DNA of 64,000 nucleotides, taken from the NCBI RefSeq assembly GCF_030499535.1, contig NZ_JASTLB010000001.1, positions 2,728,001 to 2,792,000 on the forward strand. The letters are read 5' to 3'. Both the position numbers and the translations under genes were made by a program. Shown piece by piece: positions 1-64,000 of the stretch (position 1 is its first letter; each line of letters begins with the position of its first letter). This DNA is from Streptomyces sp. TG1A-8. Lineage in GTDB: Bacteria; Actinomycetota; Actinomycetes; Streptomycetales; Streptomycetaceae. The notes beneath the pieces are model-generated. The model had not been told where the DNA came from, did not search any database, and worked only from the letters and a program-made list of their open reading frames with translations.

Positions 1-1086
1 GTCACTCTCACCCCGCCGTCCTTCGGCCCCGTCCACAACCGCCCCACCACCCCCGGCGGCGACATCCGGCCCTGCCGCTGCCGCAAGCTCCACGAGCCCA
101 CGGACGCCCTGCTCGGGACGCCGCTGAACCCGCAGACGTACGACTACGCGGGCGCGGTCCTCTTCAACGCCCACGCCGGAGCCCTGTGGGCCCGCTTCAC
201 CACCTACCTGCGCCGGGAGCTCGCCGCCCGGCTCGGCATGACCCAGAAGGCCGCCCACGCGGTGCTGCGGGTCTCTTTCGCCAAGGTCGCCGAGTACCAG
301 CAGCGCGGCCTGGTCCACTTCCACGCCGTCATCCGACTCGACGGCCCGGACGGCACCAGTCAGCCCCCGCCGCCGTACGCCACCGTCGCCGTGCTCTCGG
401 ACGCCGTCCGCGCCGCCGCCTCGCGGGTCCGCGTCAGGGTCGAGTCGGACGCGGTCGGGGAACGCGAACTCTCCTGGGGCGAACAGCTCGACGTGCGCGA
501 GATCGCCGCCTTCGGCACCGACACCGAATTCAGCGATCAGGCCGTGGCCGCCTACGTGGCGAAGTACGCCACCAAGTCCGCCGACGCCTCCGGCGCCCTC
601 GACCGCGCCCTGTTCTGCCGCCCCTGCCAGGGACGCGGCGCCACCCTCCTGCCCCAGGGAACCCCGCTCCCCTGCACCGCGTGCGACGGTACCGGACAGG
701 CCCGGCCCCTGCCCCGCCTCGGCGTCGCCCGGCACGTGCGGCAGATGATCCGCACCTGCTGGGAGCTGGGCAGGCTGCCGGAGTTCGCCGACCTCAAGCT
801 CTGGAAGTGGGCTCACATGCTCGGCTTCCGGGGCCACTTCTCCACCAAGTCCCGCGCCTACTCCACCACCCTCGGCGCGCTGCGCGCCGCCCGCCGCGCC
901 TGGCGCACCGAACAGGCCCGCGCCCACGCCGGCCTGCCCGAGCCGGACCCGGACACCACCCTCGTCGTCGGCCACTGGGCCTACCAGGGCTCGGGCTACA
1001 GCCCCGGCGCTGCCCTCCTCGCCGCCCACGTCTGGCACCGCAGGGAACTGGAACGCCGGTTCATCGCCGAAGGGGGCTGCGAATGA
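1..1086 (+). CDS. RepSA-type replication initiator (5' end outside window)
   Basis: The reading frame is open from base 1 to a TGA at 1084-1086, so the N-terminus lies before the window. It resembles the RepSA initiators of pSAM2-like integrative elements, which start rolling-circle replication of the excised circle. Visible signs are an HUH-like motif (VHFHAV, coded near 316-333), the later tyrosine motif YVAKYATK (about 550-573), and a zinc-ribbon-like pair CRPC...CTAC (about 616-685). The stop overlaps the start of the excisionase gene by 4 bp (ATGA), so rep, xis and int form one operon. The family call rests on motifs and context. Confidence 0.85.
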   Translation, partial: VTLTPPSFGPVHNRPTTPGGDIRPCRCRKLHEPTDALLGTPLNPQTYDYAGAVLFNAHAGALWARFTTYLRRELAARLGMTQKAAHAVLRVSFAKVAEYQQRGLVHFHAVIRLDGPDGTSQPPPPYATVAVLSDAVRAAASRVRVRVESDAVGERELSWGEQLDVREIAAFGTDTEFSDQAVAAYVAKYATKSADASGALDRALFCRPCQGRGATLLPQGTPLPCTACDGTGQARPLPRLGVARHVRQMIRTCWELGRLPEFADLKLWKWAHMLGFRGHFSTKSRAYSTTLGALRAARRAWRTEQARAHAGLPEPDPDTTLVVGHWAYQGSGYSPGAALLAAHVWHRRELERRFIAEGGCE

Positions 1087-1307
1087 ACGCGCAGGAACCC
1101 GCCCCGACCCGGCAGGGGCCGAGCACGCCGGAAGAACTGCTGACGGTTCCCCAGGTCATGGCCCGCCTTCAGCTCGGCCGCTCCGCCGTCTACGACCTGC
1201 TCCGCAGCGGCCAGCTCGCCTCGATCACCCTCGGCCGTGCCCGCCGCATCCCCGCCCGCGCGCTCACCGACTTCATCCGTGTCCGTCTCGAACAGGAAGC
1301 CGCCTGA
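1083..1307 (+). CDS. xis: Excisionase / MerR-like helix-turn-helix DNA-binding protein (Xis)
   Basis: A 74-residue protein whose ATG lies inside the rep stop (ATGA overlap). After an acidic, Pro-rich start it carries a winged-helix DNA-binding domain of the excisionase type: LTVPQVMARLQLGRSAVYDLL, then the wing with LGRARRIPARALTDFI. Such proteins bend DNA at the attachment site and steer the integrase towards excision. It sits directly before int and its stop shares one base with the int start, the usual rep-xis-int order of actinomycete integrative elements. Function is inferred from fold and position. Confidence 0.85.
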   Translation: MNAQEPAPTRQGPSTPEELLTVPQVMARLQLGRSAVYDLLRSGQLASITLGRARRIPARALTDFIRVRLEQEAA

Positions 1308-2593
1308 TGACCACGCCGCGCTCCTCCTCATTCCGCCGCACCCGCTCCCGCGCCAACGGCGACGGAACCGTCTATCAGCGCAAGGACGGCCGCTGGGAAG
1401 CCGCCGGGTACGTCCTCGCCCCCGGCAACACCCGCAAGCGCGTCCGCGTCTACGGCACCACCCGCAAGGATGCCCTCGCCAAGCTCACCGAGAAGATCGC
1501 CGCCAGCGACCTTGGCTTGCCCGTCGCGGCGGCCGACAGCACCGTCAGCACGTACCTGACGTACTGGCTGAACAGTGTCGCCATCCACCAGGTGCGGGAG
1601 AACACCCACACCCGCTACGCCGCCTGCGTCCGCCTCCATCTCAACCCCGGGCTCGGGGCAAAGAAGCTCGCCCGACTCACTGCCCGCGACGTCCGTACCT
1701 TCCTCGACCGCCTTCGCGTCGCTTGCCAGTGCTGCACCCAGGAACGCGACACCGACCGGCGCTCCTGCTGCGCCATCGGCCAGTGCTGCAGTAAGCGGCT
1801 CTCCCCGCTGACCGTGACCTACGTCCACTCGGTCCTCAAGTCCGCCCTGGAACACGCCGTCCGCGAAGACGACCTTCCCCGTAACGTCGCCCGAAATGTC
1901 AAGACCCCGGCGCCCCGCCCCCGGCGCTTCAAGCCGTTCACCGCGAGCGAGGCCCGGCAGTTCCTCCACGCAGCCAGCAGCGACCGGCTCCACGCCCTGT
2001 ACGAACTCGCCCTGCGCACCGGGCTCCGCAAGGGCGAACTCCTCGGGCTGCACTGGGACGACCTCGACCTCAACACGGGAACCGCCGCCATCCACCGTTC
2101 CCTCCAGCGCACCCGCACCGGCGGCCTGACCGTCCTGCACACCAAGACCCGCGCCTCCGAACGTCGCATCGTCCTCCCCACCGAATGCGTCAACTCGCTG
2201 AAGACTCACCGGGAACGGCAGGAGGAAGCACGCCGGGCCGCGGGCACAAGCTGGTCGGACAACGGCCTCGTGTTCACCACCACCACCACCGGCAGCCCTC
2301 TCGAACCCGCGAACCTCACCCGCAGCTTCAGCCGACTCCTCAACGGCGCAGGACTTCGCCGCATCCGGTTTCACGACCTACGGCACTCGACCGCCACCCT
2401 GCTTCTGGAACAGGGCGTCGACCTCGTCGTGATCAAGGAACTCCTGGGGCACGCCCACATCGGCGTCACCGCCGGCGTCTACGCCCACGTAAGGCTCCGC
2501 CTCCAACGCCAGGCCATCGACACCCTCGGCAACGCCCTCAGGTCGACCGATGGCGACCACGACGACCCACCCGCCACAGCCGTCGTCCGCTGA
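1307..2593 (+). CDS. int: Tyrosine recombinase / phage-type integrase of an integrative conjugative element
   Basis: A 428-residue site-specific recombinase. It has an AP2-like arm-binding N-terminus (KDGRWEAAGYV), a SAM-like core-binding domain (STVSTYLTYWLNS..., residues about 70-180), and a catalytic domain with the Arg of LALRTGLRKGELL, the HxxR of FHDLRHS, the second His of LLGHAHIGV and the nucleophile Tyr in GVYAHV. The core-binding domain carries a cysteine-rich insertion (ACQCC...SCCAIGQCC, about residues 140-165), possibly a metal-binding loop. The ATG overlaps the xis stop by one base (TGATG). It is the last gene before the hairpin at 2625, as expected at an element end. Confidence 0.93.
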   Translation: MTTPRSSSFRRTRSRANGDGTVYQRKDGRWEAAGYVLAPGNTRKRVRVYGTTRKDALAKLTEKIAASDLGLPVAAADSTVSTYLTYWLNSVAIHQVRENTHTRYAACVRLHLNPGLGAKKLARLTARDVRTFLDRLRVACQCCTQERDTDRRSCCAIGQCCSKRLSPLTVTYVHSVLKSALEHAVREDDLPRNVARNVKTPAPRPRRFKPFTASEARQFLHAASSDRLHALYELALRTGLRKGELLGLHWDDLDLNTGTAAIHRSLQRTRTGGLTVLHTKTRASERRIVLPTECVNSLKTHRERQEEARRAAGTSWSDNGLVFTTTTTGSPLEPANLTRSFSRLLNGAGLRRIRFHDLRHSTATLLLEQGVDLVVIKELLGHAHIGVTAGVYAHVRLRLQRQAIDTLGNALRSTDGDHDDPPATAVVR

Positions 2594-2616
2594 CGTTGCC
2601 GTCACCGTTGCCGTCA
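2594..2616. repeat. Two direct 11-bp repeats just after int
   Basis: CGTTGCCGTCA occurs at 2594-2604 and again at 2606-2616, separated by one base, starting at the base after the int stop. Short repeats next to an integrase gene are often integrase arm-binding sites or part of attP/attR. That role is inferred from position only. Confidence 0.4.
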
Positions 2617-2624
2617 AACACCGC

Positions 2625-2660
2625 AGAAGCCCCGCCGGGACGAAATCCGGCGGGGCTTCT
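2625..2660. terminator. Hairpin terminator between int and the DUF4265 gene
   Basis: Perfect 14-bp inverted repeat: AGAAGCCCCGCCGG at 2625-2638 and its complement at 2647-2660, with an 8-nt loop. It lies 31 bp after int and 11 bp past the end of the convergent DUF4265 gene, so it can serve both transcripts. Confidence 0.85.
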
Positions 2661-2671
2661 CGCGAATCCAA

Positions 2672-3214
2672 TTAACGGTCAGACTCTGGCAATCCGAGCC
2701 CATCGCGATGGGCCCTCGCTAGAGCACCCTCTTCGATGCCGATTTTGCCTTCATCGGCAACACGAAGGAGAGCAACTCTCATGGACGCATAATCAACGTG
2801 CGGCGGCACATCGATTGCCCACAAGTACCCCGTCGTATCGATCTCCCAGGAACACTCAAAGCTGCGGAGCATGGCGTCAATCATGTCCCTCGCGTCGTCA
2901 TCCTTGATGATGACGCGGACCGTCGAATGCCCGGCCTCCGACACGAACTCCTCGAACACGAACTCTCTTCGCTCGTGATCAGCTCTGACTCGCACAATGT
3001 CCCCGAAGGCGATTCCCTTCACGTAGAAGGGAGTGTTCCGAACTTGGACCTCCATCTGTACGGAGGTCTTCCCAGTCCAGAGACGTTCCGCAGAGGCGCG
3101 GGCCCAACCGGCAATCTCGTCAGGGAGGTCGAAGGCTACCCTGTACAGCCTCTCGGGCTTACTCGCCGGCACCGACTCACCGCCGCTAGGGGTCGAGGAA
3201 GTCTCTGAGCTCAT
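2672..3214 (-). CDS. DUF4265 protein, probable immunity protein of the Rhs toxin
   Basis: A 180-residue cytoplasmic protein, with no signal peptide or membrane segment. Its core (YRVAFDLPDEI, NTPFYVKGIAFGDIVRV, SEAGHSTVRVII, DVPPHVDYASMR) matches my memory of DUF4265, a small domain common in actinobacteria. The frame runs back to 3304, but the ATG at 3214 is preferred: it makes the gene overlap the last 29 bases of the rhs gene, typical of a translationally coupled toxin-immunity pair. The position immediately 3' of the toxin tip suggests immunity against the HNH nuclease. That role is inferred, not shown. Base composition is less GC-rich than nearby core genes. Confidence 0.7.
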   Translation of the reverse strand: MSSETSSTPSGGESVPASKPERLYRVAFDLPDEIAGWARASAERLWTGKTSVQMEVQVRNTPFYVKGIAFGDIVRVRADHERREFVFEEFVSEAGHSTVRVIIKDDDARDMIDAMLRSFECSWEIDTTGYLWAIDVPPHVDYASMRVALLRVADEGKIGIEEGALARAHRDGLGLPESDR

Positions 3215-6200
3215 CGTCCCAATCCTCCAAAGCCTTCGTGGATTTATCCCTGTTACATCGACGGCAGGCCACCGCTCCATTGTGGTCGCCGCCATGCCCA
3301 CCACTGGCCTTCGGTTCTATGTGGTCGATCTGGGCATCGTCGGGCCTCCCCTTGACGGCGTTTCCATTAGCGTCTCGCGATGCGCGCCGCTCCACCGTCT
3401 GCCCACAGTAGTCACACTTGTACTCGCCGCCATTCTTCGCGGCGTTGGCGTCGTAAACCTTCTGCCTCTCAGCATCAGTGAAATCCAAACCGGCTCTGTT
3501 GCAGTTATGAACCAGGACCGGTGTAGTGCCCGCCAGCACATAGTACGTGTGCAGGGTGTCGACGGTGAGGTCGTAGGTCGTCTTGTGCTGGTGGAAGTTG
3601 TGGACCGTCTTGACGGTGACCGTCGTGCCATCGGGGCGGCGGAGTTCGGTGCCGGGGGTGAGGTTGTGGGCGTCGGTCCAGCGGTGGTGGCCGGCGTCCC
3701 AGAAGGGGTGATGCCAGGTGGTCGTCAGGGTCTGGGGCCGGTGCTTGCCGGTGTGGGGTGGGCCGCGGACTGGGGTGGTGTCCAGGGTGAGGGTGGTGAA
3801 GTCGCGGTCCGTGTGGGTGACGATGACCCTCTGAACCGTTTCCGGTGCGGTGATGCCGGTCTGCGGGTCGGTGGCGAGGACGGTGTCGCCTGGCTTGATG
3901 TGGCTGATCGGTCTGGAAGTGCCATCGGCCAGGCGGACGGCTGTGCTGGCGAGGAAGCTGTGCACGGCGCAGCTGGCGGCTTCTGTGCCGGCGCTCTCGA
4001 TTTCTCTGGTCTCGGCGAGTGCGCGTTCGGCGTCCAGGGCGCCGTTGGCGATTTTCGCGGCTTCTTCGGCGTCCTTGACGGCGGTGTAGGCGCGGTCGAG
4101 GGCGCGCCAGACCTTGAAGGCCTCCACACCGACCTTGATGGCCTTGAAGACCTTCCCCCAGGGGACGGCGGTCAGGGCGGTGTTGATGCAGCCCATGACG
4201 TCGCCCTTGGTGAAGCAGTTGTAGGCGTCGGTGAGGCCGATGACGTCGGCGACCAGGTTGAGTATGTGGTGCTTGAGGCCGGAGATCTGCTTTTTCGCGG
4301 CGGCGGCCGACGCGTCCGCAGTGGCCTTGGCCCGTGCCAGGGCCTGGGATTCGGCCTGAGGGTCGTAGGTCTTCTTGCTGATGTTTCCGCCGCCCGCGCC
4401 GCCGCCCGCGCCGAGACGGTGGCCGTCGGTGCAGGAACCATGGTGGCAGTAGGCGTGGTTGGAGCCGCCGGGGTCGACGGGGCCGGTGTCGACGTAGCGC
4501 TTGGGGTTGTTCTTGCTGGTGCCGGTGCCGCCGATGGGGTAGCCGACGCCGCACTGGTCGGCCATGCACAGGCCGGAGGGGTCGGAGCTGGTGACGGGGG
4601 TGTCGTCGGCGTAGTCGTAGGCGTTCCAGGACTGCGGGTCGCCGGTGTCGAGCAGGGGGTCGGGGGCGAGGAAGCGGCCGATGGAGGGGTCGTATTCGCG
4701 GGCGCCGAGGTTGGTCAGGCCGGTGTTGTCGTCCTGGGTGCCGCCGACGTAGCCGCGCTGGCCTGCGCTCCAGATGCCCGTCTGGTCGCGTTGCTCGCCG
4801 AAGGGCTTGTACTGGCGGCGGGTGACGGCCTGGGTCTGGGAGTCGATGGCGAGGGTGCCGGTGCCCTGGCGGTCGGGGATCAGGTAGGTGAAGTGGCCGT
4901 CGGAGGAGTGGGTGGCCACGGTTTGGCCGGCGATGGAGATGTAGCGCAGGCCGTCGGCGCTGGAGGCGTCCTTCTTGACGGTGAGCTCTTCGTCACCGGT
5001 GTAGAGGGTGGTGGCGCCGGGGCTGCGGCGGATCAGCAGGTTGCCGTCGGCGTCGTAGAGGTACTTGGTGTCGCCGACACTGCTGGTGGAGGACAGTTCG
5101 GCGAGGTGGTCTTCGTCGTCGTAGGTGAAGGTGTCCGTGCCCGCGCGGGTGGTGCGGGTGAGGACGTTGCCGTTGTCGTCGTAGGTGTAGGTGCTGGTGG
5201 TGTTGGCGCTGGGGTCTGCCGGGGTGACCTTGTCCACCTGGGCGACGGCGTGGGCCGGCTGGCCCTTGCCCGCGGTCGGGAAGGGGCTGTAGGTGGCGGT
5301 GGTGTCGTGGGAGGTGTCGCCGGCGGGGTCGTGGTCGACCTGGGTCTGGCGGGCGCCGGTGCCGTCGTAGGTCCAGCTCTGCCAGTACGGGGAAGGGCCG
5401 CCGACGGTGGTGGAGGCGCCCGGCGCGGGGGTGGCGGAGCAGGCGTCGGTGGCCGTCCAGGCTGCCTTCAGGCGCTGTGCCCAGTCGTAGTCGAAGCACT
5501 GGGTGTCGGTCTGGCCGGTCTCCAGCTTGTCGGTGATCTTGGTGACGTTGCCGGAGGGCTGGTAGTCGTAACCGGTCTGGTCGGCGATCGCGCGGCCGGA
5601 CTGGGTGACGGTGGTGGAGCCGGTCAGGCGGTGGGTCTGGTCGTCGTAGTTGAGGGTCTGCTGGGTGAAGTTGCCCGAGGTGCCGTAGGTGAACTGCTGG
5701 GGTTCGTCGAACTCGGTGTAGATCAGGCCGCTGACGTAGGCCCAGCCGTTGGTGTCGCCGCCCACGCCGATGGGGCGGTCGTAGGCGTCGTAGGTGTAGG
5801 AGACGGTCTCCTCGGGGAGCGCGATGGTGGCGGGGTCCTGGTCGGTGTAGCTGCTGAGCGTGCCGGTGAGCCGGTAGTGGTTCTGGTGGATGTAGGTGCC
5901 GGCCAGGGCGTGCTCGGAGGACGGCACGACGAGTTCTGTTGCCTGCGCCCAGCCGTGGCTGTCGTAGCCGAGGATCTTACTGGTGTAGGCGCTGCCGGAG
6001 GTGCCGCCCACGTACCGGGTCGAGGAGGTGGGCTTGCCCTTCTTCAGGGTGTCGTACGTCCAGGCCGCCAGCTCGTTGCTCGAGGAGGGGTCGGCGCCGC
6101 CGGTGGTGTCGTATTCGGCGGTCTTGCGGCCCATCTCGTCGTACTTGTAGGTGAGGGTCTTGCCGCGGTTGTCGGTGGTGGACTGCAGTTGGCCTGCGTT

Positions 6201-9200
6201 GTCGTAGATGGAGCTGGAGGAGCCGGTGTCCGGGTCGCTCTGCGAGGTGCGGCGGCCCAGCAGGTCGTATGTGCTGGTCCAGGAGTGGCCCTGGCCATCG
6301 TCCTGGCCGATCTGGTGGCCGGCCGTGTCATAGGAGTAGGTGACGGTGTCGGCGCCCCCGGTGGGAGTGCTGCCGTGGTAACGAAGCAGTTTGACCGTCT
6401 GACCACGCGCGTCGGTGAAGGCCGTGGTGGGCGTGGTGCCCTCGGGCGGGGTGACGTCGACGCGGTCGGAGCCGGGGTAGGCGGTGGTGGTGCGCCAGGT
6501 CTCCGAGGCGAAGCGGTAGGCGATGGAGGCGGTGACGCGTCCGGCGCCGTCGTAGAGGGTGCCGGTCTGGGAGGGCGTTTGGTTGTCGGGGGCGTCCACC
6601 AGTGTGCCGGTGGGGGCGCCGCTGTTGTAGTAGGGGCTGGAGCTGCTCACGGCCCAGCCGTGGCTGTCGTAGACGGTGTCGGTGATGACCCGGCCGCCGT
6701 CGACGGTCGCTGTCTGTGTCTCCCGTGGCCGCAGCATCGCGTCGTAGAGGGAGATGGAGGTGCGGTAGGTGTTGTTGTCGAGCAGGGTCTGGGTGGTGAC
6801 CGTCGACGGTGTCTTGGGGTTGAGGTCGTAGCTGTACTTGGTGTTGGGATTGTTGCTGGTGGAGAAGCCCGGGTTCCACACCGCGGTGAGGCGGCCCAGC
6901 GGGTCGTAGGTGCTGGTGGTGGAGTAGCCGGCCGCGTCGGTGGTCTTCAGGTCCAGTCCGCGGGCCGGGTCGAGGGTGGTCGTGGTGGTGAACCCGGCGC
7001 TCTGGCCGGTGACCTTGGGCTGGGTGACCTTGATGGAGGTCGGTGCGGCGCCGGTGGTCGGGGTGTACGCCGTCGTGGTGGTACGGCCGTCGGCGTCCGT
7101 CTCGGTCAGTTCACGGCCGTAGGAGTCGTAGGTGGTCTTCAGCGCGGTGATGTAGTGGGCGGTGCCGTCACTGGCGACCGAGTCGGCCTTCTGCACCATC
7201 GTCACGTCGCCCTTGCCTGGCGGTGCGGTGTTGTCGGTGGAGTTGTCGAAGAACGTCAGGTCGTCGCTGATCAGGTCGTCCGGGTACTTCGGGGTGTCGG
7301 CGCAGGAGACGGCGACCTGCTGAACCCTGCGCGGGGTGGGCAGGGTGTTGCCTGAGGCGTCCTTGGAGTACCAGGTGCGGGTGCACTTGTCGTCTTTGGT
7401 AGTAGAGGTGTCGCCGCGGTCGTCGACGGAGGTGGGCAGGCCGGTGGCGTCGTCGATGGCGTAGTCGGTCTCGGTGCTGCGCTGAGTACCGTCCGCTTTG
7501 GTGGTGACGGAGCGGCTGCGCTTGGTGTTGACGCGGCGGGCGACCAGGCTATCCAGTCCTGCCTTCGTACGGGACTGGGTGGCCGTGGCCGGTGAGCTCC
7601 AGGGATCGGTGGTCTCGTCGGACAGCAGCGCGCCACCGTCCCCGTTGAAACCTTCGGTTTCGAAGGTCTGGCCCGCCAGCCAGTCCGAGTCCTTTTGGGG
7701 GTCGTCGCCGGCGTGGTCGTCGAGGGTGACGCTGCGGGTTCCGGAGGAGGTCTTGTCGCCGTCCATGCCCCGGAAGTACGTCTGCCGCAGCAGCGTGGTC
7801 TTCTCCGGTGAGGTGCCGGTACGCGTCTCCACCGTGCGGTAGCCGCGCCACTGGTTCCAGGTGCGGTATTTGGCCTGGGTGAGCGGGTCGTCGTTGAAGT
7901 GCCAGGCCGGGTCACCGACGTAGGTGTAGGAGGTCTGGACGGGCAGGCCGCCGGCGGTCGGGTCCTGGGTGGTCACCGAGTTGACGATGAATTTGTTGAA
8001 CCAGTCCAGCTGCGGGGAGGTCTGGCCCGGCGGGGTCCAGTACGACGGGTAGCAGCGGTAGGTGTTGTCGTCGGCGCTGGAGGGCAGCACCGTGGTGCCC
8101 TTGCGGTGGCACTGCGGGCCGGAGTAGTTGACGGCGATCACTTCGCCTGACTCGGTGGTCACGGCCGTGAGCCGGTAGCGGGTGATCGGCTGGTAGCCGT
8201 CGAGGCCGTCGACTCGGTTCGCGAGTGCCTGTCCGGCGAACGTGACCGGGGGCAGGTCGAGGTTGCCGCCGTCCTGGCCGGTGTGGGTGATCGAGGACAG
8301 CCACAACGAGGGAGTGGTGGTGTCGCCGGTGGCGGGGAAGGTGTGGGTCAGTGACCAGGCGTCGACATCCTGGTAGGCGGTGCCGACCAGGACCTGGGTG
8401 CGGATGCCGGTCAGGCGCTTGGTGGTGAAGAAGGCCGGACCGTGGTTGTCGCAGGTGCCCGTCGAGGCGCAGGTCTGGTCGACGGGGACGTCGGGCCAGT
8501 GCGTGGCGTTGGCCGTCGTCATCTTCGAGGTGGCGCAGTCGAAGGTGGAGTCGGGCAGGCAGCGTTCGGCAGTGTCGAAGAAGACCTGTGCGGCGGCCGG
8601 AGCGTTGGTGGTGTCGTAGACCTTGTCCGCGAGCTGTCCGTACTGGATCTTGGCGAGGTATCCGCCGCGGGTGTACGGCGTGGCGGTGGTGGCGTTGTCG
8701 CGACCGTAGTAGCCGGTCTCCGGGGTGTACCAGTAGCTCATGGCGTTGCCATGGGCGTCGACGACGTAGTCGAGGTTCCAGCGGTAGCCCTGCTGGCACC
8801 AGGAGGCGGCGAAGGTGGAGGCGTGGCACGGCTCGTCGGTGTCGTTGCCGTACACGGGGGTGGTGAACACCGAGTTGGTGGTGGCGTTGCCCGAGGCCCA
8901 ACCGGGCAGCCGGTTCAGGCCGAAGTAGTAGCGGGTGCCGTCGGCGGTGGTGACGACGAAGTACTCGTGGTCGTTGTCGTCGTTGACCGTGTCGGTCTTG
9001 ATTTCGACTTTTTCGCCGTTGTCGTCCTGCGGGTGCCAGGTACCGGTCTTGTCGTCGTGGACGAGGGTGTTGGAAGAGCCGCCCAGGGACAGGGTGAGGG
9101 TCTGGACGGTGTCCGACCAGCACTCGTCTGAGGTCTTGGGTGTGCCGTTCGCCGCGTCGTCGGAGCAGGCCTGGTAGCTGCGTTCGACGAAGCCGGGCGA

Positions 9201-10166
9201 GTAGTCCCAGCCGTCGCCGATCCAGGAGGACTGGGCGTTGGTGGAGGAGGTGCGCCCGTCCACGCTCTGGGAGTTGTAGTTGAGGGTGACGGTGGGAGCC
9301 AAGCCGCCGGGGACGTCGGGCACAGTGATGGGGTAGGAGTAGCCGAAGGCGCCGCTGGAGCCGCCGCCGGACCACTGGCCGGACGCGGCCAGCGAGGTCG
9401 CCGCGTAGGAGCCGCCTCCGCCGGCCGTCCCCGCCACTGCCGCCAGGACCATCGGGTGGGCCGCGGCCTGGTGGGCGGTGGCGCGGGCCGGCAGGGTGAG
9501 GTCGGCGGAGACGTGTCGTGTCTTGGCGTCGTTGGTGGAGGGCAGCGGAGTCTGGGTACGGCAGGCGGGCTTGTCGGGGGTAATCAGTGCGCAGGCCGGC
9601 AGTCGCACGAGATGCAGGCGTCCGGACCAGTCGCCGCCGTAGGCGTCCTTGAACGCCGAGTAGTCCAGGCTGAGACGGGCGCTGCCGCCGGAGGTGTGGG
9701 TGTCCGGCTGGACGGTGAGGAGCACGCCGCGCACTGCGAGTTTCTGCGCGGCTTTCTGACCGGGCATGCGCACGTGCAGCTTGATGCCCGACGGTGCGCC
9801 GTGCCCGCTCCGGGCGGCCGCCAGCGTTACGGGCAGGTGGCCGGCGTGCTGAGCGCGGGCACCGCGGGCGGGTACGACCGCGTCGGCGGTTCCTGCCGCG
9901 GGCCAGGCCGCGCGAGCCTTGCCGGGGTTCCAGCGGGCCATGCGTGGTACTCGGGCGTGCTTGCCCCGGATCGGGCTGACCGGGACCGAGTGTTCCTTCT
10001 CCACCTTTACGAGGTGGTCAGGCCGGTGTCCGGCGGCGAAGGCTGCCTGGGGTGCGAGGAGACCGGCGAGGAGGCCGAGGGCCGTGATGGCGGCGACCCA
10101 CAAGCCGGAAACTCTGCCTATGCGCATCGCTCTTCCGTAAATCCGCCACAGCGAATTCCGACGCAT
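3186..10166 (-). CDS. Secreted Rhs/YD-repeat polymorphic toxin with Hint and HNH nuclease C-terminus
   Basis: A 2326-residue protein. An N-terminal signal peptide (twin basic start, hydrophobic core, AAFAA cleavage region near residue 45) is followed by a YD-repeat shell with many Y-x-YD-xxGR-like units. The conserved shell end (TGLTNLGAREYDPSIGRFLAPDPL) lies near residue 1840. A linker of about 200 residues leads to an intein-like Hint domain (SCAVHSFLASTAVRLADG to VLVHNC, about 2066-2221), which in such toxins releases the tip. The last 105 residues are an HNH nuclease with CDYC, DHIEPKASGG, the Asn and CRRCN, predicted to cut target-cell DNA. Start at 10166 has a GGGGGG Shine-Dalgarno 6 nt upstream. 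An in-frame ATG at 10127 is the alternative. Immunity gene follows. Confidence 0.92.
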   Translation of the reverse strand: MRRNSLWRIYGRAMRIGRVSGLWVAAITALGLLAGLLAPQAAFAAGHRPDHLVKVEKEHSVPVSPIRGKHARVPRMARWNPGKARAAWPAAGTADAVVPARGARAQHAGHLPVTLAAARSGHGAPSGIKLHVRMPGQKAAQKLAVRGVLLTVQPDTHTSGGSARLSLDYSAFKDAYGGDWSGRLHLVRLPACALITPDKPACRTQTPLPSTNDAKTRHVSADLTLPARATAHQAAAHPMVLAAVAGTAGGGGSYAATSLAASGQWSGGGSSGAFGYSYPITVPDVPGGLAPTVTLNYNSQSVDGRTSSTNAQSSWIGDGWDYSPGFVERSYQACSDDAANGTPKTSDECWSDTVQTLTLSLGGSSNTLVHDDKTGTWHPQDDNGEKVEIKTDTVNDDNDHEYFVVTTADGTRYYFGLNRLPGWASGNATTNSVFTTPVYGNDTDEPCHASTFAASWCQQGYRWNLDYVVDAHGNAMSYWYTPETGYYGRDNATTATPYTRGGYLAKIQYGQLADKVYDTTNAPAAAQVFFDTAERCLPDSTFDCATSKMTTANATHWPDVPVDQTCASTGTCDNHGPAFFTTKRLTGIRTQVLVGTAYQDVDAWSLTHTFPATGDTTTPSLWLSSITHTGQDGGNLDLPPVTFAGQALANRVDGLDGYQPITRYRLTAVTTESGEVIAVNYSGPQCHRKGTTVLPSSADDNTYRCYPSYWTPPGQTSPQLDWFNKFIVNSVTTQDPTAGGLPVQTSYTYVGDPAWHFNDDPLTQAKYRTWNQWRGYRTVETRTGTSPEKTTLLRQTYFRGMDGDKTSSGTRSVTLDDHAGDDPQKDSDWLAGQTFETEGFNGDGGALLSDETTDPWSSPATATQSRTKAGLDSLVARRVNTKRSRSVTTKADGTQRSTETDYAIDDATGLPTSVDDRGDTSTTKDDKCTRTWYSKDASGNTLPTPRRVQQVAVSCADTPKYPDDLISDDLTFFDNSTDNTAPPGKGDVTMVQKADSVASDGTAHYITALKTTYDSYGRELTETDADGRTTTTAYTPTTGAAPTSIKVTQPKVTGQSAGFTTTTTLDPARGLDLKTTDAAGYSTTSTYDPLGRLTAVWNPGFSTSNNPNTKYSYDLNPKTPSTVTTQTLLDNNTYRTSISLYDAMLRPRETQTATVDGGRVITDTVYDSHGWAVSSSSPYYNSGAPTGTLVDAPDNQTPSQTGTLYDGAGRVTASIAYRFASETWRTTTAYPGSDRVDVTPPEGTTPTTAFTDARGQTVKLLRYHGSTPTGGADTVTYSYDTAGHQIGQDDGQGHSWTSTYDLLGRRTSQSDPDTGSSSSIYDNAGQLQSTTDNRGKTLTYKYDEMGRKTAEYDTTGGADPSSSNELAAWTYDTLKKGKPTSSTRYVGGTSGSAYTSKILGYDSHGWAQATELVVPSSEHALAGTYIHQNHYRLTGTLSSYTDQDPATIALPEETVSYTYDAYDRPIGVGGDTNGWAYVSGLIYTEFDEPQQFTYGTSGNFTQQTLNYDDQTHRLTGSTTVTQSGRAIADQTGYDYQPSGNVTKITDKLETGQTDTQCFDYDWAQRLKAAWTATDACSATPAPGASTTVGGPSPYWQSWTYDGTGARQTQVDHDPAGDTSHDTTATYSPFPTAGKGQPAHAVAQVDKVTPADPSANTTSTYTYDDNGNVLTRTTRAGTDTFTYDDEDHLAELSSTSSVGDTKYLYDADGNLLIRRSPGATTLYTGDEELTVKKDASSADGLRYISIAGQTVATHSSDGHFTYLIPDRQGTGTLAIDSQTQAVTRRQYKPFGEQRDQTGIWSAGQRGYVGGTQDDNTGLTNLGAREYDPSIGRFLAPDPLLDTGDPQSWNAYDYADDTPVTSSDPSGLCMADQCGVGYPIGGTGTSKNNPKRYVDTGPVDPGGSNHAYCHHGSCTDGHRLGAGGGAGGGNISKKTYDPQAESQALARAKATADASAAAAKKQISGLKHHILNLVADVIGLTDAYNCFTKGDVMGCINTALTAVPWGKVFKAIKVGVEAFKVWRALDRAYTAVKDAEEAAKIANGALDAERALAETREIESAGTEAASCAVHSFLASTAVRLADGTSRPISHIKPGDTVLATDPQTGITAPETVQRVIVTHTDRDFTTLTLDTTPVRGPPHTGKHRPQTLTTTWHHPFWDAGHHRWTDAHNLTPGTELRRPDGTTVTVKTVHNFHQHKTTYDLTVDTLHTYYVLAGTTPVLVHNCNRAGLDFTDAERQKVYDANAAKNGGEYKCDYCGQTVERRASRDANGNAVKGRPDDAQIDHIEPKASGGHGGDHNGAVACRRCNRDKSTKALEDWDDELRDFLDP

Positions 10167-10510
10167 CTCTGACCCCCCAATTCAGCCTGACTGCCGAAGG
10201 GTTATTCGATCAGGGCGCAATCGACTTTCACAGGGCCTCCACGGTATGGATCACGCATAGACATCACCATGAACAACCCTTGAAACATTCAAGAGATGCC
10301 ATGTGCGGCTTGAATTGGCTCATAGAATTGCGCGTTACCCCAAGAACTCCCCCAATGGGCCAGATCATTGGCAAGTTACACGTACCACGCGTCCGGCGAG
10401 CGAGTGCGCGGCGGTCGGTTTTCAGTGAGCAGTTGCCCATTTGACGCAGGCGCGGGTAGCCTCCTGGCGCCTATCGGCTCTTTTCTCATCGGACGCAACT
10501 TGGGGGGCAG
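10167..10510. promoter_or_regulatory. 344-bp divergent intergenic region between the rhs gene and the DNRLRE/SGNH gene
   Basis: No credible gene is seen. The stretch is clearly more AT-rich than its surroundings and must hold promoters for both divergent genes. An inverted repeat CTTGAA-ACA-TTCAAG lies at 10279-10293 near its middle, a possible shared operator. Both genes begin with the same TTGGGGGG Shine-Dalgarno block shortly before ATG. Confidence 0.55.
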
Positions 10511-13500
10511 ATGTCCGGCCTTTTCCGCACACGCCACGTGGACAGATCATTGAAAAAGAAACCGATAATTCCCGGCCGGCTCCTCGCCACGGTCGCGGTC
10601 AGCGCGCTGGCGCTGTCCCTTGCGCCCGCCCTTCCGGCCGCGGCAGACAGCGGCAGCGGGTCGCCCATCTCGACGCCCGCGCCGCCATTGTCCCAGTCCT
10701 ACCCGGACGGCCCCCTGGGCACCACGCGCGCCGCGGACGACTCCGGACTGACCAAGGACCAGCAGACAGCACTGGCCGCAGCACAGAGCAAAGCGGCCGC
10801 CACCGACAGCCCCGTTCAAGTGGCGGCGCTGACCAGTGAGACCGACACCGTTCAGGCCAACCCCTCGGGCACGGTCACCTGGACCACCAGTCTGCTGCCC
10901 GAACGCGTCCGTCAGAACGGCACGTGGGTGCCCGTCGACACAACGCTGAAGCAGAACGACGACGGCACCTACAGCCCCAGGGCATCGGCCGAGCCCCTGT
11001 CCTTCTCCGGCGGCGGCAGCACGCCGCTGGTGTCCATGACCAGTGGCAAGACGAAACTGGCCTTTTCCTGGCCGCAGACACTGCCGGCCCCGACCGTGTC
11101 CGGTGCCACGATCACCTACCCCGACGTTCTCAAGGACGTCGACCTCAAGCTGACGGCCAACACCCTCGGCGGGTTCTCCGAGCTCATCGTCGTCAAAACC
11201 TCCACGGCGGCCACCGACCCCGCCTTGGCCACCCTGAAACTGACCACCCACGCCAGCGGGGTGACGGTCTCCGACGACGGCCACGACAACCTGGAGGCCG
11301 CCACCAGCGCGGGCCAGGTGATGTTCAGCGCACCCCAGCCCCTGATGTGGGACTCCTCCACCGGCGCGAGCGCCACCCGTCTGCTCGCCGCATCCCGCGG
11401 CACGACCGGCGCGGCTGCCGCCGACAGCGCGAGTGACGGCACGTCCGGGCCCGGCATCGGCGCCCAGGTCGCCCGAGTCGCCGACGACGTCAGCGGCAGC
11501 ACACTGTCCCTTACACCCGACCAGAAGCTGCTTGTCGGCTCCGCCACCCACTACCCGGTCTACATCGACCCCACCTGGAACCCGCACTACGCCTCCGGCA
11601 GCAAACAGCACTACGTGGAAACCCAGCAGGGCTGCCCCACGGCGAAGAACTACGACTCCACCCAGTACGGCGACCCGGGCGTCGGCTACAACAGCTGGTC
11701 AGGCTGCATCGGGGCCGAGCGCTCCTACTTCCAGCTCGGCATCCCCTCCACCGTGTGGGGCACCTACGTCGTGTCGGCCACGGTCGACGCCAAAGAGAAC
11801 TACTCGGCCAGCTGCAGCCTCTCCTCCACGGTCAAGCTCTACCTCACCGGTGCCATCGGTTCCGGCACGACGTGGAACAACAAGCCGGGCCTGTCCAGCT
11901 ACCTGACGGGCAAGAGCTTCGGTCCCGCCTGCAGCAGCGAGCCCTCCGGCGGCTTCGACGTGACCTCGACCATCGCCAAGAAGGCCGCCGCGAAGGACTC
12001 CAGCTGGACCTTCGCCCTGGTCAACAGCCAGGAATCAAACAGTGACGGCAACTACTTCAAGCGATTCGCCAACAACCCGTCGATGTCGATCGAGTACAAC
12101 CACATCCCCAGCAAACCGGGCACCCTGGCCGCCAAGTTCGGCACGCACTCGGTCGGCTGCGGCACATCCACTCCCTACCCCGTCATCGGTAAGACCCTCG
12201 TCACCACACCACCCACGCTCAACGCCGTGGTCAGTGACGGCGACAAGGACGCCCTGGCGGCGACCTACAAGTACTGGGTCAACGGGGGCAGCTCCACCAC
12301 GAGCACCAGCGCGACCGTCTCAAGCGGCCAGAACGCCCCCAAACAGCTGTCCTCCTCCTTCATGAGCGGGCTGAGGACCGGTGACACGGTGGGCTGGAAC
12401 GTCACCTCCAGCGACGGCAAGGACACCAGCACCGCCTCCTCCACCTGCCACTTCACCATCGACCTCACCGCCCCGGCCGAGCCGACCGTCAAGGACAAGG
12501 ACGGCACCTACCCCGAGGACTCCCCCGGCATCACGCCCGCCGGCACCCCGGGACACTTCACCCTCAGCACCAACAGCGCCACCAGGTTCCTCTACAGCCT
12601 CGACGTCACCCCACCCACCTCCAACACTCCCAGCAACGAGGTCGCCACGGCCTCCGGCAACACCGCGACGATCTCCGTCACCCCCACCGCTCCCGGGACG
12701 CACACCCTCTACGTGTACGCGGTTGACTCCGCCGGCAACATCTCCACCCAGCAGCAATACCAGTTCACCGCCCTCGGCCACACCGGCAAGACCTACCCCA
12801 GCCTGAAGGACGCCTTCAACAACACCGCCGTCACCGACAACGTCAACCAAGCGGCCGCCGACGCCGACGGAGTCGGCGCCACCCTCTCCCTGCAGGACCT
12901 CAAGGCCGCCGGCTGGCAGCCCGGCGGCAAGATCACCGTCGACGGCGCCACCTTCACCCTGCCCAGCTTCGCCTCCTCCACCGGCGACAACGTCATGGCC
13001 GCCAACCAGACGATCCAGATGAACGGCAGCGGCCACGCGCTGGTCTTCCTCGGCTTCTCCACCTACGGACTCGTCAGTTCACAACGCGCCGAGGACGACT
13101 ACTCCAGCCCTGCCATTCCCGACGGCACCTCCGTCAGCGGCACCGAATGCACCCTCGGCAACGGCCAGTACGAAGACTGCCGCGCCGGCGGCCCCTACGG
13201 CTCCGTCACCTACGCCGACGGCAGCACCTCGGCCTACCACCTGACCGTCCCCGACTGGGTCTACGGCTCCAACGCCCTGGCCGCCGTCACCCTCCCACAC
13301 CGCAACCACACCAGTGGTACCCAGGAAACACGAAGCAGCAATATCTACGCCTTCGCGGTCCCCCTCAAAACCGGCGCCCAGATCAGCTCCGTCACCCTGC
13401 CCGACCTCAGCAACACCGCCCGCCAGTACGTCCCCGGACTCCACCTGTTCGCCATGGCCGTCCGCGACACCACCACCGCACCCAGCGGCGCGCAATGGAC

Positions 13501-14692
13501 CGGCGCCTGGAGCTCCCCCAACGAAGGCGCCTTCAACTACGAAGGCACCGACTACAAGAACCAGACCTTCCGGATCGCGGCCGACCCCAGCGTCGCCGGC
13601 TCCAGCGTCCGCATCCGCCTGTCCAACGCCCTCGGCCGCACCCCACTGACCATCGACCACACCACCCTCGCCACCCAGTCCTCCGGCGCCGCCGCCACCG
13701 GCACACCCACCGACCTCACCTTCAACAGTGGCAGCAAAACGGTCACCATCCCGGTCGGAGGCGAGGTCTACAGCGACCCGACCCCCTACACCGCCACACC
13801 CGGCAAACGCATCATGGTCAGCCTCCACCTGGCCAACACCACGCCCTACCTCGTGCAGCACAGCTGGGCAAGCGCCGCCGTGCAGTACGTCAGCGCCGTC
13901 GACTCCGGCGACCACACCACCGACACCAGCACCACCGCCTTCACCGGGACCGGCGTGCAATGGGGCGAATTCACCAACATCCTCACCGGCATCGACATCA
14001 CCACCAGCGGCAACCAACCCACCGTCGCCGTCCTCGGCGACAACCTCACCGACCCCTTCGCCAGCAGTACCAAAGCCGGCCTGACCACCCCCCGCATCCC
14101 CGACGACCTGGCCACCGAGCTGCGCACCAACGATCAGCAGGTACCGGACTACGGCGTCATCGCCTCCGGTATCGAGAACAACCGCATCGCCACCGACCAG
14201 GACCAGGGCGGACCGGCCGTCCTCACACGCCTGGACCGCGACATCCTTCAGGAACCCGGCATCAGCACCGTCATCGTCGACGAGGGCCTCAAAGACATCA
14301 CCGCCGGCACCGACGACATCAGCCTCGAGCAGGGCTACGACCAGCTACTCGCCCAGCTACGCGGCTGGGGCATCAAAGTCGTCCTCACCACCCTCACACC
14401 GTGCAAGGGCTACACGCCCTGCACCACCGCCGCAGACGCCAACCGCGCCGACGCCAACACCTGGATCACCGACCAGACCGACTACACCACCCCCACCGTC
14501 ACCTACCTCGACGCCGAGGCAGCCGTAGCCACCCCCGACCCCACAAGCACCGCAGACCCCACACCCCTGATCCTCACCAACACCACCGCCCCCAACGACT
14601 ACGACCCCGGCGACCACATCAACCTCACCACCGACGCCTACCAAGCCATCACCAACACCATCGACCTGACCACACTCGTCCCCGCCAACTGA
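10511..14692 (+). CDS. Secreted DNRLRE-like protein fused to a degenerate SGNH-hydrolase domain
   Basis: A 1393-residue exported protein. Signal peptide: basic start (SLKKKPIIPGR), hydrophobic segment, ALPAAADS. Residues about 30-560 resemble DNRLRE-type cell-surface proteins (VYIDPTWNPHY, YFQLGIPS, TWNNKPG), followed by Ig-like segments. The C-terminal half matches secreted SGNH/GDSL hydrolases, both their beta-rich N-domain (TFRIAADPSVAGSSVRIRLSN) and the hydrolase fold. The key blocks differ, however: GDS is GDN (N1178), GxND is GLKD (K1261), and DxxH is DHIN (N1371). It is therefore predicted to be catalytically dead and perhaps a binding module. The start has GGGGGG 3 nt before ATG. It is divergent from the Rhs toxin and may assist its display or delivery (inference). 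Confidence 0.8.
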   Translation: MSGLFRTRHVDRSLKKKPIIPGRLLATVAVSALALSLAPALPAAADSGSGSPISTPAPPLSQSYPDGPLGTTRAADDSGLTKDQQTALAAAQSKAAATDSPVQVAALTSETDTVQANPSGTVTWTTSLLPERVRQNGTWVPVDTTLKQNDDGTYSPRASAEPLSFSGGGSTPLVSMTSGKTKLAFSWPQTLPAPTVSGATITYPDVLKDVDLKLTANTLGGFSELIVVKTSTAATDPALATLKLTTHASGVTVSDDGHDNLEAATSAGQVMFSAPQPLMWDSSTGASATRLLAASRGTTGAAAADSASDGTSGPGIGAQVARVADDVSGSTLSLTPDQKLLVGSATHYPVYIDPTWNPHYASGSKQHYVETQQGCPTAKNYDSTQYGDPGVGYNSWSGCIGAERSYFQLGIPSTVWGTYVVSATVDAKENYSASCSLSSTVKLYLTGAIGSGTTWNNKPGLSSYLTGKSFGPACSSEPSGGFDVTSTIAKKAAAKDSSWTFALVNSQESNSDGNYFKRFANNPSMSIEYNHIPSKPGTLAAKFGTHSVGCGTSTPYPVIGKTLVTTPPTLNAVVSDGDKDALAATYKYWVNGGSSTTSTSATVSSGQNAPKQLSSSFMSGLRTGDTVGWNVTSSDGKDTSTASSTCHFTIDLTAPAEPTVKDKDGTYPEDSPGITPAGTPGHFTLSTNSATRFLYSLDVTPPTSNTPSNEVATASGNTATISVTPTAPGTHTLYVYAVDSAGNISTQQQYQFTALGHTGKTYPSLKDAFNNTAVTDNVNQAAADADGVGATLSLQDLKAAGWQPGGKITVDGATFTLPSFASSTGDNVMAANQTIQMNGSGHALVFLGFSTYGLVSSQRAEDDYSSPAIPDGTSVSGTECTLGNGQYEDCRAGGPYGSVTYADGSTSAYHLTVPDWVYGSNALAAVTLPHRNHTSGTQETRSSNIYAFAVPLKTGAQISSVTLPDLSNTARQYVPGLHLFAMAVRDTTTAPSGAQWTGAWSSPNEGAFNYEGTDYKNQTFRIAADPSVAGSSVRIRLSNALGRTPLTIDHTTLATQSSGAAATGTPTDLTFNSGSKTVTIPVGGEVYSDPTPYTATPGKRIMVSLHLANTTPYLVQHSWASAAVQYVSAVDSGDHTTDTSTTAFTGTGVQWGEFTNILTGIDITTSGNQPTVAVLGDNLTDPFASSTKAGLTTPRIPDDLATELRTNDQQVPDYGVIASGIENNRIATDQDQGGPAVLTRLDRDILQEPGISTVIVDEGLKDITAGTDDISLEQGYDQLLAQLRGWGIKVVLTTLTPCKGYTPCTTAADANRADANTWITDQTDYTTPTVTYLDAEAAVATPDPTSTADPTPLILTNTTAPNDYDPGDHINLTTDAYQAITNTIDLTTLVPAN

Positions 14693-14907
14693 GACCGCCC
14701 AATCACCAGCGTCTGCGCGGCAACCCGCGCGGGGGCGCCGCACAACCGAACACAGGCCCGAGAGTCGTTCCTCCGCGCGGTGGCTGCGGAGCAACGGCCC
14801 TCTGGCGTCGCTCCCACGATTGTCTGCCATGGCTGTCGCTCGAGGATCCGCCGGCCTGTCGCTTGATCCGCAATCTGCGGCAGTCGCCCTACAACTTGGA
14901 TCCCGCC

Positions 14908-15910
14908 AGGACCTGTCCGGCCGATCATGTGCGGAGCCAGATGGCGAGGGCTGCGGCTGTCGCGGTGCCGAGGTAGACGTAGCCGCGCTTGGCGTAGCGG
15001 GTGGCCACGGCTCTGGCGTGCTTGAGCCGGTTGATCGCCCGTTCGACGGTGTTGCGTTTCTCGTAGCGCTCCTCGTCGAAGCCGGGTGGCCGTCCGCCGC
15101 GTGAGCCTTTGCGCAGGCGGGCGGCCTGGCTGTCGGTCTTCTCCGGAATCGTGTGCCGGATGCCCCGGCGCCGCAGGTGGTCGCGGCACGGGCCGTTGCT
15201 GTAAGCCTTGTCCGCCGCGAGGCTGCCAGGCTTCGTGCGTGGTCTGCCGGGCCCGATCCGCAGGACGCGGATTTGCTCCAGCACGGGCTTGAACTGTGTA
15301 CAGTCCGCTCGCTGTCCCGGTGTGACGATCAGGGACAGCGGGCGGCAGCGGCCGTCCGCGCCCAGGTGGAGCTTGGTGGTGAACCCGCCCCGCGAGCGGC
15401 CCAGGCCCTCACCTCCCGCACCACCTCCACCAGTCGGCCGACGAGGCTTTGCCACGGGGTTTCGCCCTGGTGTTCTGCCGTTGGGTCCCCCTTCGAGGCG
15501 GGTGTCGGCGGTGGTTCGGTGCGGGCGCCGGCGACGTGCTGATGTGCCCGCACGATGGTGGAGTCGACCGAGATGTCCCAGTCGATCTCCCCAGCCGCGT
15601 CGGCCTCGCCTGGACCTGCTGGAGCAGGCGTTCCCAGGTTCCGTCCGCCGACCACGGACGGTGGCGTTCATGGACCGTCTTCCACGGACCGAACCGTTCG
15701 GGCAGGTCACGCCACTGCACGCCGGTCCGCACCCGGTGCACAATCCCGTCGATCACCTGCCGGTGATCCCGCCACCTGCCACAACGCCCGTTGCTGACCG
15801 GCAGGAACGGCCGAAGCCGTTCCCACTCGGCGCCCGTCAGATCACCCCGCCCCATGTCCACATCAACGACACGACCGCGGAGCAGTCACATGATCGGCCG
15901 GACAAGTCCT
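14908..15910. mobile_element. IS5-like insertion sequence (about 1.0 kb) with 24-bp terminal inverted repeats
   Basis: The ends at 14908-14931 and 15887-15910 are inverted copies that agree at 23 of 24 positions (both begin AGGAC then TGTCCGGCCG). The transposase frames lie between, and the transposase stop falls inside the left repeat. No target duplication is obvious. The right end touches the neighbouring IS1182-like element. Confidence 0.85.
14925..15861 (-). pseudogene. IS5-family transposase, frameshifted twice
   Basis: The protein is spread over three frames. The N-terminal part (MDMGRGDLTGAEWERLRPFL to LLQQVQA) runs from 15861 to about 15607. The segment with the first catalytic Asp (DISVDSTIVRAHQH) is in a second frame. 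The C-terminal part (GLGRSRGGFTTKLHL to YLGTATAAALAIWLRT), with the remaining DDE residues, is in a third. Restoring one G near 15606 (GCGAGGCC to GCGGAGGCC) would join the first two parts. A second shift is needed around 15400-15425. Some IS5 relatives use one programmed frameshift, but two shifts favour an inactive copy. Confidence 0.8.
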
Positions 15911-15912
15911 AG

Positions 15913-17621
15913 AAGACTGATGAAGATCTTGGTGAGGGGCTGTCCGGCCGGAGGCCGGATGGCTCCTCTTCGTTATGTGGCGGCTGGGGCGAGGTGCCAG
16001 GCGCCGTCGATGCGTGTGAGTTTGAGGTTGATCAGTCGGCGGAGGTTGAGGGCGGCGGCTCGGGTGTGGAGCCAGGTGTCGTTCTTGAGGGTGCCGCGGT
16101 AGCGCAGGCGGCGGTTGCCGTGGTGGACGAGCCAGGCGACGGCCCGTTCGACCGGTGGCCGCCAGCGGCGGTAGTCGGCCTGCCAGCCGGCGTCGGTGGC
16201 GGCCTGGCGGCGGGCGGCGGTCTGGAGGTCGTGGTGGGGTCGGATGGTCAGGATGCGTCCGGCCCTGGCTTTGGTGCACCGCTCACGCAGTGGGCATCCG
16301 GTGCACAAGGTGCTGAAAGAGGCTTTGCGCCGGTGGTGCTGCCCGCCGGGTTCGGACAGGGGGACGGTGTGTCCGGCCGGGCAGGTCACGACGGCGGCTT
16401 GGGTGTCGATGGCGAAGTCGTCGAGGGTGAAGCCGCCGGGGACGGCGGTCCGCAGCGGGGCGGGTTTGAGGAACAGCCGGTGCCCGGCCTCGTGGAGGGT
16501 CTGGCGGGCATCGCCGGTGGAGTAGGCGGTGTCACCGAAGACGTCCACCGGGGTGTTCTCGTCGGCGAGCAGCTCAAGACCCACGGCGGCCTCGTGGTGT
16601 TCGGCTCCGGCGTCGGGCCGCAGGGCGAGGGCGGTGTATAAGCCGGTCTCGGGCTCGATGACCAGGTGGGCCTTGAAGCCGTCCTGCCGGTGGCTGCGGG
16701 TCTTGTGGACGTGCCGTGCTTCGGGATCAACGGTGGAGACCATCCGGCCCGGGGCGGTGCCCCGGGTGATGCGCCAGCGTCCGTCGCGGCCGCCGGAGTC
16801 CTCGGCGGGCTCGACGTCCTGTCCGGCGACCAGGGCCAAGATGCCCACCGCGTTCGCGGCTTTCTCCCCCAGTGGCTGTTCGGGCAGGTGGCCCAGCAGC
16901 CGCAGCGCGTCCGTGACCAGCGCGTCGACCAGTTCGGCGCGGGCCTGCTCGTCGTTCCAGGCGATCTTCGGCTTGCCCGGGTCGGTGTAGTCGTGCGCGC
17001 TGCACTGCGCGATGGCGACCGCGTCGGCGCCGGGGACCTCGCGGATCACCGCGCGGACGGCGGCGATGAGCTGGGTGACGGTGTCCTGGGTGGCGACCGC
17101 GTCGTCCAGCACGGTGGAGTCCAGCGCCCCGCGGTGCTTGCCCTTGAGGACGCCGGTGGCCTTCACGACCTCGCGCACGGCGTCGAACACGCGGTTCGGG
17201 CGGGCGGAGCGGGCCGGCCGGCGGCGGAAGCAGGCCAGCAGCGACGGGTCGAAGGCCATGTCGTGCAGGCCCAGCCCGCATGCGGCCTTCCACCGCAGGT
17301 CGCACCGCAGTTCCTGGACCGTCTCGAAGTCCGACAGCCCGTGCAGGGCCTGCAAGGTGATCGCGGCGGCCAGGATCTGCGGCGGCATGCTCGGCCGTCC
17401 GTTCGCCGACGGATACATGTCCGCGACCATCCCAGCCGGGAACAGCCCGCCGCGATGCTCGGCCAGGAACGCAAACACACTCCCGGCCGGGATCAGACCC
17501 CGGCAGGTCTCCCACACGTCCGGCCCGATCGTCTCACCGACCCACTCACCCATCGCCACACAACGGGTCTGGCCCTGCCGCTGACGCGGCAGGGCCAGAA
17601 CCCAACATCTTCATCAGTCTT
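15913..17621. mobile_element. IS1182-like insertion sequence flanked by CTAG target duplication
   Basis: Inverted ends begin AAGACTGATGAAGAT at 15913 and run inward from 17621, differing at one position over about 20 bp. CTAG stands on both sides (15909-15912 and 17622-17625), a 4-bp target duplication in an original CCTAGG. One intact transposase gene fills the element. Confidence 0.85.
15973..17559 (-). CDS. IS1182-family transposase
   Basis: A 528-residue DDE transposase in one intact frame. An N-terminal domain of the DUF772 type (YPSANGRPSMPPQILAAAITLQ) is followed by the catalytic domain with GALDSTVLDDAV (first Asp), VFGDTAYSTGD (second Asp) and PVERAVAWLVHHGNRRLRYRG (Glu). A zinc-binding-like Cys cluster (CPAGH, CTGCPLRERC) lies before the last block. 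Length and motifs are normal for the family, so it is probably active. It lies between the inverted repeats of its element. A second ATG two codons in could be the true start. Confidence 0.93.
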   Translation of the reverse strand: MAMGEWVGETIGPDVWETCRGLIPAGSVFAFLAEHRGGLFPAGMVADMYPSANGRPSMPPQILAAAITLQALHGLSDFETVQELRCDLRWKAACGLGLHDMAFDPSLLACFRRRPARSARPNRVFDAVREVVKATGVLKGKHRGALDSTVLDDAVATQDTVTQLIAAVRAVIREVPGADAVAIAQCSAHDYTDPGKPKIAWNDEQARAELVDALVTDALRLLGHLPEQPLGEKAANAVGILALVAGQDVEPAEDSGGRDGRWRITRGTAPGRMVSTVDPEARHVHKTRSHRQDGFKAHLVIEPETGLYTALALRPDAGAEHHEAAVGLELLADENTPVDVFGDTAYSTGDARQTLHEAGHRLFLKPAPLRTAVPGGFTLDDFAIDTQAAVVTCPAGHTVPLSEPGGQHHRRKASFSTLCTGCPLRERCTKARAGRILTIRPHHDLQTAARRQAATDAGWQADYRRWRPPVERAVAWLVHHGNRRLRYRGTLKNDTWLHTRAAALNLRRLINLKLTRIDGAWHLAPAAT

Positions 17622-17709
17622 CTAGGCGCCGGCGCCACGCCCCGGGGCCGGGTCCGGGGCCGCCACCGGGGTCACCTGCAGCCCGCTCGCCCCTCCCCCG
17701 CCGCCTTCG

Positions 17710-18750
17710 TCAGATCGTCGCCGCGTCGATCACGAAGCGGTAGCGGACGTCGCTGGCGAGGACCCGCTCGTACGCCTCGTTGATCTGCTCGGCGCCGATC
17801 AGTTCGATCTCGGCGTCGATGCCGTGCTCGGCGCAGAAGTCCAGCATCTCCTGGATTTCGCGGATGCCGCCGATGACCGAGCCGGCGAGCGTCCTGCGGC
17901 CGCCGATCACCGGGAACCGGTTGAGGGAGACGGGCTCCTCGGGGGCGCCCACGTTCACCAGCGCGCCGTCCGTCCGCAGCAGCGATAGGAAGGCGCCGAG
18001 GTCCAGCGGGGCGGAGACCGTGGAGACGATCAGGTCGAAGCTGCCGCGCAGCTCCTCGAAGGTCTTGGGATCGCCGGTGGCGTGGTAGGGGTCGGTGCCC
18101 AGCTTCAGCCCGTCGTCCTTCTTGCGCAGGGACTGCGACAGGACGGTGACCTCGGCGCCCATCGCGTGCGCGAGCTTGACGCCCATGTGGCCCAGGCCGC
18201 CGAGGCCGACGATCGCGACCTTCTTGCCGGGGCCGGCGTTCCAGCGGCGCAGCGGGGAGTAGGTGGTGATGCCGGCGCACAGCAGCGGGGCGGCCGCGTC
18301 GAGGGGGAATCCGTCGGGGATGCGGACGACGAAGTCCTCGTCCACGACGATCTTCTGGGAGTAGCCGCCGTAGGTGGGCTCGCCGTCCTTGCCGACGGCG
18401 TTGTAGGTGCCGACGCTGCCCCGGAGGCAGTACTGCTCCAGGCCCCTGAGGCAACTCTCGCACTCGCGGCAGGAGTCGACCAGGCAGCCGACGCCCACGC
18501 GGTCGCCGACCTTGAACCGGGTGACGCCGGGACCGACCTCGAAGACGACGCCCGCGATCTCGTGGCCGGGGACCATCGGGAAGATCGCCTCTCCGTAGCC
18601 CTCGCGGACCCGGTGGATGTCGGAGTGGCAGATGCCGGCGAACTTGATGTCGATCAGGACGTCGGACCCGCGGACCGCCCGCCGCTCGATGGTCGTCCGC
18701 TCCGGCGGGGCCTTGGCGGCGGGTGTGGCGTACGCAGCAACAGTGGTCGT
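17710..18750 (-). CDS. Zinc-dependent NAD(P)-linked alcohol dehydrogenase, start codon ACG in place of ATG
   Basis: A medium-chain dehydrogenase of the cinnamyl-alcohol/YahK type that interconverts alcohols and aldehydes with NADPH. Catalytic zinc ligands are in GICHSDIH and GHEIAG, the four structural-zinc Cys in [20 protein letters not shown], and the Rossmann motif GLGGLGHMG is followed by SQS, which favours NADPH. Family alignment (from memory) places the start at TTVAAYATP, giving 346 residues, the usual length. The codon there is ACG at 18750-18748, with GGGAG 9 nt upstream. No ATG or GTG follows within 30 codons. The nearest upstream GTG is at 18804 with a weak ribosome site. It may use ACG, use GTG, or be silenced. 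It is divergent from a MmyB-like regulator. Confidence 0.8.
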
Positions 18751-18931
18751 GCCGGAGTTCTCCCTGCGGTGGTGTCCGTGCCCGGCGGCCTTCCGGCCGG
18801 GCACGGCACCCAGCCTGCCCGGGGCCCGGCCGGCCACCCAGACCACGCCTCTGCGCACGACCGGGGTGCCCGCCACCAGCGGGATCAGGCTGGGGCGGGT
18901 ACGACCGTGAGTACTGGACACATGGACGTGG

Positions 18932-19822
18932 GTGCCGGAAGCGGAGACCGCCAGCCGGCCGCTGGACCGGCGGGCCGAGCTGAGCGAGTTCCTGCGCAGC
19001 CGGCGGGCCCGGCTGAAGCCGGAGGACGTGGGGCTGCCCGATCTCGGGCGACACCGCCGGGTGCTCGGGCTGCACCGGGAGGAGCCGGCCCAGTCGGCCG
19101 GGGCCTGGGTGGCGTACGACACGCGGCTCGAACAGGGCAATGGGCGGAACGTCTCGGCGCAGGTCCTGGACTCGATCGCCCGCGCCCTGCGGCTGACGGA
19201 CGCCGAGCACGCCCATCTCACCCACCTGACAAAGCCGAAGGCGCACAAGAAGAAGCCGGCGGCCCGGCAGCAGCAGGTCCGCTCGGCGCTGCGCCAGCCA
19301 CTGGACACGATGGACGGCGTGCCGGCGTACGTGGTGGGGCGCCGGGCGGAGATCCTGGCGTGGAACCGGATGGCGGCCGCGCTCTTCGGCGGCTGGGAGG
19401 AGCTGCCGGCCGGTGAGCGGAACCGGGCGCGGCCGGTGTTCCTGCGGCACGAGTACCGCGATCTCTTCGTGGACTGGGAACAGAAGGCGACCGACATCGT
19501 CTGCGCGCTGCGCATGGACGCGGGCTGCCACCCGGACGATCCGCGGCTGTCCGCCCTGGTCGGCGAGCTGTCGGTCAAGAACGAGGAGTTCCGCCGGCTG
19601 TGGGCCACGCACGGCGTGAAGGAGCAGAACCACGGCGTCAAGCGGCTGTGCCATCCGCTGGTGGGCGACCTGTCGCCGAACTTCGAGGGCTTCCGTCTGG
19701 CGAGCGACGCGGACCTGTCCCTGGTGACCTGCCACGCCGAGCCGGGTTCCCCCTCGGCGGAGTCCCCGCGGCTGCTGGCGAGCCGGGGCACGGACGCGGC
19801 CCGTGCGGTGCCGTCGGTGTGA
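18932..19822 (+). CDS. MmyB-like XRE-family regulator with eroded helix-turn-helix
   Basis: A 296-residue protein from a GTG start. The N-terminal 90 residues correspond to an XRE helix-turn-helix ([16 protein letters not shown]...TRLEQGNG), and the rest to the MmyB-like ligand-binding domain ([55 protein letters not shown]). Family members usually sit divergent to an oxidoreductase gene and control it, which is the arrangement here. The DNA-binding part departs from the family pattern I recall: [19 protein letters not shown] against EELAQLAGVSVAYYTRLEQ, including a helix-breaking Pro. DNA binding may be weakened. The ribosome site is poor. Confidence 0.75.
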
Positions 19823-19840
19823 CCGGCGGCGGCGCGCACG

Positions 19841-19882
19841 CGGGCGGCCCGCCGGGAGCCGAGGCTCCCGGCGGGCCGCCCG
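19841..19882. terminator. Long perfect hairpin, bidirectional terminator
   Basis: 20-bp arms at 19841-19860 (CGGGCGGCCCGCCGGGAGCC) and 19863-19882 are exact complements around a 2-base centre. It lies between the plus-strand regulator and the minus-strand subtilisin remnant and can end both transcripts. Confidence 0.9.
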
Positions 19883-19894
19883 GTCTGCTGCGGG

Positions 19895-21963
19895 CTACTT
19901 GCCGGAGTAGGCGTTGTGGACCGTGATCGTGGAGGTGTTGCCCTTCTTGTCGGTGATCTTCGCCCGGAAGGAGAGGGACTTGCCCTTCGCCGGGTTCTCG
20001 ACGGTGATCCCGCCGCTGTGGACGGTGACCTTCTTGAAGGTCTTGCCGTCGTGGGCGACGTAGACGGAGAGGGACTTCAGGTTGCCGCCCGCGGCCGATC
20101 CCTCGACGCTCACCGGGAGGGTGACGGTCCTGCCGGCCGTGACGCGGCTGTCCAGGCCGGTGGTGGCGCCGAAGTGCAGGGTGGAGGCCGGGAGCTTGGC
20201 GAAGCCGCCGGGTTTCTTCGAGCGGAACGTCCAGGTCGCGTCGATCCGCGTGGACGCCCCGGCGACCTTGGCCGACCGTTTGACCGAGGTGGTCAGCTTG
20301 TAGGCGGCGCCGGCGGACGGGACCTTGAAGGCCTTCTCGCCGAACAGCGGGTCGTCGTTGGAGCCGACCTTGGTGCCGTTGCGGTACAGGGTCGTGGTCA
20401 CCGAGGTGAACAGCGACGAGCCGGCGTGCCCGGCGCCGTCGGCGAACAGGGGCAGCGAGCCGTGGATCTGGTTGCCGTCCCGGTAGAGGCCGAAGTCGGC
20501 GTTGACGTGCGGGGCGAAGACCGCGGTGTTGAAGGTCTTCGTGTACGTCCTGCCGGCGGTGAGGGACTGGTTGCCCAGGCCGTAACCCGCTTCGGTGACG
20601 GGGAAGCCGTCCTGGTCGGCTCCGCCCGCCTGCTCGAACCGCAGGTCCCACGTCGCGCCGCCCCGGGCGGACAGGTGCAGGGTGCGGGTGCCGGGGAGCT
20701 TCTGGAGGAAGGACACGGAGGATGCGCCGGAGCCGGCGGTGTTGAGGATGTACGTGCCCCTGGGCACGCGCACCCTCACCGTGCCGGAGGCGTCGTACGG
20801 GTCGGGTTCCTGCCCTCGGGCCGGACCGGTCACGCCGGTACGGCGCCGACGGTGAGCGCGGCGTCCGCGCTGCCCGGCGAGCCGATCGACCGGGGGCCTC
20901 CGTTGCCCGCGGCGATCGCGAACAGGACGCCCTTGTCGGCGGAGAGCTTGTTGACCTCGGCCTCGAGCGGGTCGACCTCGGGGGTGTCGTACCCGCCGAG
21001 GCTCAGGTTGATGACATCGGCGCCCTGCCGGGCCGCCCATTCCATGCCGGCGAGGATGCCGGAGTCGTCACCGGAGCCGGTGTCGTCCAGGACCTTGCCG
21101 TTGAGGATCCTGGCGTCGGGCGCGACGTCCTTGTACTTGCCGCCCGACTTGGCGCCGGTGCCCGCCGCGATGGAGGCGACGTGGGTGCCGTGGCCGAAGT
21201 GGTCGGTGGCGTCGGCCGCGGTGGTGAAGTTCTTCGACTCGACGACCTGGTTCCTGAGGTCGGGGTGGGTGGTGTCCACGCCCGTGTCGAGGACGGCGAC
21301 CTTCACGCCCTTGCCGGTGTAGCCGGCGGCCCACGCGGTGGGGGCGCCGATCTGCGGCACGGACTTGTCGAGGGCGGCCCTGCGCACGCCGTCGAGCCGG
21401 ACGTGCGCGATGCCGGAGGCGGTCCGGTCGCCGTCGGTGACGGCGTGCCGCAGCTCGGCGGTGTCCTGGAGCGGGGTCTGCACGGCGTCCGCGTTCAGCG
21501 CCTTGAGGCTGCGGCGCAGGGTGCCGGCGTCCCGGACGTCGGTCCTGGTGGCCGTGGCGGTGCCGCGGTAGCCGACGATGACCTTCAGGCCGTTCTTTCG
21601 GGCCCTGCGGGTGGCGGCCCTGTTCAGTTCCGTGACGTCGAACAGCCGCTGGTCGAGCGTGCCGGAGGCGACGAGGCGGGCCGCGTCGGCGGGTACGACC
21701 AGTGTGTGGCCGTCGCTCCTGCGGGCCTGGAAGGGGACGTGCTCGCGCCCCTCGGCCCGCTGGAGGCCGACGACGCGGCCCTTGGCGTCGAGGTCGACGC
21801 GGTCACCGGTGATCAGGGTGACGTGGTGCCGGGCGGTGAGCGTGGCGGCGGGTGCGCGCTGCCCGGGCATCGCCGACGCCGGGCTGGTCATGCCCGCGGC
21901 GAGGGCGACGGCCGCGGCGGTGGCCACCGTGGCCGCAGCCGCTTTCTTCACTTGACTGCGCAA
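19895..21963 (-). pseudogene. Secreted S8 (subtilisin) serine protease with catalytic-Ser segment deleted
   Basis: The N-terminal part has a signal peptide, an inhibitor-like propeptide (HHVTLITGDRV...), and the Asp (VAVLDTGVDTTHPDL), His (HFGHGTHVASI) and oxyanion Asn (AIAAGNGGP) regions of a subtilase. It reads to TVGAVPA and then meets a stop at 20830. The C-terminal part (about 270 residues of beta-sandwich from DPYDASGTVRVRVP to NAYSGK) lies in another frame directly after. The GTSMATPHVAG serine block and several hundred residues normal for these large proteases are absent. An internal deletion with frame loss explains this. Translation probably begins at TTG 21963, behind GGGGGAG. No protease activity is expected. 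Confidence 0.8.
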
Positions 21964-22193
21964 GTTCTCCCCCTGGAGATGGAGTACCGGGCGAATTCCC
22001 CGTTCACCCGGCCGGGGGGAGTCCCGCACACCTGCACGTCAACCCCCCGGATCCTGGAGTGTGCCGGGGGGTGATCAGGCGGTTCAACGGCGGAGGGGAA
22101 GACGGCGCAGTGTCCCCGGGGACTGTTACGCGCCGGACGGGACACCGTTACACGACCGCGAAGCCCCTTGTGAGCCAAGGGTGTTGTGGCACG

Positions 22194-22877
22194 TCAGGCG
22201 CCCGCGTTCTCCTTCACGGTGATCTTCCCCCTGCGGATCGTGGCCAGGCGCGGTGCCTTCCGCGCGATCGCGGAGTCGTGGGTGACCATGATGAAGGTCA
22301 ACCCGTGTTCCTTCCACAGGCGTTCGAGGACGTCCATGATCTCGTCGCGCATGCCCTCGTCGAGGTTGCCGGTCGGTTCGTCGGCGAGCAGCACCTTGGG
22401 CCGCTTGACCAGGGCGCGGGCGATGGCGACGCGCTGCTGCTGCCCGCCGGACATCTCGGAGGGCAGGTGGCCCAGGCGTTCGCCGAGGCCGACCGACTCC
22501 AGCGCCTCGGCCGCCCGTTCGCGCCGCTCCCGCACCTTCACGCCGAGCGGGACGAGGGCGGTCTCGACGTTCTCCTGGGCGGTCAGCGTGGGGATGAGGT
22601 TGAAGGACTGGAAGACGAAGCCGATGTTCTCGCTGCGGACCCTGGTCAGCCGTCCCTCGGAGAGCCCGGCCAGGTCGGTGCCGTCGAGGGCGACCTCGCC
22701 GGAGGTGGGGCGGTCCAGGCCGCCGAGCATCTGCAGCAGGGTGGACTTGCCGCCGCCGGTGGGGCCCTGGATGACGAGGCGGTCGCCGTCGCCGATGGTG
22801 AGGTCGATGCCGTCGAGGGCGGTGACGGTGGACTTGCCGCGGGTGTAGCGCTTGGTGACGTTTCTCAGTTCGTACAC
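22194..22877 (-). CDS. ABC transporter ATP-binding protein, MacB/LolD type
   Basis: A 227-residue nucleotide-binding subunit. Walker A is GPTGGGKST (about residues 38-46), the Q-loop is VFQSFNLIPTLTA, the signature is MSGGQQQRVAIARAL, Walker B is KVLLADEPTGNLD, and the H-loop is FIMVTHD. Length and the LTAQENVE segment are typical of the MacB/LolD/FtsE group, which drives mechanotransmission or lipoprotein/peptide export rather than channel transport. It lies 138 bp after the permease gene on the same strand, and the two likely form one transporter. Confidence 0.93.
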   Translation of the reverse strand: MYELRNVTKRYTRGKSTVTALDGIDLTIGDGDRLVIQGPTGGGKSTLLQMLGGLDRPTSGEVALDGTDLAGLSEGRLTRVRSENIGFVFQSFNLIPTLTAQENVETALVPLGVKVRERRERAAEALESVGLGERLGHLPSEMSGGQQQRVAIARALVKRPKVLLADEPTGNLDEGMRDEIMDVLERLWKEHGLTFIMVTHDSAIARKAPRLATIRRGKITVKENAGA

Positions 22878-23015
22878 GGTGGCTCCTGGAAGGTGGGGTT
22901 CGGGCGGGGTGCGCGTCGGTGGCCGCTGCGGGCGGGCGGGGGCCGGTCGCGCGCTGCCCCCGCGCCCCGTCGGGCCGGCACGCGGGTGCGTGCCGGCGGG
23001 CGGGCCGTGGCTCCG

Positions 23016-24464
23016 CTACTCCACGCGCCGCAGCGCGTCCGCCGGGCGCAGTCGCGACGCGCGCCAGCCGCCGAACGCGCCGGCGATCAGACCGCCGGCC
23101 ACCGCCAGGCCCACGGCGAGGGCGATCGTCGTCACGCTGACGGGGGCGGTCAGGGCGACCTCCAGGGTCTTGGCCGTCTGGCGGCCGGGGCCGCCGAACC
23201 CGCCGCCACCGCCGGGGCCGCCGCCGAAGCCGCCGCCGGTCGTGCCGCCGAGCTGGGCCTGCAGGGTCGGGCTGACGGCCGTGACGGCGTACGCGCCCGC
23301 CAGGCCGAGCGCGATGCCGAGGACGCCGCCGACCAGGCCGTTGACGACGGCCTCGCCGACCACCTGCCGGGTCACCCGGCCCGACTTCCAGCCCAGCGCC
23401 TTGAGCGTGCCGAACTCGCGCACGCGGCGTGAGACCGCGGAGGAGGTGAGCAGGCCGGCCACGAGGAACGCGGCGATCAGGACCACGATGGACAGCCACC
23501 TGCCGACCTTGGTGGCCAGGGAGGAGGCGGTGGACAGCGAACCGGAGACCGTCTTGGCCAGGTCGGAGGACGTGGTGACCGTCGTGCCCGAGACGTTCTT
23601 CTGGATGGCGCTCTTGACGGAGTCGATCCGCTGGGAGTCGGTCGCCTTGACGTAGATCGTGGTGATCTTGTCCTTCTCGTCGGCGAGGGCCTGCGCCCGC
23701 CGGAGCGGGATGTACAGGTTGGCCGCCGAGTCGCCGCTGGTGGCGGTGGCGATGCCGATCACCGTGAACTTGGTGCCCTTGACGGTGACGGTGGAGCCGA
23801 CCTTGTACTTCTTCTGCTTGGCGTAGGCCGAGTCGGCCACGGCCACCCCGGCGTCGGTCTCGGTGGTCCTGAAGGTGCGGCCGCTGGTGATCTTCGAGGA
23901 GGTCAGCGGGCCGAGCGCGGTCCTGGTGACGTCGGTGCCGAAGACCGTGTACTGGTTGACGTCGAAGTCGGCACCGCCGCCCTTGACCTCGCCCTGCGGC
24001 TGGCCGGTGCCGCCGCCCCGCTGGAATCCGCCGCCGTTCTGCTGGAACCGGCCGCGGGTGAACTGGCCGCTGACCTTCACCACGTCGAGGCTCAGCCCGC
24101 CGACGGCCTGCGAGACGCCCTGCTGGTCCGCGACCTTGGTGACGGTCGAGGAGGCCAGGGTGGTGAACCCCTGCACCCGGACCCGGTCGCTGCTCTGCGT
24201 GGAGCCGTCGTCGTCACCCTTGGCGTCGAACCGGAAGCGCGGCTGCTGGGAGCTGCCGGCGGTCGGCGTGGCCGCCTTGGTCACCGTCATGTCCGTACCC
24301 AGGCCGTACAGCGACTGCAGGACCTTGTCCTGGGCCTTCCCCATGCCCTGGGACACGGAGTTGACCACGATGACGAGGGCGATGCCCAGCGCGAGGCCGG
24401 AGGCGACGACGAGGGCCGCCTTTCTGCGGCGGCGCAGTTCGCGCCTCAAGTAGGTGAAGAACAT
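23016..24464 (-). CDS. FtsX/MacB-type ABC transporter permease
   Basis: A 482-residue membrane protein started at ATG 24464 (MFFTYLRRELRRRRKAAL), although the frame stays open further upstream. It has one N-terminal membrane segment, a large extracellular domain with a Gly/Gln-rich stretch (QQNGGGFQRGGGTGQPQG), then three C-terminal membrane segments of the FtsX fold (VVLIAAFLVAGLLTSSAVSRRVREFGTLKALGW is diagnostic). A Gly-rich loop (GGTTGGGFGGGPGGGGGFGG) lies between the last two segments. It partners with the downstream ATPase. An inverted repeat ATGAC-N11-GTCAT at 24491-24511, 27 bp before the start, could be an operator. Confidence 0.9.
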   Translation of the reverse strand: MFFTYLRRELRRRRKAALVVASGLALGIALVIVVNSVSQGMGKAQDKVLQSLYGLGTDMTVTKAATPTAGSSQQPRFRFDAKGDDDGSTQSSDRVRVQGFTTLASSTVTKVADQQGVSQAVGGLSLDVVKVSGQFTRGRFQQNGGGFQRGGGTGQPQGEVKGGGADFDVNQYTVFGTDVTRTALGPLTSSKITSGRTFRTTETDAGVAVADSAYAKQKKYKVGSTVTVKGTKFTVIGIATATSGDSAANLYIPLRRAQALADEKDKITTIYVKATDSQRIDSVKSAIQKNVSGTTVTTSSDLAKTVSGSLSTASSLATKVGRWLSIVVLIAAFLVAGLLTSSAVSRRVREFGTLKALGWKSGRVTRQVVGEAVVNGLVGGVLGIALGLAGAYAVTAVSPTLQAQLGGTTGGGFGGGPGGGGGFGGPGRQTAKTLEVALTAPVSVTTIALAVGLAVAGGLIAGAFGGWRASRLRPADALRRVE

Positions 24465-24549
24465 GCGCCGCAAGGTAGGTACGGCGCGTGATGACTCGAT
24501 AAGGCCGTCATAAGAGGAGCATGAGAAGGCCGTGCCGGAGCCGGAAGCA

Positions 24550-24582
24550 CCGGTGCCGCCCCTGGAGGGGGGGCGGCACCGG
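24550..24582 (-). terminator. Hairpin terminator after the L,D-transpeptidase gene
   Basis: CCGGTGCCGCCCC (24550-24562) and its complement (24570-24582) form a 13-bp stem with a 7-nt loop. It begins 31 bp beyond the stop of the minus-strand L,D-transpeptidase gene. Confidence 0.8.
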
Positions 24583-24612
24583 GAGGAGCGTGGAGGGGCT
24601 GCGGGACGGGCG

Positions 24613-25860
24613 TCAGACGGCCGAACCGGCCTTCCACTGGGCCCAGTCCATGTTCCAGCCGTTGAGGCCGTTGTCCGGGGCGACGGTCTTGTCACCGGTG
24701 TGCTGGATGACGACCACGTCACCGACCAGGGAGTGCTCGTACATCCACGCGGCCGGGGTGCTCGGGTCGTTGGCGCCCTTGGTGTCGGACAGGCCGACGC
24801 AGCCGTGGCTGGTGTTGACGCTGCCGAAGATGGACTTCGCGCCCCAGTAGTTGCCGTGCAGGAAGGTGCCGGAGCTGGTCAGACGGATGGCGTGCGGCAC
24901 GTCCTTGATGTCGTACTCGCCCTTGCCGTCGTCGTCGGTGAAGCCGACGGTCGCGCCGTTCATGCGCGTCTGCTTGAACTTCTCGGACATCACCATGACG
25001 CCCTCGTACGTCTTGTTGTCCGGCGAACCGGCGGAGATCGGGATGGTCTTGACGACCTTGCCGTCCTGGGTGACCTTCATCTGCTTGGTCTGCGCGTCGA
25101 CGTAGGAGACCTGGTTGCGGCCGATGTGGAAGGTGACCGTCTTCTGCTGCACGCCGTAGACGCCGCTGGCACCCTCGACGCCGTCGAGCGCGAGCTTCAG
25201 CGTGACGGTGGAGCCCTCCTTCCAGTAGGTCTCCGGGCGGCAGTCCATGCGGTTGGCGCTGAACCAGTGGCAGACGACCTCCTGGCCGCTGGTGGAGGTG
25301 ACCGTGACGCCCTTCTGGACGGCGGCCTTGTTGGTGATCGCCTTGTCGAAGTTGATCGACACCGGCATGCCCACGCCGACGGTGGAACCGTTCTCCGGCG
25401 TGAAGTTGCCTATGAAGCTGTTGGCCGGGGAGACCGTGGTGAAGGAGGCGTTCTCGTGGGCCACCCGGCCGTCGGAGTCCTTCGCCTCCGCGGCGACCTT
25501 GTAGGTGGTCGAGCGCTCCAGCTGGCCGCTGGGCTGCCAGCTCGTCCTGTCGGCGGACAGCGCGCCCGCGACGGCCTTGCCGTCGGCGGTGGTCATCGTC
25601 ACGCCGGTCAACGTGCCCTTGGCGACCTTGACGGTGGCCGAGTTGTTGATGGAGGCGTTGTTCGAGCCGTCCTTGGGCGTGATGGTGATCTGGGCCTCGG
25701 ACGCCTTCGTGGCAGCCGCCGCGTCGGCCTGTGCCTGCGAGGCGTCACCGCCGTCGGCCGCCTTCGCGTCGCCGCCGCCGGAACAGCCGGTGAGCACCAG
25801 AACACCACCGAGCAGTGCGGACGCGACCGTCAGGCCCTTGCGCCGCTTGCTGTCCGTCAT
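24613..25860 (-). CDS. L,D-transpeptidase lipoprotein with Ig-like domains (YkuD family)
   Basis: A 415-residue lipoprotein that should make 3-3 peptidoglycan cross-links outside the membrane. A basic start, a hydrophobic segment and the lipobox VLTGCS give a lipidated Cys near residue 27. Two Ig-like domains follow (about 55-150 and 150-250). The YkuD catalytic domain holds the conserved His (SGTFLHGNYW) and the nucleophile Cys in TSHGCVGLSD. This layout matches mycobacterial LdtMt2-type enzymes. ATG 25860 is chosen over ATG 25875 because only the former has a good ribosome site (GGAG, 9 nt). A terminator follows the gene. Confidence 0.93.
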   Translation of the reverse strand: MTDSKRRKGLTVASALLGGVLVLTGCSGGGDAKAADGGDASQAQADAAAATKASEAQITITPKDGSNNASINNSATVKVAKGTLTGVTMTTADGKAVAGALSADRTSWQPSGQLERSTTYKVAAEAKDSDGRVAHENASFTTVSPANSFIGNFTPENGSTVGVGMPVSINFDKAITNKAAVQKGVTVTSTSGQEVVCHWFSANRMDCRPETYWKEGSTVTLKLALDGVEGASGVYGVQQKTVTFHIGRNQVSYVDAQTKQMKVTQDGKVVKTIPISAGSPDNKTYEGVMVMSEKFKQTRMNGATVGFTDDDGKGEYDIKDVPHAIRLTSSGTFLHGNYWGAKSIFGSVNTSHGCVGLSDTKGANDPSTPAAWMYEHSLVGDVVVIQHTGDKTVAPDNGLNGWNMDWAQWKAGSAV

Positions 25861-26034
25861 CACACGCTTCTCCATCGTTGCCGATTAGCGAAAACTCCGG
25901 GAGTCCCCCGTCGAGAAACTTCAACGCTACGACCGGTTCGTCCCGTTCCACAGGGGTGGCGAATGTGGGCCGCACCACGTCCGCGTCGGCGCGGGCGGTG
26001 CGGGAACCGGCCGTACGTCCCCTGAGACGACAGA

Positions 26035-26062
26035 ACCCCGGACGGCGGTTGCCGTCCGGGGT
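26035..26062 (-). terminator. Hairpin terminator
   Basis: ACCCCGGACGGC (26035-26046) and its complement (26051-26062) form a 12-bp stem with a GGTT loop, 20 bp past the end of the minus-strand gene at 26082. Confidence 0.8.
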
Positions 26063-26081
26063 CACTGGTGCCCCGGGACGC

Positions 26082-26429
26082 TCAGCCGATGCCGTCCTCT
26101 TCCTGGTCGTGGCCGTCCCCATCATCCTCGTCCAGGTCCCACTCCGGCGAATCGGGGTCGTAGTCGATCCGCTCGCTGGACCAGGACGCCTGCTGCAGCT
26201 CGATCCCGGGCACCTCGCTGACCAGGTCGAACGGATCCACGAGATACGCGAGGGCCTCCGCGGTGTCTTCCGTCACAGCGCCCTCGGCCAAGGAGCGCTC
26301 CTCCGGCGGCAGCTCCGGATCGCCGGCGAGCCGGCGCAGCGCCGCCCCGGTCACCCGGCCCTCGTCGTGCACTTCGAGGATCAGCTCCGCCCGGATCCGC
26401 ACAAACCGTGATGTCTCTTCGTCGCTCAT
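26082..26429 (-). CDS. Conserved small acidic protein of unknown function
   Basis: A 115-residue soluble protein from ATG 26429 (MSDEETSRFVRIRAELILEVHDEGRVTGAALRRL...). The first 60 residues look helical and the C-terminus is very acidic (SPEWDLDEDDGDGHDQEEDGIG). There is no signal peptide or membrane segment. I recall similar proteins of this size in other Streptomyces but no assigned role. It has its own terminator and lies divergent from the LAXTG protein gene, with 109 bp between starts. Confidence 0.75.
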   Translation of the reverse strand: MSDEETSRFVRIRAELILEVHDEGRVTGAALRRLAGDPELPPEERSLAEGAVTEDTAEALAYLVDPFDLVSEVPGIELQQASWSSERIDYDPDSPEWDLDEDDGDGHDQEEDGIG

Positions 26430-26538
26430 GACGGGAGCGTACGGCCGAAACCTCTCGTGACTTTCCTGTGACCCGCGATTTTCACTACCATCGGCCCACA
26501 CGGCCAATTCGCCAGCGTCACAAGGGGATCGATATTCC

Positions 26539-26865
26539 GTGTCATCCGCTCGCCGCCCGCTGCTGACCGCCACCGCCGCGGGCACCCTGCTGTGCGCCCT
26601 GTGGTTCGTCCCGTCCGCCAACGCCTCGCAGAACACCCCGGCCGGCGCGACCGCGCGGACGGTCTCGACGACGCGGGTCACCCAGCAGACCGCGGTGGTG
26701 TCCGGGACCGCCACCACGCAGGCCGCGGACGCCTCCGACGGCACCCGGCTCGCCGACACCGGCAGTTTCGACACCACTCCGTACGTCGTCGGCGGCAGCG
26801 CGTTCCTCGCCGTGGGCGCCGGGTTCGTGGTGTATTCGGTACGGCGGGAACGCCTCGAATTCTGA
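26539..26865 (+). CDS. Small surface protein with LAXTG sortase signal
   Basis: A 108-residue exported protein from a GTG start, with AAGGGG 11 nt upstream. A signal peptide (RRPLLTATAAGTLLCALWFVPSANA) is followed by only about 45 residues rich in Thr and Ala. The end is a cell-wall sorting signal: LADTG (the LAXTG form used by class E sortases of actinobacteria), a hydrophobic stretch (VVGGSAFLAVGAGFVVYSV) and the basic tail RRERLEF. It is therefore predicted to be covalently anchored to peptidoglycan. The role of the mature peptide is not apparent. Confidence 0.75.
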   Translation: MSSARRPLLTATAAGTLLCALWFVPSANASQNTPAGATARTVSTTRVTQQTAVVSGTATTQAADASDGTRLADTGSFDTTPYVVGGSAFLAVGAGFVVYSVRRERLEF

Positions 26866-26907
26866 TCCTTCCCGACGTTTCCCCGGCCGGGAACGCGCGG
26901 TCCGCCC

Positions 26908-27120
26908 ATGAAGGGGTCACCGGGCGTGCGGCAGTGCGCCACCGCGGCTGTGGGCGTGCTGTCGCCCGCCCTCGTCACGGGCTGTTCCGGCGGGAAACCG
27001 AAGGACGCCGGGGACGGCGGGGGCGGCGGGACGGCACGGCGGCGAAGCCGGCCGCGGAGGCGCTGGACGATGGTCCGCAAGGCCTGCTCGGTGCCGGTCG
27101 CCGTCATCGGGGCCCAAGCG
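26908..27120 (+). pseudogene. Possible remnant of a small lipoprotein gene
   Basis: From ATG 26908 a lipoprotein-like start can be read: a hydrophobic stretch with the lipobox LVTGCS (near residue 27) and a Gly-rich spacer (KPKDAGDGGGG). The frame then becomes Arg-rich and collides with the end of convergent hutH, while another frame gives a more protein-like AAKPAAEALDDGP. This fits a truncated, frameshifted gene. It could equally be chance in GC-rich DNA. Nothing else is seen in 26866-27141. Confidence 0.3.
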
Positions 27121-27141
27121 GCGGAGCCGGGTCGACGTCCC

Positions 27142-27168
27142 GGGGGCCCGGCACGGCGCCGGGCCCCC
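27142..27168 (-). terminator. Hairpin terminator of hutH
   Basis: GGGGGCCCGGC (27142-27152) and its complement (27158-27168) form an 11-bp stem with a 5-nt loop, 8 bp after the hutH stop on the minus strand. Confidence 0.8.
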
Positions 27169-27175
27169 ACCGGCC

Positions 27176-28714
27176 TCAGCGCAGCGGGCCGGTCACCTCC
27201 TCCACGGCGGCGACGAGTTCCCCGCCGCGCACGAACGCGTCGGCGGCGGCCAGGTCGGGCGCCAGGAACCGGTCCGGGCCGGGCCCCCGCACGCCCGCGG
27301 CGCGCACGGCGTCGATCACGGCCCGGGAGGCGGGCGCCGGGGCCAGGCCCTCGCGCAGCTCGATGGCGCGGGTGGCGGCGTACAGCTCGACGGCGATGAT
27401 CCGGGTGAGGTTGTCGACGGCGGTGCGCAGCTTGCGCGCGGCCGACCAGCCCATGGAGACGTGGTCCTCCTGCATGGCGGAGGACGGGATGGAGTCGGCC
27501 GAGGCCGGCACGGCGAGCCGCTTCATCTCGCCGACCAGGGCGGCCTGCGTGTACTGGGCGATCATCAGGCCGGAGTCGACGCCGGCGTCGTCGGCGAGGA
27601 ACGGCGGCAGGCCGTGGCTGCGGTTCTTGTCCAGCAGCCGGTTGGTGCGGCGTTCGGCGATGGAGCCGAGGTCGGCGGCGGCGATGGCGAGGAAGTCCAG
27701 CGCGTAGGCCACGGGCGCGCCGTGGAAGTTGCCGTTGGACTCCACCCTCCCGTCCGGCAGCACGACCGGGTTGTCGACGGCGGAGGCCAGTTCCCGCTCG
27801 GCGACCAGGCGGGCGTGCGCGAGGGTGTCGCGTCCGGCGCCGGCGACCTGCGGGGCGCAGCGCACCGAGTAGGCGTCCTGGACGCGGGGCGCGTCGTCCT
27901 GGTGGTGGCCGGTGAGCTGCGAGCCCCGCAGCACGGCGAGCATGTTCGCGGCGGAGTCGCCCTGGCCGGGGTGCGGGCGGACGGCGTGCAGCTCCGGGGC
28001 GAGCACCTTGTCCGTGCCGAGCAGCGCCTCCAGGCTGAGGGCGGCCGTGATGTCGGCGGACTTGTAGAGCGTGTCCAGGTCGGCGAGGGCCATGAGCAGC
28101 ATGCCGAGCATGCCGTCGGTGCCGTTGAGGAGGGCGAGCCCTTCCTTCTCGCGCAGCTCGACGGGCCGTATCCCGTGCTCGGCGAGCAGTTCGCCGGCGG
28201 GGCGGAGGCTGCCGTCGGGGCCCTCCGCCTCGCCCTCGCCCATGAGCGTGAGGGCGCAGTGGGACAGCGGGGCCAGGTCGCCGGAGCAGCCGAGGGAGCC
28301 GTACTCGTGCACGACCGGGGTGATGCCGGCGTTCAGCACGTCGGCCATGGTCCGCGCGACCTCGGGCCGGACGCCGGTGTACCCGGAGCAGACGGTCTTG
28401 AGCCGCAGGAACATCAGGGCCCGTACGACCTCCCGCTCGACCCGGGGGCCCATGCCGGCGGCGTGCGAGCGGACGATGTTGCGCTGCAGTTGGGCGCGCA
28501 GGTCCTGGCTGATGTGCCGGGTCGCCAGGGCTCCGAAACCGGTGGAGACGCCGTAGACCGGTTCCGGCTTCGCGGCCAGCGCGTCCACGATCTCCCGGGC
28601 CGCCGAGAGGGCCGTCTCCGCCTGCGCCGACAGCTCGACGCGGGCACCGCCGCGCGCCACGGCGAGGACGTCGGACGCGGTGACGCCGGACGTCCCCACC
28701 ACCACAGTGTGCAT
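27176..28714 (-). CDS. hutH: Histidine ammonia-lyase
   Basis: A 512-residue enzyme that deaminates L-histidine to trans-urocanate, the first step of histidine breakdown. Family signatures are VYGVSTGFGALATRHI, NIVRSHAAGMG, and the cofactor segment YGSLGCSGDLAPLSH. The MIO cofactor forms from a tripeptide that is Ala-Ser-Gly in most lyases but Cys-Ser-Gly here (C143-S144-G145). I recall this as a normal variant in Streptomyces HutH. Further conserved parts are QDAYSVRCAPQV and FLAIAAADLGSIAERRTNRL. Start at MHTVVV (28714) follows the family; ATG 28720 is the alternative. A 13-bp palindrome lies 20 bp upstream. Confidence 0.95.
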   Translation of the reverse strand: MHTVVVGTSGVTASDVLAVARGGARVELSAQAETALSAAREIVDALAAKPEPVYGVSTGFGALATRHISQDLRAQLQRNIVRSHAAGMGPRVEREVVRALMFLRLKTVCSGYTGVRPEVARTMADVLNAGITPVVHEYGSLGCSGDLAPLSHCALTLMGEGEAEGPDGSLRPAGELLAEHGIRPVELREKEGLALLNGTDGMLGMLLMALADLDTLYKSADITAALSLEALLGTDKVLAPELHAVRPHPGQGDSAANMLAVLRGSQLTGHHQDDAPRVQDAYSVRCAPQVAGAGRDTLAHARLVAERELASAVDNPVVLPDGRVESNGNFHGAPVAYALDFLAIAAADLGSIAERRTNRLLDKNRSHGLPPFLADDAGVDSGLMIAQYTQAALVGEMKRLAVPASADSIPSSAMQEDHVSMGWSAARKLRTAVDNLTRIIAVELYAATRAIELREGLAPAPASRAVIDAVRAAGVRGPGPDRFLAPDLAAADAFVRGGELVAAVEEVTGPLR

Positions 28715-28733
28715 ATCCATATTCAGGAGCGTA

Positions 28734-28746
28734 CGCATTGAATGCG
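28734..28746 (-). promoter_or_regulatory. Palindrome upstream of hutH, candidate operator
   Basis: CGCATT-G-AATGCG, a perfect inverted repeat around one base, ends 20 bp before the hutH start, where a repressor would block transcription. The binding protein is unknown. Confidence 0.45.
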
Positions 28747-28777
28747 GGGAAGTCACTAGTGGGGGCGCCGGCGCCCC

Positions 28778-29986
28778 TTACCCTCGCCGCGCCCCGCCCC
28801 ACTCCCCACCCGGCCGGTCCGGCCGCTCCCGTCCGCCCCCGGACGGCCGGCGGCCGCGGAAGCGGCGGCGCTCGTCGGCCCGGGCGGGCGGTGGCTCGTC
28901 GGCGAGCCGGACGACGGGGTCGTCCGGCCCCTCCCGCCCGGCCACCACGGGCCGGTCCGCGCGCATCGCCTTGGCCCGGTACTGGGCGGCGTCGGCCAGC
29001 CGGAACAGCCGGCGGGCGTCGCGCACCGGCCCGATCGGGTCCTCGGTCGAGGCGACCCCGCACGCCACGCCCTCGCCCAGCTCCAGTTCGGCGGCGCGGC
29101 GGCACAGCTCCCGCGCGGCCTCGACCACGCCGTCGGCGGGCGGGCCCACGGCCAGCAGGCAGAACTCGTCCCCGCCGAGCCGCGCCGCGAGCGCGCCGGG
29201 CACCATCGCCCCGCACAGCGACAGCACCGACCCGAAGCGTTCGAGGAGGCGGTCACCGACGGCGTGCCCGTGGGTGTCGTTGACCCGCTTGAGGCCGTTG
29301 AGGTCGCAGACGACGAGGCTGACGGCCACGCCCTCGGTGCGGTGCCGTTCGACGGCCTCCTCCAGGCGCACGTCCACGGCGCGGCGGTTGGCCAGGCCGG
29401 TGAGGGCGTCGGTGTAGGCGAGGCGGCGGGCCTCCTCCAGGCGCTCGGTCTGCGCGATGCCGGCGGCGACGACGGCGGCCAGGACGGTGGCGAAGTCGGC
29501 GTCGGCCCGCGCGAAGAGGTCGGCACCGGTCGCGCGGGCGACGTACAGCTCCCCCCACGCCCTGCCGTGCAGCACCACGGGGGCGACGACGCAGCAGCCG
29601 CGGCGCCGGCGGCGCAGGGCGGCGACGCGCTGGTGGAAGTACCCCGGGGTGCCGGCGGCCGGGCCCAGGGCGGTCTCCACCCAGGCGTTGGGGCCGCCGC
29701 CGCCGGCCCAGCGCTCGTGCAGGAACTCGGTGATCTCCGGGAACTGGTGCACCGGATAGGTCTCGTCCTCCGGGAACTCCTCCTCGCCCGGGGCGCGGTC
29801 CCCCACGTTGACGAGGACCCGCAGCCGGCCCAGCTGGCGCTCCCACACCGACAGCGCCGCGAAGCCGCCGTCCAGCGCCCGGCACGCGCCGAGCGCGGCG
29901 GCCCGCCAGCACTCCCGCGGGGTGTGCGCCGCCGCCATCCCCTGGGCCAGCGCCACGACGGCCGCGAGCCGGTTGTCCTCAACCAT
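28778..29986 (-). CDS. GAF-GGDEF diguanylate cyclase
   Basis: A 402-residue soluble signalling protein that should make cyclic di-GMP from GTP. Residues about 10-180 form a GAF-like sensor domain, followed by a GGDEF domain (YTDALTGLANRRAVD to about 345) with an intact active site GGDEF at 271-275. The inhibitory RxxD site usually found five residues before GGDEF is absent (PGALAARL there), so product feedback is unlikely. The last 60 residues are Arg/Pro/Gly-rich and look disordered. There is no membrane segment. Streptomyces use c-di-GMP to control BldD and development. The ligand of the GAF domain is unknown. Confidence 0.9.
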   Translation of the reverse strand: MVEDNRLAAVVALAQGMAAAHTPRECWRAAALGACRALDGGFAALSVWERQLGRLRVLVNVGDRAPGEEEFPEDETYPVHQFPEITEFLHERWAGGGGPNAWVETALGPAAGTPGYFHQRVAALRRRRRGCCVVAPVVLHGRAWGELYVARATGADLFARADADFATVLAAVVAAGIAQTERLEEARRLAYTDALTGLANRRAVDVRLEEAVERHRTEGVAVSLVVCDLNGLKRVNDTHGHAVGDRLLERFGSVLSLCGAMVPGALAARLGGDEFCLLAVGPPADGVVEAARELCRRAAELELGEGVACGVASTEDPIGPVRDARRLFRLADAAQYRAKAMRADRPVVAGREGPDDPVVRLADEPPPARADERRRFRGRRPSGGGRERPDRPGGEWGGARRG

Positions 29987-30232
29987 CCCTCCAGGCTAAG
30001 GAGCAATACGACAAATGGGGACATCGATGGGGCGATCAGGTGGATTGTGGGAGAGTCGGCCACGATTCCGGTCCACGGGGGTGTAAAGGCTCCGGGAACG
30101 GGGTGGCCGGGACTCACGGGACTCGGCGGCCACGCGGGCGGCGGTGTCGCGCGGGGCGGGGGCGGACGGGTGACCGCCCACATCCCGCCCCCTCGGGCCG
30201 ACCGCCGCCGGCCCCGCCCCGGGAGCCGCCCC

Positions 30233-31027
30233 TCACTCCCCCGGCCACTGCGGCCTGCGCTTGTCGTTGAAGGCCGCCACGCCCTCCGCCCGGTCCCCGG
30301 AGAACGCCACCGAGCGCCACGCCGCGTCCTCGACCTCCAGGCCGGCCCGCAGATCCAGCCCGTGCCCGAGGCGCAGCGCCCGCTTCGCCGCCCGCAGCCC
30401 GACCGGCGAGTTCCCGGCGATGCGCGCGGCCAGCGCCAGCGCCTCCTCGCGGTCCCGCCCCTCTTCCACCAGCTGGTCCACCAGGCCCAGGGCGCGCGCC
30501 TCGGCGGCCTCCACCCGGCGCGCCGAGAAGATCAGCTCGGCCGCCCGGGCCGCTCCGACCCGCCGGGGCAGCAGCTGCGTGCCGCCGCCGCCCGGGATCA
30601 CGCCCACGGACACCTCGGGCAGCCCCACCACGGCCGTGGGGTCGGCCACGATCAGGTCGCAGGACAGGGCCAGCTCGAAACCGCCGCCCAGCGCGAAGCC
30701 GTGCACGGCCGCGATCGCCGGCATCGGCAGCTCCAGCACCCCGGTGTACGCCCCGCGCGCCACCGGCCGCTGCCGGACCAGGTCCGCGTCGCTGAAGGAG
30801 TTCCGCTCCTTCAGGTCGGCGCCGACGCAGAACGCCCGTTCGTGCGAGGAGGTCAGCACGACCACCCGGGCGTCCCGGTCGGCGGCGAGCGCCGCGCACG
30901 CGGCCGTGAGGGAGCGGGCCATCTCCGTGGAGACCGCGTTCATCGCCTTGGGCCGGTCCAGCACCAGCTCCGCGACGTGCCCGTGCCGCCGCACCAGCAC
31001 GAAGTCCCCGTACCGCTCCTCGCCCAT
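30233..31027 (-). CDS. Enoyl-CoA hydratase/isomerase family protein
   Basis: A 264-residue crotonase-fold protein. The oxyanion-hole segments are RAFCVGADLKERNS (near residue 65) and AAVHGFALGGGFELALSCDLIVA (near 110), followed by LPEVSVGVIPGGGGTQLLPRRVG. The Glu of LPEVS is present, and the position of the other catalytic Glu is less clear. It probably hydrates or isomerises an acyl-CoA in fatty acid or amino acid breakdown. The substrate cannot be read from sequence. It is transcribed away from the proline-rich protein gene, with 198 bp between their starts. Confidence 0.9.
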   Translation of the reverse strand: MGEERYGDFVLVRRHGHVAELVLDRPKAMNAVSTEMARSLTAACAALAADRDARVVVLTSSHERAFCVGADLKERNSFSDADLVRQRPVARGAYTGVLELPMPAIAAVHGFALGGGFELALSCDLIVADPTAVVGLPEVSVGVIPGGGGTQLLPRRVGAARAAELIFSARRVEAAEARALGLVDQLVEEGRDREEALALAARIAGNSPVGLRAAKRALRLGHGLDLRAGLEVEDAAWRSVAFSGDRAEGVAAFNDKRRPQWPGE

Positions 31028-31225
31028 GACACCCTCCGGTTAACGCGGGTTAACTCCCTGACGTCCCGATCATCGCAGCCGCGCCCCCTCTCCGGAAAGG
31101 GCCGCCCCGGCTCGCCGTCTACACCCGTTCGAGTGACATCCCGGCCGTCCCGCCCCACACCGCCCACAGTGGCGCATAACGTGCGCCCCGTCGTGCGCCC
31201 CGGGCGCGCGGCGGGGAGGGAACCC

Positions 31226-32110
31226 ATGACACCGAAGCCGCCGAAGGCACCGAGCACGCCGATACCCACCCGGCCCCGGGCACACCCCGGCACGGCCGCG
31301 CCGGGGGCCCCGGCCTCCGCCGGGCGGGCCGCGTCCGTCCGGCGCACCGGACCACCGCACCCCCGCGAACAGGCCGGGCGGGCCGAACGGGCCGAGCCCG
31401 CCAGGGCCGCCGAGCCGCCCGAGCCGCCCGAGCCGCCCGAGCCGCCCGAGCCGCCCGAGCCGCCGAAACCGGTACCACCCGCCGGACGGGCCGGAACGGC
31501 CGCGCCCTCCGGGCCCCCGCGCCCCGCCGCCTCCCCCACCGGTCGTGGGCGGCACCGCAGGCCCCGGCGGGGCGGGGTGCTGCTCACCCTCGGCGGTCTC
31601 GCCCTCGCCGCCGGGGTGCTCGGCCTCGTCCGGGCCGCTCCGGAACCCGTGGTCGGTGCCCCGGGCACGGCGCAGGCCGGTCCGCAGCACGGTGCGGGCG
31701 GCGGCGGTGGCGCCGCCGACCGCGCGGCCGGCACCGCCGCCGCCGGCACCGCCGGACCCTCCCCCGCGCCCCCGGCCACCTCGGTCGGGGGCGCGGTGAG
31801 CGCCGCCCCGCCCGGCACGGGTGCCGCCGTCACGCCCCGGGCCGCCCCGTCCGCCCCCTCCGCACCGCCCGCAGCGACCCCGACCGCCCCGGCCGGAGTC
31901 CCGTCCGGTCCTGCGCCCCGCCCCCCGGCGACGGTTCCCGCGCCCACGGCACCCGCGCCCACCACCGCGTCCCCGTCCCCGAGCCGGAGCACGCCCGCGC
32001 CGGCGCCGGGTGGTGGCGGTGGCAGTACTGGTGGCAGTGACAGTGACAGGCTGTGCGTACCGGTGATCAGGCTGTGCCTGGATCTGCCGGGCCTCCCGGC
32101 GAAGGGCTAG
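31226..32110 (+). CDS. Proline-rich single-pass membrane protein with EPP repeats
   Basis: A 294-residue low-complexity protein from ATG 31226 (GGGGAGGG 5 nt upstream). A cytoplasmic Pro/Ala/Arg-rich part carries six EPP units followed by KPVPP. One membrane helix follows (GVLLTLGGLALAAGVLGLV, about residues 118-136) with Arg-rich residues before it, so the C-terminus should be outside. The outer part is Ala/Pro/Thr/Ser-rich like cell-wall spacers and ends in a distinct two-Cys motif LCVPVIRLCLDLPGLP that may be the functional tip. I do not recognise a family. Confidence 0.6.
   Translation: MTPKPPKAPSTPIPTRPRAHPGTAAPGAPASAGRAASVRRTGPPHPREQAGRAERAEPARAAEPPEPPEPPEPPEPPEPPKPVPPAGRAGTAAPSGPPRPAASPTGRGRHRRPRRGGVLLTLGGLALAAGVLGLVRAAPEPVVGAPGTAQAGPQHGAGGGGGAADRAAGTAAAGTAGPSPAPPATSVGGAVSAAPPGTGAAVTPRAAPSAPSAPPAATPTAPAGVPSGPAPRPPATVPAPTAPAPTTASPSPSRSTPAPAPGGGGGSTGGSDSDRLCVPVIRLCLDLPGLPAKG
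31412..31465 (+). repeat. Six tandem 9-bp repeats coding EPP
   Basis: GAGCCGCCC is repeated six times in frame (last unit GAGCCGCCG) inside the proline-rich membrane protein gene. Such arrays change copy number by slippage, so the (EPP)n length may differ between strains. Confidence 0.85.
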
Positions 32111-32270
32111 GGTCTCCCGTTCGGGTCGGGCCGGATCGGGGGGCGGGGTCCGGTGCCGTGCACCGCGAGGCGGAGGAGGGCGTCACGGCGGAGCCGTGGC
32201 AGCCGACGACGCGGCGGGGTGCGGCGCGGTGCCGGGGCCCGCGAGCCCGGCACGATCCGGACGAAAGACC

Positions 32271-33395
32271 TCAGGACGGGCCGTCGCGGCGGCCCAGCAG
32301 CCACGGCTCGACCACGCCGAGCCCGCGGACCGGGCGCTGCCACATCGGCTGGAGCGCGAAGCGGTACGCCGGCGGCTCCTCGCCCCGCTTCTCCGCCTCG
32401 GCCGCCGCCTCGGCCGCCTCCGCCTCCGAGGCGGGCGCCTCGCCGGTGCGGATCAGCTCCTCGGCGAAGGCGCTGTCCAGCAGCACGGCGTCGCGCGGTG
32501 CTATGGAGGTCAGCCGGGAGGCGAGGTTCACGGTCGTGCCGAAGACATCGCCCATCCGGGTGGTCACGGTGCCGAACGCCATGCCCACGCGCAGCTCCGG
32601 CATCGTCTCGTCGTTCGCCAGCGTCTCGACCAGGCGCAGGGCGATGTCCGCGGCCGTGCCGGCGTCGTCGGCGACGTACAGCACCTCGTCGCCGAGGGTC
32701 TTGATGAGCCGGCCGCCGCGGGCGGCCACCAGGTCGGCGGCGGTGGTCTCGAACGCCTCGACCAGCTCGCCCAGCTCCTCCTCCTCCATGCGCCGGGTCA
32801 GCCGCGTGAACCCGACGAGGTCGGCGAAGCCGACGGCCAGCCGCCGGTCGACCATCTCCTCGTCGTCGGCGGTCTGCACGACCCGGCCGGCCGAGGCGGC
32901 GAGCTGGCGGCGCCAGACGTAGACGAGGAACTCCTCCAGCTCGGGCAGGAGCAGCTCGACGATCGGGTAGGTCACCTCGGTGCGGGTCATGCCCGGCTCG
33001 GGCGGCTCGGTCAGGCCCTCCAGGAAGGAGTCGATCTGCCATTCGGCCAGCCGTGCGGTGGTCTGGCCGGTGGAGCGGGCCACCTGTACGGCCATGGCCT
33101 CACTGAGCAGCCCCGCCTCGACCAGACCGGCCAGGCGGCGCAGCGCGAGCACGTCGGCCTCGGTGAGGGCCCTGGCCTGGCCGATGTCGGCGAAGCCCAT
33201 GGCCCGCCAGAACCGCGACGCCAGCTCCATGGAGACACCGGCGCTGCGGGCGGCCTGGAAGGGGGTGTAGCGGCGCTCGGCGCCCAGGATGAGCTGTTCC
33301 AGGCGCAGGGCCGGCGGGTCGTCGCCGGGGTCGGCGGCGTCGGGATCCACCCGGCCGGCCGCGTCCGCGCCGGAACCCGTGTCGTCGACGGTCAC
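32271..33395 (-). CDS. cya: Adenylate cyclase (class III)
   Basis: A 374-residue soluble class III nucleotidyl cyclase that makes cAMP from ATP. The first 180 residues are helical and include a MerR-like segment (YTPFQAARSAGVSMELASRFWRAMGF). The catalytic domain (about 190-330) shows the metal-binding Asp regions (VGFADLVGFTRLT and KTLGDEVLYVA) and the NLASRLTSIA segment. The C-terminus has a Glu/Ala-rich coil. Domain order and position near birA and pccB match Streptomyces Cya, which affects germination and development through cAMP and Crp. It is followed by a GC-rich gap without a clear gene. Confidence 0.9.
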   Translation of the reverse strand: MTVDDTGSGADAAGRVDPDAADPGDDPPALRLEQLILGAERRYTPFQAARSAGVSMELASRFWRAMGFADIGQARALTEADVLALRRLAGLVEAGLLSEAMAVQVARSTGQTTARLAEWQIDSFLEGLTEPPEPGMTRTEVTYPIVELLLPELEEFLVYVWRRQLAASAGRVVQTADDEEMVDRRLAVGFADLVGFTRLTRRMEEEELGELVEAFETTAADLVAARGGRLIKTLGDEVLYVADDAGTAADIALRLVETLANDETMPELRVGMAFGTVTTRMGDVFGTTVNLASRLTSIAPRDAVLLDSAFAEELIRTGEAPASEAEAAEAAAEAEKRGEEPPAYRFALQPMWQRPVRGLGVVEPWLLGRRDGPS

Positions 33396-33519
33396 GCCTG
33401 CTGCCCTTCCGATCTGTCACGGTCAGGTATCGACCGGCCTCAACTCTACGGCAGGTGTGCGCCAGCTCACTGCGCCGGACGGACCGGCGGCACCCGGCAC
33501 GGTGCCGGGCCGGCGTCCC

Positions 33520-34380
33520 TCACGCGGGCCGCACGTGCACGATGTCCCCCGCCCCGACCGGCTCCTGCACGCCTTCCTCCGTGGCGATGACCAGGCGTCC
33601 GTCGCCGTCGACCGCCACGGCCTCCCCCACGATCGCCCGGTCGCCGGGCAGCTCGGCCCGCACCGTCCGCCCCAGCGTGGCGCACCCGGCGGCGTACGTC
33701 TCCTGCAGCCGGCTGGCCACGGGGTCCCCGCCGGCCGCCCGCCAGCGCCCGTACCACTCCTCCAGGCGGCGCAGCACCGCCCGCAGCAGCGGGTCCCGGT
33801 CCGTGCTCACCGCCCCGGCCAGCGCCAGCGACCCCGCCAGGGGCACCGGCAGCTCGTGCGCGCGCAGGGTGACGTTGATGCCGACGCCGACGACCACCGC
33901 GTCGTCCCCGGCCCGCTCGGCGAGGATGCCGCCGGCCTTGCGCTCCTCGCCGCCGACCGTCACCAGCAGGTCGTTGGGCCACTTCAGGGCCGTGTCCACG
34001 CCCGCCGCCCGGGACAGGCCGGTCGCCACCGCCACGCCGGTGAGCAGCGGCAGCCAGCCCCAGCGGGCCAGGGGGACCTCGGCGGGGCGCAGCAGGACGG
34101 AGAAGAACAGTCCGGAGCGCGGCGGTGCGGTCCACCGGCGGTCCAGGCGCCCGCGTCCGGCGGTCTGCTCCTCGGCGATGAGCACCGCGCCCTCGGCGAC
34201 GCGCTCCCCCGCCGCCCGGGCCGCCAGGTCGGAGTTGGTGGAGCCGGTGCGCGCGACCAGTTCGACGTCCGACCACAGGCTGCCCTCGCGCAGCAGCCCG
34301 CGCCGCAGCGACGCGGCGTTCAGGGGCGGGCGGTCCAGGTCGGACCAGCGGCTGTCGTCTGATGCATTGTGCGGCGTCAT
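33520..34380 (-). CDS. birA: Biotin-[acetyl-CoA-carboxylase] ligase
   Basis: A 286-residue class I biotin protein ligase. It attaches biotin to the lysine of the carboxyl-carrier domain. Conserved parts are TGSTNSDLAARA, the biotinyl-AMP loop GRGRLDRRW, the KWPNDLLV segment, and KAGGILAE. It lacks the N-terminal DNA-binding domain of E. coli BirA, so it is not a repressor. ATG 34380 is the only start consistent with family length. It stands divergent to pccB, 111 bp apart, and its substrate is the C-terminal biotin domain of AccA2 encoded in this window. Confidence 0.95.
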   Translation of the reverse strand: MTPHNASDDSRWSDLDRPPLNAASLRRGLLREGSLWSDVELVARTGSTNSDLAARAAGERVAEGAVLIAEEQTAGRGRLDRRWTAPPRSGLFFSVLLRPAEVPLARWGWLPLLTGVAVATGLSRAAGVDTALKWPNDLLVTVGGEERKAGGILAERAGDDAVVVGVGINVTLRAHELPVPLAGSLALAGAVSTDRDPLLRAVLRRLEEWYGRWRAAGGDPVASRLQETYAAGCATLGRTVRAELPGDRAIVGEAVAVDGDGRLVIATEEGVQEPVGAGDIVHVRPA

Positions 34381-34491
34381 GCAAGTCACCCTAGGTGTGG
34401 GAAACGCCGCACTGCTGACCGGCGACCCCGCCACTACGCTACGGATGAGTAATCGTCCCCCCTTTTGAGCAGGCAGGGAGCCGCGATCCCG

Positions 34492-36084
<1,593 letters not shown>

Positions 36085-36101
36085 GCCTGTTGGGAGCCGT
36101 C

Positions 36102-36311
36102 ATGAACATCAAGGTCGTACGGGGCAACCCGACCCCGGAGGAGTTGGCCGCCGCCCTGGCGGTGGTCCGCGCCCGCGCCGCGGCGGCCGCCGACCGGCCG
36201 TCCGGCGCGGCGGCTCCCCGTGACGCGTGGTCCGACCCGGCCCGCATCGCGGGCTCCCGCCTGCCCGGGCCGGGCCCGGTGTCCTGGGCCCGCACCTACT
36301 GGCCGGGCTAG
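36102..36311 (+). CDS. pccE: Acyl-CoA carboxylase epsilon subunit
   Basis: A 69-residue protein started at ATG 36102 (GGGAG 6 nt before). The N-terminus MNIKVVRGNPTPEELAAALAVV and the end SWARTYWPG are typical of actinobacterial epsilon subunits, which raise the activity of the alpha-beta carboxylase complex. It is co-transcribed with pccB. The middle is an Ala/Pro-rich linker. Confidence 0.92.
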   Translation: MNIKVVRGNPTPEELAAALAVVRARAAAAADRPSGAAAPRDAWSDPARIAGSRLPGPGPVSWARTYWPG

Positions 36312-36323
36312 ACCGCGGGTTCG

Positions 36324-36368
36324 CCGGGCGCCGATCTGAGTACGCCTACTCAGGCGGGAGGCGCCCGG
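36324..36368. promoter_or_regulatory. Nested palindromes between pccE and a small membrane protein gene
   Basis: An inner palindrome CTGAGTA-CGCC-TACTCAG (36336-36353) sits inside an outer inverted repeat CCGGGCGCC (36324-36332) / GGCGCCCGG (36360-36368). The outer stem could end pccBE transcription. The inner, less GC-rich dyad looks like a regulator-binding site, 34 bp before the next start codon. Confidence 0.55.
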
Positions 36369-36387
36369 CGCACCGCACGCTGGGGGC

Positions 36388-36516
36388 ATGCTGTGGTCGG
36401 ACCCCGAGAACGAACCGCCCGAGGAACTGCGCGCCACGCAGGCGATGCTGCGGCGGCTCGGCCTCCTCGTGGCCCTGGCCATGGTGCTGGCGATGCTCGT
36501 GATCGGTCCGAGGTGA
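36388..36516 (+). CDS. Small single-pass membrane protein (42 residues)
   Basis: A short gene with GGGGG just before its ATG (MLWSDPENEPPEELRATQAM...). An acidic N-terminus of about 20 residues is followed by one membrane helix (LGLLVALAMVLAMLVIG) and a two-residue tail. A similar small protein stands at this spot next to pccE in other Streptomyces as I recall, which supports a real gene. Function is unknown. It lies 32 bp before maf. Confidence 0.7.
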   Translation: MLWSDPENEPPEELRATQAMLRRLGLLVALAMVLAMLVIGPR

Positions 36517-36548
36517 GCACGGCGGCGCCCCGCGGCTAATCTGGGCGC

Positions 36549-37166
36549 ATGACCGCCGATCCGCGCCGCCGCCTCGTCCTCGCCTCCCAGTCCCCCGCCC
36601 GGCTGGGTCTGCTCCGCCAGGCGGGGCTCGCGCCCGAGGTGATCGTCAGCGGGGTCGACGAGGACGCCGTCACCGCGCCCACCCCGGCCGAGCTGGCGCT
36701 CGCCCTGGCCGAGGCCAAGGCCTCGGTGGTGGCGGCGCGGCCGGAGGTGCGGGGCGCCCTGGTGATCGGCTGCGACTCGGTGCTGGAGCTGGACGGACGG
36801 GCGCTCGGCAAGCCCGCGGACGCCGAGGAGGCCACCGCCCGCTGGAAGGCCATGCGCGGCCGGGCCGGCGTCCTGCAGACGGGTCACTGCGTCTGGGACA
36901 CGGTGGCCGAGCGGCACGTGTCCGCGACCGCCTCCACCGTGGTCCGTTTCGGTGAGCCCACGGACGAGGAGGTCGCCGCGTACGTGGCCTCGGGCGAGCC
37001 CCTCCACGTCGCCGGGGCCTTCACCCTGGACGGCCGTTCGGCGCCGTTCGTCGAGGGCATCGAGGGCGACCACGGCAACGTGATCGGCATCAGCCTGCCC
37101 CTGGTGCGCCGGCTGCTGGCCGAGCTGGGCGTCGGCATCACGGAGTTGTGGGCGCCGACTCCGTGA
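36549..37166 (+). CDS. maf: Maf-like nucleotide pyrophosphatase
   Basis: A 205-residue Maf/Ham1-superfamily protein. It should hydrolyse non-canonical or canonical nucleoside triphosphates to monophosphates. Diagnostic are [20 protein letters not shown] at the N-terminus, [16 protein letters not shown], and the acidic metal site region, followed by TGHCVWD and [20 protein letters not shown]. Such proteins have also been tied to septum inhibition. Its 3' end overlaps the convergent membrane protein gene by 29 bp. Confidence 0.92.
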
Positions 37167-37728
37167 CCTGCGCGGGCACGGAGTCCTGCGGACCGTCGTC
37201 CCCGTCCCGCGGCTCGTCCCGGCGGCTGTGCGGTCCGTCAGCGGCCCGTGGGGCCTCCCGCGGCGCCGTCCCGGCCCGCGGGGCCCCGCCCTGTGCCGGG
37301 CCGCCCGGGGTGGCCCGCTCCGGGCCGCCCTCGCGGTCGTACGTCACCAGCAGCAGGACGATCAGCGCGAGCATGACCAGCATGAGGACGAACGCCAGCG
37401 GACCGACCGTGCTCAGGGCGAACGCGCCCAGCAGGGCGTGCACCACCGCGGCGCTGACCAGCACGACGCGTCCGAAGCCGGCGGGGGCCCGGTCGCGCAC
37501 CGCGACGGTCGCGGCGACCAGGGCGCACAGGGCGAAGTAGAGGCCGAAGACCACCGCGCCGATCTTCGAGGACGTGGCCATCACGTCGGGGTCGAGGCCG
37601 GCCAGCGACATCTTCTGGCGGTCCACGACCACCGCGAGGAACCAGTTCAGCGCCGCGATGCCGCACGCCTCCGCCAGCAGGACGACCGCCACCACCCACG
37701 CCACCGGTCTGCGCACCACCGACCCCAC
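37138..37728 (-). CDS. Membrane protein of unknown function with four predicted helices
   Basis: A 196-residue protein. Hydrophobic segments are [67 protein letters not shown] and [18 protein letters not shown]. The last 55 residues form a hydrophilic Arg/Gly/Pro/Asp-rich cytoplasmic tail. I do not recognise a functional family. The position next to maf and accA2 agrees with the Streptomyces core order. It converges on and overlaps maf. Confidence 0.8.
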
Positions 37729-38126
37729 CCACTTTCGCCCTCGGCCCCGAGCAGAGCTGCTGTTACCTGAAGTAAGCTCGATTTACCGCGCACGCTACAG
37801 GGAGGTCCCCCCTGCTCGTCAGAGCTTGTGGGAGGGTGGATCCCGGGGCAAGGGCCGGGGCCCGGGCAAAGATCCGTTGGGCCATTCGTAGGGACTCGAC
37901 AAAGAAACGGAGTGGGCCGCAGCACGCCTTCACAGAGACCTTGACCACATGTCAGGGCTAGGGTTTCCCGGAGGAATCCTGCCGCGCCACGGTGCGACAA
38001 GGGTTTTCGCGGGTCGAGCGAGCCTCGCGTCACGCTCCGTGTGGGCAAGCTCACCAGTGAGGACGGGTCGATGCGCCGTGTCGGCAGTCCCTAAACTCTG
38101 CTTGTTCCAAGGAGGGAGCCTCAATC
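37729..38126. promoter_or_regulatory. 398-bp intergenic region before accA2
   Basis: No convincing gene. It holds the accA2 promoter and, at the left, that of the divergent membrane protein gene. Seen are an inverted repeat TTAC-CTGAA-GTAA (37763-37775) and possible -10 elements TAGGGT (37959-37964) and TAAACT (near 38093). A good ribosome site (AAGGAGGGAG) precedes the accA2 GTG. Confidence 0.5.
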
Positions 38127-39899
38127 GTGCGCAAGGTGCTCATCGCCAACCGTGGCGAAATCGCTGTCCGCGTGGCCCGGGCCTGCCGGGATTCCGGGAT
38201 CGCGAGCGTGGCCGTCTACGCCGACCCGGACCGGGACGCTCTGCATGTCCGCGCCGCGGATGAGGCGTTCGCCCTGGGCGGTGACACTCCGGCCACCAGT
38301 TATCTCGACATCGAGAAGGTGCTGAACGCCGCACGCGAGTCCGGTGCGGACGCCGTCCATCCCGGCTACGGCTTCCTCTCGGAGAACGCCGAGTTCGCGC
38401 AGGCGGTCCTCGACGCCGGCCTGATCTGGATCGGCCCGCCCCCGCAGGCCATCCGCGACCTGGGCGACAAGGTGGCGGCCCGGCACATCGCCCAGCGCGC
38501 CGGCGCGCCCCTGGTGGCCGGCACGCCCGACCCGGTGTCCGGCGCCGACGAGGTCGTCGCCTTCGCCGAGGAGAACGGCCTGCCGATCGCCATCAAGGCC
38601 GCCTTCGGCGGCGGCGGCCGCGGCCTGAAGGTCGCCCGCACCCTCGAAGAGATCCCGGAGCTGTACGACTCGGCCGTCCGCGAGGCGGTCGCCGCCTTCG
38701 GCCGCGGCGAGTGCTTCGTCGAGCGCTACCTCGACCGGCCCCGCCACGTGGAGACCCAGTGCCTGGCCGACAAGCACGGCAACGTGGTCGTCGTCTCCAC
38801 CCGTGACTGCTCCCTGCAGCGCCGCCACCAGAAGCTGGTGGAGGAGGCCCCCGCGCCGTTCCTGTCCGAGGAGCAGGTCGCCGAGCTGTACCGCGCCTCC
38901 AAGGCCATCCTGAAGGAGGCCGGCTACGAGGGTGCCGGCACCTGCGAGTTCCTGGTCGGCCAGGACGGCACGATCTCCTTCCTGGAGGTGAACACCCGCC
39001 TCCAGGTGGAGCACCCGGTCACCGAGGAGGTCGCCGGCATCGACCTGGTCCGCGAGATGTTCCGCATCGCCGACGGCGAACCGCTCGGCTACGACGACCC
39101 GCCGCTGCGCGGCCACTCCTTCGAGTTCCGCATCAACGGCGAGGACCCGGGCCGCAACTTCCTCCCGGCCCCCGGCACGGTCACCAGGTTCGACCCGCCG
39201 GCGGGTCCCGGCGTCCGCCTGGACGCGGGCGTGGAGGCCGGCTCGGTCATCGGCCCGGCCTGGGACTCCCTGCTGGCCAAGCTCGTCGTCACCGGCCGCA
39301 CCCGCAAGGAGGCCCTGGAGCGGGCCTCCCGCGCCCTGGAGGAGTTCCAGGTCGAGGGCATGGCGACGGCGATCCCGTTCCACCGCGTGGTGGTGAGGGA
39401 CCCGGCGTTCGCCCCGGAGCTGACCGGCTCCAGCGACCCGTTCACGGTGCACACCCGCTGGATCGAGACGGAGTTCGTCAACGAGATCAAGCCGTTCGCC
39501 GCGGCCGCCGACACCGAGGCGGACGAGGAGACGGGCCGCGAGACGGTCGTCGTCGAGGTCGGCGGCAAGCGCCTGGAGGTCTCCCTCCCGGCCTCCCTGG
39601 GCATGACCCTGGCCCGCACGGGCCTGGCGGCCGGCGCCAAGCCCAAGCGCCGCGCGGCCAAGAAGTCCGGCCCGGTGGCCTCCGGCGACACCCTCGCCTC
39701 CCCGATGCAGGGCACGATCGTCAAGATCGCGGTCGAGGAGGGCCAGGAGGTCAGCGAGGGCGACCTGATCGTGGTCCTGGAGGCCATGAAGATGGAGCAG
39801 CCCCTCAACGCCCACAAGGCCGGCACCATCAAGGGCCTGACCGCGGTGGTCGGCGCCTCGGTGACGTCGGGCGCGGCCATCTGCGAGATCAAGGACTGA
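38127..39899 (+). CDS. accA2: Acyl-CoA carboxylase alpha subunit: biotin carboxylase plus biotin carrier
   Basis: A 590-residue protein from GTG 38127. The biotin carboxylase part (1-450) has [24 protein letters not shown], the ATP-grasp Gly loop [12 protein letters not shown], the catalytic [15 protein letters not shown] and FRINGEDP. An Ala-rich linker leads to the carrier domain (about 520-590) with the biotinylated Lys in EAMKME. It carboxylates biotin for several carboxyltransferases, including PccB here, and feeds malonyl- and methylmalonyl-CoA supply. The carrier Lys is the target of BirA. Confidence 0.96.
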
Positions 39900-40012
39900 G
39901 CCCGGCACCGCCTCACACCGACGCCCGGTGGACCCGTAGGGTCGGCCGGGCGTCCGGCTCTCCCGGACGCCCTCCGCGGCGTCTCGCGGTGCCGGCCGCC
40001 CCCGGGGCCCCG

Positions 40013-40957
40013 CTACCGCCGGCGCAGGTCCGCGACGCGTCCCCGTTCGGTTCCCGCGGAGGGCTGTTCCGACAGCACGCCCCGCAGCGCGCCCCCGGGC
40101 ACCTGTCCCCGCCGGGGGCCGGGCAGGGCCCGCTGCTGGCGTGCCGTGGGCCCCGGCTCACCCCCGGGGTTCCCGCCGGCCCCCGCCACGGCGATCTGCA
40201 CCCCCTGGTCGGCGAGGGCCTGCAACTCCGTGGCGGCCCGGTCGTCGTGGGCCGGGGGTTCGTCGGTGACCAGGCGGGCGATGAGGTCGGTCGGCACCGT
40301 CTGGAACATCGTGTCCGTGCCGAGCTTGGTGTGGTCGGCGAGGATCACGACCTCGGCGGCGGCCTGGACGAGCGCGCGGTCCACGGACGCGGAGAGCATG
40401 TTGGACGTGGACAGCCCGCGCTCGGCGGTCAGGCCGCTGCCGGAGAGGAAGGCCCTGGAGACCCGCAGGCCCTGCAGGGACTGCTCGGCGCCGGAACCGA
40501 CGAGGGCGTAGTTGGAGCCGCGCAGGGTGCCGCCGGTCATCACGACCTCCACCCGGTTGGCGTGGGCCAGCGCCTGGGCGACCAGGAGGGAGTTGGTGAC
40601 GACGGTCAGGCCGGGGACGCGCGCGAGCCGGCGGGCCAGTTCCTGCGTGGTGGTGCCCGCGCCGACCACGATGGCCTCGCCCTCTTCGACGAGGCCCGCG
40701 GCGAGGTCGGCGATGGCCGTCTTCTCGGCGGTCGCGAGATGGGACTTCTGCGGAAAGCCGGACTCCCGCGTGAACCCGCCGGGCAGCACCGCACCACCGT
40801 GCCGGCGGTCGAGGAGTCCTTCTGCCTCCAGTGCGCGCACGTCCCGCCGTACGGTCACTTCGGAGGTCTGGACGACGCGGGCGAGTTCACGGAGCGACAC
40901 GGCCCCGTTCGCTCGCACCATTTCGAGGATCAATTGGCGACGTTCTGCAGCGAACAC
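40013..40957 (-). CDS. DeoR-family transcriptional regulator
   Basis: A 314-residue repressor-type protein. The N-terminal DeoR helix-turn-helix (RRQLILEMVRANGAVSLRELARVVQTSEVTVRRDVRALEAEGLLDRRHGG) is followed by the sugar-phosphate sensor domain (VGAGTTTQELARRL, VVTNSLLVAQALA, MTGGTLRGSNYALVGSGAE, LADHTKLGTD). The tail after about residue 250 is Gly/Arg/Pro-rich and unusual for the family. Start is uncertain: GTG 40957 fits the family N-terminus (FAAERRQ), and ATG 40984 has a weak GAAAG. The gene lies among sugar and nucleoside genes, but no shared operator is seen in its own upstream DNA. Confidence 0.85.
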   Translation of the reverse strand: MFAAERRQLILEMVRANGAVSLRELARVVQTSEVTVRRDVRALEAEGLLDRRHGGAVLPGGFTRESGFPQKSHLATAEKTAIADLAAGLVEEGEAIVVGAGTTTQELARRLARVPGLTVVTNSLLVAQALAHANRVEVVMTGGTLRGSNYALVGSGAEQSLQGLRVSRAFLSGSGLTAERGLSTSNMLSASVDRALVQAAAEVVILADHTKLGTDTMFQTVPTDLIARLVTDEPPAHDDRAATELQALADQGVQIAVAGAGGNPGGEPGPTARQQRALPGPRRGQVPGGALRGVLSEQPSAGTERGRVADLRRR

Positions 40958-41130
40958 GAAACTGACAGTAACGCCAACGACCATCTACTTTCAGCGGTTT
41001 GCACCGAATAGCAGAAGTTGTTCACATGACGGGGCGGAAAGTGGTATAGCACCCGTTCCGCCCCGCCGTGCCGGTCGGTGATCAGACAACTCCCCGCAAC
41101 CGACGGGGAGTTGGCGCCGCCCGGGCCGGG

Positions 41131-42570
41131 TCAGCCCTCCGCGCCCGCCTTGCTCGTGTGCAGCTGCCGGGCCACCTCGGCGATCGATCCCGAAAGGGAG
41201 GGGTAGACCGTGAAGGCGCTCGCGATCTGCTGGACCGTCAGGTTGTTGTCGACGGCGATCGAGATGGGGTGGATGAGTTCCGAGGCGCGCGGGGCCACGA
41301 CCACACCGCCCACGACGATCCCGGTGCCCGGGCGGGCGAAGATCTTGACGAAGCCGTCCCGGATGCCCTGCATCTTCGCGCGCGGGTTGCGCAGCAGCGG
41401 CAGCTTGACCGCGCGCGCGTCGATCCTGCCGGCGTCGACGTCGGCCTGCGTGTAGCCGACGGTGGCGATCTCGGGGTCGGTGAAGACGTTGGAGGAGACC
41501 GTCTTCAGGTCCAGCGGGGTCACCGCGTCGCCGAGGAAGTGGTACATGGCGATGCGGCCCTGCATGGCGGCGACGGACGCGAGGGCGAAGACACCGGTGA
41601 CGTCACCGGCCGCGTACACGCCGGGAGCGGTCGTCCGCGAGACCTTGTCGGTCCAGATGTGACCGGACTCGCGCACCTTGACGCCGGCCTCCTCCAGACC
41701 GAGGTTCGCGCTGTTCGGGATGGCACCGACGGCCATCAGGCAGTGGCTGCCGCCGATCACGCGGCCGTCGGCGAGGGTGACCTCGACCCGGTCGCCGACG
41801 CGCTTGGCGGACTGCGCGCGGGAGCGGGCCATCACGTTCATGCCGCGGCGCCGGAAGACGTCCTCCAGGACGGCGGCGGCGTCCGGGTCCTCGCCCGGCA
41901 GCACGCGGTCGCGCGAGGAGACGAGCGTGACCTTGGAGCCGAGGGCCTGGTAGGCGCCGGCGAACTCGGCGCCGGTCACGCCGGAGCCGACCACGATCAG
42001 CTCTTCCGGCAGCTCGGTGAGGTCGTAGACCTGGGTCCAGTTCAGGATGCGCTCGCCGTCGGGCCGGGCGTCGGGCAGCTCGCGCGGGTGGGCGCCGGTG
42101 GCGATGAGGACGGCGTCGGCGGTGAGGATCTCCTCGGTGCCGTCGGCGGCGGTGACCACGACCCGGCGGGAGCCGTCGAGGGCCTGCATGCCGTCGAGCC
42201 GGCCGCGGCCGCGCATGACCCGGGCGCCGGCGCGCGTGACCGAGGCGGTGATGTCGTGGGACTGGGCGAGCGCGAGGCGCTTGACCCGGCGGTTCACCTT
42301 GCCGAGGTCCACGCCGACCACCCGGGCCGCCTGCTCCAGCGGCGGGGTGTCGTCGGCGACGATGATGCCCAGTTCCTCGTAGGAGGAGTCGAAGGTGGTC
42401 ATCACCTCGGCCGTGGCGATGAGGGTCTTCGACGGCACGCAGTCGGTCAGCACCGACGCCCCGCCCAGTCCGTCGCAGTCCACGACGGTCACCTCCGCGC
42501 CGAGCTGAGCGGCCACCAGCGCCGCTTCGTATCCGCCGGGTCCGCCACCGATGATCACGATCCGAGTCAC
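41131..42570 (-). CDS. NAD(P)H-quinone dehydrogenase (LpdA-like flavoprotein disulfide reductase family)
   Basis: A 479-residue FAD enzyme. FAD motif IVIIGGGPGGYEAALVAAQLGAEVTVVD, NAD(P) motif LIVVGSGVTGAEFAGAYQALGSKVTLV, and the second FAD motif TTAPGVYAAGDVTGV are all present. The disulfide region reads GGASVLTDCVPSK, so the first of the two redox Cys of lipoamide dehydrogenases is missing. This is the known state of mycobacterial LpdA-type quinone reductases. The C-terminus also lacks the His-Glu pair of true disulfide reductases. GTG 42570 starts at the family N-terminus; ATG 42579 adds three residues. Confidence 0.9.
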   Translation of the reverse strand: MTRIVIIGGGPGGYEAALVAAQLGAEVTVVDCDGLGGASVLTDCVPSKTLIATAEVMTTFDSSYEELGIIVADDTPPLEQAARVVGVDLGKVNRRVKRLALAQSHDITASVTRAGARVMRGRGRLDGMQALDGSRRVVVTAADGTEEILTADAVLIATGAHPRELPDARPDGERILNWTQVYDLTELPEELIVVGSGVTGAEFAGAYQALGSKVTLVSSRDRVLPGEDPDAAAVLEDVFRRRGMNVMARSRAQSAKRVGDRVEVTLADGRVIGGSHCLMAVGAIPNSANLGLEEAGVKVRESGHIWTDKVSRTTAPGVYAAGDVTGVFALASVAAMQGRIAMYHFLGDAVTPLDLKTVSSNVFTDPEIATVGYTQADVDAGRIDARAVKLPLLRNPRAKMQGIRDGFVKIFARPGTGIVVGGVVVAPRASELIHPISIAVDNNLTVQQIASAFTVYPSLSGSIAEVARQLHTSKAGAEG

Positions 42571-42683
42571 GTACCCCATTGTCCCGCACGGCGCGAGGTG
42601 CCACGGCCCGGGGGCACACCCCTGTGACGCACGGGGCCCGTGGGAGCCGAGTGACACGCGGTGGACTGCCGTACCCTCTCCCC

Positions 42684-43121
42684 ATGTCGCTCTATGCCGC
42701 CTACGCCGGCAACCTCGACGCCCGGCTGATGTCCCGCCGCGCCCCGCACTCCCCGCTGCGTGCCGTCGGCTGGCTGAGCGGCTGGCGGCTGACCTTCGGC
42801 GGCGAGCAGCTGGGCTGGGAGGGCGCGCTGGCCACGATCGTCGAGGAGCCCGGGGCCCAGGTCTTCGTCGGCCTGTACGACCTCGCCCCGCTGGACGAGG
42901 AGTCGCTGGACCGCTGGGAGGGCGTCGGCCTCGGCATCTACCGGCGGGTCCGGGTCCGCGCGCACACGCTGGAGGGCGAGGAGCCGGCGTGGGCGTACGT
43001 GCTGAACGGCTACGAGGGCGGCCTGCCCTCGGCCCGCTACCTCGGCGAGGTCGCCGACGCCGCCGAGTCCGCCGGGGCGCCCCACGACTACGTGATGGAA
43101 CTGCGCAAGCGCCCCTGCTGA
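42684..43121 (+). CDS. Gamma-glutamylcyclotransferase-like protein
   Basis: A 145-residue protein of the GGCT/AIG2-like fold: LYAAYAGNLDARLMSRRAP is the typical YGSNM-like substrate loop, here YAGNLD. WEGALATIVEEPGAQVFVGLYDLAPLDEESLDRWEG holds the conserved acidic residue region (LDEESLDRWEG). Some members release 5-oxoproline from gamma-glutamyl compounds. The substrate here is unknown. It is divergent from the quinone dehydrogenase gene, with about 110 bp between starts. Confidence 0.85.
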   Translation: MSLYAAYAGNLDARLMSRRAPHSPLRAVGWLSGWRLTFGGEQLGWEGALATIVEEPGAQVFVGLYDLAPLDEESLDRWEGVGLGIYRRVRVRAHTLEGEEPAWAYVLNGYEGGLPSARYLGEVADAAESAGAPHDYVMELRKRPC

Positions 43122-43285
43122 ACCGCGCCGGGTGCCCGGCGGGGCCGCGCGGCAGCGGTCGGCGGGGGCCCGGTGGGCGCGCCGGCGGGCCCCGGCGGGG
43201 CGTGCCGACGGGGCTTTGCGGCGGTTCGCCCCGCCGGTCGCGGGGAACGACAAGACAACGATCGCATTCCCGTGGACTCTCTCAT

Positions 43286-43297
43286 CTACGCGCGTAG
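43286..43297 (+). promoter_or_regulatory. CTACGCGCGTAG operator and promoter of the purine nucleoside phosphorylase gene
   Basis: A perfect 12-bp palindrome, identical to copies before deoC and add. Downstream, TACCCT (43310-43315) looks like a -10 box and ends 7 nt before the GTG start, so the mRNA may be leaderless. The palindrome covers the -35 position, which suits repression. Confidence 0.75.
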
Positions 43298-43322
43298 GCG
43301 AAGACCAGCTACCCTCATCGGC

Positions 43323-44147
43323 GTGAACGCATCTCTTCTTCCGGACGACATCCAGGGCGACCCCTACGCCGCCGCCGACGCCGCCGCCGCGCGCCTGCGC
43401 GAACTCACCGGCGCCGAGACCCACGACGTCGCCCTCGTGATGGGCTCCGGCTGGGCTCCGGCCGTCGACGCGCTGGGCGCCCCCGACGCCGAGTTCCAGG
43501 TCACCGAGGTGCCCGGCTTCCCGCCGCCGGTGGTCGAGGGGCACGGCGGCAAGATCCGCTCGTACTCCTCCGGTGGCAAGCGCGCGCTGGTGTTCCTGGG
43601 CCGCACGCACTACTACGAGGGACGCGGCGTGGCCGCCGTGGCGCACGGCGTGCGCACCGCCGTCGCCGCCGGCTGCAAGACCGTGGTCCTCACCAACGGC
43701 TGCGGCGGCCTGCGCCAGGGCATGCGCCCCGGCCAGCCGGTGCTGATCAGCGACCACATCAACCTGACGGCGACCTCGCCGATCGTCGGCGCCAACTTCG
43801 TCGACCTGACGGACCTGTACTCGCCGCGGCTGCGCGCCCTGTGCAAGGAGATCGACCCCACCTTGGAGGAGGGCGTCTACGCGCAGTTCCCCGGCCCGCA
43901 CTACGAGACCCCGGCCGAGATCCGCATGGCCCGTGTGATCGGCGCCGACCTGGTCGGCATGTCCACGGTCCTGGAGGCCATCGCCGCGCGCGAGGCGGGC
44001 GCCGAGGTGCTGGGCATCTCCCTGGTCACCAACCTCGCGGCGGGCATGACGGGGGAACCCCTCAACCACGAGGAGGTCCTCCAGGCCGGCCGCGACTCGG
44101 CGGCCCGGATGGGCTCGCTGCTGGCCCGGGTACTGGACAAGCTGTAA
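43323..44147 (+). CDS. punA: Purine nucleoside phosphorylase
   Basis: A 274-residue trimeric-type phosphorylase that splits inosine, guanosine and their deoxy forms into base and (deoxy)ribose 1-phosphate. Signatures are VMGSGWAP, the phosphate and sugar segments [10 protein letters not shown] and [38 protein letters not shown] and the base-binding [10 protein letters not shown]. It starts at GTG 43323, with a likely leaderless mRNA. The pentose 1-phosphate product can be isomerised by the phosphomutase-like enzyme encoded next and, for deoxyribose, passed on to DeoC. Confidence 0.93.
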
Positions 44148-44259
44148 CCGCGACCGCGCCCGGCCGGACCGGACCGGTGGCGGGGCGAACGGGCGGAACG
44201 GGGGTCCGGGGGCGGGGTCCCCGGGTACCGCACACGGACAAGGAGAGGTTGACCACGAC

Positions 44260-45891
44260 GTGCACGACGATCTCATCGCCAGGGCCACCGCATGGCTCGC
44301 CGAGGACCCCGACCCGGAGACCCGCGACGAACTCGCCGGGCTGATCCGGGCGGGGGACGCCGGCGAACTCTCCGCGCGCTTCGGCGGCACCCTCCGGTTC
44401 GGCACCGCGGGCCTGCGCGGGGAACTGGGCGCCGGCCCGATGCGCATGAACCGCGCCGTCGTCATCCGCGCCGCCGCCGGCCTGGCCGCGTACCTGAAGA
44501 AGGACGGCCGGACCGACGGACCCGTCGTCATCGGTTACGACGCCCGCCACAAGTCCGCCGACTTCGCCCGGGACACCGCGGCCGTGATGACCGGCGCGGG
44601 CCTGCGCGCGGCGGTCCTGCCCCGCCCGCTGCCCACCCCCGTCCTGGCCTTCGCCGTCCGGCACCTGGGCGCGGTCGCGGGCGTGGAGGTCACCGCCAGC
44701 CACAACCCGCCCCGCGACAACGGCTACAAGGTCTACCTGGGCGACGGCTCCCAGATCGTGCCGCCCGCCGACGCGGAGATCGCCGCCGAGATCGACGCCA
44801 TCGCCTCGCTGCACGACGTGCCCCGCCCGGACGGCGGCTGGGAGACCCTGGACGACGCGGTCCTGGACGCCTATCTGGCCCGCACGGACGCCGTGCTGGC
44901 CGCGGGCTCCCCGCGCACGGCCCGTACCGTCTACACGGCGATGCACGGCGTCGGCAGGGACGTCCTGCTGGCCGCCTTCGCCCGCGCCGGCTTTCCCGAG
45001 CCGGTGCTGGTCGCCGAGCAGGCCGACCCGGACCCGGACTTCCCGACCGTCGCCTTCCCCAACCCGGAGGAGCCGGGCGCGATGGACCTGGCGTTCGCGC
45101 GGGCCCGGGCGGCGGACCCCGACCTGGTCATCGCCAACGACCCGGACGCGGACCGCTGCGCCGTCGCCGTCAGGGACGGGGACGACTGGCGGATGCTGCG
45201 CGGCGACGAGGTGGGCGCGCTCCTCGCCGCCCACCTGGTGGACCGCGGGGCGACCGGCACGTTCGCCGAGTCGATCGTCTCCTCCTCCCTGCTGGGCCGC
45301 ATCGCCGGGAGGGCGGGACTGCCCCACGAGGAGACGCTCACCGGCTTCAAGTGGATCGCCCGCGTGCCGGGCCTGCGCTACGGCTACGAGGAGGCCCTCG
45401 GCTACTGCGTGGACCCCGAGGGCGTGCGCGACAAGGACGGCATCACGGCGGCCCTGCTGATCACGGAACTGGCCTCGCGGCTGAAGGAGGAGGGCCGCAC
45501 CCTCCTCGACCTGCTGGACAACCTCGCCGTGGAGCACGGTCTGCACGCCACCGACCAGTTGTCGGTCCGCGTCCAGGACCTCTCCGTCATCTCCGACGCG
45601 ATGCGCCGCCTGCGCGAGCACCCGCCGGCCGTGCTGGCGGGCCTGCCCGTCACCCGCTCCGAGGACCTGAGCCTGGGCGCCGGCGCCCTGCCGCCGACTG
45701 ACGGCCTGCGCTACACCCTGGACGGCGCCCGCGTGATCGTGCGCCCCAGCGGCACCGAGCCGAAACTGAAGTGCTACCTGGAGGTCGTCGTGCCGGCCCC
45801 CGCCCACGCCGACCTCCCGGCGGCCCGCATCCGGGCGGCGGAACTGCTCGCCGCCGTCAAGCGGGACCTCGCCGCGGCCGCGGGCATCTGA
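44260..45891 (+). CDS. Phosphohexomutase (phosphomannomutase/phosphoglucomutase family)
   Basis: A 543-residue alpha-D-phosphohexomutase. The active-site Ser lies in TASHNPPRDNGYKVY, the metal loop is NDPDADRCAV, the sugar-binding loop is GYEEALGYCVD, and the phosphate loop is RPSGTEPKLK. N-terminal LRFGTAGLRGELGAGPMRMN is typical of the long PGM2-like form, which can act on ribose or deoxyribose 1-phosphate as well as hexose phosphates. Standing directly after the nucleoside phosphorylase gene, it could convert pentose 1-phosphate to 5-phosphate for DeoC (inference). GTG start at 44260 with AGGAG 15 nt before. Confidence 0.9.
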   Translation: MHDDLIARATAWLAEDPDPETRDELAGLIRAGDAGELSARFGGTLRFGTAGLRGELGAGPMRMNRAVVIRAAAGLAAYLKKDGRTDGPVVIGYDARHKSADFARDTAAVMTGAGLRAAVLPRPLPTPVLAFAVRHLGAVAGVEVTASHNPPRDNGYKVYLGDGSQIVPPADAEIAAEIDAIASLHDVPRPDGGWETLDDAVLDAYLARTDAVLAAGSPRTARTVYTAMHGVGRDVLLAAFARAGFPEPVLVAEQADPDPDFPTVAFPNPEEPGAMDLAFARARAADPDLVIANDPDADRCAVAVRDGDDWRMLRGDEVGALLAAHLVDRGATGTFAESIVSSSLLGRIAGRAGLPHEETLTGFKWIARVPGLRYGYEEALGYCVDPEGVRDKDGITAALLITELASRLKEEGRTLLDLLDNLAVEHGLHATDQLSVRVQDLSVISDAMRRLREHPPAVLAGLPVTRSEDLSLGAGALPPTDGLRYTLDGARVIVRPSGTEPKLKCYLEVVVPAPAHADLPAARIRAAELLAAVKRDLAAAAGI

Positions 45892-45970
45892 GCGCCGGGG
45901 TGCCCCCCGCCCGGGGGCGCCCCGCGCCGCGGGGGCGGAGCCGCGTGCAGCGCCGCCCCGGGGCGGAACC

Positions 45971-46660
45971 TCAGCCCGTGGCGAGCAGGACCGCCAGCAG
46001 GACCGCCCCCGCGACCGCCGGCGCGACCACCTCGTACGCCCAGCGGACCGTGACCTCGCCCCGGGCCGTCTCCGTCCCGCCGCGGCGCTCCAGCAGGTCG
46101 CGCAGGTCGGTCATGATCTGGTCGGACTCCGCGCGGGCCGGGCCGGCGAAGGCGTCGGAGGTGCTGTAGCCGCCGGGGATGCCGAGGCCGTCGCGGCCGA
46201 ACCCGCCGCGGCTGCCGCTCCGCAGCGTGGCCGCCGCGCGGGTCTGGCGGCGGGCCGCCTTCCGGCGGGCGCGCAGCGAGACGGGGACGGCCCACAGCTG
46301 GTACTTGGCGCCGGACCGGGTGACGACCTCGTTGGTGTAGCGGGAGCGCAGGGACGCGATCTCGCCCCAGGGCAGGACGATCACCCGGAAGGGGTTGCGG
46401 ATCCGCAGCCGGTCGACGCCGGCGAAGACCGCCGGCCGGAAGGTGAAGGCGATCACCAGCGGCACGACGAGGATCAGGCCGGCGAGCGCCAGCCACGGCG
46501 TGCGCCCGTGGCCGCGGAACAGCGCGTCGAAGCCGAGCCAGCCGACGAGCACGAGCAGCAGTGCACCGGCCACGAGCGCCAGGGGCGAGCGGTAGATCCG
46601 GTCCTTGGCGGTGGGCACCGGGGGCGGTGGCGCGGGTGACTGGTGGTCCGGGGTCGTCAT
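45971..46660 (-). CDS. PH-domain membrane protein
   Basis: A 229-residue protein. A Pro-rich N-terminus is followed by two membrane helices (SPLALVAGALLLVLVGWLGFDALF, TPWLALAGLILVVPLVIAFTF), then a bacterial PH-like domain (DRLRIRNPFRVIVLPWGEIASLRSRYTNEVVTRSGAKYQLWAVPVSL), and a last helix (VAPAVAGAVLLAVLLA). Such proteins are common in actinobacteria, with unknown function. It lies divergent from deoC, 130 bp apart, in the order typical of Streptomyces. Confidence 0.85.
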   Translation of the reverse strand: MTTPDHQSPAPPPPVPTAKDRIYRSPLALVAGALLLVLVGWLGFDALFRGHGRTPWLALAGLILVVPLVIAFTFRPAVFAGVDRLRIRNPFRVIVLPWGEIASLRSRYTNEVVTRSGAKYQLWAVPVSLRARRKAARRQTRAAATLRSGSRGGFGRDGLGIPGGYSTSDAFAGPARAESDQIMTDLRDLLERRGGTETARGEVTVRWAYEVVAPAVAGAVLLAVLLATG

Positions 46661-46765
46661 GGGTTCGATTCTGCCCCACGGCCGCGACCGCGGGCCGACC
46701 CGCCCGGGGCCGGTGCGGAGCGCCGCCCGCGCGGGCGGCGGACCGCTTCCCGGGGTGTACAGCCG

Positions 46766-46777
46766 CTACGCGCGTAG
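46766..46777 (+). promoter_or_regulatory. CTACGCGCGTAG operator and promoter of deoC
   Basis: The same 12-bp palindrome as before the phosphorylase gene and add. It lies in the spacer of a readable promoter: TGTACA (46756-46761), 17 bp, TATGCT (46779-46784). The -10 box ends 6 nt before the in-frame GTG 46791, consistent with a leaderless mRNA. Confidence 0.8.
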
Positions 46778-46790
46778 ATATGCTCGTCTG

Positions 46791-47750
46791 GTGACCATGT
46801 CCACCACCGCACCCCACTCACTCGCCGACGTCACCGCGTCCGACGGCACGCTGCGCCGCTTCCTCCACGGGCTGCCCGGCGTCGACGCGGTCGGCCTGGA
46901 GGCACGCGCCGCGTCCCTCGGCACCCGTTCCATCAAGACCACCGCGAAGGCCTACGCCATCGACCTCGCCATCTCGATGGTCGACCTGACGACGCTGGAA
47001 GGCGCGGACACCCCGGGCAAGGTCCGGGCGCTCGGCGCCAAGGCGGTGCGTCCCGACCCGACGGACCGGACGGCCCCCGCCACCGCGGCCGTCTGCGTCT
47101 ACCCCGACATGGTGGCCGTCGCCAAGGAGGCCGTCGCCGGCTCCGGGGTGAAGGTCGCCTCGGTCGCCACCGCCTTCCCGGCCGGCCGCGCCGCCCTCGG
47201 CGTCAAGCTGGCCGACGTGCGCGACGCCGTCGCCGCGGGCGCCGACGAGATCGACATGGTCATCGACCGGGGCGCGTTCCTTGCGGGCAGGTACCTGAAG
47301 GTCCACGACGAGATCGTCGCCGTGAAGGAGGCCTGCGGCACCAGTGCCCGGCTGAAGGTCATCTTCGAGACCGGCGAGCTGTCGACGTACGACAACATCC
47401 GCCGGGCGAGCTGGCTGGGCATGCTGGCGGGCGCCGACTTCATCAAGACGTCCACCGGCAAGGTCGCCGTCAACGCGACGCCCGCCAACACCCTGCTGAT
47501 GCTGGAGGCGGTGCGCGACTTCCGCGCCCAGACCGGCGTCCAGGTCGGCGTGAAGCCCGCGGGCGGCATCCGCACGAGCAAGGACGCGGTCAAGTTCCTG
47601 GTCCTGGTCAACGAGACCGCGGGCGAGGACTGGCTGGACGACCACTGGTTCCGCTTCGGCGCCTCCTCACTGCTCAACGACCTGCTGATGCAGCGTCAGA
47701 AGCTGGCCACCGGCCGCTACTCCGGCCCCGACTACGTGACGGTGGACTGA
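46791..47750 (+). CDS. deoC: Deoxyribose-phosphate aldolase
   Basis: A 319-residue class I aldolase that cleaves 2-deoxyribose 5-phosphate to acetaldehyde and glyceraldehyde 3-phosphate. Motifs are IDLAISMVDLTTLEGAD, VCVYPDMVAVAKEAV, EIDMVIDRGAF, LKVIFETGEL and the Schiff-base Lys region FIKTSTGKVAVNATP, then VGVKPAGGIRTSKDAVKF. GTG 46791 is chosen because the -10 box ends 6 nt before it; ATG 46797 is the alternative. Two aldehyde dehydrogenase genes follow closely and could oxidise the acetaldehyde. Confidence 0.94.
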   Translation: MTMSTTAPHSLADVTASDGTLRRFLHGLPGVDAVGLEARAASLGTRSIKTTAKAYAIDLAISMVDLTTLEGADTPGKVRALGAKAVRPDPTDRTAPATAAVCVYPDMVAVAKEAVAGSGVKVASVATAFPAGRAALGVKLADVRDAVAAGADEIDMVIDRGAFLAGRYLKVHDEIVAVKEACGTSARLKVIFETGELSTYDNIRRASWLGMLAGADFIKTSTGKVAVNATPANTLLMLEAVRDFRAQTGVQVGVKPAGGIRTSKDAVKFLVLVNETAGEDWLDDHWFRFGASSLLNDLLMQRQKLATGRYSGPDYVTVD

Positions 47751-47755
47751 TCACC

Positions 47756-49195
47756 ATGGCATCCGCATTCGAGTACGCGCCGGCACCCGAGTCCCGGTCC
47801 GTCGTCGACATCGCCCCCTCCTACGGCCTGTTCATCGACGGCGAGTTCGCCGAGGCGGCCGGCGGCCAGGTCTTCAAGAGCGTCTCGCCGTCCACCGAGG
47901 AGGTCCTCTCGGAGGTCGCCCGGGCCGGCGCCGAGGACGTCGACCGCGCGGTGCGCGCCGCCCGCGCGGCGTTCGGGAAGTGGTCGGCGCTGCCGGGCGC
48001 CGAGCGCGCCAAGTACCTGTTCCGCATCGCCCGCATCGTCCAGGAGCGCAGCCGTGAGCTGGCCGTCCTGGAGACGCTGGACAACGGCAAGCCGATCAGG
48101 GAGACCCGCGACACGGACCTCCCGCTGGTCGCCGCGCACTTCTTCTACTACGCGGGCTGGGCCGACAAGCTCGACCACGCCGGTTTCGGCCCGCACCCGA
48201 AGCCGCTGGGCGTGGCCGGCCAGGTCATCCCGTGGAACTTCCCGCTGCTGATGCTGGCCTGGAAGGTCGCCCCCGCGCTCGCCACCGGCAACACGGTCGT
48301 CCTGAAGCCGGCGGAGACCACGCCCCTGTCCGCGCTCTTCTTCGCCGACGTCTGCCGCCAGGCGGGCCTGCCGAGGGGCGTCGTCAACATCCTCCCCGGC
48401 TACGGCGACGCGGGCGCCGCGCTCGTCGCCCACCCGGACGTGGACAAGGTCGCCTTCACGGGCTCCACGGCCGTCGGCAAGGAGATCGCCCGCACGGTCG
48501 CGGGCACGCGGAAGAAGCTCACCCTCGAACTGGGCGGCAAGGGCGCCAACATCGTCTTCGACGACGCCCCGGTCGACCAGGCCGTCGAGGGCATCGTCGA
48601 CGGCATCTTCTTCAACCAGGGCCAGGTCTGCTGCGCGGGCTCGCGCCTGCTGGTCCAGGAGTCGGTCCACGACGAGGTGCTGGACGCCCTCAAGCGCCGC
48701 CTGTCCACCCTGCGCCTCGGCGACCCGCTGGACAAGAACACCGACATCGGCGCGATCAACTCCGCCGAGCAGCTGGCCCGGATCACCGCGCTCGCCGACC
48801 AGGGCGAGGCGGAGGGCGCCGAACGCTGGTCCCCGGCCTGCGAACTGCCCTCCTCCGGCTACTGGTTCGCACCGACGCTGTTCACGGGCGTCACCCAGGC
48901 GCACACCATCGCCCGCGACGAGATCTTCGGCCCGGTGCTGTCCGTCCTGACCTTCCGCACGCCCGACGAGGCGGTCGCCAAGGCGAACAACACCCCGTAC
49001 GGCCTGTCGGCGGGCATCTGGACGGAGAAGGGCTCCCGCATCCTGGCCGTCGCGAGCAGGCTGCGCGCCGGTGTCGTCTGGTCCAACACGTTCAACAAGT
49101 TCGACCCCACCTCGCCGTTCGGCGGCTACAAGGAGTCGGGCTTCGGCCGCGAGGGCGGCCGCCACGGCCTGGAGGCGTACCTCGATGTCCGATAA
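47756..49195 (+). CDS. Aldehyde dehydrogenase (full length)
   Basis: A 479-residue NAD(P)-dependent aldehyde dehydrogenase. Substrate and cofactor motifs are PWNFPLLMLAWKVAPALATGN, the Rossmann VAFTGSTAVGKEIA, the general-base Glu in LELGGKGANIVFDD, and the nucleophile Cys in NQGQVCCAGSRL, then EIFGPVLSVLTF and the C-terminal PFGGYKESGFGREGG. It begins 5 bp after deoC and the next gene overlaps its end by 11 bp, so the three are one operon. A role in oxidising acetaldehyde from deoxyribose is inferred from position. Confidence 0.93.
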   Translation: MASAFEYAPAPESRSVVDIAPSYGLFIDGEFAEAAGGQVFKSVSPSTEEVLSEVARAGAEDVDRAVRAARAAFGKWSALPGAERAKYLFRIARIVQERSRELAVLETLDNGKPIRETRDTDLPLVAAHFFYYAGWADKLDHAGFGPHPKPLGVAGQVIPWNFPLLMLAWKVAPALATGNTVVLKPAETTPLSALFFADVCRQAGLPRGVVNILPGYGDAGAALVAHPDVDKVAFTGSTAVGKEIARTVAGTRKKLTLELGGKGANIVFDDAPVDQAVEGIVDGIFFNQGQVCCAGSRLLVQESVHDEVLDALKRRLSTLRLGDPLDKNTDIGAINSAEQLARITALADQGEAEGAERWSPACELPSSGYWFAPTLFTGVTQAHTIARDEIFGPVLSVLTFRTPDEAVAKANNTPYGLSAGIWTEKGSRILAVASRLRAGVVWSNTFNKFDPTSPFGGYKESGFGREGGRHGLEAYLDVR

Positions 49196-50096
49196 GACGG
49201 AAAAGATCGAAAAGACCGGGCGGCTCTCCGTCCCCAAGACCTACAAGCTGTACGTCGGCGGGAAGTTCCCGCGTTCCGAGAGCGGCCGGGTGTACGAGGT
49301 GACGGACTCGCAGGGCAAGTGGCTGGCCAACGCGCCCCTCTCCTCCCGCAAGGACGCCCGGGACGCGGTCGTGGCCGCGCGCAGGGCGTTCGGCGGCTGG
49401 TCCGGCGCGACGGCGTACAACCGGGGCCAGGTCCTGTACCGGGTCGCGGAGATGCTGGAGGGCCGCCGCGACCAGTTCGTGCGCGAGGTGGCCGCCGCGG
49501 AGGGCCTGTCGAAGCCGAGGGCGGCGGTGGTCGTCGACGCGGCCGTGGACCGCTGGGTCTGGTACGCGGGCTGGACCGACAAGATCGCGCAGGTGATCGG
49601 CGGTGCCAACCCGGTCGCGGGCCCGTTCTTCAACCTCTCCTCCCCGGAGCCGACCGGCGTGGTCGCCGTGCTGGCCCCGCAGGAGTCGTCCTTCCTCGGC
49701 CTGGTCTCCGTCGTCGCCCCGGTGATCGCCACCGGCAACACCGCGGTCGTCGTGGCCTGTGCGAAGGCCCCGCTGCCCGCCCTCTCCCTGGGCGAGGTGC
49801 TGGCCACCTCCGACGTCCCCGGCGGCGTGGTCAACGTCCTGTCCGGGCGCACGGCGGAGATCGCCGCACCGCTGGCCGCGCACCAGGACGTCAACGCGAT
49901 CGACCTCGCGGGCGCCGACGAGGCGCTGGCGAAGGAACTGGAGATCGCGGCGGCGGACAACCTCAAGCGGGTCCTGCGCCCACAGGCCGTGGACTACTTC
50001 GAGACGCCCGGCACCGAGCGCATGACGGCGTTCCTGGAGACCAAGACGGTCTGGCACCCGACGGGGGCGCTGGGCGCCTCGGGTTCGTCGTACTGA
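49185..50096 (+). CDS. Short aldehyde dehydrogenase-like protein lacking the catalytic Cys
   Basis: A 303-residue protein from ATG 49185, overlapping the preceding gene by 11 bp. It aligns with the N-terminal and Rossmann part of aldehyde dehydrogenases (YKLYVGGKFPRSESGRVYEV, ARRAFGGWSGATAYNRGQVLYRVAEMLEGR, EPTGVVAVLAPQESSFLGLVSVVAPVIATGN) and stops before the catalytic Cys domain, ending with a short distinct tail. The tight coupling and intact frame suggest a non-catalytic partner subunit of the full-length enzyme rather than decay. That is inference. Confidence 0.85.
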   Translation: MSDKTEKIEKTGRLSVPKTYKLYVGGKFPRSESGRVYEVTDSQGKWLANAPLSSRKDARDAVVAARRAFGGWSGATAYNRGQVLYRVAEMLEGRRDQFVREVAAAEGLSKPRAAVVVDAAVDRWVWYAGWTDKIAQVIGGANPVAGPFFNLSSPEPTGVVAVLAPQESSFLGLVSVVAPVIATGNTAVVVACAKAPLPALSLGEVLATSDVPGGVVNVLSGRTAEIAAPLAAHQDVNAIDLAGADEALAKELEIAAADNLKRVLRPQAVDYFETPGTERMTAFLETKTVWHPTGALGASGSSY

Positions 50097-50213
50097 GCGC
50101 ACCGGGTTCGTCGTACCGCGGCGCGCCCGCCGGGGCTGTTGTCCCGAGCGGGCGCCGGCCGCGGGAGCACCGGAGGCCGCCGCCGGCGGCCCGGGGTCCC
50201 CGGCCGGGCGCCC

Positions 50214-50615
50214 TCAGCCGGCCGGCGTCCCCAGCAGCCGCCCGGCCACCGGCACGCTGCCGAACGACGGCGCCTGCGCCACGGGGCCCGTCAGCATCCG
50301 GGACGTCACCGGCTTGAAGTCGGCGACCTGGGTGCCCACCTCGTTGTCCAGCGGGTCCACGCCGGTGCCCGCGAGCGGGTTCGGCTTGAGGCCGGCGACG
50401 GGTCCGGTGACGTGGCCCACGGCGCCCCCCAGGGCGCGCGTACCCGCCCGGGGGCCGGTGTGGCCGGTGCCCAGGGGGCCGTGGTCCACGCCCGCGGCCG
50501 GCAGCGGGTCGGCGGACGCCGTCGCCGCGCCCGCCCCCAGGGCGGCCGCGGCCGCCGCGAGGGCGATCAGGGCGCGCCGCGCGGTCGGGTGCGGGGAGGA
50601 AGTGTGTCGGGCCAT
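50214..50615 (-). CDS. Small secreted protein, unknown function
   Basis: A 133-residue exported protein. The signal peptide is RRALIALAAAAAALGAGAATASA. The mature part is Gly/Pro/Val-rich with short repeats such as GPLGTGHTGP and GPVAGLKPNPLAGTGVDPL, and has no Cys. ATG 50615 (AAGGTGG 8 nt before) is preferred over GTG 50627. It resembles in style the secreted protein at 56550 (both end in a V-x-G-rich segment with LLG). No family is recognised. Confidence 0.75.
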   Translation of the reverse strand: MARHTSSPHPTARRALIALAAAAAALGAGAATASADPLPAAGVDHGPLGTGHTGPRAGTRALGGAVGHVTGPVAGLKPNPLAGTGVDPLDNEVGTQVADFKPVTSRMLTGPVAQAPSFGSVPVAGRLLGTPAG

Positions 50616-50742
50616 CGCTGGTGCCACCTTCTGGTGCGCAGGGTGATGAGGTCGACACGAAGGGTAGTTGAGGTGGGGCTCACGCTCAAAAGCCGACCCG
50701 CGGGGTCGGCAGGCGGGCCGCCATGCGTCAAACTGGTGTTCC

Positions 50743-51405
50743 GTGAGCCTTCATCTCCCGTCCTCCGCCCGCGTCGTGCTGCTGTGCGGCCCCTCGGGCT
50801 CGGGCAAGTCCCTCGTCGCCGCCCGTTCCGGGCTCCCCGTGCTGCGCCTCGACGACTTCTACAAGGAGGGCGGCGACCCGACGCTGCCACTGGTGGACGG
50901 GAGTTCGGACATCGACTGGGACCATCCGCTGTCGTGGGACGCGGACGTCGCGGTCGAGGCGATCACCCGGCTGTGCGCCACGGGATCGACGTCCGTGCCG
51001 GTGTACGACATCGCGCTCAGCGCCCGCACCGGCGCGGAGACGCTGAGCATCGGCCGCACCCCGCTGTTCATCGCGGAGGGCATCTTCGCCGCGGAGATCG
51101 TCGGGCGCTGCCGGGACCTCGGGGTGCTGGCGGACGCGCTCTGCCTGACCCGCGGACCGGTCACCACCTTCCGCCGGCGCTTCCTGCGGGACCTGAAGGA
51201 GGGCCGCAAGTCGGTGCCCTTCCTGCTGCGCCGCGGCTGGCGGCTGATGCGCGCCGAGCGCACGATCGTCGCCCGCCAGGTCTCCCTGGGCGCCCACCCC
51301 TGCGACCGGGACGAGGCGCTGGACCGGCTGGCGGCGGCCGGGCGGCGCGCCCCCGGACACGCCCCCGGGCGGGCGTCCGAGCAGGCACCGGCGCAGGCGT
51401 CGTAG
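50743..51405 (+). CDS. Uridine kinase-like P-loop protein
   Basis: A 220-residue P-loop NTPase from GTG 50743. Walker A is LLCGPSGSGKSLV, followed by LRLDDFYKEGGDPTLP and DWDHPLSWD, typical of the uridine kinase/phosphoribulokinase group, and PVYDIAL and FIAEGIFAAEIV later. It probably phosphorylates uridine (or a related nucleoside) with ATP or GTP, which fits the many nucleoside-salvage genes nearby. The C-terminal 30 residues are Ala/Pro-rich and disordered. Confidence 0.85.
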   Translation: MSLHLPSSARVVLLCGPSGSGKSLVAARSGLPVLRLDDFYKEGGDPTLPLVDGSSDIDWDHPLSWDADVAVEAITRLCATGSTSVPVYDIALSARTGAETLSIGRTPLFIAEGIFAAEIVGRCRDLGVLADALCLTRGPVTTFRRRFLRDLKEGRKSVPFLLRRGWRLMRAERTIVARQVSLGAHPCDRDEALDRLAAAGRRAPGHAPGRASEQAPAQAS

Positions 51406-51537
51406 CCGTGTGACGGCCGTGCACGGCGCAGCGGGACCGGTCGGCCCCCGGCCCACCGGTCCCGCTGTCGCGCTCCCCCGTTCTCCCCCGTGGGCCCACC
51501 CTCCGGTGGTCCCCGCTCCCCCGCTTCCCCCGTACCT

Positions 51538-52314
51538 TCAGGCGACCAGTTCGCCGAAGGCGTCCTCCTCGTCACGGCCGAAGCTGAGGACCTGGTCCTC
51601 GCGCAGCCGGCGCAGCGAGCGCCAGATGCTGGACTTCACCGTGCCGACGCTGATGCCGAGTATGTCCGCGATCTCCGGGTCCGTGCGGCCCTCGTAGTAG
51701 CGCAGGACCAGCATGGTGCGCTGCGGCTCGGGCAGCCGGGCCAGCGCCTGCCACAGGACCGCGCGCAGCTCGGTGCCGCGCATCGCGTCCGTCCCGCCGG
51801 GCGTCTCCGGCAGTTCCTCGGTCGGGTACTCGTTGAGCTTGCGCCGCCGCCAGGCGCTGATGTGCAGGTTGGTCATGGTGCGGCGGAGGTATCCGCCGAC
51901 GGCCGCCTTGTCGCTGATGCGGTCCCACGCCCGGTAGGTCGAGAACAGCGCGCTCTGCAGCAGGTCCTCGGCCTCGAAGCGGTCACCGGTCAGGTGGTAG
52001 GCGGTGGCGTACAGGGAGGCGCGGCGTTCCTGGACGTAGGCGGTGAACTCCGCCTCCGCCTGCGAACGGCGCTCCCCCGGGTCCTCCCCGTACGCGGTTC
52101 CCTCGTGCGTCCCCTCCGTCTGCGCGTCGACCACCGTCATGCAACCGGTGTGCTGACGCCCGGTACCGCGGGCGCACCCCCGTCCCGCGCCGGGCTCCCG
52201 GCCCCGCTCGATCAGGGAGGTGCTCCCACCGGTGCCGGCCTTCTCGGGCCCCCGGTGCACGTCGTGCAGACGCGTGACCACTGCGCTGGTGCTCATGCCG
52301 TGCGGCGTGTTCAT
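51538..52314 (-). CDS. sigQ: ECF sigma factor SigQ (SigE family)
   Basis: A 258-residue sigma factor divergent from afsQ1, the arrangement of sigQ in S. coelicolor as I recall. Region 2 is EDLLQSALFSTYRAWDRI...VGGYLRRTMTNLHISAWRRRK, and region 4 is LPEPQRTMLVLRYYEGRTDPEIADILGISVGTVKSSIWRSLRRLRE. ATG 52314 has a strong ribosome site (GGGGAG, 6 nt), so an N-terminal extension of about 60 residues is included; ATG 52140 would start at the sigma domain. Transcription is probably switched on by phosphorylated AfsQ1 through the box at 52421, 107 bp upstream. Confidence 0.9.
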   Translation of the reverse strand: MNTPHGMSTSAVVTRLHDVHRGPEKAGTGGSTSLIERGREPGAGRGCARGTGRQHTGCMTVVDAQTEGTHEGTAYGEDPGERRSQAEAEFTAYVQERRASLYATAYHLTGDRFEAEDLLQSALFSTYRAWDRISDKAAVGGYLRRTMTNLHISAWRRRKLNEYPTEELPETPGGTDAMRGTELRAVLWQALARLPEPQRTMLVLRYYEGRTDPEIADILGISVGTVKSSIWRSLRRLREDQVLSFGRDEEDAFGELVA

Positions 52315-52420
52315 CTCGCGCTCCCCGTGGTCGACTTCCGGCGTCCGGCCTGCTCGGTGCTGCTTGCCCGCCCGTGCCGAAAAGCTTGCCGACCGACCTT
52401 CATGGCCGTGTCCGCCGACT

Positions 52421-52436
52421 GTCACAGACCTGTCAC
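52421..52436. promoter_or_regulatory. AfsQ1-binding box between sigQ and afsQ1
   Basis: GTCAC-AGACCT-GTCAC fits the published AfsQ1 pattern GTnAC-N6-GTnAC (from memory) exactly. It lies almost midway, about 107 bp from both start codons, so it can serve both sigQ and the afsQ operon. Confidence 0.85.
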
Positions 52437-52542
52437 AGGGGCCCGGTCCGGGCGTGTCACGGAGGGCGCACAGGAACGGCCGGCGGCGGCGGTGGCGCCG
52501 CACAGGTCGTACGCAAGCGCGTGCATGGGCCAGAATGAGCCC

Positions 52543-53220
52543 GTGCCTTCCCTGTTGCTGATCGAGGACGACGACGCCATCCGTACGGCCCTGGAGCTCT
52601 CCCTGACGCGCCAGGGGCACCGGGTGGCCACCGCTGCCAGCGGTGAGGACGGTCTGAAGCTGCTGCGCGAGCAGCGGCCGGACCTGATCGTGCTGGACGT
52701 GATGCTGCCCGGCATCGACGGGTTCGAGGTGTGCCGGCGCATCCGGCGCACCGACCAGTTGCCGATCATCCTGCTGACCGCGCGCAGCGACGACATCGAC
52801 GTGGTGGTCGGGCTGGAGTCCGGCGCCGACGACTACGTCGTCAAGCCCGTGCAGGGCCGGGTGCTGGACGCCCGGATCCGGGCGGTGCTGCGGCGCGGGG
52901 AGCGCGAGTCCAGCGACTCGGCGACCTTCGGCGGCCTCGTCATCGACCGCTCCGCGATGACCGTGACCAAGAACGGCGAGGACCTGCAGCTCACGCCGAC
53001 CGAGCTGCGGCTGCTGCTGGAGCTGAGCCGGCGGCCCGGACAGGCGCTGTCGCGGCAGCAGTTGCTGCGGCTGGTGTGGGAGCACGACTACCTGGGCGAC
53101 TCGCGTCTGGTGGACGCGTGCGTGCAGCGGCTGCGCGCCAAGGTGGAGGACGTGCCCTCCTCCCCGACCCTGATCCGCACCGTCCGCGGGGTCGGCTACC
53201 GCCTGGACGCGCCTCAGTGA
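52543..53220 (+). CDS. afsQ1: Response regulator AfsQ1
   Basis: A 225-residue OmpR/PhoB-type regulator. The receiver domain has the acidic pair LLIEDDDA, the phosphorylated Asp52 in VLDVMLPGIDG, the Thr of LLTARSDD and the Lys of DDYVVKPV. The C-terminal winged helix has TPTELRLLLELSRRPGQALSRQQLL and RLVDACVQRLRAKVE. In S. coelicolor AfsQ1 controls antibiotic production and nitrogen use in response to glutamate. GTG 52543 gives the known length; ATG 52525 would add six residues. afsQ2 overlaps its stop (GTGA). Confidence 0.95.
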   Translation: MPSLLLIEDDDAIRTALELSLTRQGHRVATAASGEDGLKLLREQRPDLIVLDVMLPGIDGFEVCRRIRRTDQLPIILLTARSDDIDVVVGLESGADDYVVKPVQGRVLDARIRAVLRRGERESSDSATFGGLVIDRSAMTVTKNGEDLQLTPTELRLLLELSRRPGQALSRQQLLRLVWEHDYLGDSRLVDACVQRLRAKVEDVPSSPTLIRTVRGVGYRLDAPQ

Positions 53221-54881
53221 CCGACACGCAGGAGGACTCGCGCGGCCGGGCCGCGGGGCGCGGGGGGAGTCTGTCGCGGCTGCGCCTGACCAGCCTCAGG
53301 CTGCGGCTGGTCGTGGTGTTCGCGCTGGTCGCGCTGACGGCCGCGGTGTCGGCGTCGGCCATCGCGTACTGGCTGAACCGGGAGGCGGTGCTCACCCGCG
53401 CCCAGGACGCGGTGCTGCGCGACTTCGAGCAGGAGATGCAGAACCGGGCGGGCGCGCTGCCGGTGCACCCCACGCAGGACGAACTGCAGCGCACGGCGGG
53501 CCAGATGGCGGTCAGCAGCCAGCGCTTCAGCGTGCTGCTGGCCGGCCGGGACGCGAACGGCAAGACGGTGTACGGCAACTCGGGGGCCCTGAACGGGTTC
53601 TCGCTGGGGGACGTGCCCGCGTCGCTGCGCACCGCGGTGAACAGGCGGCAGGAGGTGACCGGGAGCAACAGGTCGCCGTACCACCTGTACTGGCAGCGGG
53701 TGGACGACCACGGCACGCCCTACCTGGTGGCCGGCACCCGGCTCGTCGGCGGCGGTCCGACGGGCTACATGGCCAAGTCCCTGGAGCCGGAGGCGAAGGA
53801 CCTCAACTCGCTGGCCTGGTCGCTGGGCATCGCCACCGCCCTCGCGCTGATCGGCGCCGCGCTGCTCGCGCAGGCCGCCGCCACGACCGTGCTGAAGCCG
53901 GTGCACCGGCTCGGGGTGGCCGCCCGGCGGCTCGGCGAGGGCCGGCTGGACACCCGGCTGAGGGTGTCGGGCACGGACGAACTCGCCGACCTGTCCAGGA
54001 CGTTCAACAACGCGGCCGAGGCGCTGGAGAAGCGGGTCGCCGACATGGCCGCGCGCGACGAGGCCTCCCGCCGGTTCGTCGCCGACATGAGCCACGAGCT
54101 GCGCACGCCGCTGACCGCCATCACCGCCGTGACGGAGGTGCTGGAGGAGGAGCTGGAGTCCGAGGCCGGGGGCATCGACCCGATGGTCGAACCGGCGGTG
54201 CGGCTCGTCGTCAGCGAGACCCGGCGGCTGAACGACCTGGTCGAGAACCTGATGGAGGTCACCCGCTTCGACGCGGGCACCGCCCGCCTGGTCCTCGACG
54301 ACGTCGACATCGCCGACCAGATCACCGCGTGCATCGACGCCCGCGCCTGGCTGGACGCCGTCGAACTGGACGCCGAGCGCGGCATCCATTCCCGGCTCGA
54401 TCCGCGCCGCCTGGACGTCATACTGGCCAACCTGATCGGCAACGCGCTCAAGCACGGCGGATCGCCGGTGCGGGTGTCGGTGCGCATCGACGGCGACGAC
54501 CTGGTCGTCGCGGTGCGCGACCACGGGCCCGGCATCCCCGAGGACGTCCTGCCGCACGTCTTCGACCGCTTCTACAAGGCCAGCGCCTCCCGGCCGCGCT
54601 CCGAGGGCAGCGGCCTGGGCCTGTCCATCGCCTTGGAGAACGCCCACATCCACGGCGGCGGGATCACCGCCGCCAACTCCCCCGACGGCGGTGCCGTGTT
54701 CACGCTGCGGCTGCCGCGGGACGCCGCGCGGCTGGCCGAGGGGGGCGGGGAGGCCGGCGACGACGGCACGGACGGCCGTCACGGCCAGGACGCCCGGCTC
54801 CCCCGGCACGACGGCCGCGGCGGACACGGGGAGGACGGGGGCGCCGGCCGGGCCGGGGCCCCGGGGGAGGAGGGGACGTGA
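53217..54881 (+). CDS. afsQ2: Sensor histidine kinase AfsQ2
   Basis: A 554-residue membrane kinase, partner of AfsQ1. Membrane helix 1 (about 31-52), an extracellular sensor domain (53-195), membrane helix 2 (about 198-223), HAMP (VLKPVHRLGVAARRLGEG...), the HisKA site SHELRTPLTAI with His293, and the ATPase boxes N (LIGNALKHGG), G1 (DHGPGIP) and G2 (GSGLGLSIA). The C-terminal 50 residues are Gly/Arg/Asp-rich and variable. It starts at GTG inside the afsQ1 stop and its own stop overlaps the afsQ3 GTG (GTGA), giving tight coupling. Confidence 0.95.
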   Translation: MTDTQEDSRGRAAGRGGSLSRLRLTSLRLRLVVVFALVALTAAVSASAIAYWLNREAVLTRAQDAVLRDFEQEMQNRAGALPVHPTQDELQRTAGQMAVSSQRFSVLLAGRDANGKTVYGNSGALNGFSLGDVPASLRTAVNRRQEVTGSNRSPYHLYWQRVDDHGTPYLVAGTRLVGGGPTGYMAKSLEPEAKDLNSLAWSLGIATALALIGAALLAQAAATTVLKPVHRLGVAARRLGEGRLDTRLRVSGTDELADLSRTFNNAAEALEKRVADMAARDEASRRFVADMSHELRTPLTAITAVTEVLEEELESEAGGIDPMVEPAVRLVVSETRRLNDLVENLMEVTRFDAGTARLVLDDVDIADQITACIDARAWLDAVELDAERGIHSRLDPRRLDVILANLIGNALKHGGSPVRVSVRIDGDDLVVAVRDHGPGIPEDVLPHVFDRFYKASASRPRSEGSGLGLSIALENAHIHGGGITAANSPDGGAVFTLRLPRDAARLAEGGGEAGDDGTDGRHGQDARLPRHDGRGGHGEDGGAGRAGAPGEEGT

Positions 54882-55501
54882 CCGTACGCCGAACGCGGCG
54901 CCTCCGGCGCCTGCCGGTGCTGCCTCTCCTGGGCGCGCTGCTCACCGGGTGCGGGATCCAGGCCACCGAGGTGCCCACGGACTTCGGCGGGGCGCCGTCG
55001 CGGGTGCCGTGCTCGCCGTCCGGGCCGTCCGACGCCTCGGCGCAGTCCTCGCGGGGGGTGCCCGTGCAGGTCTTCCTGCTGTGCGGCTCGTCCCTGGTGG
55101 CCGTGGACCGGACGGTCCGCGTGCCGGACGGCACCCCGGACGCGCGGCGCCGGGTGTTCGTGGCCCAGGGCCTGCTGGACCTGCTCGCCGCCTCCCCGTC
55201 CGCCGCCGAGAAGGCGGCCGGCTACACGACGTACGTGCCGGGCGGCCTGGGCGCGGCCGGGCCGGACCCGGGGGACCCGGACGACACCCTGCGGCTGGGC
55301 ACCGCGCCGGACCGGCTCGCCCCGTACGCCCTCGCCCAGCTGGTGTGCACGCTGTCGGACTCGGCGGCGACGGAGGGCGACGGCTCGGTGATCCTCGGTG
55401 GCCCGGCCGGCGGGGCCCTGCGCCGCTACGAGTGCACCGACGACGTCCGCGACCACCCGGGCACCACCGAGCCGCCCTCCAGCGAGGCCGCGAAGGGCTG
55501 A
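54878..55501 (+). CDS. afsQ3: Lipoprotein AfsQ3
   Basis: A 207-residue lipoprotein: basic start TVRRTRRLRRL, hydrophobic core, lipobox LLTGC with the lipidated Cys near residue 25. The mature part carries a GerMN-like segment (VPVQVFLLCGSSLVAVDRTVRVPD...RRVFVAQGLLDLL). It is the third gene of the afsQ operon and may modulate signal detection by AfsQ2 at the membrane surface (inferred). A GTG start shares four bases with afsQ2. Confidence 0.92.
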   Translation: MTVRRTRRLRRLPVLPLLGALLTGCGIQATEVPTDFGGAPSRVPCSPSGPSDASAQSSRGVPVQVFLLCGSSLVAVDRTVRVPDGTPDARRRVFVAQGLLDLLAASPSAAEKAAGYTTYVPGGLGAAGPDPGDPDDTLRLGTAPDRLAPYALAQLVCTLSDSAATEGDGSVILGGPAGGALRRYECTDDVRDHPGTTEPPSSEAAKG

Positions 55502-55620
55502 GGGGACCCGCGGGAGGGGGCACCGCGGGCGCGCGCCGGGACGGTGGTGTGGCGGACGCCTCACGGGCCGTTGCGCGACCGGCCGGAACCGTCCGCGCGC
55601 GGAGGTGCGTCTAGGGGGGC

Positions 55621-56190
55621 GTGCAGCGTCAAGGCTCCATCGGCGGCAGCGCCGCGATCCGCGTCCGTGCGACAGGGGGTGTCCTCCTCGTCGCCCACCT
55701 GGCGCTCGTCGCCTGGCTGACGCTGCGGCCCCTCGACGTGCCCTGGGTGATGCCCGCCAACCTGCGCCCGCTGGCCGGCGTCCGCGCGGACCTGGCACTC
55801 GGCTGGCCGGCGGCGGCCGGACCGCTCGGCGAGGGGCTGGGGCTGCTCGCCCCGCTCGGCGTGCTGCTGCCGGTGGTCCACGGCAGGCTCGCCGCCTCCC
55901 CGCTGTCCTCCCTGATCCGCACGGCGGCTGCGGGGGCGCTGCTCTCCCTGGGCATCGCCCTGCTGCAGAGCGGCGTGCCGGGGCGGGTGGTGGACGTCGA
56001 CTCGCCGCTGCTGAACACGGCCGGCGTGGTGCTGGCCCACCTGGCGGTGGTGCCCGCGGGCCGCGCCCGACTGCGGCGGCGGCTGCGGCGCGGGCCTCGT
56101 CCGGCGCGCGGGGCCGTGACGCCCACCGTGCAGGAGGAGCCGGTTCAGGGACGGACCCCGACGATTCCCAGGGTTGGAATCGCCCCTTAG
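55621..56190 (+). CDS. VanZ-family membrane protein
   Basis: A 189-residue protein from GTG 55621, with GGGGGG directly upstream. Hydrophobic segments are VLLVAHLALVAWLTL, GEGLGLLAPLGVLLPVV, LIRTAAAGALLSLGIALLQSG and LLNTAGVVLAHLAVV. The order ...LRPLDVPWV..., N-terminal helix, then ...DVDSPLLNTAG... matches VanZ-like proteins, some of which affect teicoplanin resistance; most have no known role. The tail is basic and Pro-rich. Confidence 0.82.
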   Translation: MQRQGSIGGSAAIRVRATGGVLLVAHLALVAWLTLRPLDVPWVMPANLRPLAGVRADLALGWPAAAGPLGEGLGLLAPLGVLLPVVHGRLAASPLSSLIRTAAAGALLSLGIALLQSGVPGRVVDVDSPLLNTAGVVLAHLAVVPAGRARLRRRLRRGPRPARGAVTPTVQEEPVQGRTPTIPRVGIAP

Positions 56191-56280
56191 AGTGATGCTT
56201 CGTCCCGTTCTTCTCCGTACCGTGGAACGCAGACGGGGTCGCCGGCAGGGGCCTCGCACCGACTCACGGAGGAGCCGCAG

Positions 56281-56481
56281 ATGTCCAGCCTCGCCCGCCC
56301 CACCAACGGCCGCATGATCGGCGGAGTGTGCGCCGCGCTGGCCCGCCGCTTCGGCACGTCCGCGACGACGATGCGGGTGGTCTTCCTGCTGTCGTGTCTA
56401 CTTCCCGGCCCGCAGTTCGTGCTCTACATAGCACTGTGGATCCTGCTGCCCACCGAGGACGGGACGCGCTCCGCCTGGTAG
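56281..56481 (+). CDS. PspC-domain small membrane protein
   Basis: A 66-residue protein that consists of one PspC domain: RPTNGRMIGGVCAALARRFGTSATTMRVVFLLSCLLPGPQFVLYIALWILLPTED. It has one or two membrane passes and a conserved GGVCAALA start. PspC proteins belong to envelope-stress systems; this short stand-alone form is frequent in Streptomyces. A GGAGG site lies 9 nt before ATG. Confidence 0.9.
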   Translation: MSSLARPTNGRMIGGVCAALARRFGTSATTMRVVFLLSCLLPGPQFVLYIALWILLPTEDGTRSAW

Positions 56482-56549
56482 GCCCGGACCGGGGGACGCC
56501 GTTGGAGCGCACCTGGAAGTGCCCGGGCCTCCAACGGCGGGTCCGGGGG

Positions 56550-56933
56550 TCAGCCGAGTGAAACGCCGTTGACCGACACGCCGCGCGTGGGCAGGCCCTG
56601 CACCGGCAGGCCGCCGAGGAGCCCGGTGACGGGCGTGACCCGGCCGTGGGCGAGGGCGCTCTCGGCGGTCGGCACCACGGTGGCGACGCCCTTGGCGACG
56701 ACCGGCTGCGCGGCGACGACACCCCGCTCGGCCACGGGCTCGACGCGGTTCAGCGTCTCGGTGCCGGACAGCACCTCGACGACCTTCTCCGACGGGAGCG
56801 TCCTGGTGACGGTGTCCAGCGCCTGGGCGGCGTCCGGGGCGGCCGGGGCCGCGTTGGCCGCCCCCGCGCCTGCGGCGGCGAAAGCGGCGCCGAGGGCGGC
56901 GACACCGAGGGTCTTGGCGGCAGACTGCTTCAT
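56550..56933 (-). CDS. Small secreted protein, unknown function
   Basis: A 127-residue exported protein from ATG 56933 (AAGGA 10 nt before). The signal peptide is KQSAAKTLGVAALGAAFAAAGAGAANA. The mature part is Ala/Val-rich with no Cys (TLPSEKVVEVLSGTETLNRVEPVAERG) and ends PVTGLLGGLPVQGLPTRGVSVNGVSLG. It is a Streptomyces-type secreted protein without a known role. It lies after add on the same strand. Confidence 0.8.
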   Translation of the reverse strand: MKQSAAKTLGVAALGAAFAAAGAGAANAAPAAPDAAQALDTVTRTLPSEKVVEVLSGTETLNRVEPVAERGVVAAQPVVAKGVATVVPTAESALAHGRVTPVTGLLGGLPVQGLPTRGVSVNGVSLG

Positions 56934-57084
56934 CGTGAATGCGTCCTTGAATGCGGAGACGGGTGATCGCAAACGATCCGAGCGGTCCCCGACCGTAAAC
57001 ATGCCGGGCTGTCCGCCGCAAACACGCACATGCGGGCGGCCGGCGTGAGCCCGTCCGCACTCCGCCCGCCGGACCAAGGGTTTT

Positions 57085-58260
57085 CTAGCCGCGCGAATCC
57101 GTGGAACCGCTGGTGGAGGCGGTCTGCTGGAACAGCCATTCGGATTTCAGTTCCGCGTATCCGGGCTTCAGCACGTCATTGATCATGGCAAGTCTTTCGT
57201 CGAAAGGAATGAACGCTGATTTCATCGCATTGACGGAGAACCACTGGAGATCGTCGAGCGTGTAACCGAACGCCTCGACAAGGTGCTCGAATTCCCGGCT
57301 CATGCTGGTGTGCGACATCAGCCGGTTGTCGGTGTTGACGGTCGCCCGGAAGTGCAGTCGGCGCAGCAGCCCGATGGGGTGCTCGGCGTACGAGGACGCG
57401 GCCCCGGTCTGCAGGTTGGAGCTGGGGCAGAGTTCCAGCGGGATCCGCTTGTCGCGCACGTACGCCGCCAGCCGCCCGAGCCGTACCGAACCGTCCCCGC
57501 CGACCTCGATGTCGTCGATGATCCGCACGCCGTGCCCGAGCCGGTCGGCGCCGCACCACTGCAGCGCCTGCCAGATGGAGGGGAGCCCGAAGGCCTCGCC
57601 GGCGTGGATGGTGAAGTGGTTGTTCTCCCGCTTGAGGTACTCGAAGGCGTCCAGGTGCCGGGTGGGCGGATAGCCGGCCTCGGCACCGGCGATGTCGAAG
57701 CCGACGACGCCCGAGTCCCGGTGGCGGTTGGCCAGTTCGGCGATCTCCAGGGAGCGTGCCGCGTGCCGCATGGCGGTCAGCAGGGCGCCGACGCGGATGC
57801 GGTGGCCGTTGTCGCGGGCACTCCGCTCGCCCTGCCGGAAGCCCTCGTTGACCGCCTCGACGACCTCTTCGAGGCTCAGTCCGCCCTCCAGGTGCTGTTC
57901 GGGTGCGTACCGCACCTCGGCGTAGACGACCCCGTCCCCGGCGAGGTCCTCGGCGCACTCCCGGGCGACGCGGACGAGCGCGTCGCGGGTCTGCATCACG
58001 CCGACGGTGTGCCTGAAGGTCTCCAGGTACCGTTCCAGCGAGCCGGAGTCGGCGGCCTCGCGGAACCAGACGCCCAGTTTCTCGGGATCGGTCTCGGGGA
58101 GCGAGGGGTAGCCCGTGTCCCGGGCCAGTTCGACGACGGTCGCGGGACGCAGACCGCCGTCGAGGTGATCGTGCAGCAGAACCTTGGGCGCCCGGCGGAT
58201 CTGGTCCGGCGTCGGGACGCGCGTCTGAACGGTCCCGGTCGGTGCAGTCTGGCTCGTCAT
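57085..58260 (-). CDS. add: Adenosine deaminase
   Basis: A 391-residue zinc hydrolase that turns (deoxy)adenosine into (deoxy)inosine, the substrate of the nucleoside phosphorylase at 43323. Zinc and catalytic residues are seen in [12 protein letters not shown] (HxH), [10 protein letters not shown] (His and Glu), DRLGHGVRI (His), [12 protein letters not shown] and VNTDNRLMS (Asp). Length is normal. ATG 58260 lies 6 nt after a -10-like TAGAGT, so the mRNA may be leaderless. The CTACGCGCGTAG palindrome lies 16 bp upstream. Confidence 0.95.
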
Positions 58261-58276
58261 CTGCGCACTCTAACGC

Positions 58277-58288
58277 CTACGCGCGTAG
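58277..58288 (-). promoter_or_regulatory. CTACGCGCGTAG operator and promoter of add
   Basis: Third copy of the 12-bp palindrome. On the minus strand it is followed by TAGAGT (58272-58267) as -10 box, 6 nt before the add ATG, the same geometry as at the phosphorylase gene and deoC. Confidence 0.78.
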
Positions 58289-58393
58289 AGCGCCCGGTGG
58301 ACGCGACCGCGCGCGGGTGTACGTTTCCGTCGATATGTAACGGTGACCGCCCGGACGGGTTTCGTACACCGCGGCTTCTGACACTGTTCTGTC

Positions 58394-59161
58394 ATGCGAC
58401 AGCAAGCGACGCCGGTCCGAACGGCCGGGCTGGGCAAGGCAGTCGGTACGGAGCCGACGGCGGTCAGTGGAGCGGTGCTGCTGCTCCCCGGCGGGGAGGA
58501 GGTCTCCGCCCGCAGACCCTCCCCCGTGCCGGCGGCGCCCTTCGTCCGCTCCCTCGGCCGCAGGTTCGCCCGCGCGGGCCGCGGGGAGGGGCTGGCCGTC
58601 CACGCCGTGCACTACCGCTACCGCGGCTGGAACGGCAGCGAAGCGCACCTGGCACAGGACGCGTCCTGGGCCGCCGACGAGGTGGTACGGCGGTACGGGG
58701 ACGTCCCGGTGTGCCTGGTGGGCGTGGACATGGGCGGGCGGGCCGCGTTGCGGGCCGGGGGCCACGAGGCCGTCAACTCCGTGGTGGCGCTCGCCCCGTG
58801 GCTGCCCGAGGAGGACGTGGCCGCGTCCCCCGAGCCGGTGAAGCAGCTGGCGGGGCGGCGGGTGCTGGTCGTGCACGGCACGAACGACACCCGGACCGAT
58901 CCGGAGCTGTCCTTCCGGCTCGCGGCCCGGGCGAAGAAGGCGAACCGGGAGGTGTGCCGGTTCGAGGTGCACTCCGACGGCCACGGGCTGCGCCAGCACC
59001 GCGACGAAGTGCTGTGCCTGACGGTGGACTTCGTGATGGGCGCGCTGTTCGGCCGCCCGGTGTCCCGGCCGGTCGAGGACGCCCTGGCCGCTCCGCCGCC
59101 CATCGGCCTGCGGATGCCGCTGGCCGCGGGGTTCGGCAGGTCGCTCCGCAGGAGGCTGTGA
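58394..59161 (+). CDS. Alpha/beta-hydrolase-like protein with Asp at the nucleophile elbow
   Basis: A 255-residue protein with hydrolase features: VSGAVLLLPGG (oxyanion strand), VHAVHYRYRGWNGSEAH, nucleophile elbow LVGVDMGGRAAL, acid loop VLVVHGTNDTRTDP (D165) and the His of SDGHGLRQH (H197). The elbow reads G-V-D-M-G, so the usual Ser is Asp112, as in haloalkane dehalogenases and epoxide hydrolases, although overall it resembles dienelactone-hydrolase-like esterases. Either it uses an Asp nucleophile or is inactive. It starts 133 bp from add on the opposite strand. Confidence 0.8.
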   Translation: MRQQATPVRTAGLGKAVGTEPTAVSGAVLLLPGGEEVSARRPSPVPAAPFVRSLGRRFARAGRGEGLAVHAVHYRYRGWNGSEAHLAQDASWAADEVVRRYGDVPVCLVGVDMGGRAALRAGGHEAVNSVVALAPWLPEEDVAASPEPVKQLAGRRVLVVHGTNDTRTDPELSFRLAARAKKANREVCRFEVHSDGHGLRQHRDEVLCLTVDFVMGALFGRPVSRPVEDALAAPPPIGLRMPLAAGFGRSLRRRL

Positions 59162-59313
59162 GGCGGGTCGCCCTCCGGGGCGGCTCGTACGCGCACGCCC
59201 GGCCGGGGCCGGGCGTGCGCGTACGACGGGCCGATCGGGCGCCATCGCGGGGGGCGAGGCCCCTCGGCCGCGGGCGCTGCCGTCCGGTGCGCCGCCGCGC
59301 CCGGGGCGACGGC

Positions 59314-60267
59314 TCAGGCGGGCAGCAGGCTGCCCCGCCTGGACAGCAGGAACCTCTTGAAGGCGGCCACGGGCGGGGTGTCCGGGCGGTCCGCCAGCCA
59401 GGCGACGCCGATCTCCCGTACCGCCCGGGGGGCCGTGACCGTCAGCTCCGCCACCCCCGGGCGCGGGACGGTCGGGGGAGGGAGGAGGGCGACCCCCAGT
59501 CCGGCGGCCACCAGGCCGCGCAGGGTCTCCGCCTCCTCGCCCTCGAAGGCCACCTTCGGGCGGAAGCCGGCCTGTCGGCACAGGTCGTCGGTGATGCGGC
59601 GCAGGCCGTAGCCGGGTTCGAGGGTGACGAAGGTGTCCTCGGCGGCCTCGGCGAGGCGGACGCGCCGGCGGCCGGCCAGGCGGTGGTCGGCGGGGACGAC
59701 CAGGCGGAGCTTCTGCTCGTCCAGGCGGCGGGCGACCAGGTCGGGGGCGTCCGGGACCGGGGAGGTCAGGCACAGGTCCAGCTCGCCCGCCCGCAGCCGT
59801 TCCAGCATCGCCTCGCCGTAGTTCTGCACGAGGCTGAAGCGGACGCGCGGGTGGTCGGCGCGGAAGGCGTGCAGGAGACCGGGTACGGTCTCGGCGCCCA
59901 TCGTGTGCAGGAAGCCGAAGGCGACCTTGCCGGTGGCCGGGTCGGCGTCGGCGCGGACCTCCTCGGCGGCGCGCCCGATCTCGGCGAGGGCGCGTTCGAC
60001 GGAGGCGAGGAAGGTGCGGCCGGCGGTGGTGAGGGAGACCGTGCGGCCGTGCCGGGCGAACAGGCCGACGCCCAGGTCCCGCTCCAGGCGGGCCATCGCG
60101 CGCGAGAGGGTGGACTGGGGGACGTTCATCTCCAGCGCGGCCCGGGTGACGTGCTCGGTGCGGGCGACGCCGGCGAAGTACGCCAGCCGCGGCGCGAGCG
60201 ACAGCGCCATGTCTTCTGCGTCACCGGACGGTGACAGGCGCGCTCGTGACCTGTGCTCATGCTCCAT
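59314..60267 (-). CDS. LysR-family transcriptional regulator
   Basis: A 317-residue regulator. An N-terminal winged helix (LAPRLAYFAGVARTEHVTRAALEMNVPQSTLSRAMARLERDLGVGLFARHGR) is followed by the periplasmic-binding-protein-like effector domain (KVAFGFLHTMGAETVPGLL to the end). ATG 60267 is chosen. The frame is open further upstream only through the promoter region. It is divergent from an MFS transporter gene with just 64 bp between, the classic LysR arrangement, so it likely controls that transporter in response to its substrate. Confidence 0.93.
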   Translation of the reverse strand: MEHEHRSRARLSPSGDAEDMALSLAPRLAYFAGVARTEHVTRAALEMNVPQSTLSRAMARLERDLGVGLFARHGRTVSLTTAGRTFLASVERALAEIGRAAEEVRADADPATGKVAFGFLHTMGAETVPGLLHAFRADHPRVRFSLVQNYGEAMLERLRAGELDLCLTSPVPDAPDLVARRLDEQKLRLVVPADHRLAGRRRVRLAEAAEDTFVTLEPGYGLRRITDDLCRQAGFRPKVAFEGEEAETLRGLVAAGLGVALLPPPTVPRPGVAELTVTAPRAVREIGVAWLADRPDTPPVAAFKRFLLSRRGSLLPA

Positions 60268-60331
60268 GGGAACGATTATGGCGATTTCCTGCATTGGACG
60301 GATGAGCGGGCGCGTCCGTAGCGTCGGGTGC

Positions 60332-61648
60332 ATGACTCCCGCCAGTACCGGGGCGTCCCCCCGCGTGGACGCCGGCCCGCCCGCCCCCTCCTCCGACACC
60401 GCGCCCCCGGTGCCCCCCGGGTCCCCCGTCCGCGACACGCGCCTGGCTCCCGGCGGTCCCGGTTACCGCCGGATGAGCTTCGCCCTGTTCCTCGCGGGGG
60501 TCGCGACCTTCGCACTCCTGTACTCCACGCAGGCCCTGCTGCCGCTGATCTCCGGGGACCTCGGGGCCTCGGCGGGCGAGGCGAGCTGGACGGTGGCGGC
60601 CGCGACCGGTGGTCTGGCGCTGTTCGTGCTGCCGATGAGCGCCCTGTCGGAGCGCTTCGGCCGCCGTACGGTGATGACGGCCTCGCTGGCGGTCGCGGTG
60701 GGCGTGGGGGTCCTGGTGCCGTTCGCGCCGTCGCTCGGCACGCTGGTGGCGCTGCGGGCGGTGCAGGGGGCCGCGCTGGCCGGGCTGCCGGCCTCGGCGA
60801 CGGCGTACCTGGCCGAGGAGGTCCGGCCCAGGGCGCTGGTGACGGCGATCGGCCTGTTCGTGGCGGGCAACAGCGTCGGCGGGATGAGCGGCCGGGTCGT
60901 CACCGGCTGGGTCGCGCAGGAGTGGGGCTGGCGGGTCGCCGTCGGGGTGATCGGCGCGATCGCGGTGGGCTGCGCGGTGGCGTTCCGGCTGCTGCTGCCG
61001 GCGCCGCGGCACTTCACCGCGGGTTCGCTGCGCCCGCGCGTCCTGCTCGGCACGGTCCGCGACCACCTCGCCGATCCCCTGCTGCGCCGCCTGTACGCGA
61101 TCGGCGCGCTGTTCATGACGGTGTTCGGCGGCGTGTACACGGTGATCGGCTACCGCCTGACGGAGGCGCCCTTCTCGCTCCCGCAGGGCATCGTCGGCTC
61201 GGTCTTCCTGGTGTACCTGGTCGGTACGGTGTCCGCGTCGGCGGCGGGCCGCCTGGTGGGCCGCCTCGGCCGCCGGGGCGCGCTGTACCTGGCGGGCGGC
61301 ACGACGGCGGCGGGCCTGCTGCTGTCCCTGGCCGGCCCGCTCCTCCCGGTCCTGCTGGGCCTGCTGCTGATCACGGCCGGGTTCTTCGCCGGGCACGCGG
61401 TCGCCTCCTCGGCGGTCGGCAAGACGGCCGCCCACGGCCGTGCCCAGGCCGCGGCCCTCTACCAGTCCGCGTACTACATCGGCTCCAGCGCCGGCAGCAC
61501 GGTGGGCGCCACGGCCTTCCGCGCGGTCGGCTGGTCCGGCACGGTCGGCGTCGGCGTCCTCGCGGTCCTCGGGGTCGTGGCGGTCACGGCGCTCGACAGC
61601 AGGGCGGCCAGGGCCGCGGCCCGGCGGGAGCCGGCGACGGCGCACTGA
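60332..61648 (+). CDS. MFS transporter, drug/metabolite exporter type
   Basis: A 438-residue major facilitator. A disordered Pro-rich start of about 45 residues is followed by twelve predicted helices. Family motif A is seen as LSERFGRRTVMTASL between helices 2 and 3, with a matching RLVGRLGRRGALYLAG in the second half. The sequence resembles the AraJ/YgaY-like subgroup of proton-driven exporters. The substrate is unknown. It is divergent from the LysR regulator. Confidence 0.92.
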   Translation: MTPASTGASPRVDAGPPAPSSDTAPPVPPGSPVRDTRLAPGGPGYRRMSFALFLAGVATFALLYSTQALLPLISGDLGASAGEASWTVAAATGGLALFVLPMSALSERFGRRTVMTASLAVAVGVGVLVPFAPSLGTLVALRAVQGAALAGLPASATAYLAEEVRPRALVTAIGLFVAGNSVGGMSGRVVTGWVAQEWGWRVAVGVIGAIAVGCAVAFRLLLPAPRHFTAGSLRPRVLLGTVRDHLADPLLRRLYAIGALFMTVFGGVYTVIGYRLTEAPFSLPQGIVGSVFLVYLVGTVSASAAGRLVGRLGRRGALYLAGGTTAAGLLLSLAGPLLPVLLGLLLITAGFFAGHAVASSAVGKTAAHGRAQAAALYQSAYYIGSSAGSTVGATAFRAVGWSGTVGVGVLAVLGVVAVTALDSRAARAAARREPATAH

Positions 61649-61772
61649 CCCGGCGGCGGTCCCACCGGGCCTCTCCCCCGCTCCGGGGGCCGTTGTCGGT
61701 GGGCTGCGGTAGCTTCCGGAGTGCTGGGGCGCGGCGGCGCGCGAACAGGACGGCCACAGGGGTGGGTGGACG

Positions 61773-62786
61773 ATGGGCGGCGGCACGGCGACGGCGGGTC
61801 TCGACGTCGTACTGGAGAAGCACCGGACCGAGCTGACCGGGTACTGCTACCGCATGCTCGGCTCCTCCTTCGAGGCCGAGGACGCGGTGCAGGACACCCT
61901 GGTGCGGGCCTGGCGGAGCCACGGGAAGTTCGAGGGCCGCTCCAGCCTGCGTTCGTGGCTGTACCGGATCGCGACCAACGTGTGCCTGGACATGCTGACG
62001 GCCGGCAACAGGCGGGCCCGCCCGATGGACCTCACCGAGGCCACACCGCTGGCCCGGGCGGCGCTCTCCCCGCGCCCGGACAGCACCTGGCTGGAGCCGG
62101 TGCCGGACGCGCGGGTGCTGCCCGCGGCCGAGGACCCGGCGGAGGCCGCCGTCGCCAAGGAGTCGGTCCGGCTCGCCTTCACGGCCGCGCTCCAGCGGCT
62201 GCCGCCCAGGCAGCGCGCGGTGCTGATCCTGCGCGAGGTGCTGGCCTGGCGGGCGAGCGAGGTCGCCGAGCTGCTGGGCACCTCGGTCGCCTCGGTCAAC
62301 AGCGCCTTGCAGCGGGCACGGGCGACGCTGGCCGAGCGCGGGGATGCGGGTGCCGGCGGCGCGGTGTCCGATCCGCTGGACGAGGGGCAGCGAAAGCTGC
62401 TGGAGCGCTATGTGAAGGCGTTCGAGGGGTACGACATGACCGCGCTGACGGCGCTGCTGCACGAGGACGCCGTCATGACGATGCCGCCGTTCGACCTGTG
62501 GCTGCGCGGCCCGGCCGACATCACCGGCTTCATGACCACCCTGGGCGCCTCCTGCGCCGGCTCCCGTCTGGTGCCGGTCCGGGCCAACGGCCTGCCGGGG
62601 TTCGCGCACTACAAGCCGGACGAGGACGGCGGCGGCTTCAGCCCCTGGGCGGTGCAGGTGCTGGAGATCTCAGCGGGCCGCATCACCGGGTTCCACTGCT
62701 TCCTCGACACCCGGCGCTGGTTCCCCCTGTTCGACCTGCCCCTCCACCTGGAGGCGGAGGCCGACGAGACCGAGGAGGGCGCGTAG
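61773..62786 (+). CDS. ECF sigma factor with SnoaL-like C-terminal domain (SigX5/SigG-like)
   Basis: A 337-residue sigma factor. Region 2 is LTGYCYRMLGSSFEAEDAVQDTLVRAWRS...LRSWLYRIATNVCLDML, and region 4 is LPPRQRAVLILREVLAWRASEVAELLGTSVASVNSALQRARATL. The last 130 residues are a SnoaL/NTF2-like domain (LLERYVKAFEGYDMTALTALLHEDAVMTMPPFDLWLRG). This architecture marks ECF groups that have no separate anti-sigma and use the C-terminal domain for control. No anti-sigma gene is next to it. The end overlaps the convergent STAS gene by 117 bp. Confidence 0.92.
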   Translation: MGGGTATAGLDVVLEKHRTELTGYCYRMLGSSFEAEDAVQDTLVRAWRSHGKFEGRSSLRSWLYRIATNVCLDMLTAGNRRARPMDLTEATPLARAALSPRPDSTWLEPVPDARVLPAAEDPAEAAVAKESVRLAFTAALQRLPPRQRAVLILREVLAWRASEVAELLGTSVASVNSALQRARATLAERGDAGAGGAVSDPLDEGQRKLLERYVKAFEGYDMTALTALLHEDAVMTMPPFDLWLRGPADITGFMTTLGASCAGSRLVPVRANGLPGFAHYKPDEDGGGFSPWAVQVLEISAGRITGFHCFLDTRRWFPLFDLPLHLEAEADETEEGA

Positions 62787-63059
62787 CGCCGGGTCGGGTC
62801 CGCGCAGCCGGATCCGCCCGCCGGACCGGCGGGCGGCCAGCTCCAGCCGCGCGAGCAGGTCGACCGTGGCGAGCCCCGGCGGCCCCGGCCCGCCCACGTC
62901 GCACACGACGGCACCGGCCGCCCCGCCGGCCCGCAGCAGCGCCCGCACGTCGTCGCACAGCCCCGCCACCTCGTCCGGGGTGAGCGGACCGCGCGGCACG
63001 GGCACGGCCGGTGTCTTGTCGTCCACGCCCGGTGGACCGCCGGACCGCCCCCGACTCAT
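62670..63059 (-). CDS. STAS-domain protein
   Basis: A 129-residue soluble protein from ATG 63059. After a Gly/Pro-rich start, the fold is STAS-like: AAGAVVCDVGGPGPPGLATVDLLARLELAARRSGGRIRLRGPDPALRALLGLVGL. The usual phosphorylated Ser/Thr is not clear (position read as LATVDLL, with Thr). Such single-domain proteins often act with anti-sigma or MEDS-type partners. Its last 117 bp overlap the 3' end of the convergent ECF sigma gene. Confidence 0.7.
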   Translation of the reverse strand: MSRGRSGGPPGVDDKTPAVPVPRGPLTPDEVAGLCDDVRALLRAGGAAGAVVCDVGGPGPPGLATVDLLARLELAARRSGGRIRLRGPDPALRALLGLVGLRLQVEGQVEQGEPAPGVEEAVEPGDAAR

Positions 63060-63196
63060 CGCGCCGTCCCCGGGTCCGCCGGAGGGCCGCGCCGGCGCAC
63101 TGCCGCCGGCCGGTCCGGCGGGTGCCCGCCCGCGGACGCGGGGACGGGACCGGCGCAGGTCACCGGTCCCGTTCGCCCGGGCGTGCGGGGCGCGGG

Positions 63197-64000
63197 TCAG
63201 GCGATGCGTTCCAGGACCACCGGTGACGGCGTGAAGTCCGTCCCCGCGGGGGCGACGTCGTAGGAGCCCGCCACCGCCTGCAGCGCGTAGTCGAAGCGCT
63301 CGGGGGTGTCCGTGTGCAGGGTGAGGAGCGGCTGGCCCGCGGTGACCGTGTCGCCCGGCTTGGCGTGCATCTCCACGCCCGCCGCCGCCTGCACCGGGTC
63401 CTCCTTGCGGGCGCGGCCGGCGCCCAGGCGCCAGGCGGCGATGCCGATGTCGTAGGCGTCGAGGCGGGTCAGCACGCCCGTGGACGGCGCCGTGACGACG
63501 TGCTGCTCCCGGGAGGTGGGCAGTTCGGCGTCCGGGTCGCCGCCCTGGGCCGCGATCATGCGGCGCCACACGTCCATCGCCGAGCCGTCGGCCAGCGCCC
63601 TGGCCGGGTCGGCGTCCCGCACGCCGGCCGCGTCCAGCATCTCGCGGGCCAGGGCGACGGTCAGCTCCACGACGTCCGCGGGGCCGCCGCCGGCCAGCAC
63701 CTCGACCGACTCGCGGACCTCCAGGGCGTTGCCCGCGGTCAGACCGAGGGGGGTCGACATGTCGGTCAGCAGCGCGACCGTCCGGACGCCGTGGTCGGTG
63801 CCGAGGCCGACCATCGTCGACGCCAGCTCGCGGGCGTCCGCCAGGGTCTTCATGAAGGCGCCGCTGCCCACCTTCACGTCCAGGACCAGGGAGCCGGTGC
63901 CCTCGGCGATCTTCTTCGACATGATCGAGGACGCGATCAGCGGGATCGCCTCGACCGTGCCGGTGACGTCGCGCAGGGCGTACAGCTTCTTGTCGGCCGG
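63197..64000 (-). CDS. deoA: Thymidine phosphorylase (start outside window)
   Basis: 268 codons are present; the N-terminus lies beyond the right edge. It cleaves thymidine to thymine and deoxyribose 1-phosphate, feeding the phosphohexomutase and DeoC route. Signatures are LYALRDVTGTVEAIPLIASSIMSKKIAEGTGSLVLDVKVGSGAFMKTL (the family pattern) and the C-terminal domain with DIGIAAWRLGAGRARKEDPVQAAAGVEMHAKPGDTV. The visible part is intact, with a TGA stop at 63197. Confidence 0.95.
   Translation of the reverse strand, partial: PADKKLYALRDVTGTVEAIPLIASSIMSKKIAEGTGSLVLDVKVGSGAFMKTLADARELASTMVGLGTDHGVRTVALLTDMSTPLGLTAGNALEVRESVEVLAGGGPADVVELTVALAREMLDAAGVRDADPARALADGSAMDVWRRMIAAQGGDPDAELPTSREQHVVTAPSTGVLTRLDAYDIGIAAWRLGAGRARKEDPVQAAAGVEMHAKPGDTVTAGQPLLTLHTDTPERFDYALQAVAGSYDVAPAGTDFTPSPVVLERIA

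Follow-up and report, generated by a model that had tools for sequence, protein, structure and literature searches.

A 12-bp palindrome common to nucleoside-salvage genes of Streptomycetaceae and a candidate DeoR-family regulator

A 64-kb stretch of a Streptomyces genome (hereafter the window, meaning the whole of the DNA analyzed) carries the same 12-bp palindrome, CTACGCGCGTAG, with a CG-centred dyad, in the promoters of three nucleoside-salvage genes. This raises the question of whether these genes are governed through a common operator and, if so, which protein reads it.

The palindrome and the genes behind it

An exact scan placed three copies in the window (Table 1) and found no further one there, and profile matches identified the genes behind them as those for purine nucleoside phosphorylase (PNP), deoxyribose-phosphate aldolase (deoC) and adenosine deaminase (add). 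A preliminary description of this DNA had claimed these positions and these genes, and the observation is confirmed on both counts. When up to two mismatches are allowed, a single additional match appears in the window, at 6403, which is at chance level. The aldehyde dehydrogenase gene is probably co-transcribed with deoC, and the PGM/PMM-family gene next to PNP, which PNP also has as its neighbour in 19 of 26 stretches outside the family, is proposed to provide the phosphopentomutase step, a function that we infer.

Table 1. Palindrome copies, promoter elements and genes in the window
Feature	Coordinates	Strand	Remarks
DeoR-family regulator, candidate repressor	40013..40984	-	Pfam HTH_DeoR (PF08220) and DeoRC (PF00455) above cut-off; probable translation start at codon 10, GTG (VFAAERR)
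Putative operator copy 1, CTACGCGCGTAG	43286..43297		within PNP promoter
TACCCT, -10-like, PNP	43310..43315	+	7 nt to GTG 43323; leaderless type
Purine nucleoside phosphorylase (PNP)	43323..44147	+	NCBIfam TIGR01698 above cut-off
Phosphoglucomutase/phosphomannomutase-family gene (pgm)	44260..45891 (longest ORF)	+	Pfam PGM_PMM I-IV; adjoins PNP
TGTACA, -35-like, deoC	46756..46761	+	17 nt to TATGCT; putative operator within spacer
Putative operator copy 2, CTACGCGCGTAG	46766..46777		within deoC promoter
TATGCT, -10-like, deoC	46779..46784	+	6 nt to GTG 46791
deoC, deoxyribose-phosphate aldolase	46791..47750	+	TIGR00126 above cut-off; aldehyde dehydrogenase gene 5 nt downstream
Aldehyde dehydrogenase	47756..49195	+	Pfam Aldedh
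add, adenosine deaminase	57085..58260	-	NF006847 above cut-off
TAGAGT, -10-like, add	58267..58272	-	6 nt to ATG 58260
Putative operator copy 3, CTACGCGCGTAG	58277..58288		within add promoter

A scan of the whole 7.66-Mb genome recovered four exact copies, the fourth lying 5 kb past the window (window-equivalent positions 69066-69077), upstream of an operon of a nucleoside ABC transporter, cdd and deoA. The preliminary description had held that its reading would fall if copies genome-wide were unlinked to nucleoside genes: all four are at nucleoside genes, inside 26 kb. Markov models (order 1-3, fitted to the window) predict 0.0022-0.0035 exact copies in 64 kb and 0.26-0.42 in the genome, against the 3 and 4 seen; the rarity of CTA..TAG words is in part a composition effect. 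With up to one mismatch, 17 genomic sites (four exact and 13 one-mismatch) are found versus 22 for a reversed control, and an isolated near-copy thus carries little weight. The form CTANNCGNNTAG has seven genomic sites, five of them at nucleoside or purine genes.

Conservation, leaderless promoters and placement

The palindrome is present in all 233 genomes searched from the window's own family (Streptomycetaceae), and 121 genomes together hold 464 copies versus 60 for the reversed control. Among named records from the best 80 of 533 relatives, chosen by patterns inside the DeoR helix-turn-helix, an exact copy stands before PNP in 77 of 78 and before deoC in all 59 readable cases. Since the aligned segments were selected for an exact copy, the 12 bases cannot vary in them; the informative part is the flanking sequence, which varies. 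Of 12 genomes from elsewhere in the order, outside the family, 3 have one exact copy each, two within coding sequence read as guaB (without a family scan) and one within an ORF, and all three look like chance. None of these 12 genomes has an exact copy at the query nucleoside genes, none was seen in 26 PNP stretches from outside the family, and no common palindrome was seen upstream of PNP in other actinobacteria.

In PNP, deoC and add, the -10 hexamer ends 6-7 nt before the start codon, with no Shine-Dalgarno-like stretch seen by eye upstream of the starts, and the transcripts probably begin with the start codon itself. Each base of the PNP -10 consensus TACnCT occurs in >80% of 75 distinct segments, as does each base of the deoC TGTACA in 59 distinct segments; for add, TAnnnT is in the same place in most relatives displayed, and the gap from palindrome to start is 16 nt in 9 of 12 rows, some genomes being counted twice. 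The same -10 layout, with the hexamer ending 5-8 nt before the start codon, is found in 22 of the 26 PNP genes from outside the family, compared to 1.0 expected by shuffling. These genes have it without the motif; the leaderless layout predates the operator. The hexamers named in the preliminary description, ending 6-7 nt from the start codons, are as it gives them, and its proposal of leaderless transcripts gains support from the three genes here together with the PNP genes outside the family.

The palindrome or its near-copy varies in position: it is near the -35 in PNP and purS, in the spacer in deoC and add, over the -10 in bmp and past the -10 in an ATPase gene, and in a second adenosine deaminase gene it falls in codons 3-6 of the coding sequence. 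A position ranging from near the -35 into the coding sequence fits a repressor operator. An activator site or core promoter element is improbable: the palindrome does sit entirely within the -35/-10 spacer of deoC, and its gap to the start is almost constant at PNP, deoC and add, but no activator or core element needs so variable a placement, and PNP genes outside the family have the identical leaderless -10 layout without the palindrome. That the recurrence is an effect of chance or composition can practically be dismissed. Some additional exact copies, each confined to one genome, have the look of chance (5 of 18 otherwise unexplained loci), but the Markov expectation, the reversed control, the gene association and the conservation refute this reading for the recurrence as such. 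The genome-wide sites and the conservation within the family thus strongly support the earlier proposal that CTACGCGCGTAG is an operator common to nucleoside-salvage genes, as judged from DNA sequence.

The candidate regulator

The preliminary description had offered two kinds of reader for this operator, a LacI-family protein and the DeoR-family protein encoded at 40013. Linkage and co-distribution favor the latter. In all 78 records read among the best 80 of 533 relatives, its gene lies 1.7-2.8 kb from PNP; in 11 of 12 clusters, our own included, it falls inside the stretch retrieved around the cluster, with the 12th just outside. The best DeoR match has 77-94% identity in six of six family genomes, i.e., close orthologs, and 30-46% in 12 of 12 genomes from the order's other families, which have no close ortholog; none of the 26 PNP stretches outside the family has a DeoR-type match less than 50 kb from PNP on the same contig. 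Co-distribution with one family amounts to one evolutionary event, common to many genes, and synteny with accA2 and lpd could hold the gene in place for other reasons. Among 37 Pfam-scanned proteins (out of 85 ORFs called in a 120-kb stretch), the only regulators are the DeoR-family protein, sigma factors and a TetR-type protein encoded 13 kb past the fourth site.

The recognition helix is identical in all 80 of the best 80 of 533 relatives, an identity partly selected because the records were found by helix-turn-helix patterns; it is also identical in seven family sequences retrieved with the whole protein. The sensor domain matches that of E. coli DeoR in the PDB (7l6l), and the protein scores 74 of 244 bits against the E. 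coli DeoR equivalog model, far under its cut-off. The gene's own promoter has no copy of CTACGCGCGTAG that would point to autoregulation. We take the gene to be SCO4920 of S. coelicolor, from gene order. In passages of the literature matched by this tag, only its family, an expression list and a network module are mentioned; according to passages of the network study (PMC3224704), sigma factors are over-represented in that module and nucleoside genes are not.

It is possible, if the less probable case, that the regulon is as described but has as its reader a protein whose gene lies elsewhere in the genome, of the LacI type or another family. Two distant genomes leave room for this: their DeoR relatives are 59-65% identical and keep the helix core TSEVTVRRD, and neither genome has an exact CTACGCGCGTAG, with two and four one-mismatch sites versus 35 and 20 for the control. 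(One of these two relatives adjoins a sugar-binding-protein gene.) Counting from the centre, the third base is A in most familiar LacI-type operators and C in CTACGCGCGTAG. The palindrome does share the CG-centred dyad, the genome has 27 LacI-type matches, and LacI proteins govern nucleoside use elsewhere, namely CytR, AdeR, HpxR and UriR, as passages of a comparative-genomics study report (PMC4052901). However, the nearest LacI-type gene lies about 130 kb from the cluster, with none closer, whereas a single DeoR gene is retained next to the target genes; linkage is usual, not obligatory, in LacI-type regulons. The helices read for part of the 27 singled out none. Overall, the earlier reading is supported in its shared operator and, by sequence, in its leaderless layout, with the DeoR-family protein the favored reader, but not in its LacI suggestion.

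The proposed regulon and its relatives

We consider it fairly probable that CTACGCGCGTAG defines a nucleoside-utilization regulon of the family with the DeoR-family protein encoded at 40013-40984 as repressor. A dimeric repressor, most likely this protein, would bind the operator and block RNA polymerase at the PNP-pgm, deoC-aldehyde dehydrogenase, add, ABC transporter-cdd-deoA and bmp units. The probable inducer would be a pentose phosphate from nucleoside breakdown, deoxyribose- or ribose-5-phosphate. The gene for the Bmp binding protein is preceded by a near-copy in eight of eight cases read, which we infer is read by the same protein, as is that of purSQL.

The purSQL genes, preceded by a near-copy, would be controlled through this weaker, imperfect site, and one regulator may thus touch purine synthesis. 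In 120 matched genomes the purSQL site has one mismatch in 107, none in 10 and two in three, in nine imperfect forms with single changes at positions 2, 5 and 8; a change at position 4 was also found in a separate purS promoter comparison. This pattern suggests selection for a weak site instead of decay. More tentatively, a single DeoR-type repressor might tie the uptake and breakdown of nucleosides to the making of purines de novo, its strength set by operator quality: exact at the salvage genes and one mismatch at purSQL. Among the 11 of 13 one-mismatch genomic sites examined, only that of purSQL is linked to the pathway; a site upstream of a peptide-transporter gene and a two-mismatch site at 6685200 are probably chance. 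No site with ≤2 mismatches lies near purN of this genome; one relative has an exact CTACGCGCGTAG upstream of a purN-like gene. As a target, purSQL is not an obvious one for a deoxyribose-phosphate sensor.

The regulon is ordinary in kind, and we found no published account of it in the open-licence literature, where searches of titles and abstract starts by locus tag or topic returned no description and the 12-mer, and the 10-mer core with Streptomyces, occurred only in unrelated papers. It provides a concrete, testable operator and regulon through which an antibiotic-producing genus would control its use of nucleosides, and a proposed function for the DeoR-family regulator, with the exact and one-off operators forming a natural series in which to measure evolutionary tuning of operator strength. 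Passages of PMC6627660 state that in Streptomyces the balance of purines bears on (p)ppGpp and c-di-GMP and, through them, on antibiotic production.

Several known systems invite comparison. XdhR of Streptomyces coelicolor is likewise a purine-salvage regulator in the same genus, but its targets are xanthine dehydrogenase genes and its signal is (p)ppGpp, as described in parts of PMC6627660, in whose main text a term search found neither PurR nor "purine nucleoside". E. coli PurR, too, touches purine synthesis (in passages of PMC4052901), as the purSQL near-copy may do here; unlike the present candidate it is of the LacI type, and the putative targets here are mainly genes for breakdown and uptake. 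CytR, AdeR, HpxR and UriR share with our system one palindromic operator over nucleoside uptake and breakdown genes, but the Streptomyces cluster has no linked LacI gene; the word Streptomyces is absent from the main text of the LacI study (PMC4052901). A further parallel is E. coli DeoR, a repressor of deoCABD and nupG with deoxyribose-5-phosphate as its signal, according to passages of PMC5326754. The candidate shares its helix-turn-helix and sensor domains, and the E. coli regulon (deoCABD, nupG, tsx) resembles the predicted one in having palindromes at the promoters of deo and nucleoside-transport genes and in targeting deoxynucleoside breakdown and uptake. By eye, both operators have TA at bases 4-5 from the centre in both half-sites, but the E. 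coli operator is TGTTAGAA-TTCTAACA, as given in part of PMC5326754, versus CTACGCGCGTAG here. E. coli DeoR further uses distant looping sites, whereas the Streptomyces sites are single and near leaderless promoters, and the Streptomyces set also has add, a Bmp-type ABC transporter and purSQL.

A shared operator at nucleoside genes

The three copies of the 12-bp palindrome CTACGCGCGTAG described earlier were confirmed, as was the identity of the genes behind them: purine nucleoside phosphorylase (PNP), deoxyribose-phosphate aldolase (deoC) and adenosine deaminase (add). The window is otherwise devoid of exact copies. A scan of the whole genome (7.66 Mb) recovered just four exact copies, with 0.26–0.42 expected per genome under base-composition models, and the fourth also precedes nucleoside genes, namely an ABC transporter–cdd–deoA operon (the transporter operon), whose cytidine deaminase was identified by reading its frame. 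Because the genome holds 17 sites with up to one mismatch versus 22 for the reversed 12-mer pattern counted as background, only exact copies or conserved near-copies were used.

Positions of the operator copies and associated features
Feature	Position	Strand	Genes or remarks
CTACGCGCGTAG, PNP	43286		
CTACGCGCGTAG, deoC	46766		
CTACGCGCGTAG, add	58277	minus	
CTACGCGCGTAG, fourth copy	5 kb beyond right end of window		ABC ATPase, two permeases, cytidine deaminase, deoA-type pyrimidine nucleoside phosphorylase
DeoR-family regulator ORF	40013–40984	minus	start region 40955–40984
Nucleoside ABC ATPase gene	L016:9036 (window-equivalent 69036)	minus	apparent ATC start
Exact copy, relative of another genus	L109:4024		~100 nt upstream of purN-like gene
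Single-genome copy	L108:4071		17 nt before ORF of a HAD-type hydrolase
Single-genome copy	L105:4088		17 nt before ORF without Pfam match

The motif is present in all 121 genomes of the genus, with 2 to 6 copies per genome and a total of 464 versus 60 for the reversed pattern. It is likewise found in 233/233 genomes of the family (taken as Streptomycetaceae) and in 236 of the 245 genomes of the order; outside the family, 3 of 12 carry one copy each, away from the nucleoside query genes. The DeoR gene also led to 80 named records, which are Streptomyces almost throughout, with one labelled Kitasatospora. PNP could be read in 78 of them: 77 have the exact motif there, and the distance to the start codon is 24 or 25 nt in 77. 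At deoC all 59 readable records are exact, with a gap of 13 nt in 51. Across twelve clusters, our own included, the motif is exact at both PNP and add in every case; at deoC ten clusters have the exact form and two a single mismatch, and at the transporter operon it is exact in all eight clusters whose fetched stretch extended that far. We regard the existence of a shared operator as close to certain.

Sites beyond the query genes were found at 18 distinct loci, which are not a fair sample, as outlying sites were deliberately fetched. Seven of these, from several relatives (L063, L071, L104, L107, L111, L113 and L124), are second adenosine deaminases in which the exact 12-mer forms part of codons 3–6, the operator thus being written in the coding sequence. 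Three further loci are purSQL, a PNP gene located at the end of a contig, and a purN-like formyltransferase with the site upstream of it (the purN region of this genome has no site with up to two mismatches); another three belong to genomes outside the family. The remaining five show no visible link; the two of them that sit 17 nt before an ORF start are chance copies or local regulon members.

Promoter architecture and the purSQL site

The position of the operator varies from promoter to promoter. At deoC it falls within the 17-nt spacer between TGTACA and TATGCT, and at PNP, purS and add it lies above the -10, ending 12, 14 and 4 nt from it, respectively. In this genome's transporter operon a -10-like stretch stands above it, the second adenosine deaminase carries it within the coding sequence, and at the Bmp binding-protein gene the near-copy CTACGCGCGTTA overlaps the -10, extending into that element in all eight genomes read. 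One site able to act in all these positions is best read as a roadblock, i.e., a putative repressor operator.

PNP, deoC and add each have a -10-like hexamer 6–7 nt ahead of the start, and no ribosome site is visible by eye. Outside the family, 26 actinobacterial PNP genes were compared (L158–L183; the partial match L184 was excluded). Of these, 22 show this leaderless-type layout, with 1.0 expected after shuffling, and no operator was seen at the 26 genes; thus, the layout predates the operator. For the DeoR ORF the probable start is the GTG at codon 10; a TACTGT hexamer lies ~7 nt ahead of it (by eye), and this gene, too, may be leaderless. Separately, the apparent ATC start of the ABC ATPase gene lies 8 nt after GGAG and is followed by a conserved coding stretch. 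In this genome no in-frame ATG, GTG or TTG precedes it, the first being 48 nt further in, and GGAGAGTGCG(C/T)C-ATC is common to 9 of 15 loci compared; the ATC is possibly a conserved non-standard start codon.

The site at purSQL, CTACCCGCGTAG in this genome, is unexpected for a wholly catabolic regulon. A near-copy occurs at all 30 purS promoters from the best 30 PurS matches among 61 genomes, with one mismatch in 28 and two in 2. A wider search, whose pattern fixed the flanks and so missed other lineages, matched 120 genomes out of 296. Of these, 107 carry a single mismatch, 3 carry two and 10 match exactly; besides the exact form, nine imperfect ones occur. This one-mismatch state, kept through changes that differ among genomes, is the most interesting feature found, and the site may be a tuned weak operator, although the genomes are not independent. 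Above it, in L125 and other purS loci, stands GTAG-N4-CTAC, the half-sites in reversed order (at least 79 of 120 strings, the pattern having fixed part of the element), possibly a second contact site.

The candidate regulator

The preliminary description had considered LacI- and DeoR-family repressors. The former found no backing in gene linkage, the nearest of 27 LacI-type hits being ~130 kb away. The DeoR gene lies 1.7–2.8 kb from PNP in 78/78 named records and within the fetched stretch in 11 of the twelve clusters, being just outside it in the twelfth. Its helix-turn-helix is identical in 80/80 named records, themselves found by patterns within that helix, and in 7/7 family sequences retrieved with the entire protein as query. 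The best match has 77–94% identity in six of six family genomes and 30–46% in twelve of twelve genomes from other families of the order, with short fragments reaching 50% over ~60 residues. In 26 stretches from outside the family, PNP has a phosphoglucomutase/phosphomannomutase-family gene (pgm) beside it in 19 cases and lpd in 13, and no DeoR-type match was found within 50 kb of PNP on the same contig in any of them.

Co-distribution of gene and motif inside one family is, taken alone, weak evidence. Linkage and co-distribution favour the DeoR candidate; against it count relatives of 59–65% identity in two distant genomes, which have the same helix core and no exact motif, and its own promoter, where no operator site was found. 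Weighing these genomic patterns, we lean towards the DeoR-family protein as the probable reader of the operator.

By gene order, this gene probably corresponds to SCO4920. A table of glucose-affected regulators lists SCO4920 as a DeoR-family member (PMC4848846), and in an inferred network it forms the centre of a module in which sigma factors, not nucleoside genes, are enriched (PMC3224704).

Import, deamination, phosphorolysis, the mutase gene beside PNP, the aldolase and an aldehyde dehydrogenase together connect nucleosides with central metabolism. A pentose phosphate would be a natural choice of inducer for such a route. In Escherichia coli, DeoR regulates the corresponding pathway, and the signal it detects is deoxyribose-5-phosphate (PMC5326754).
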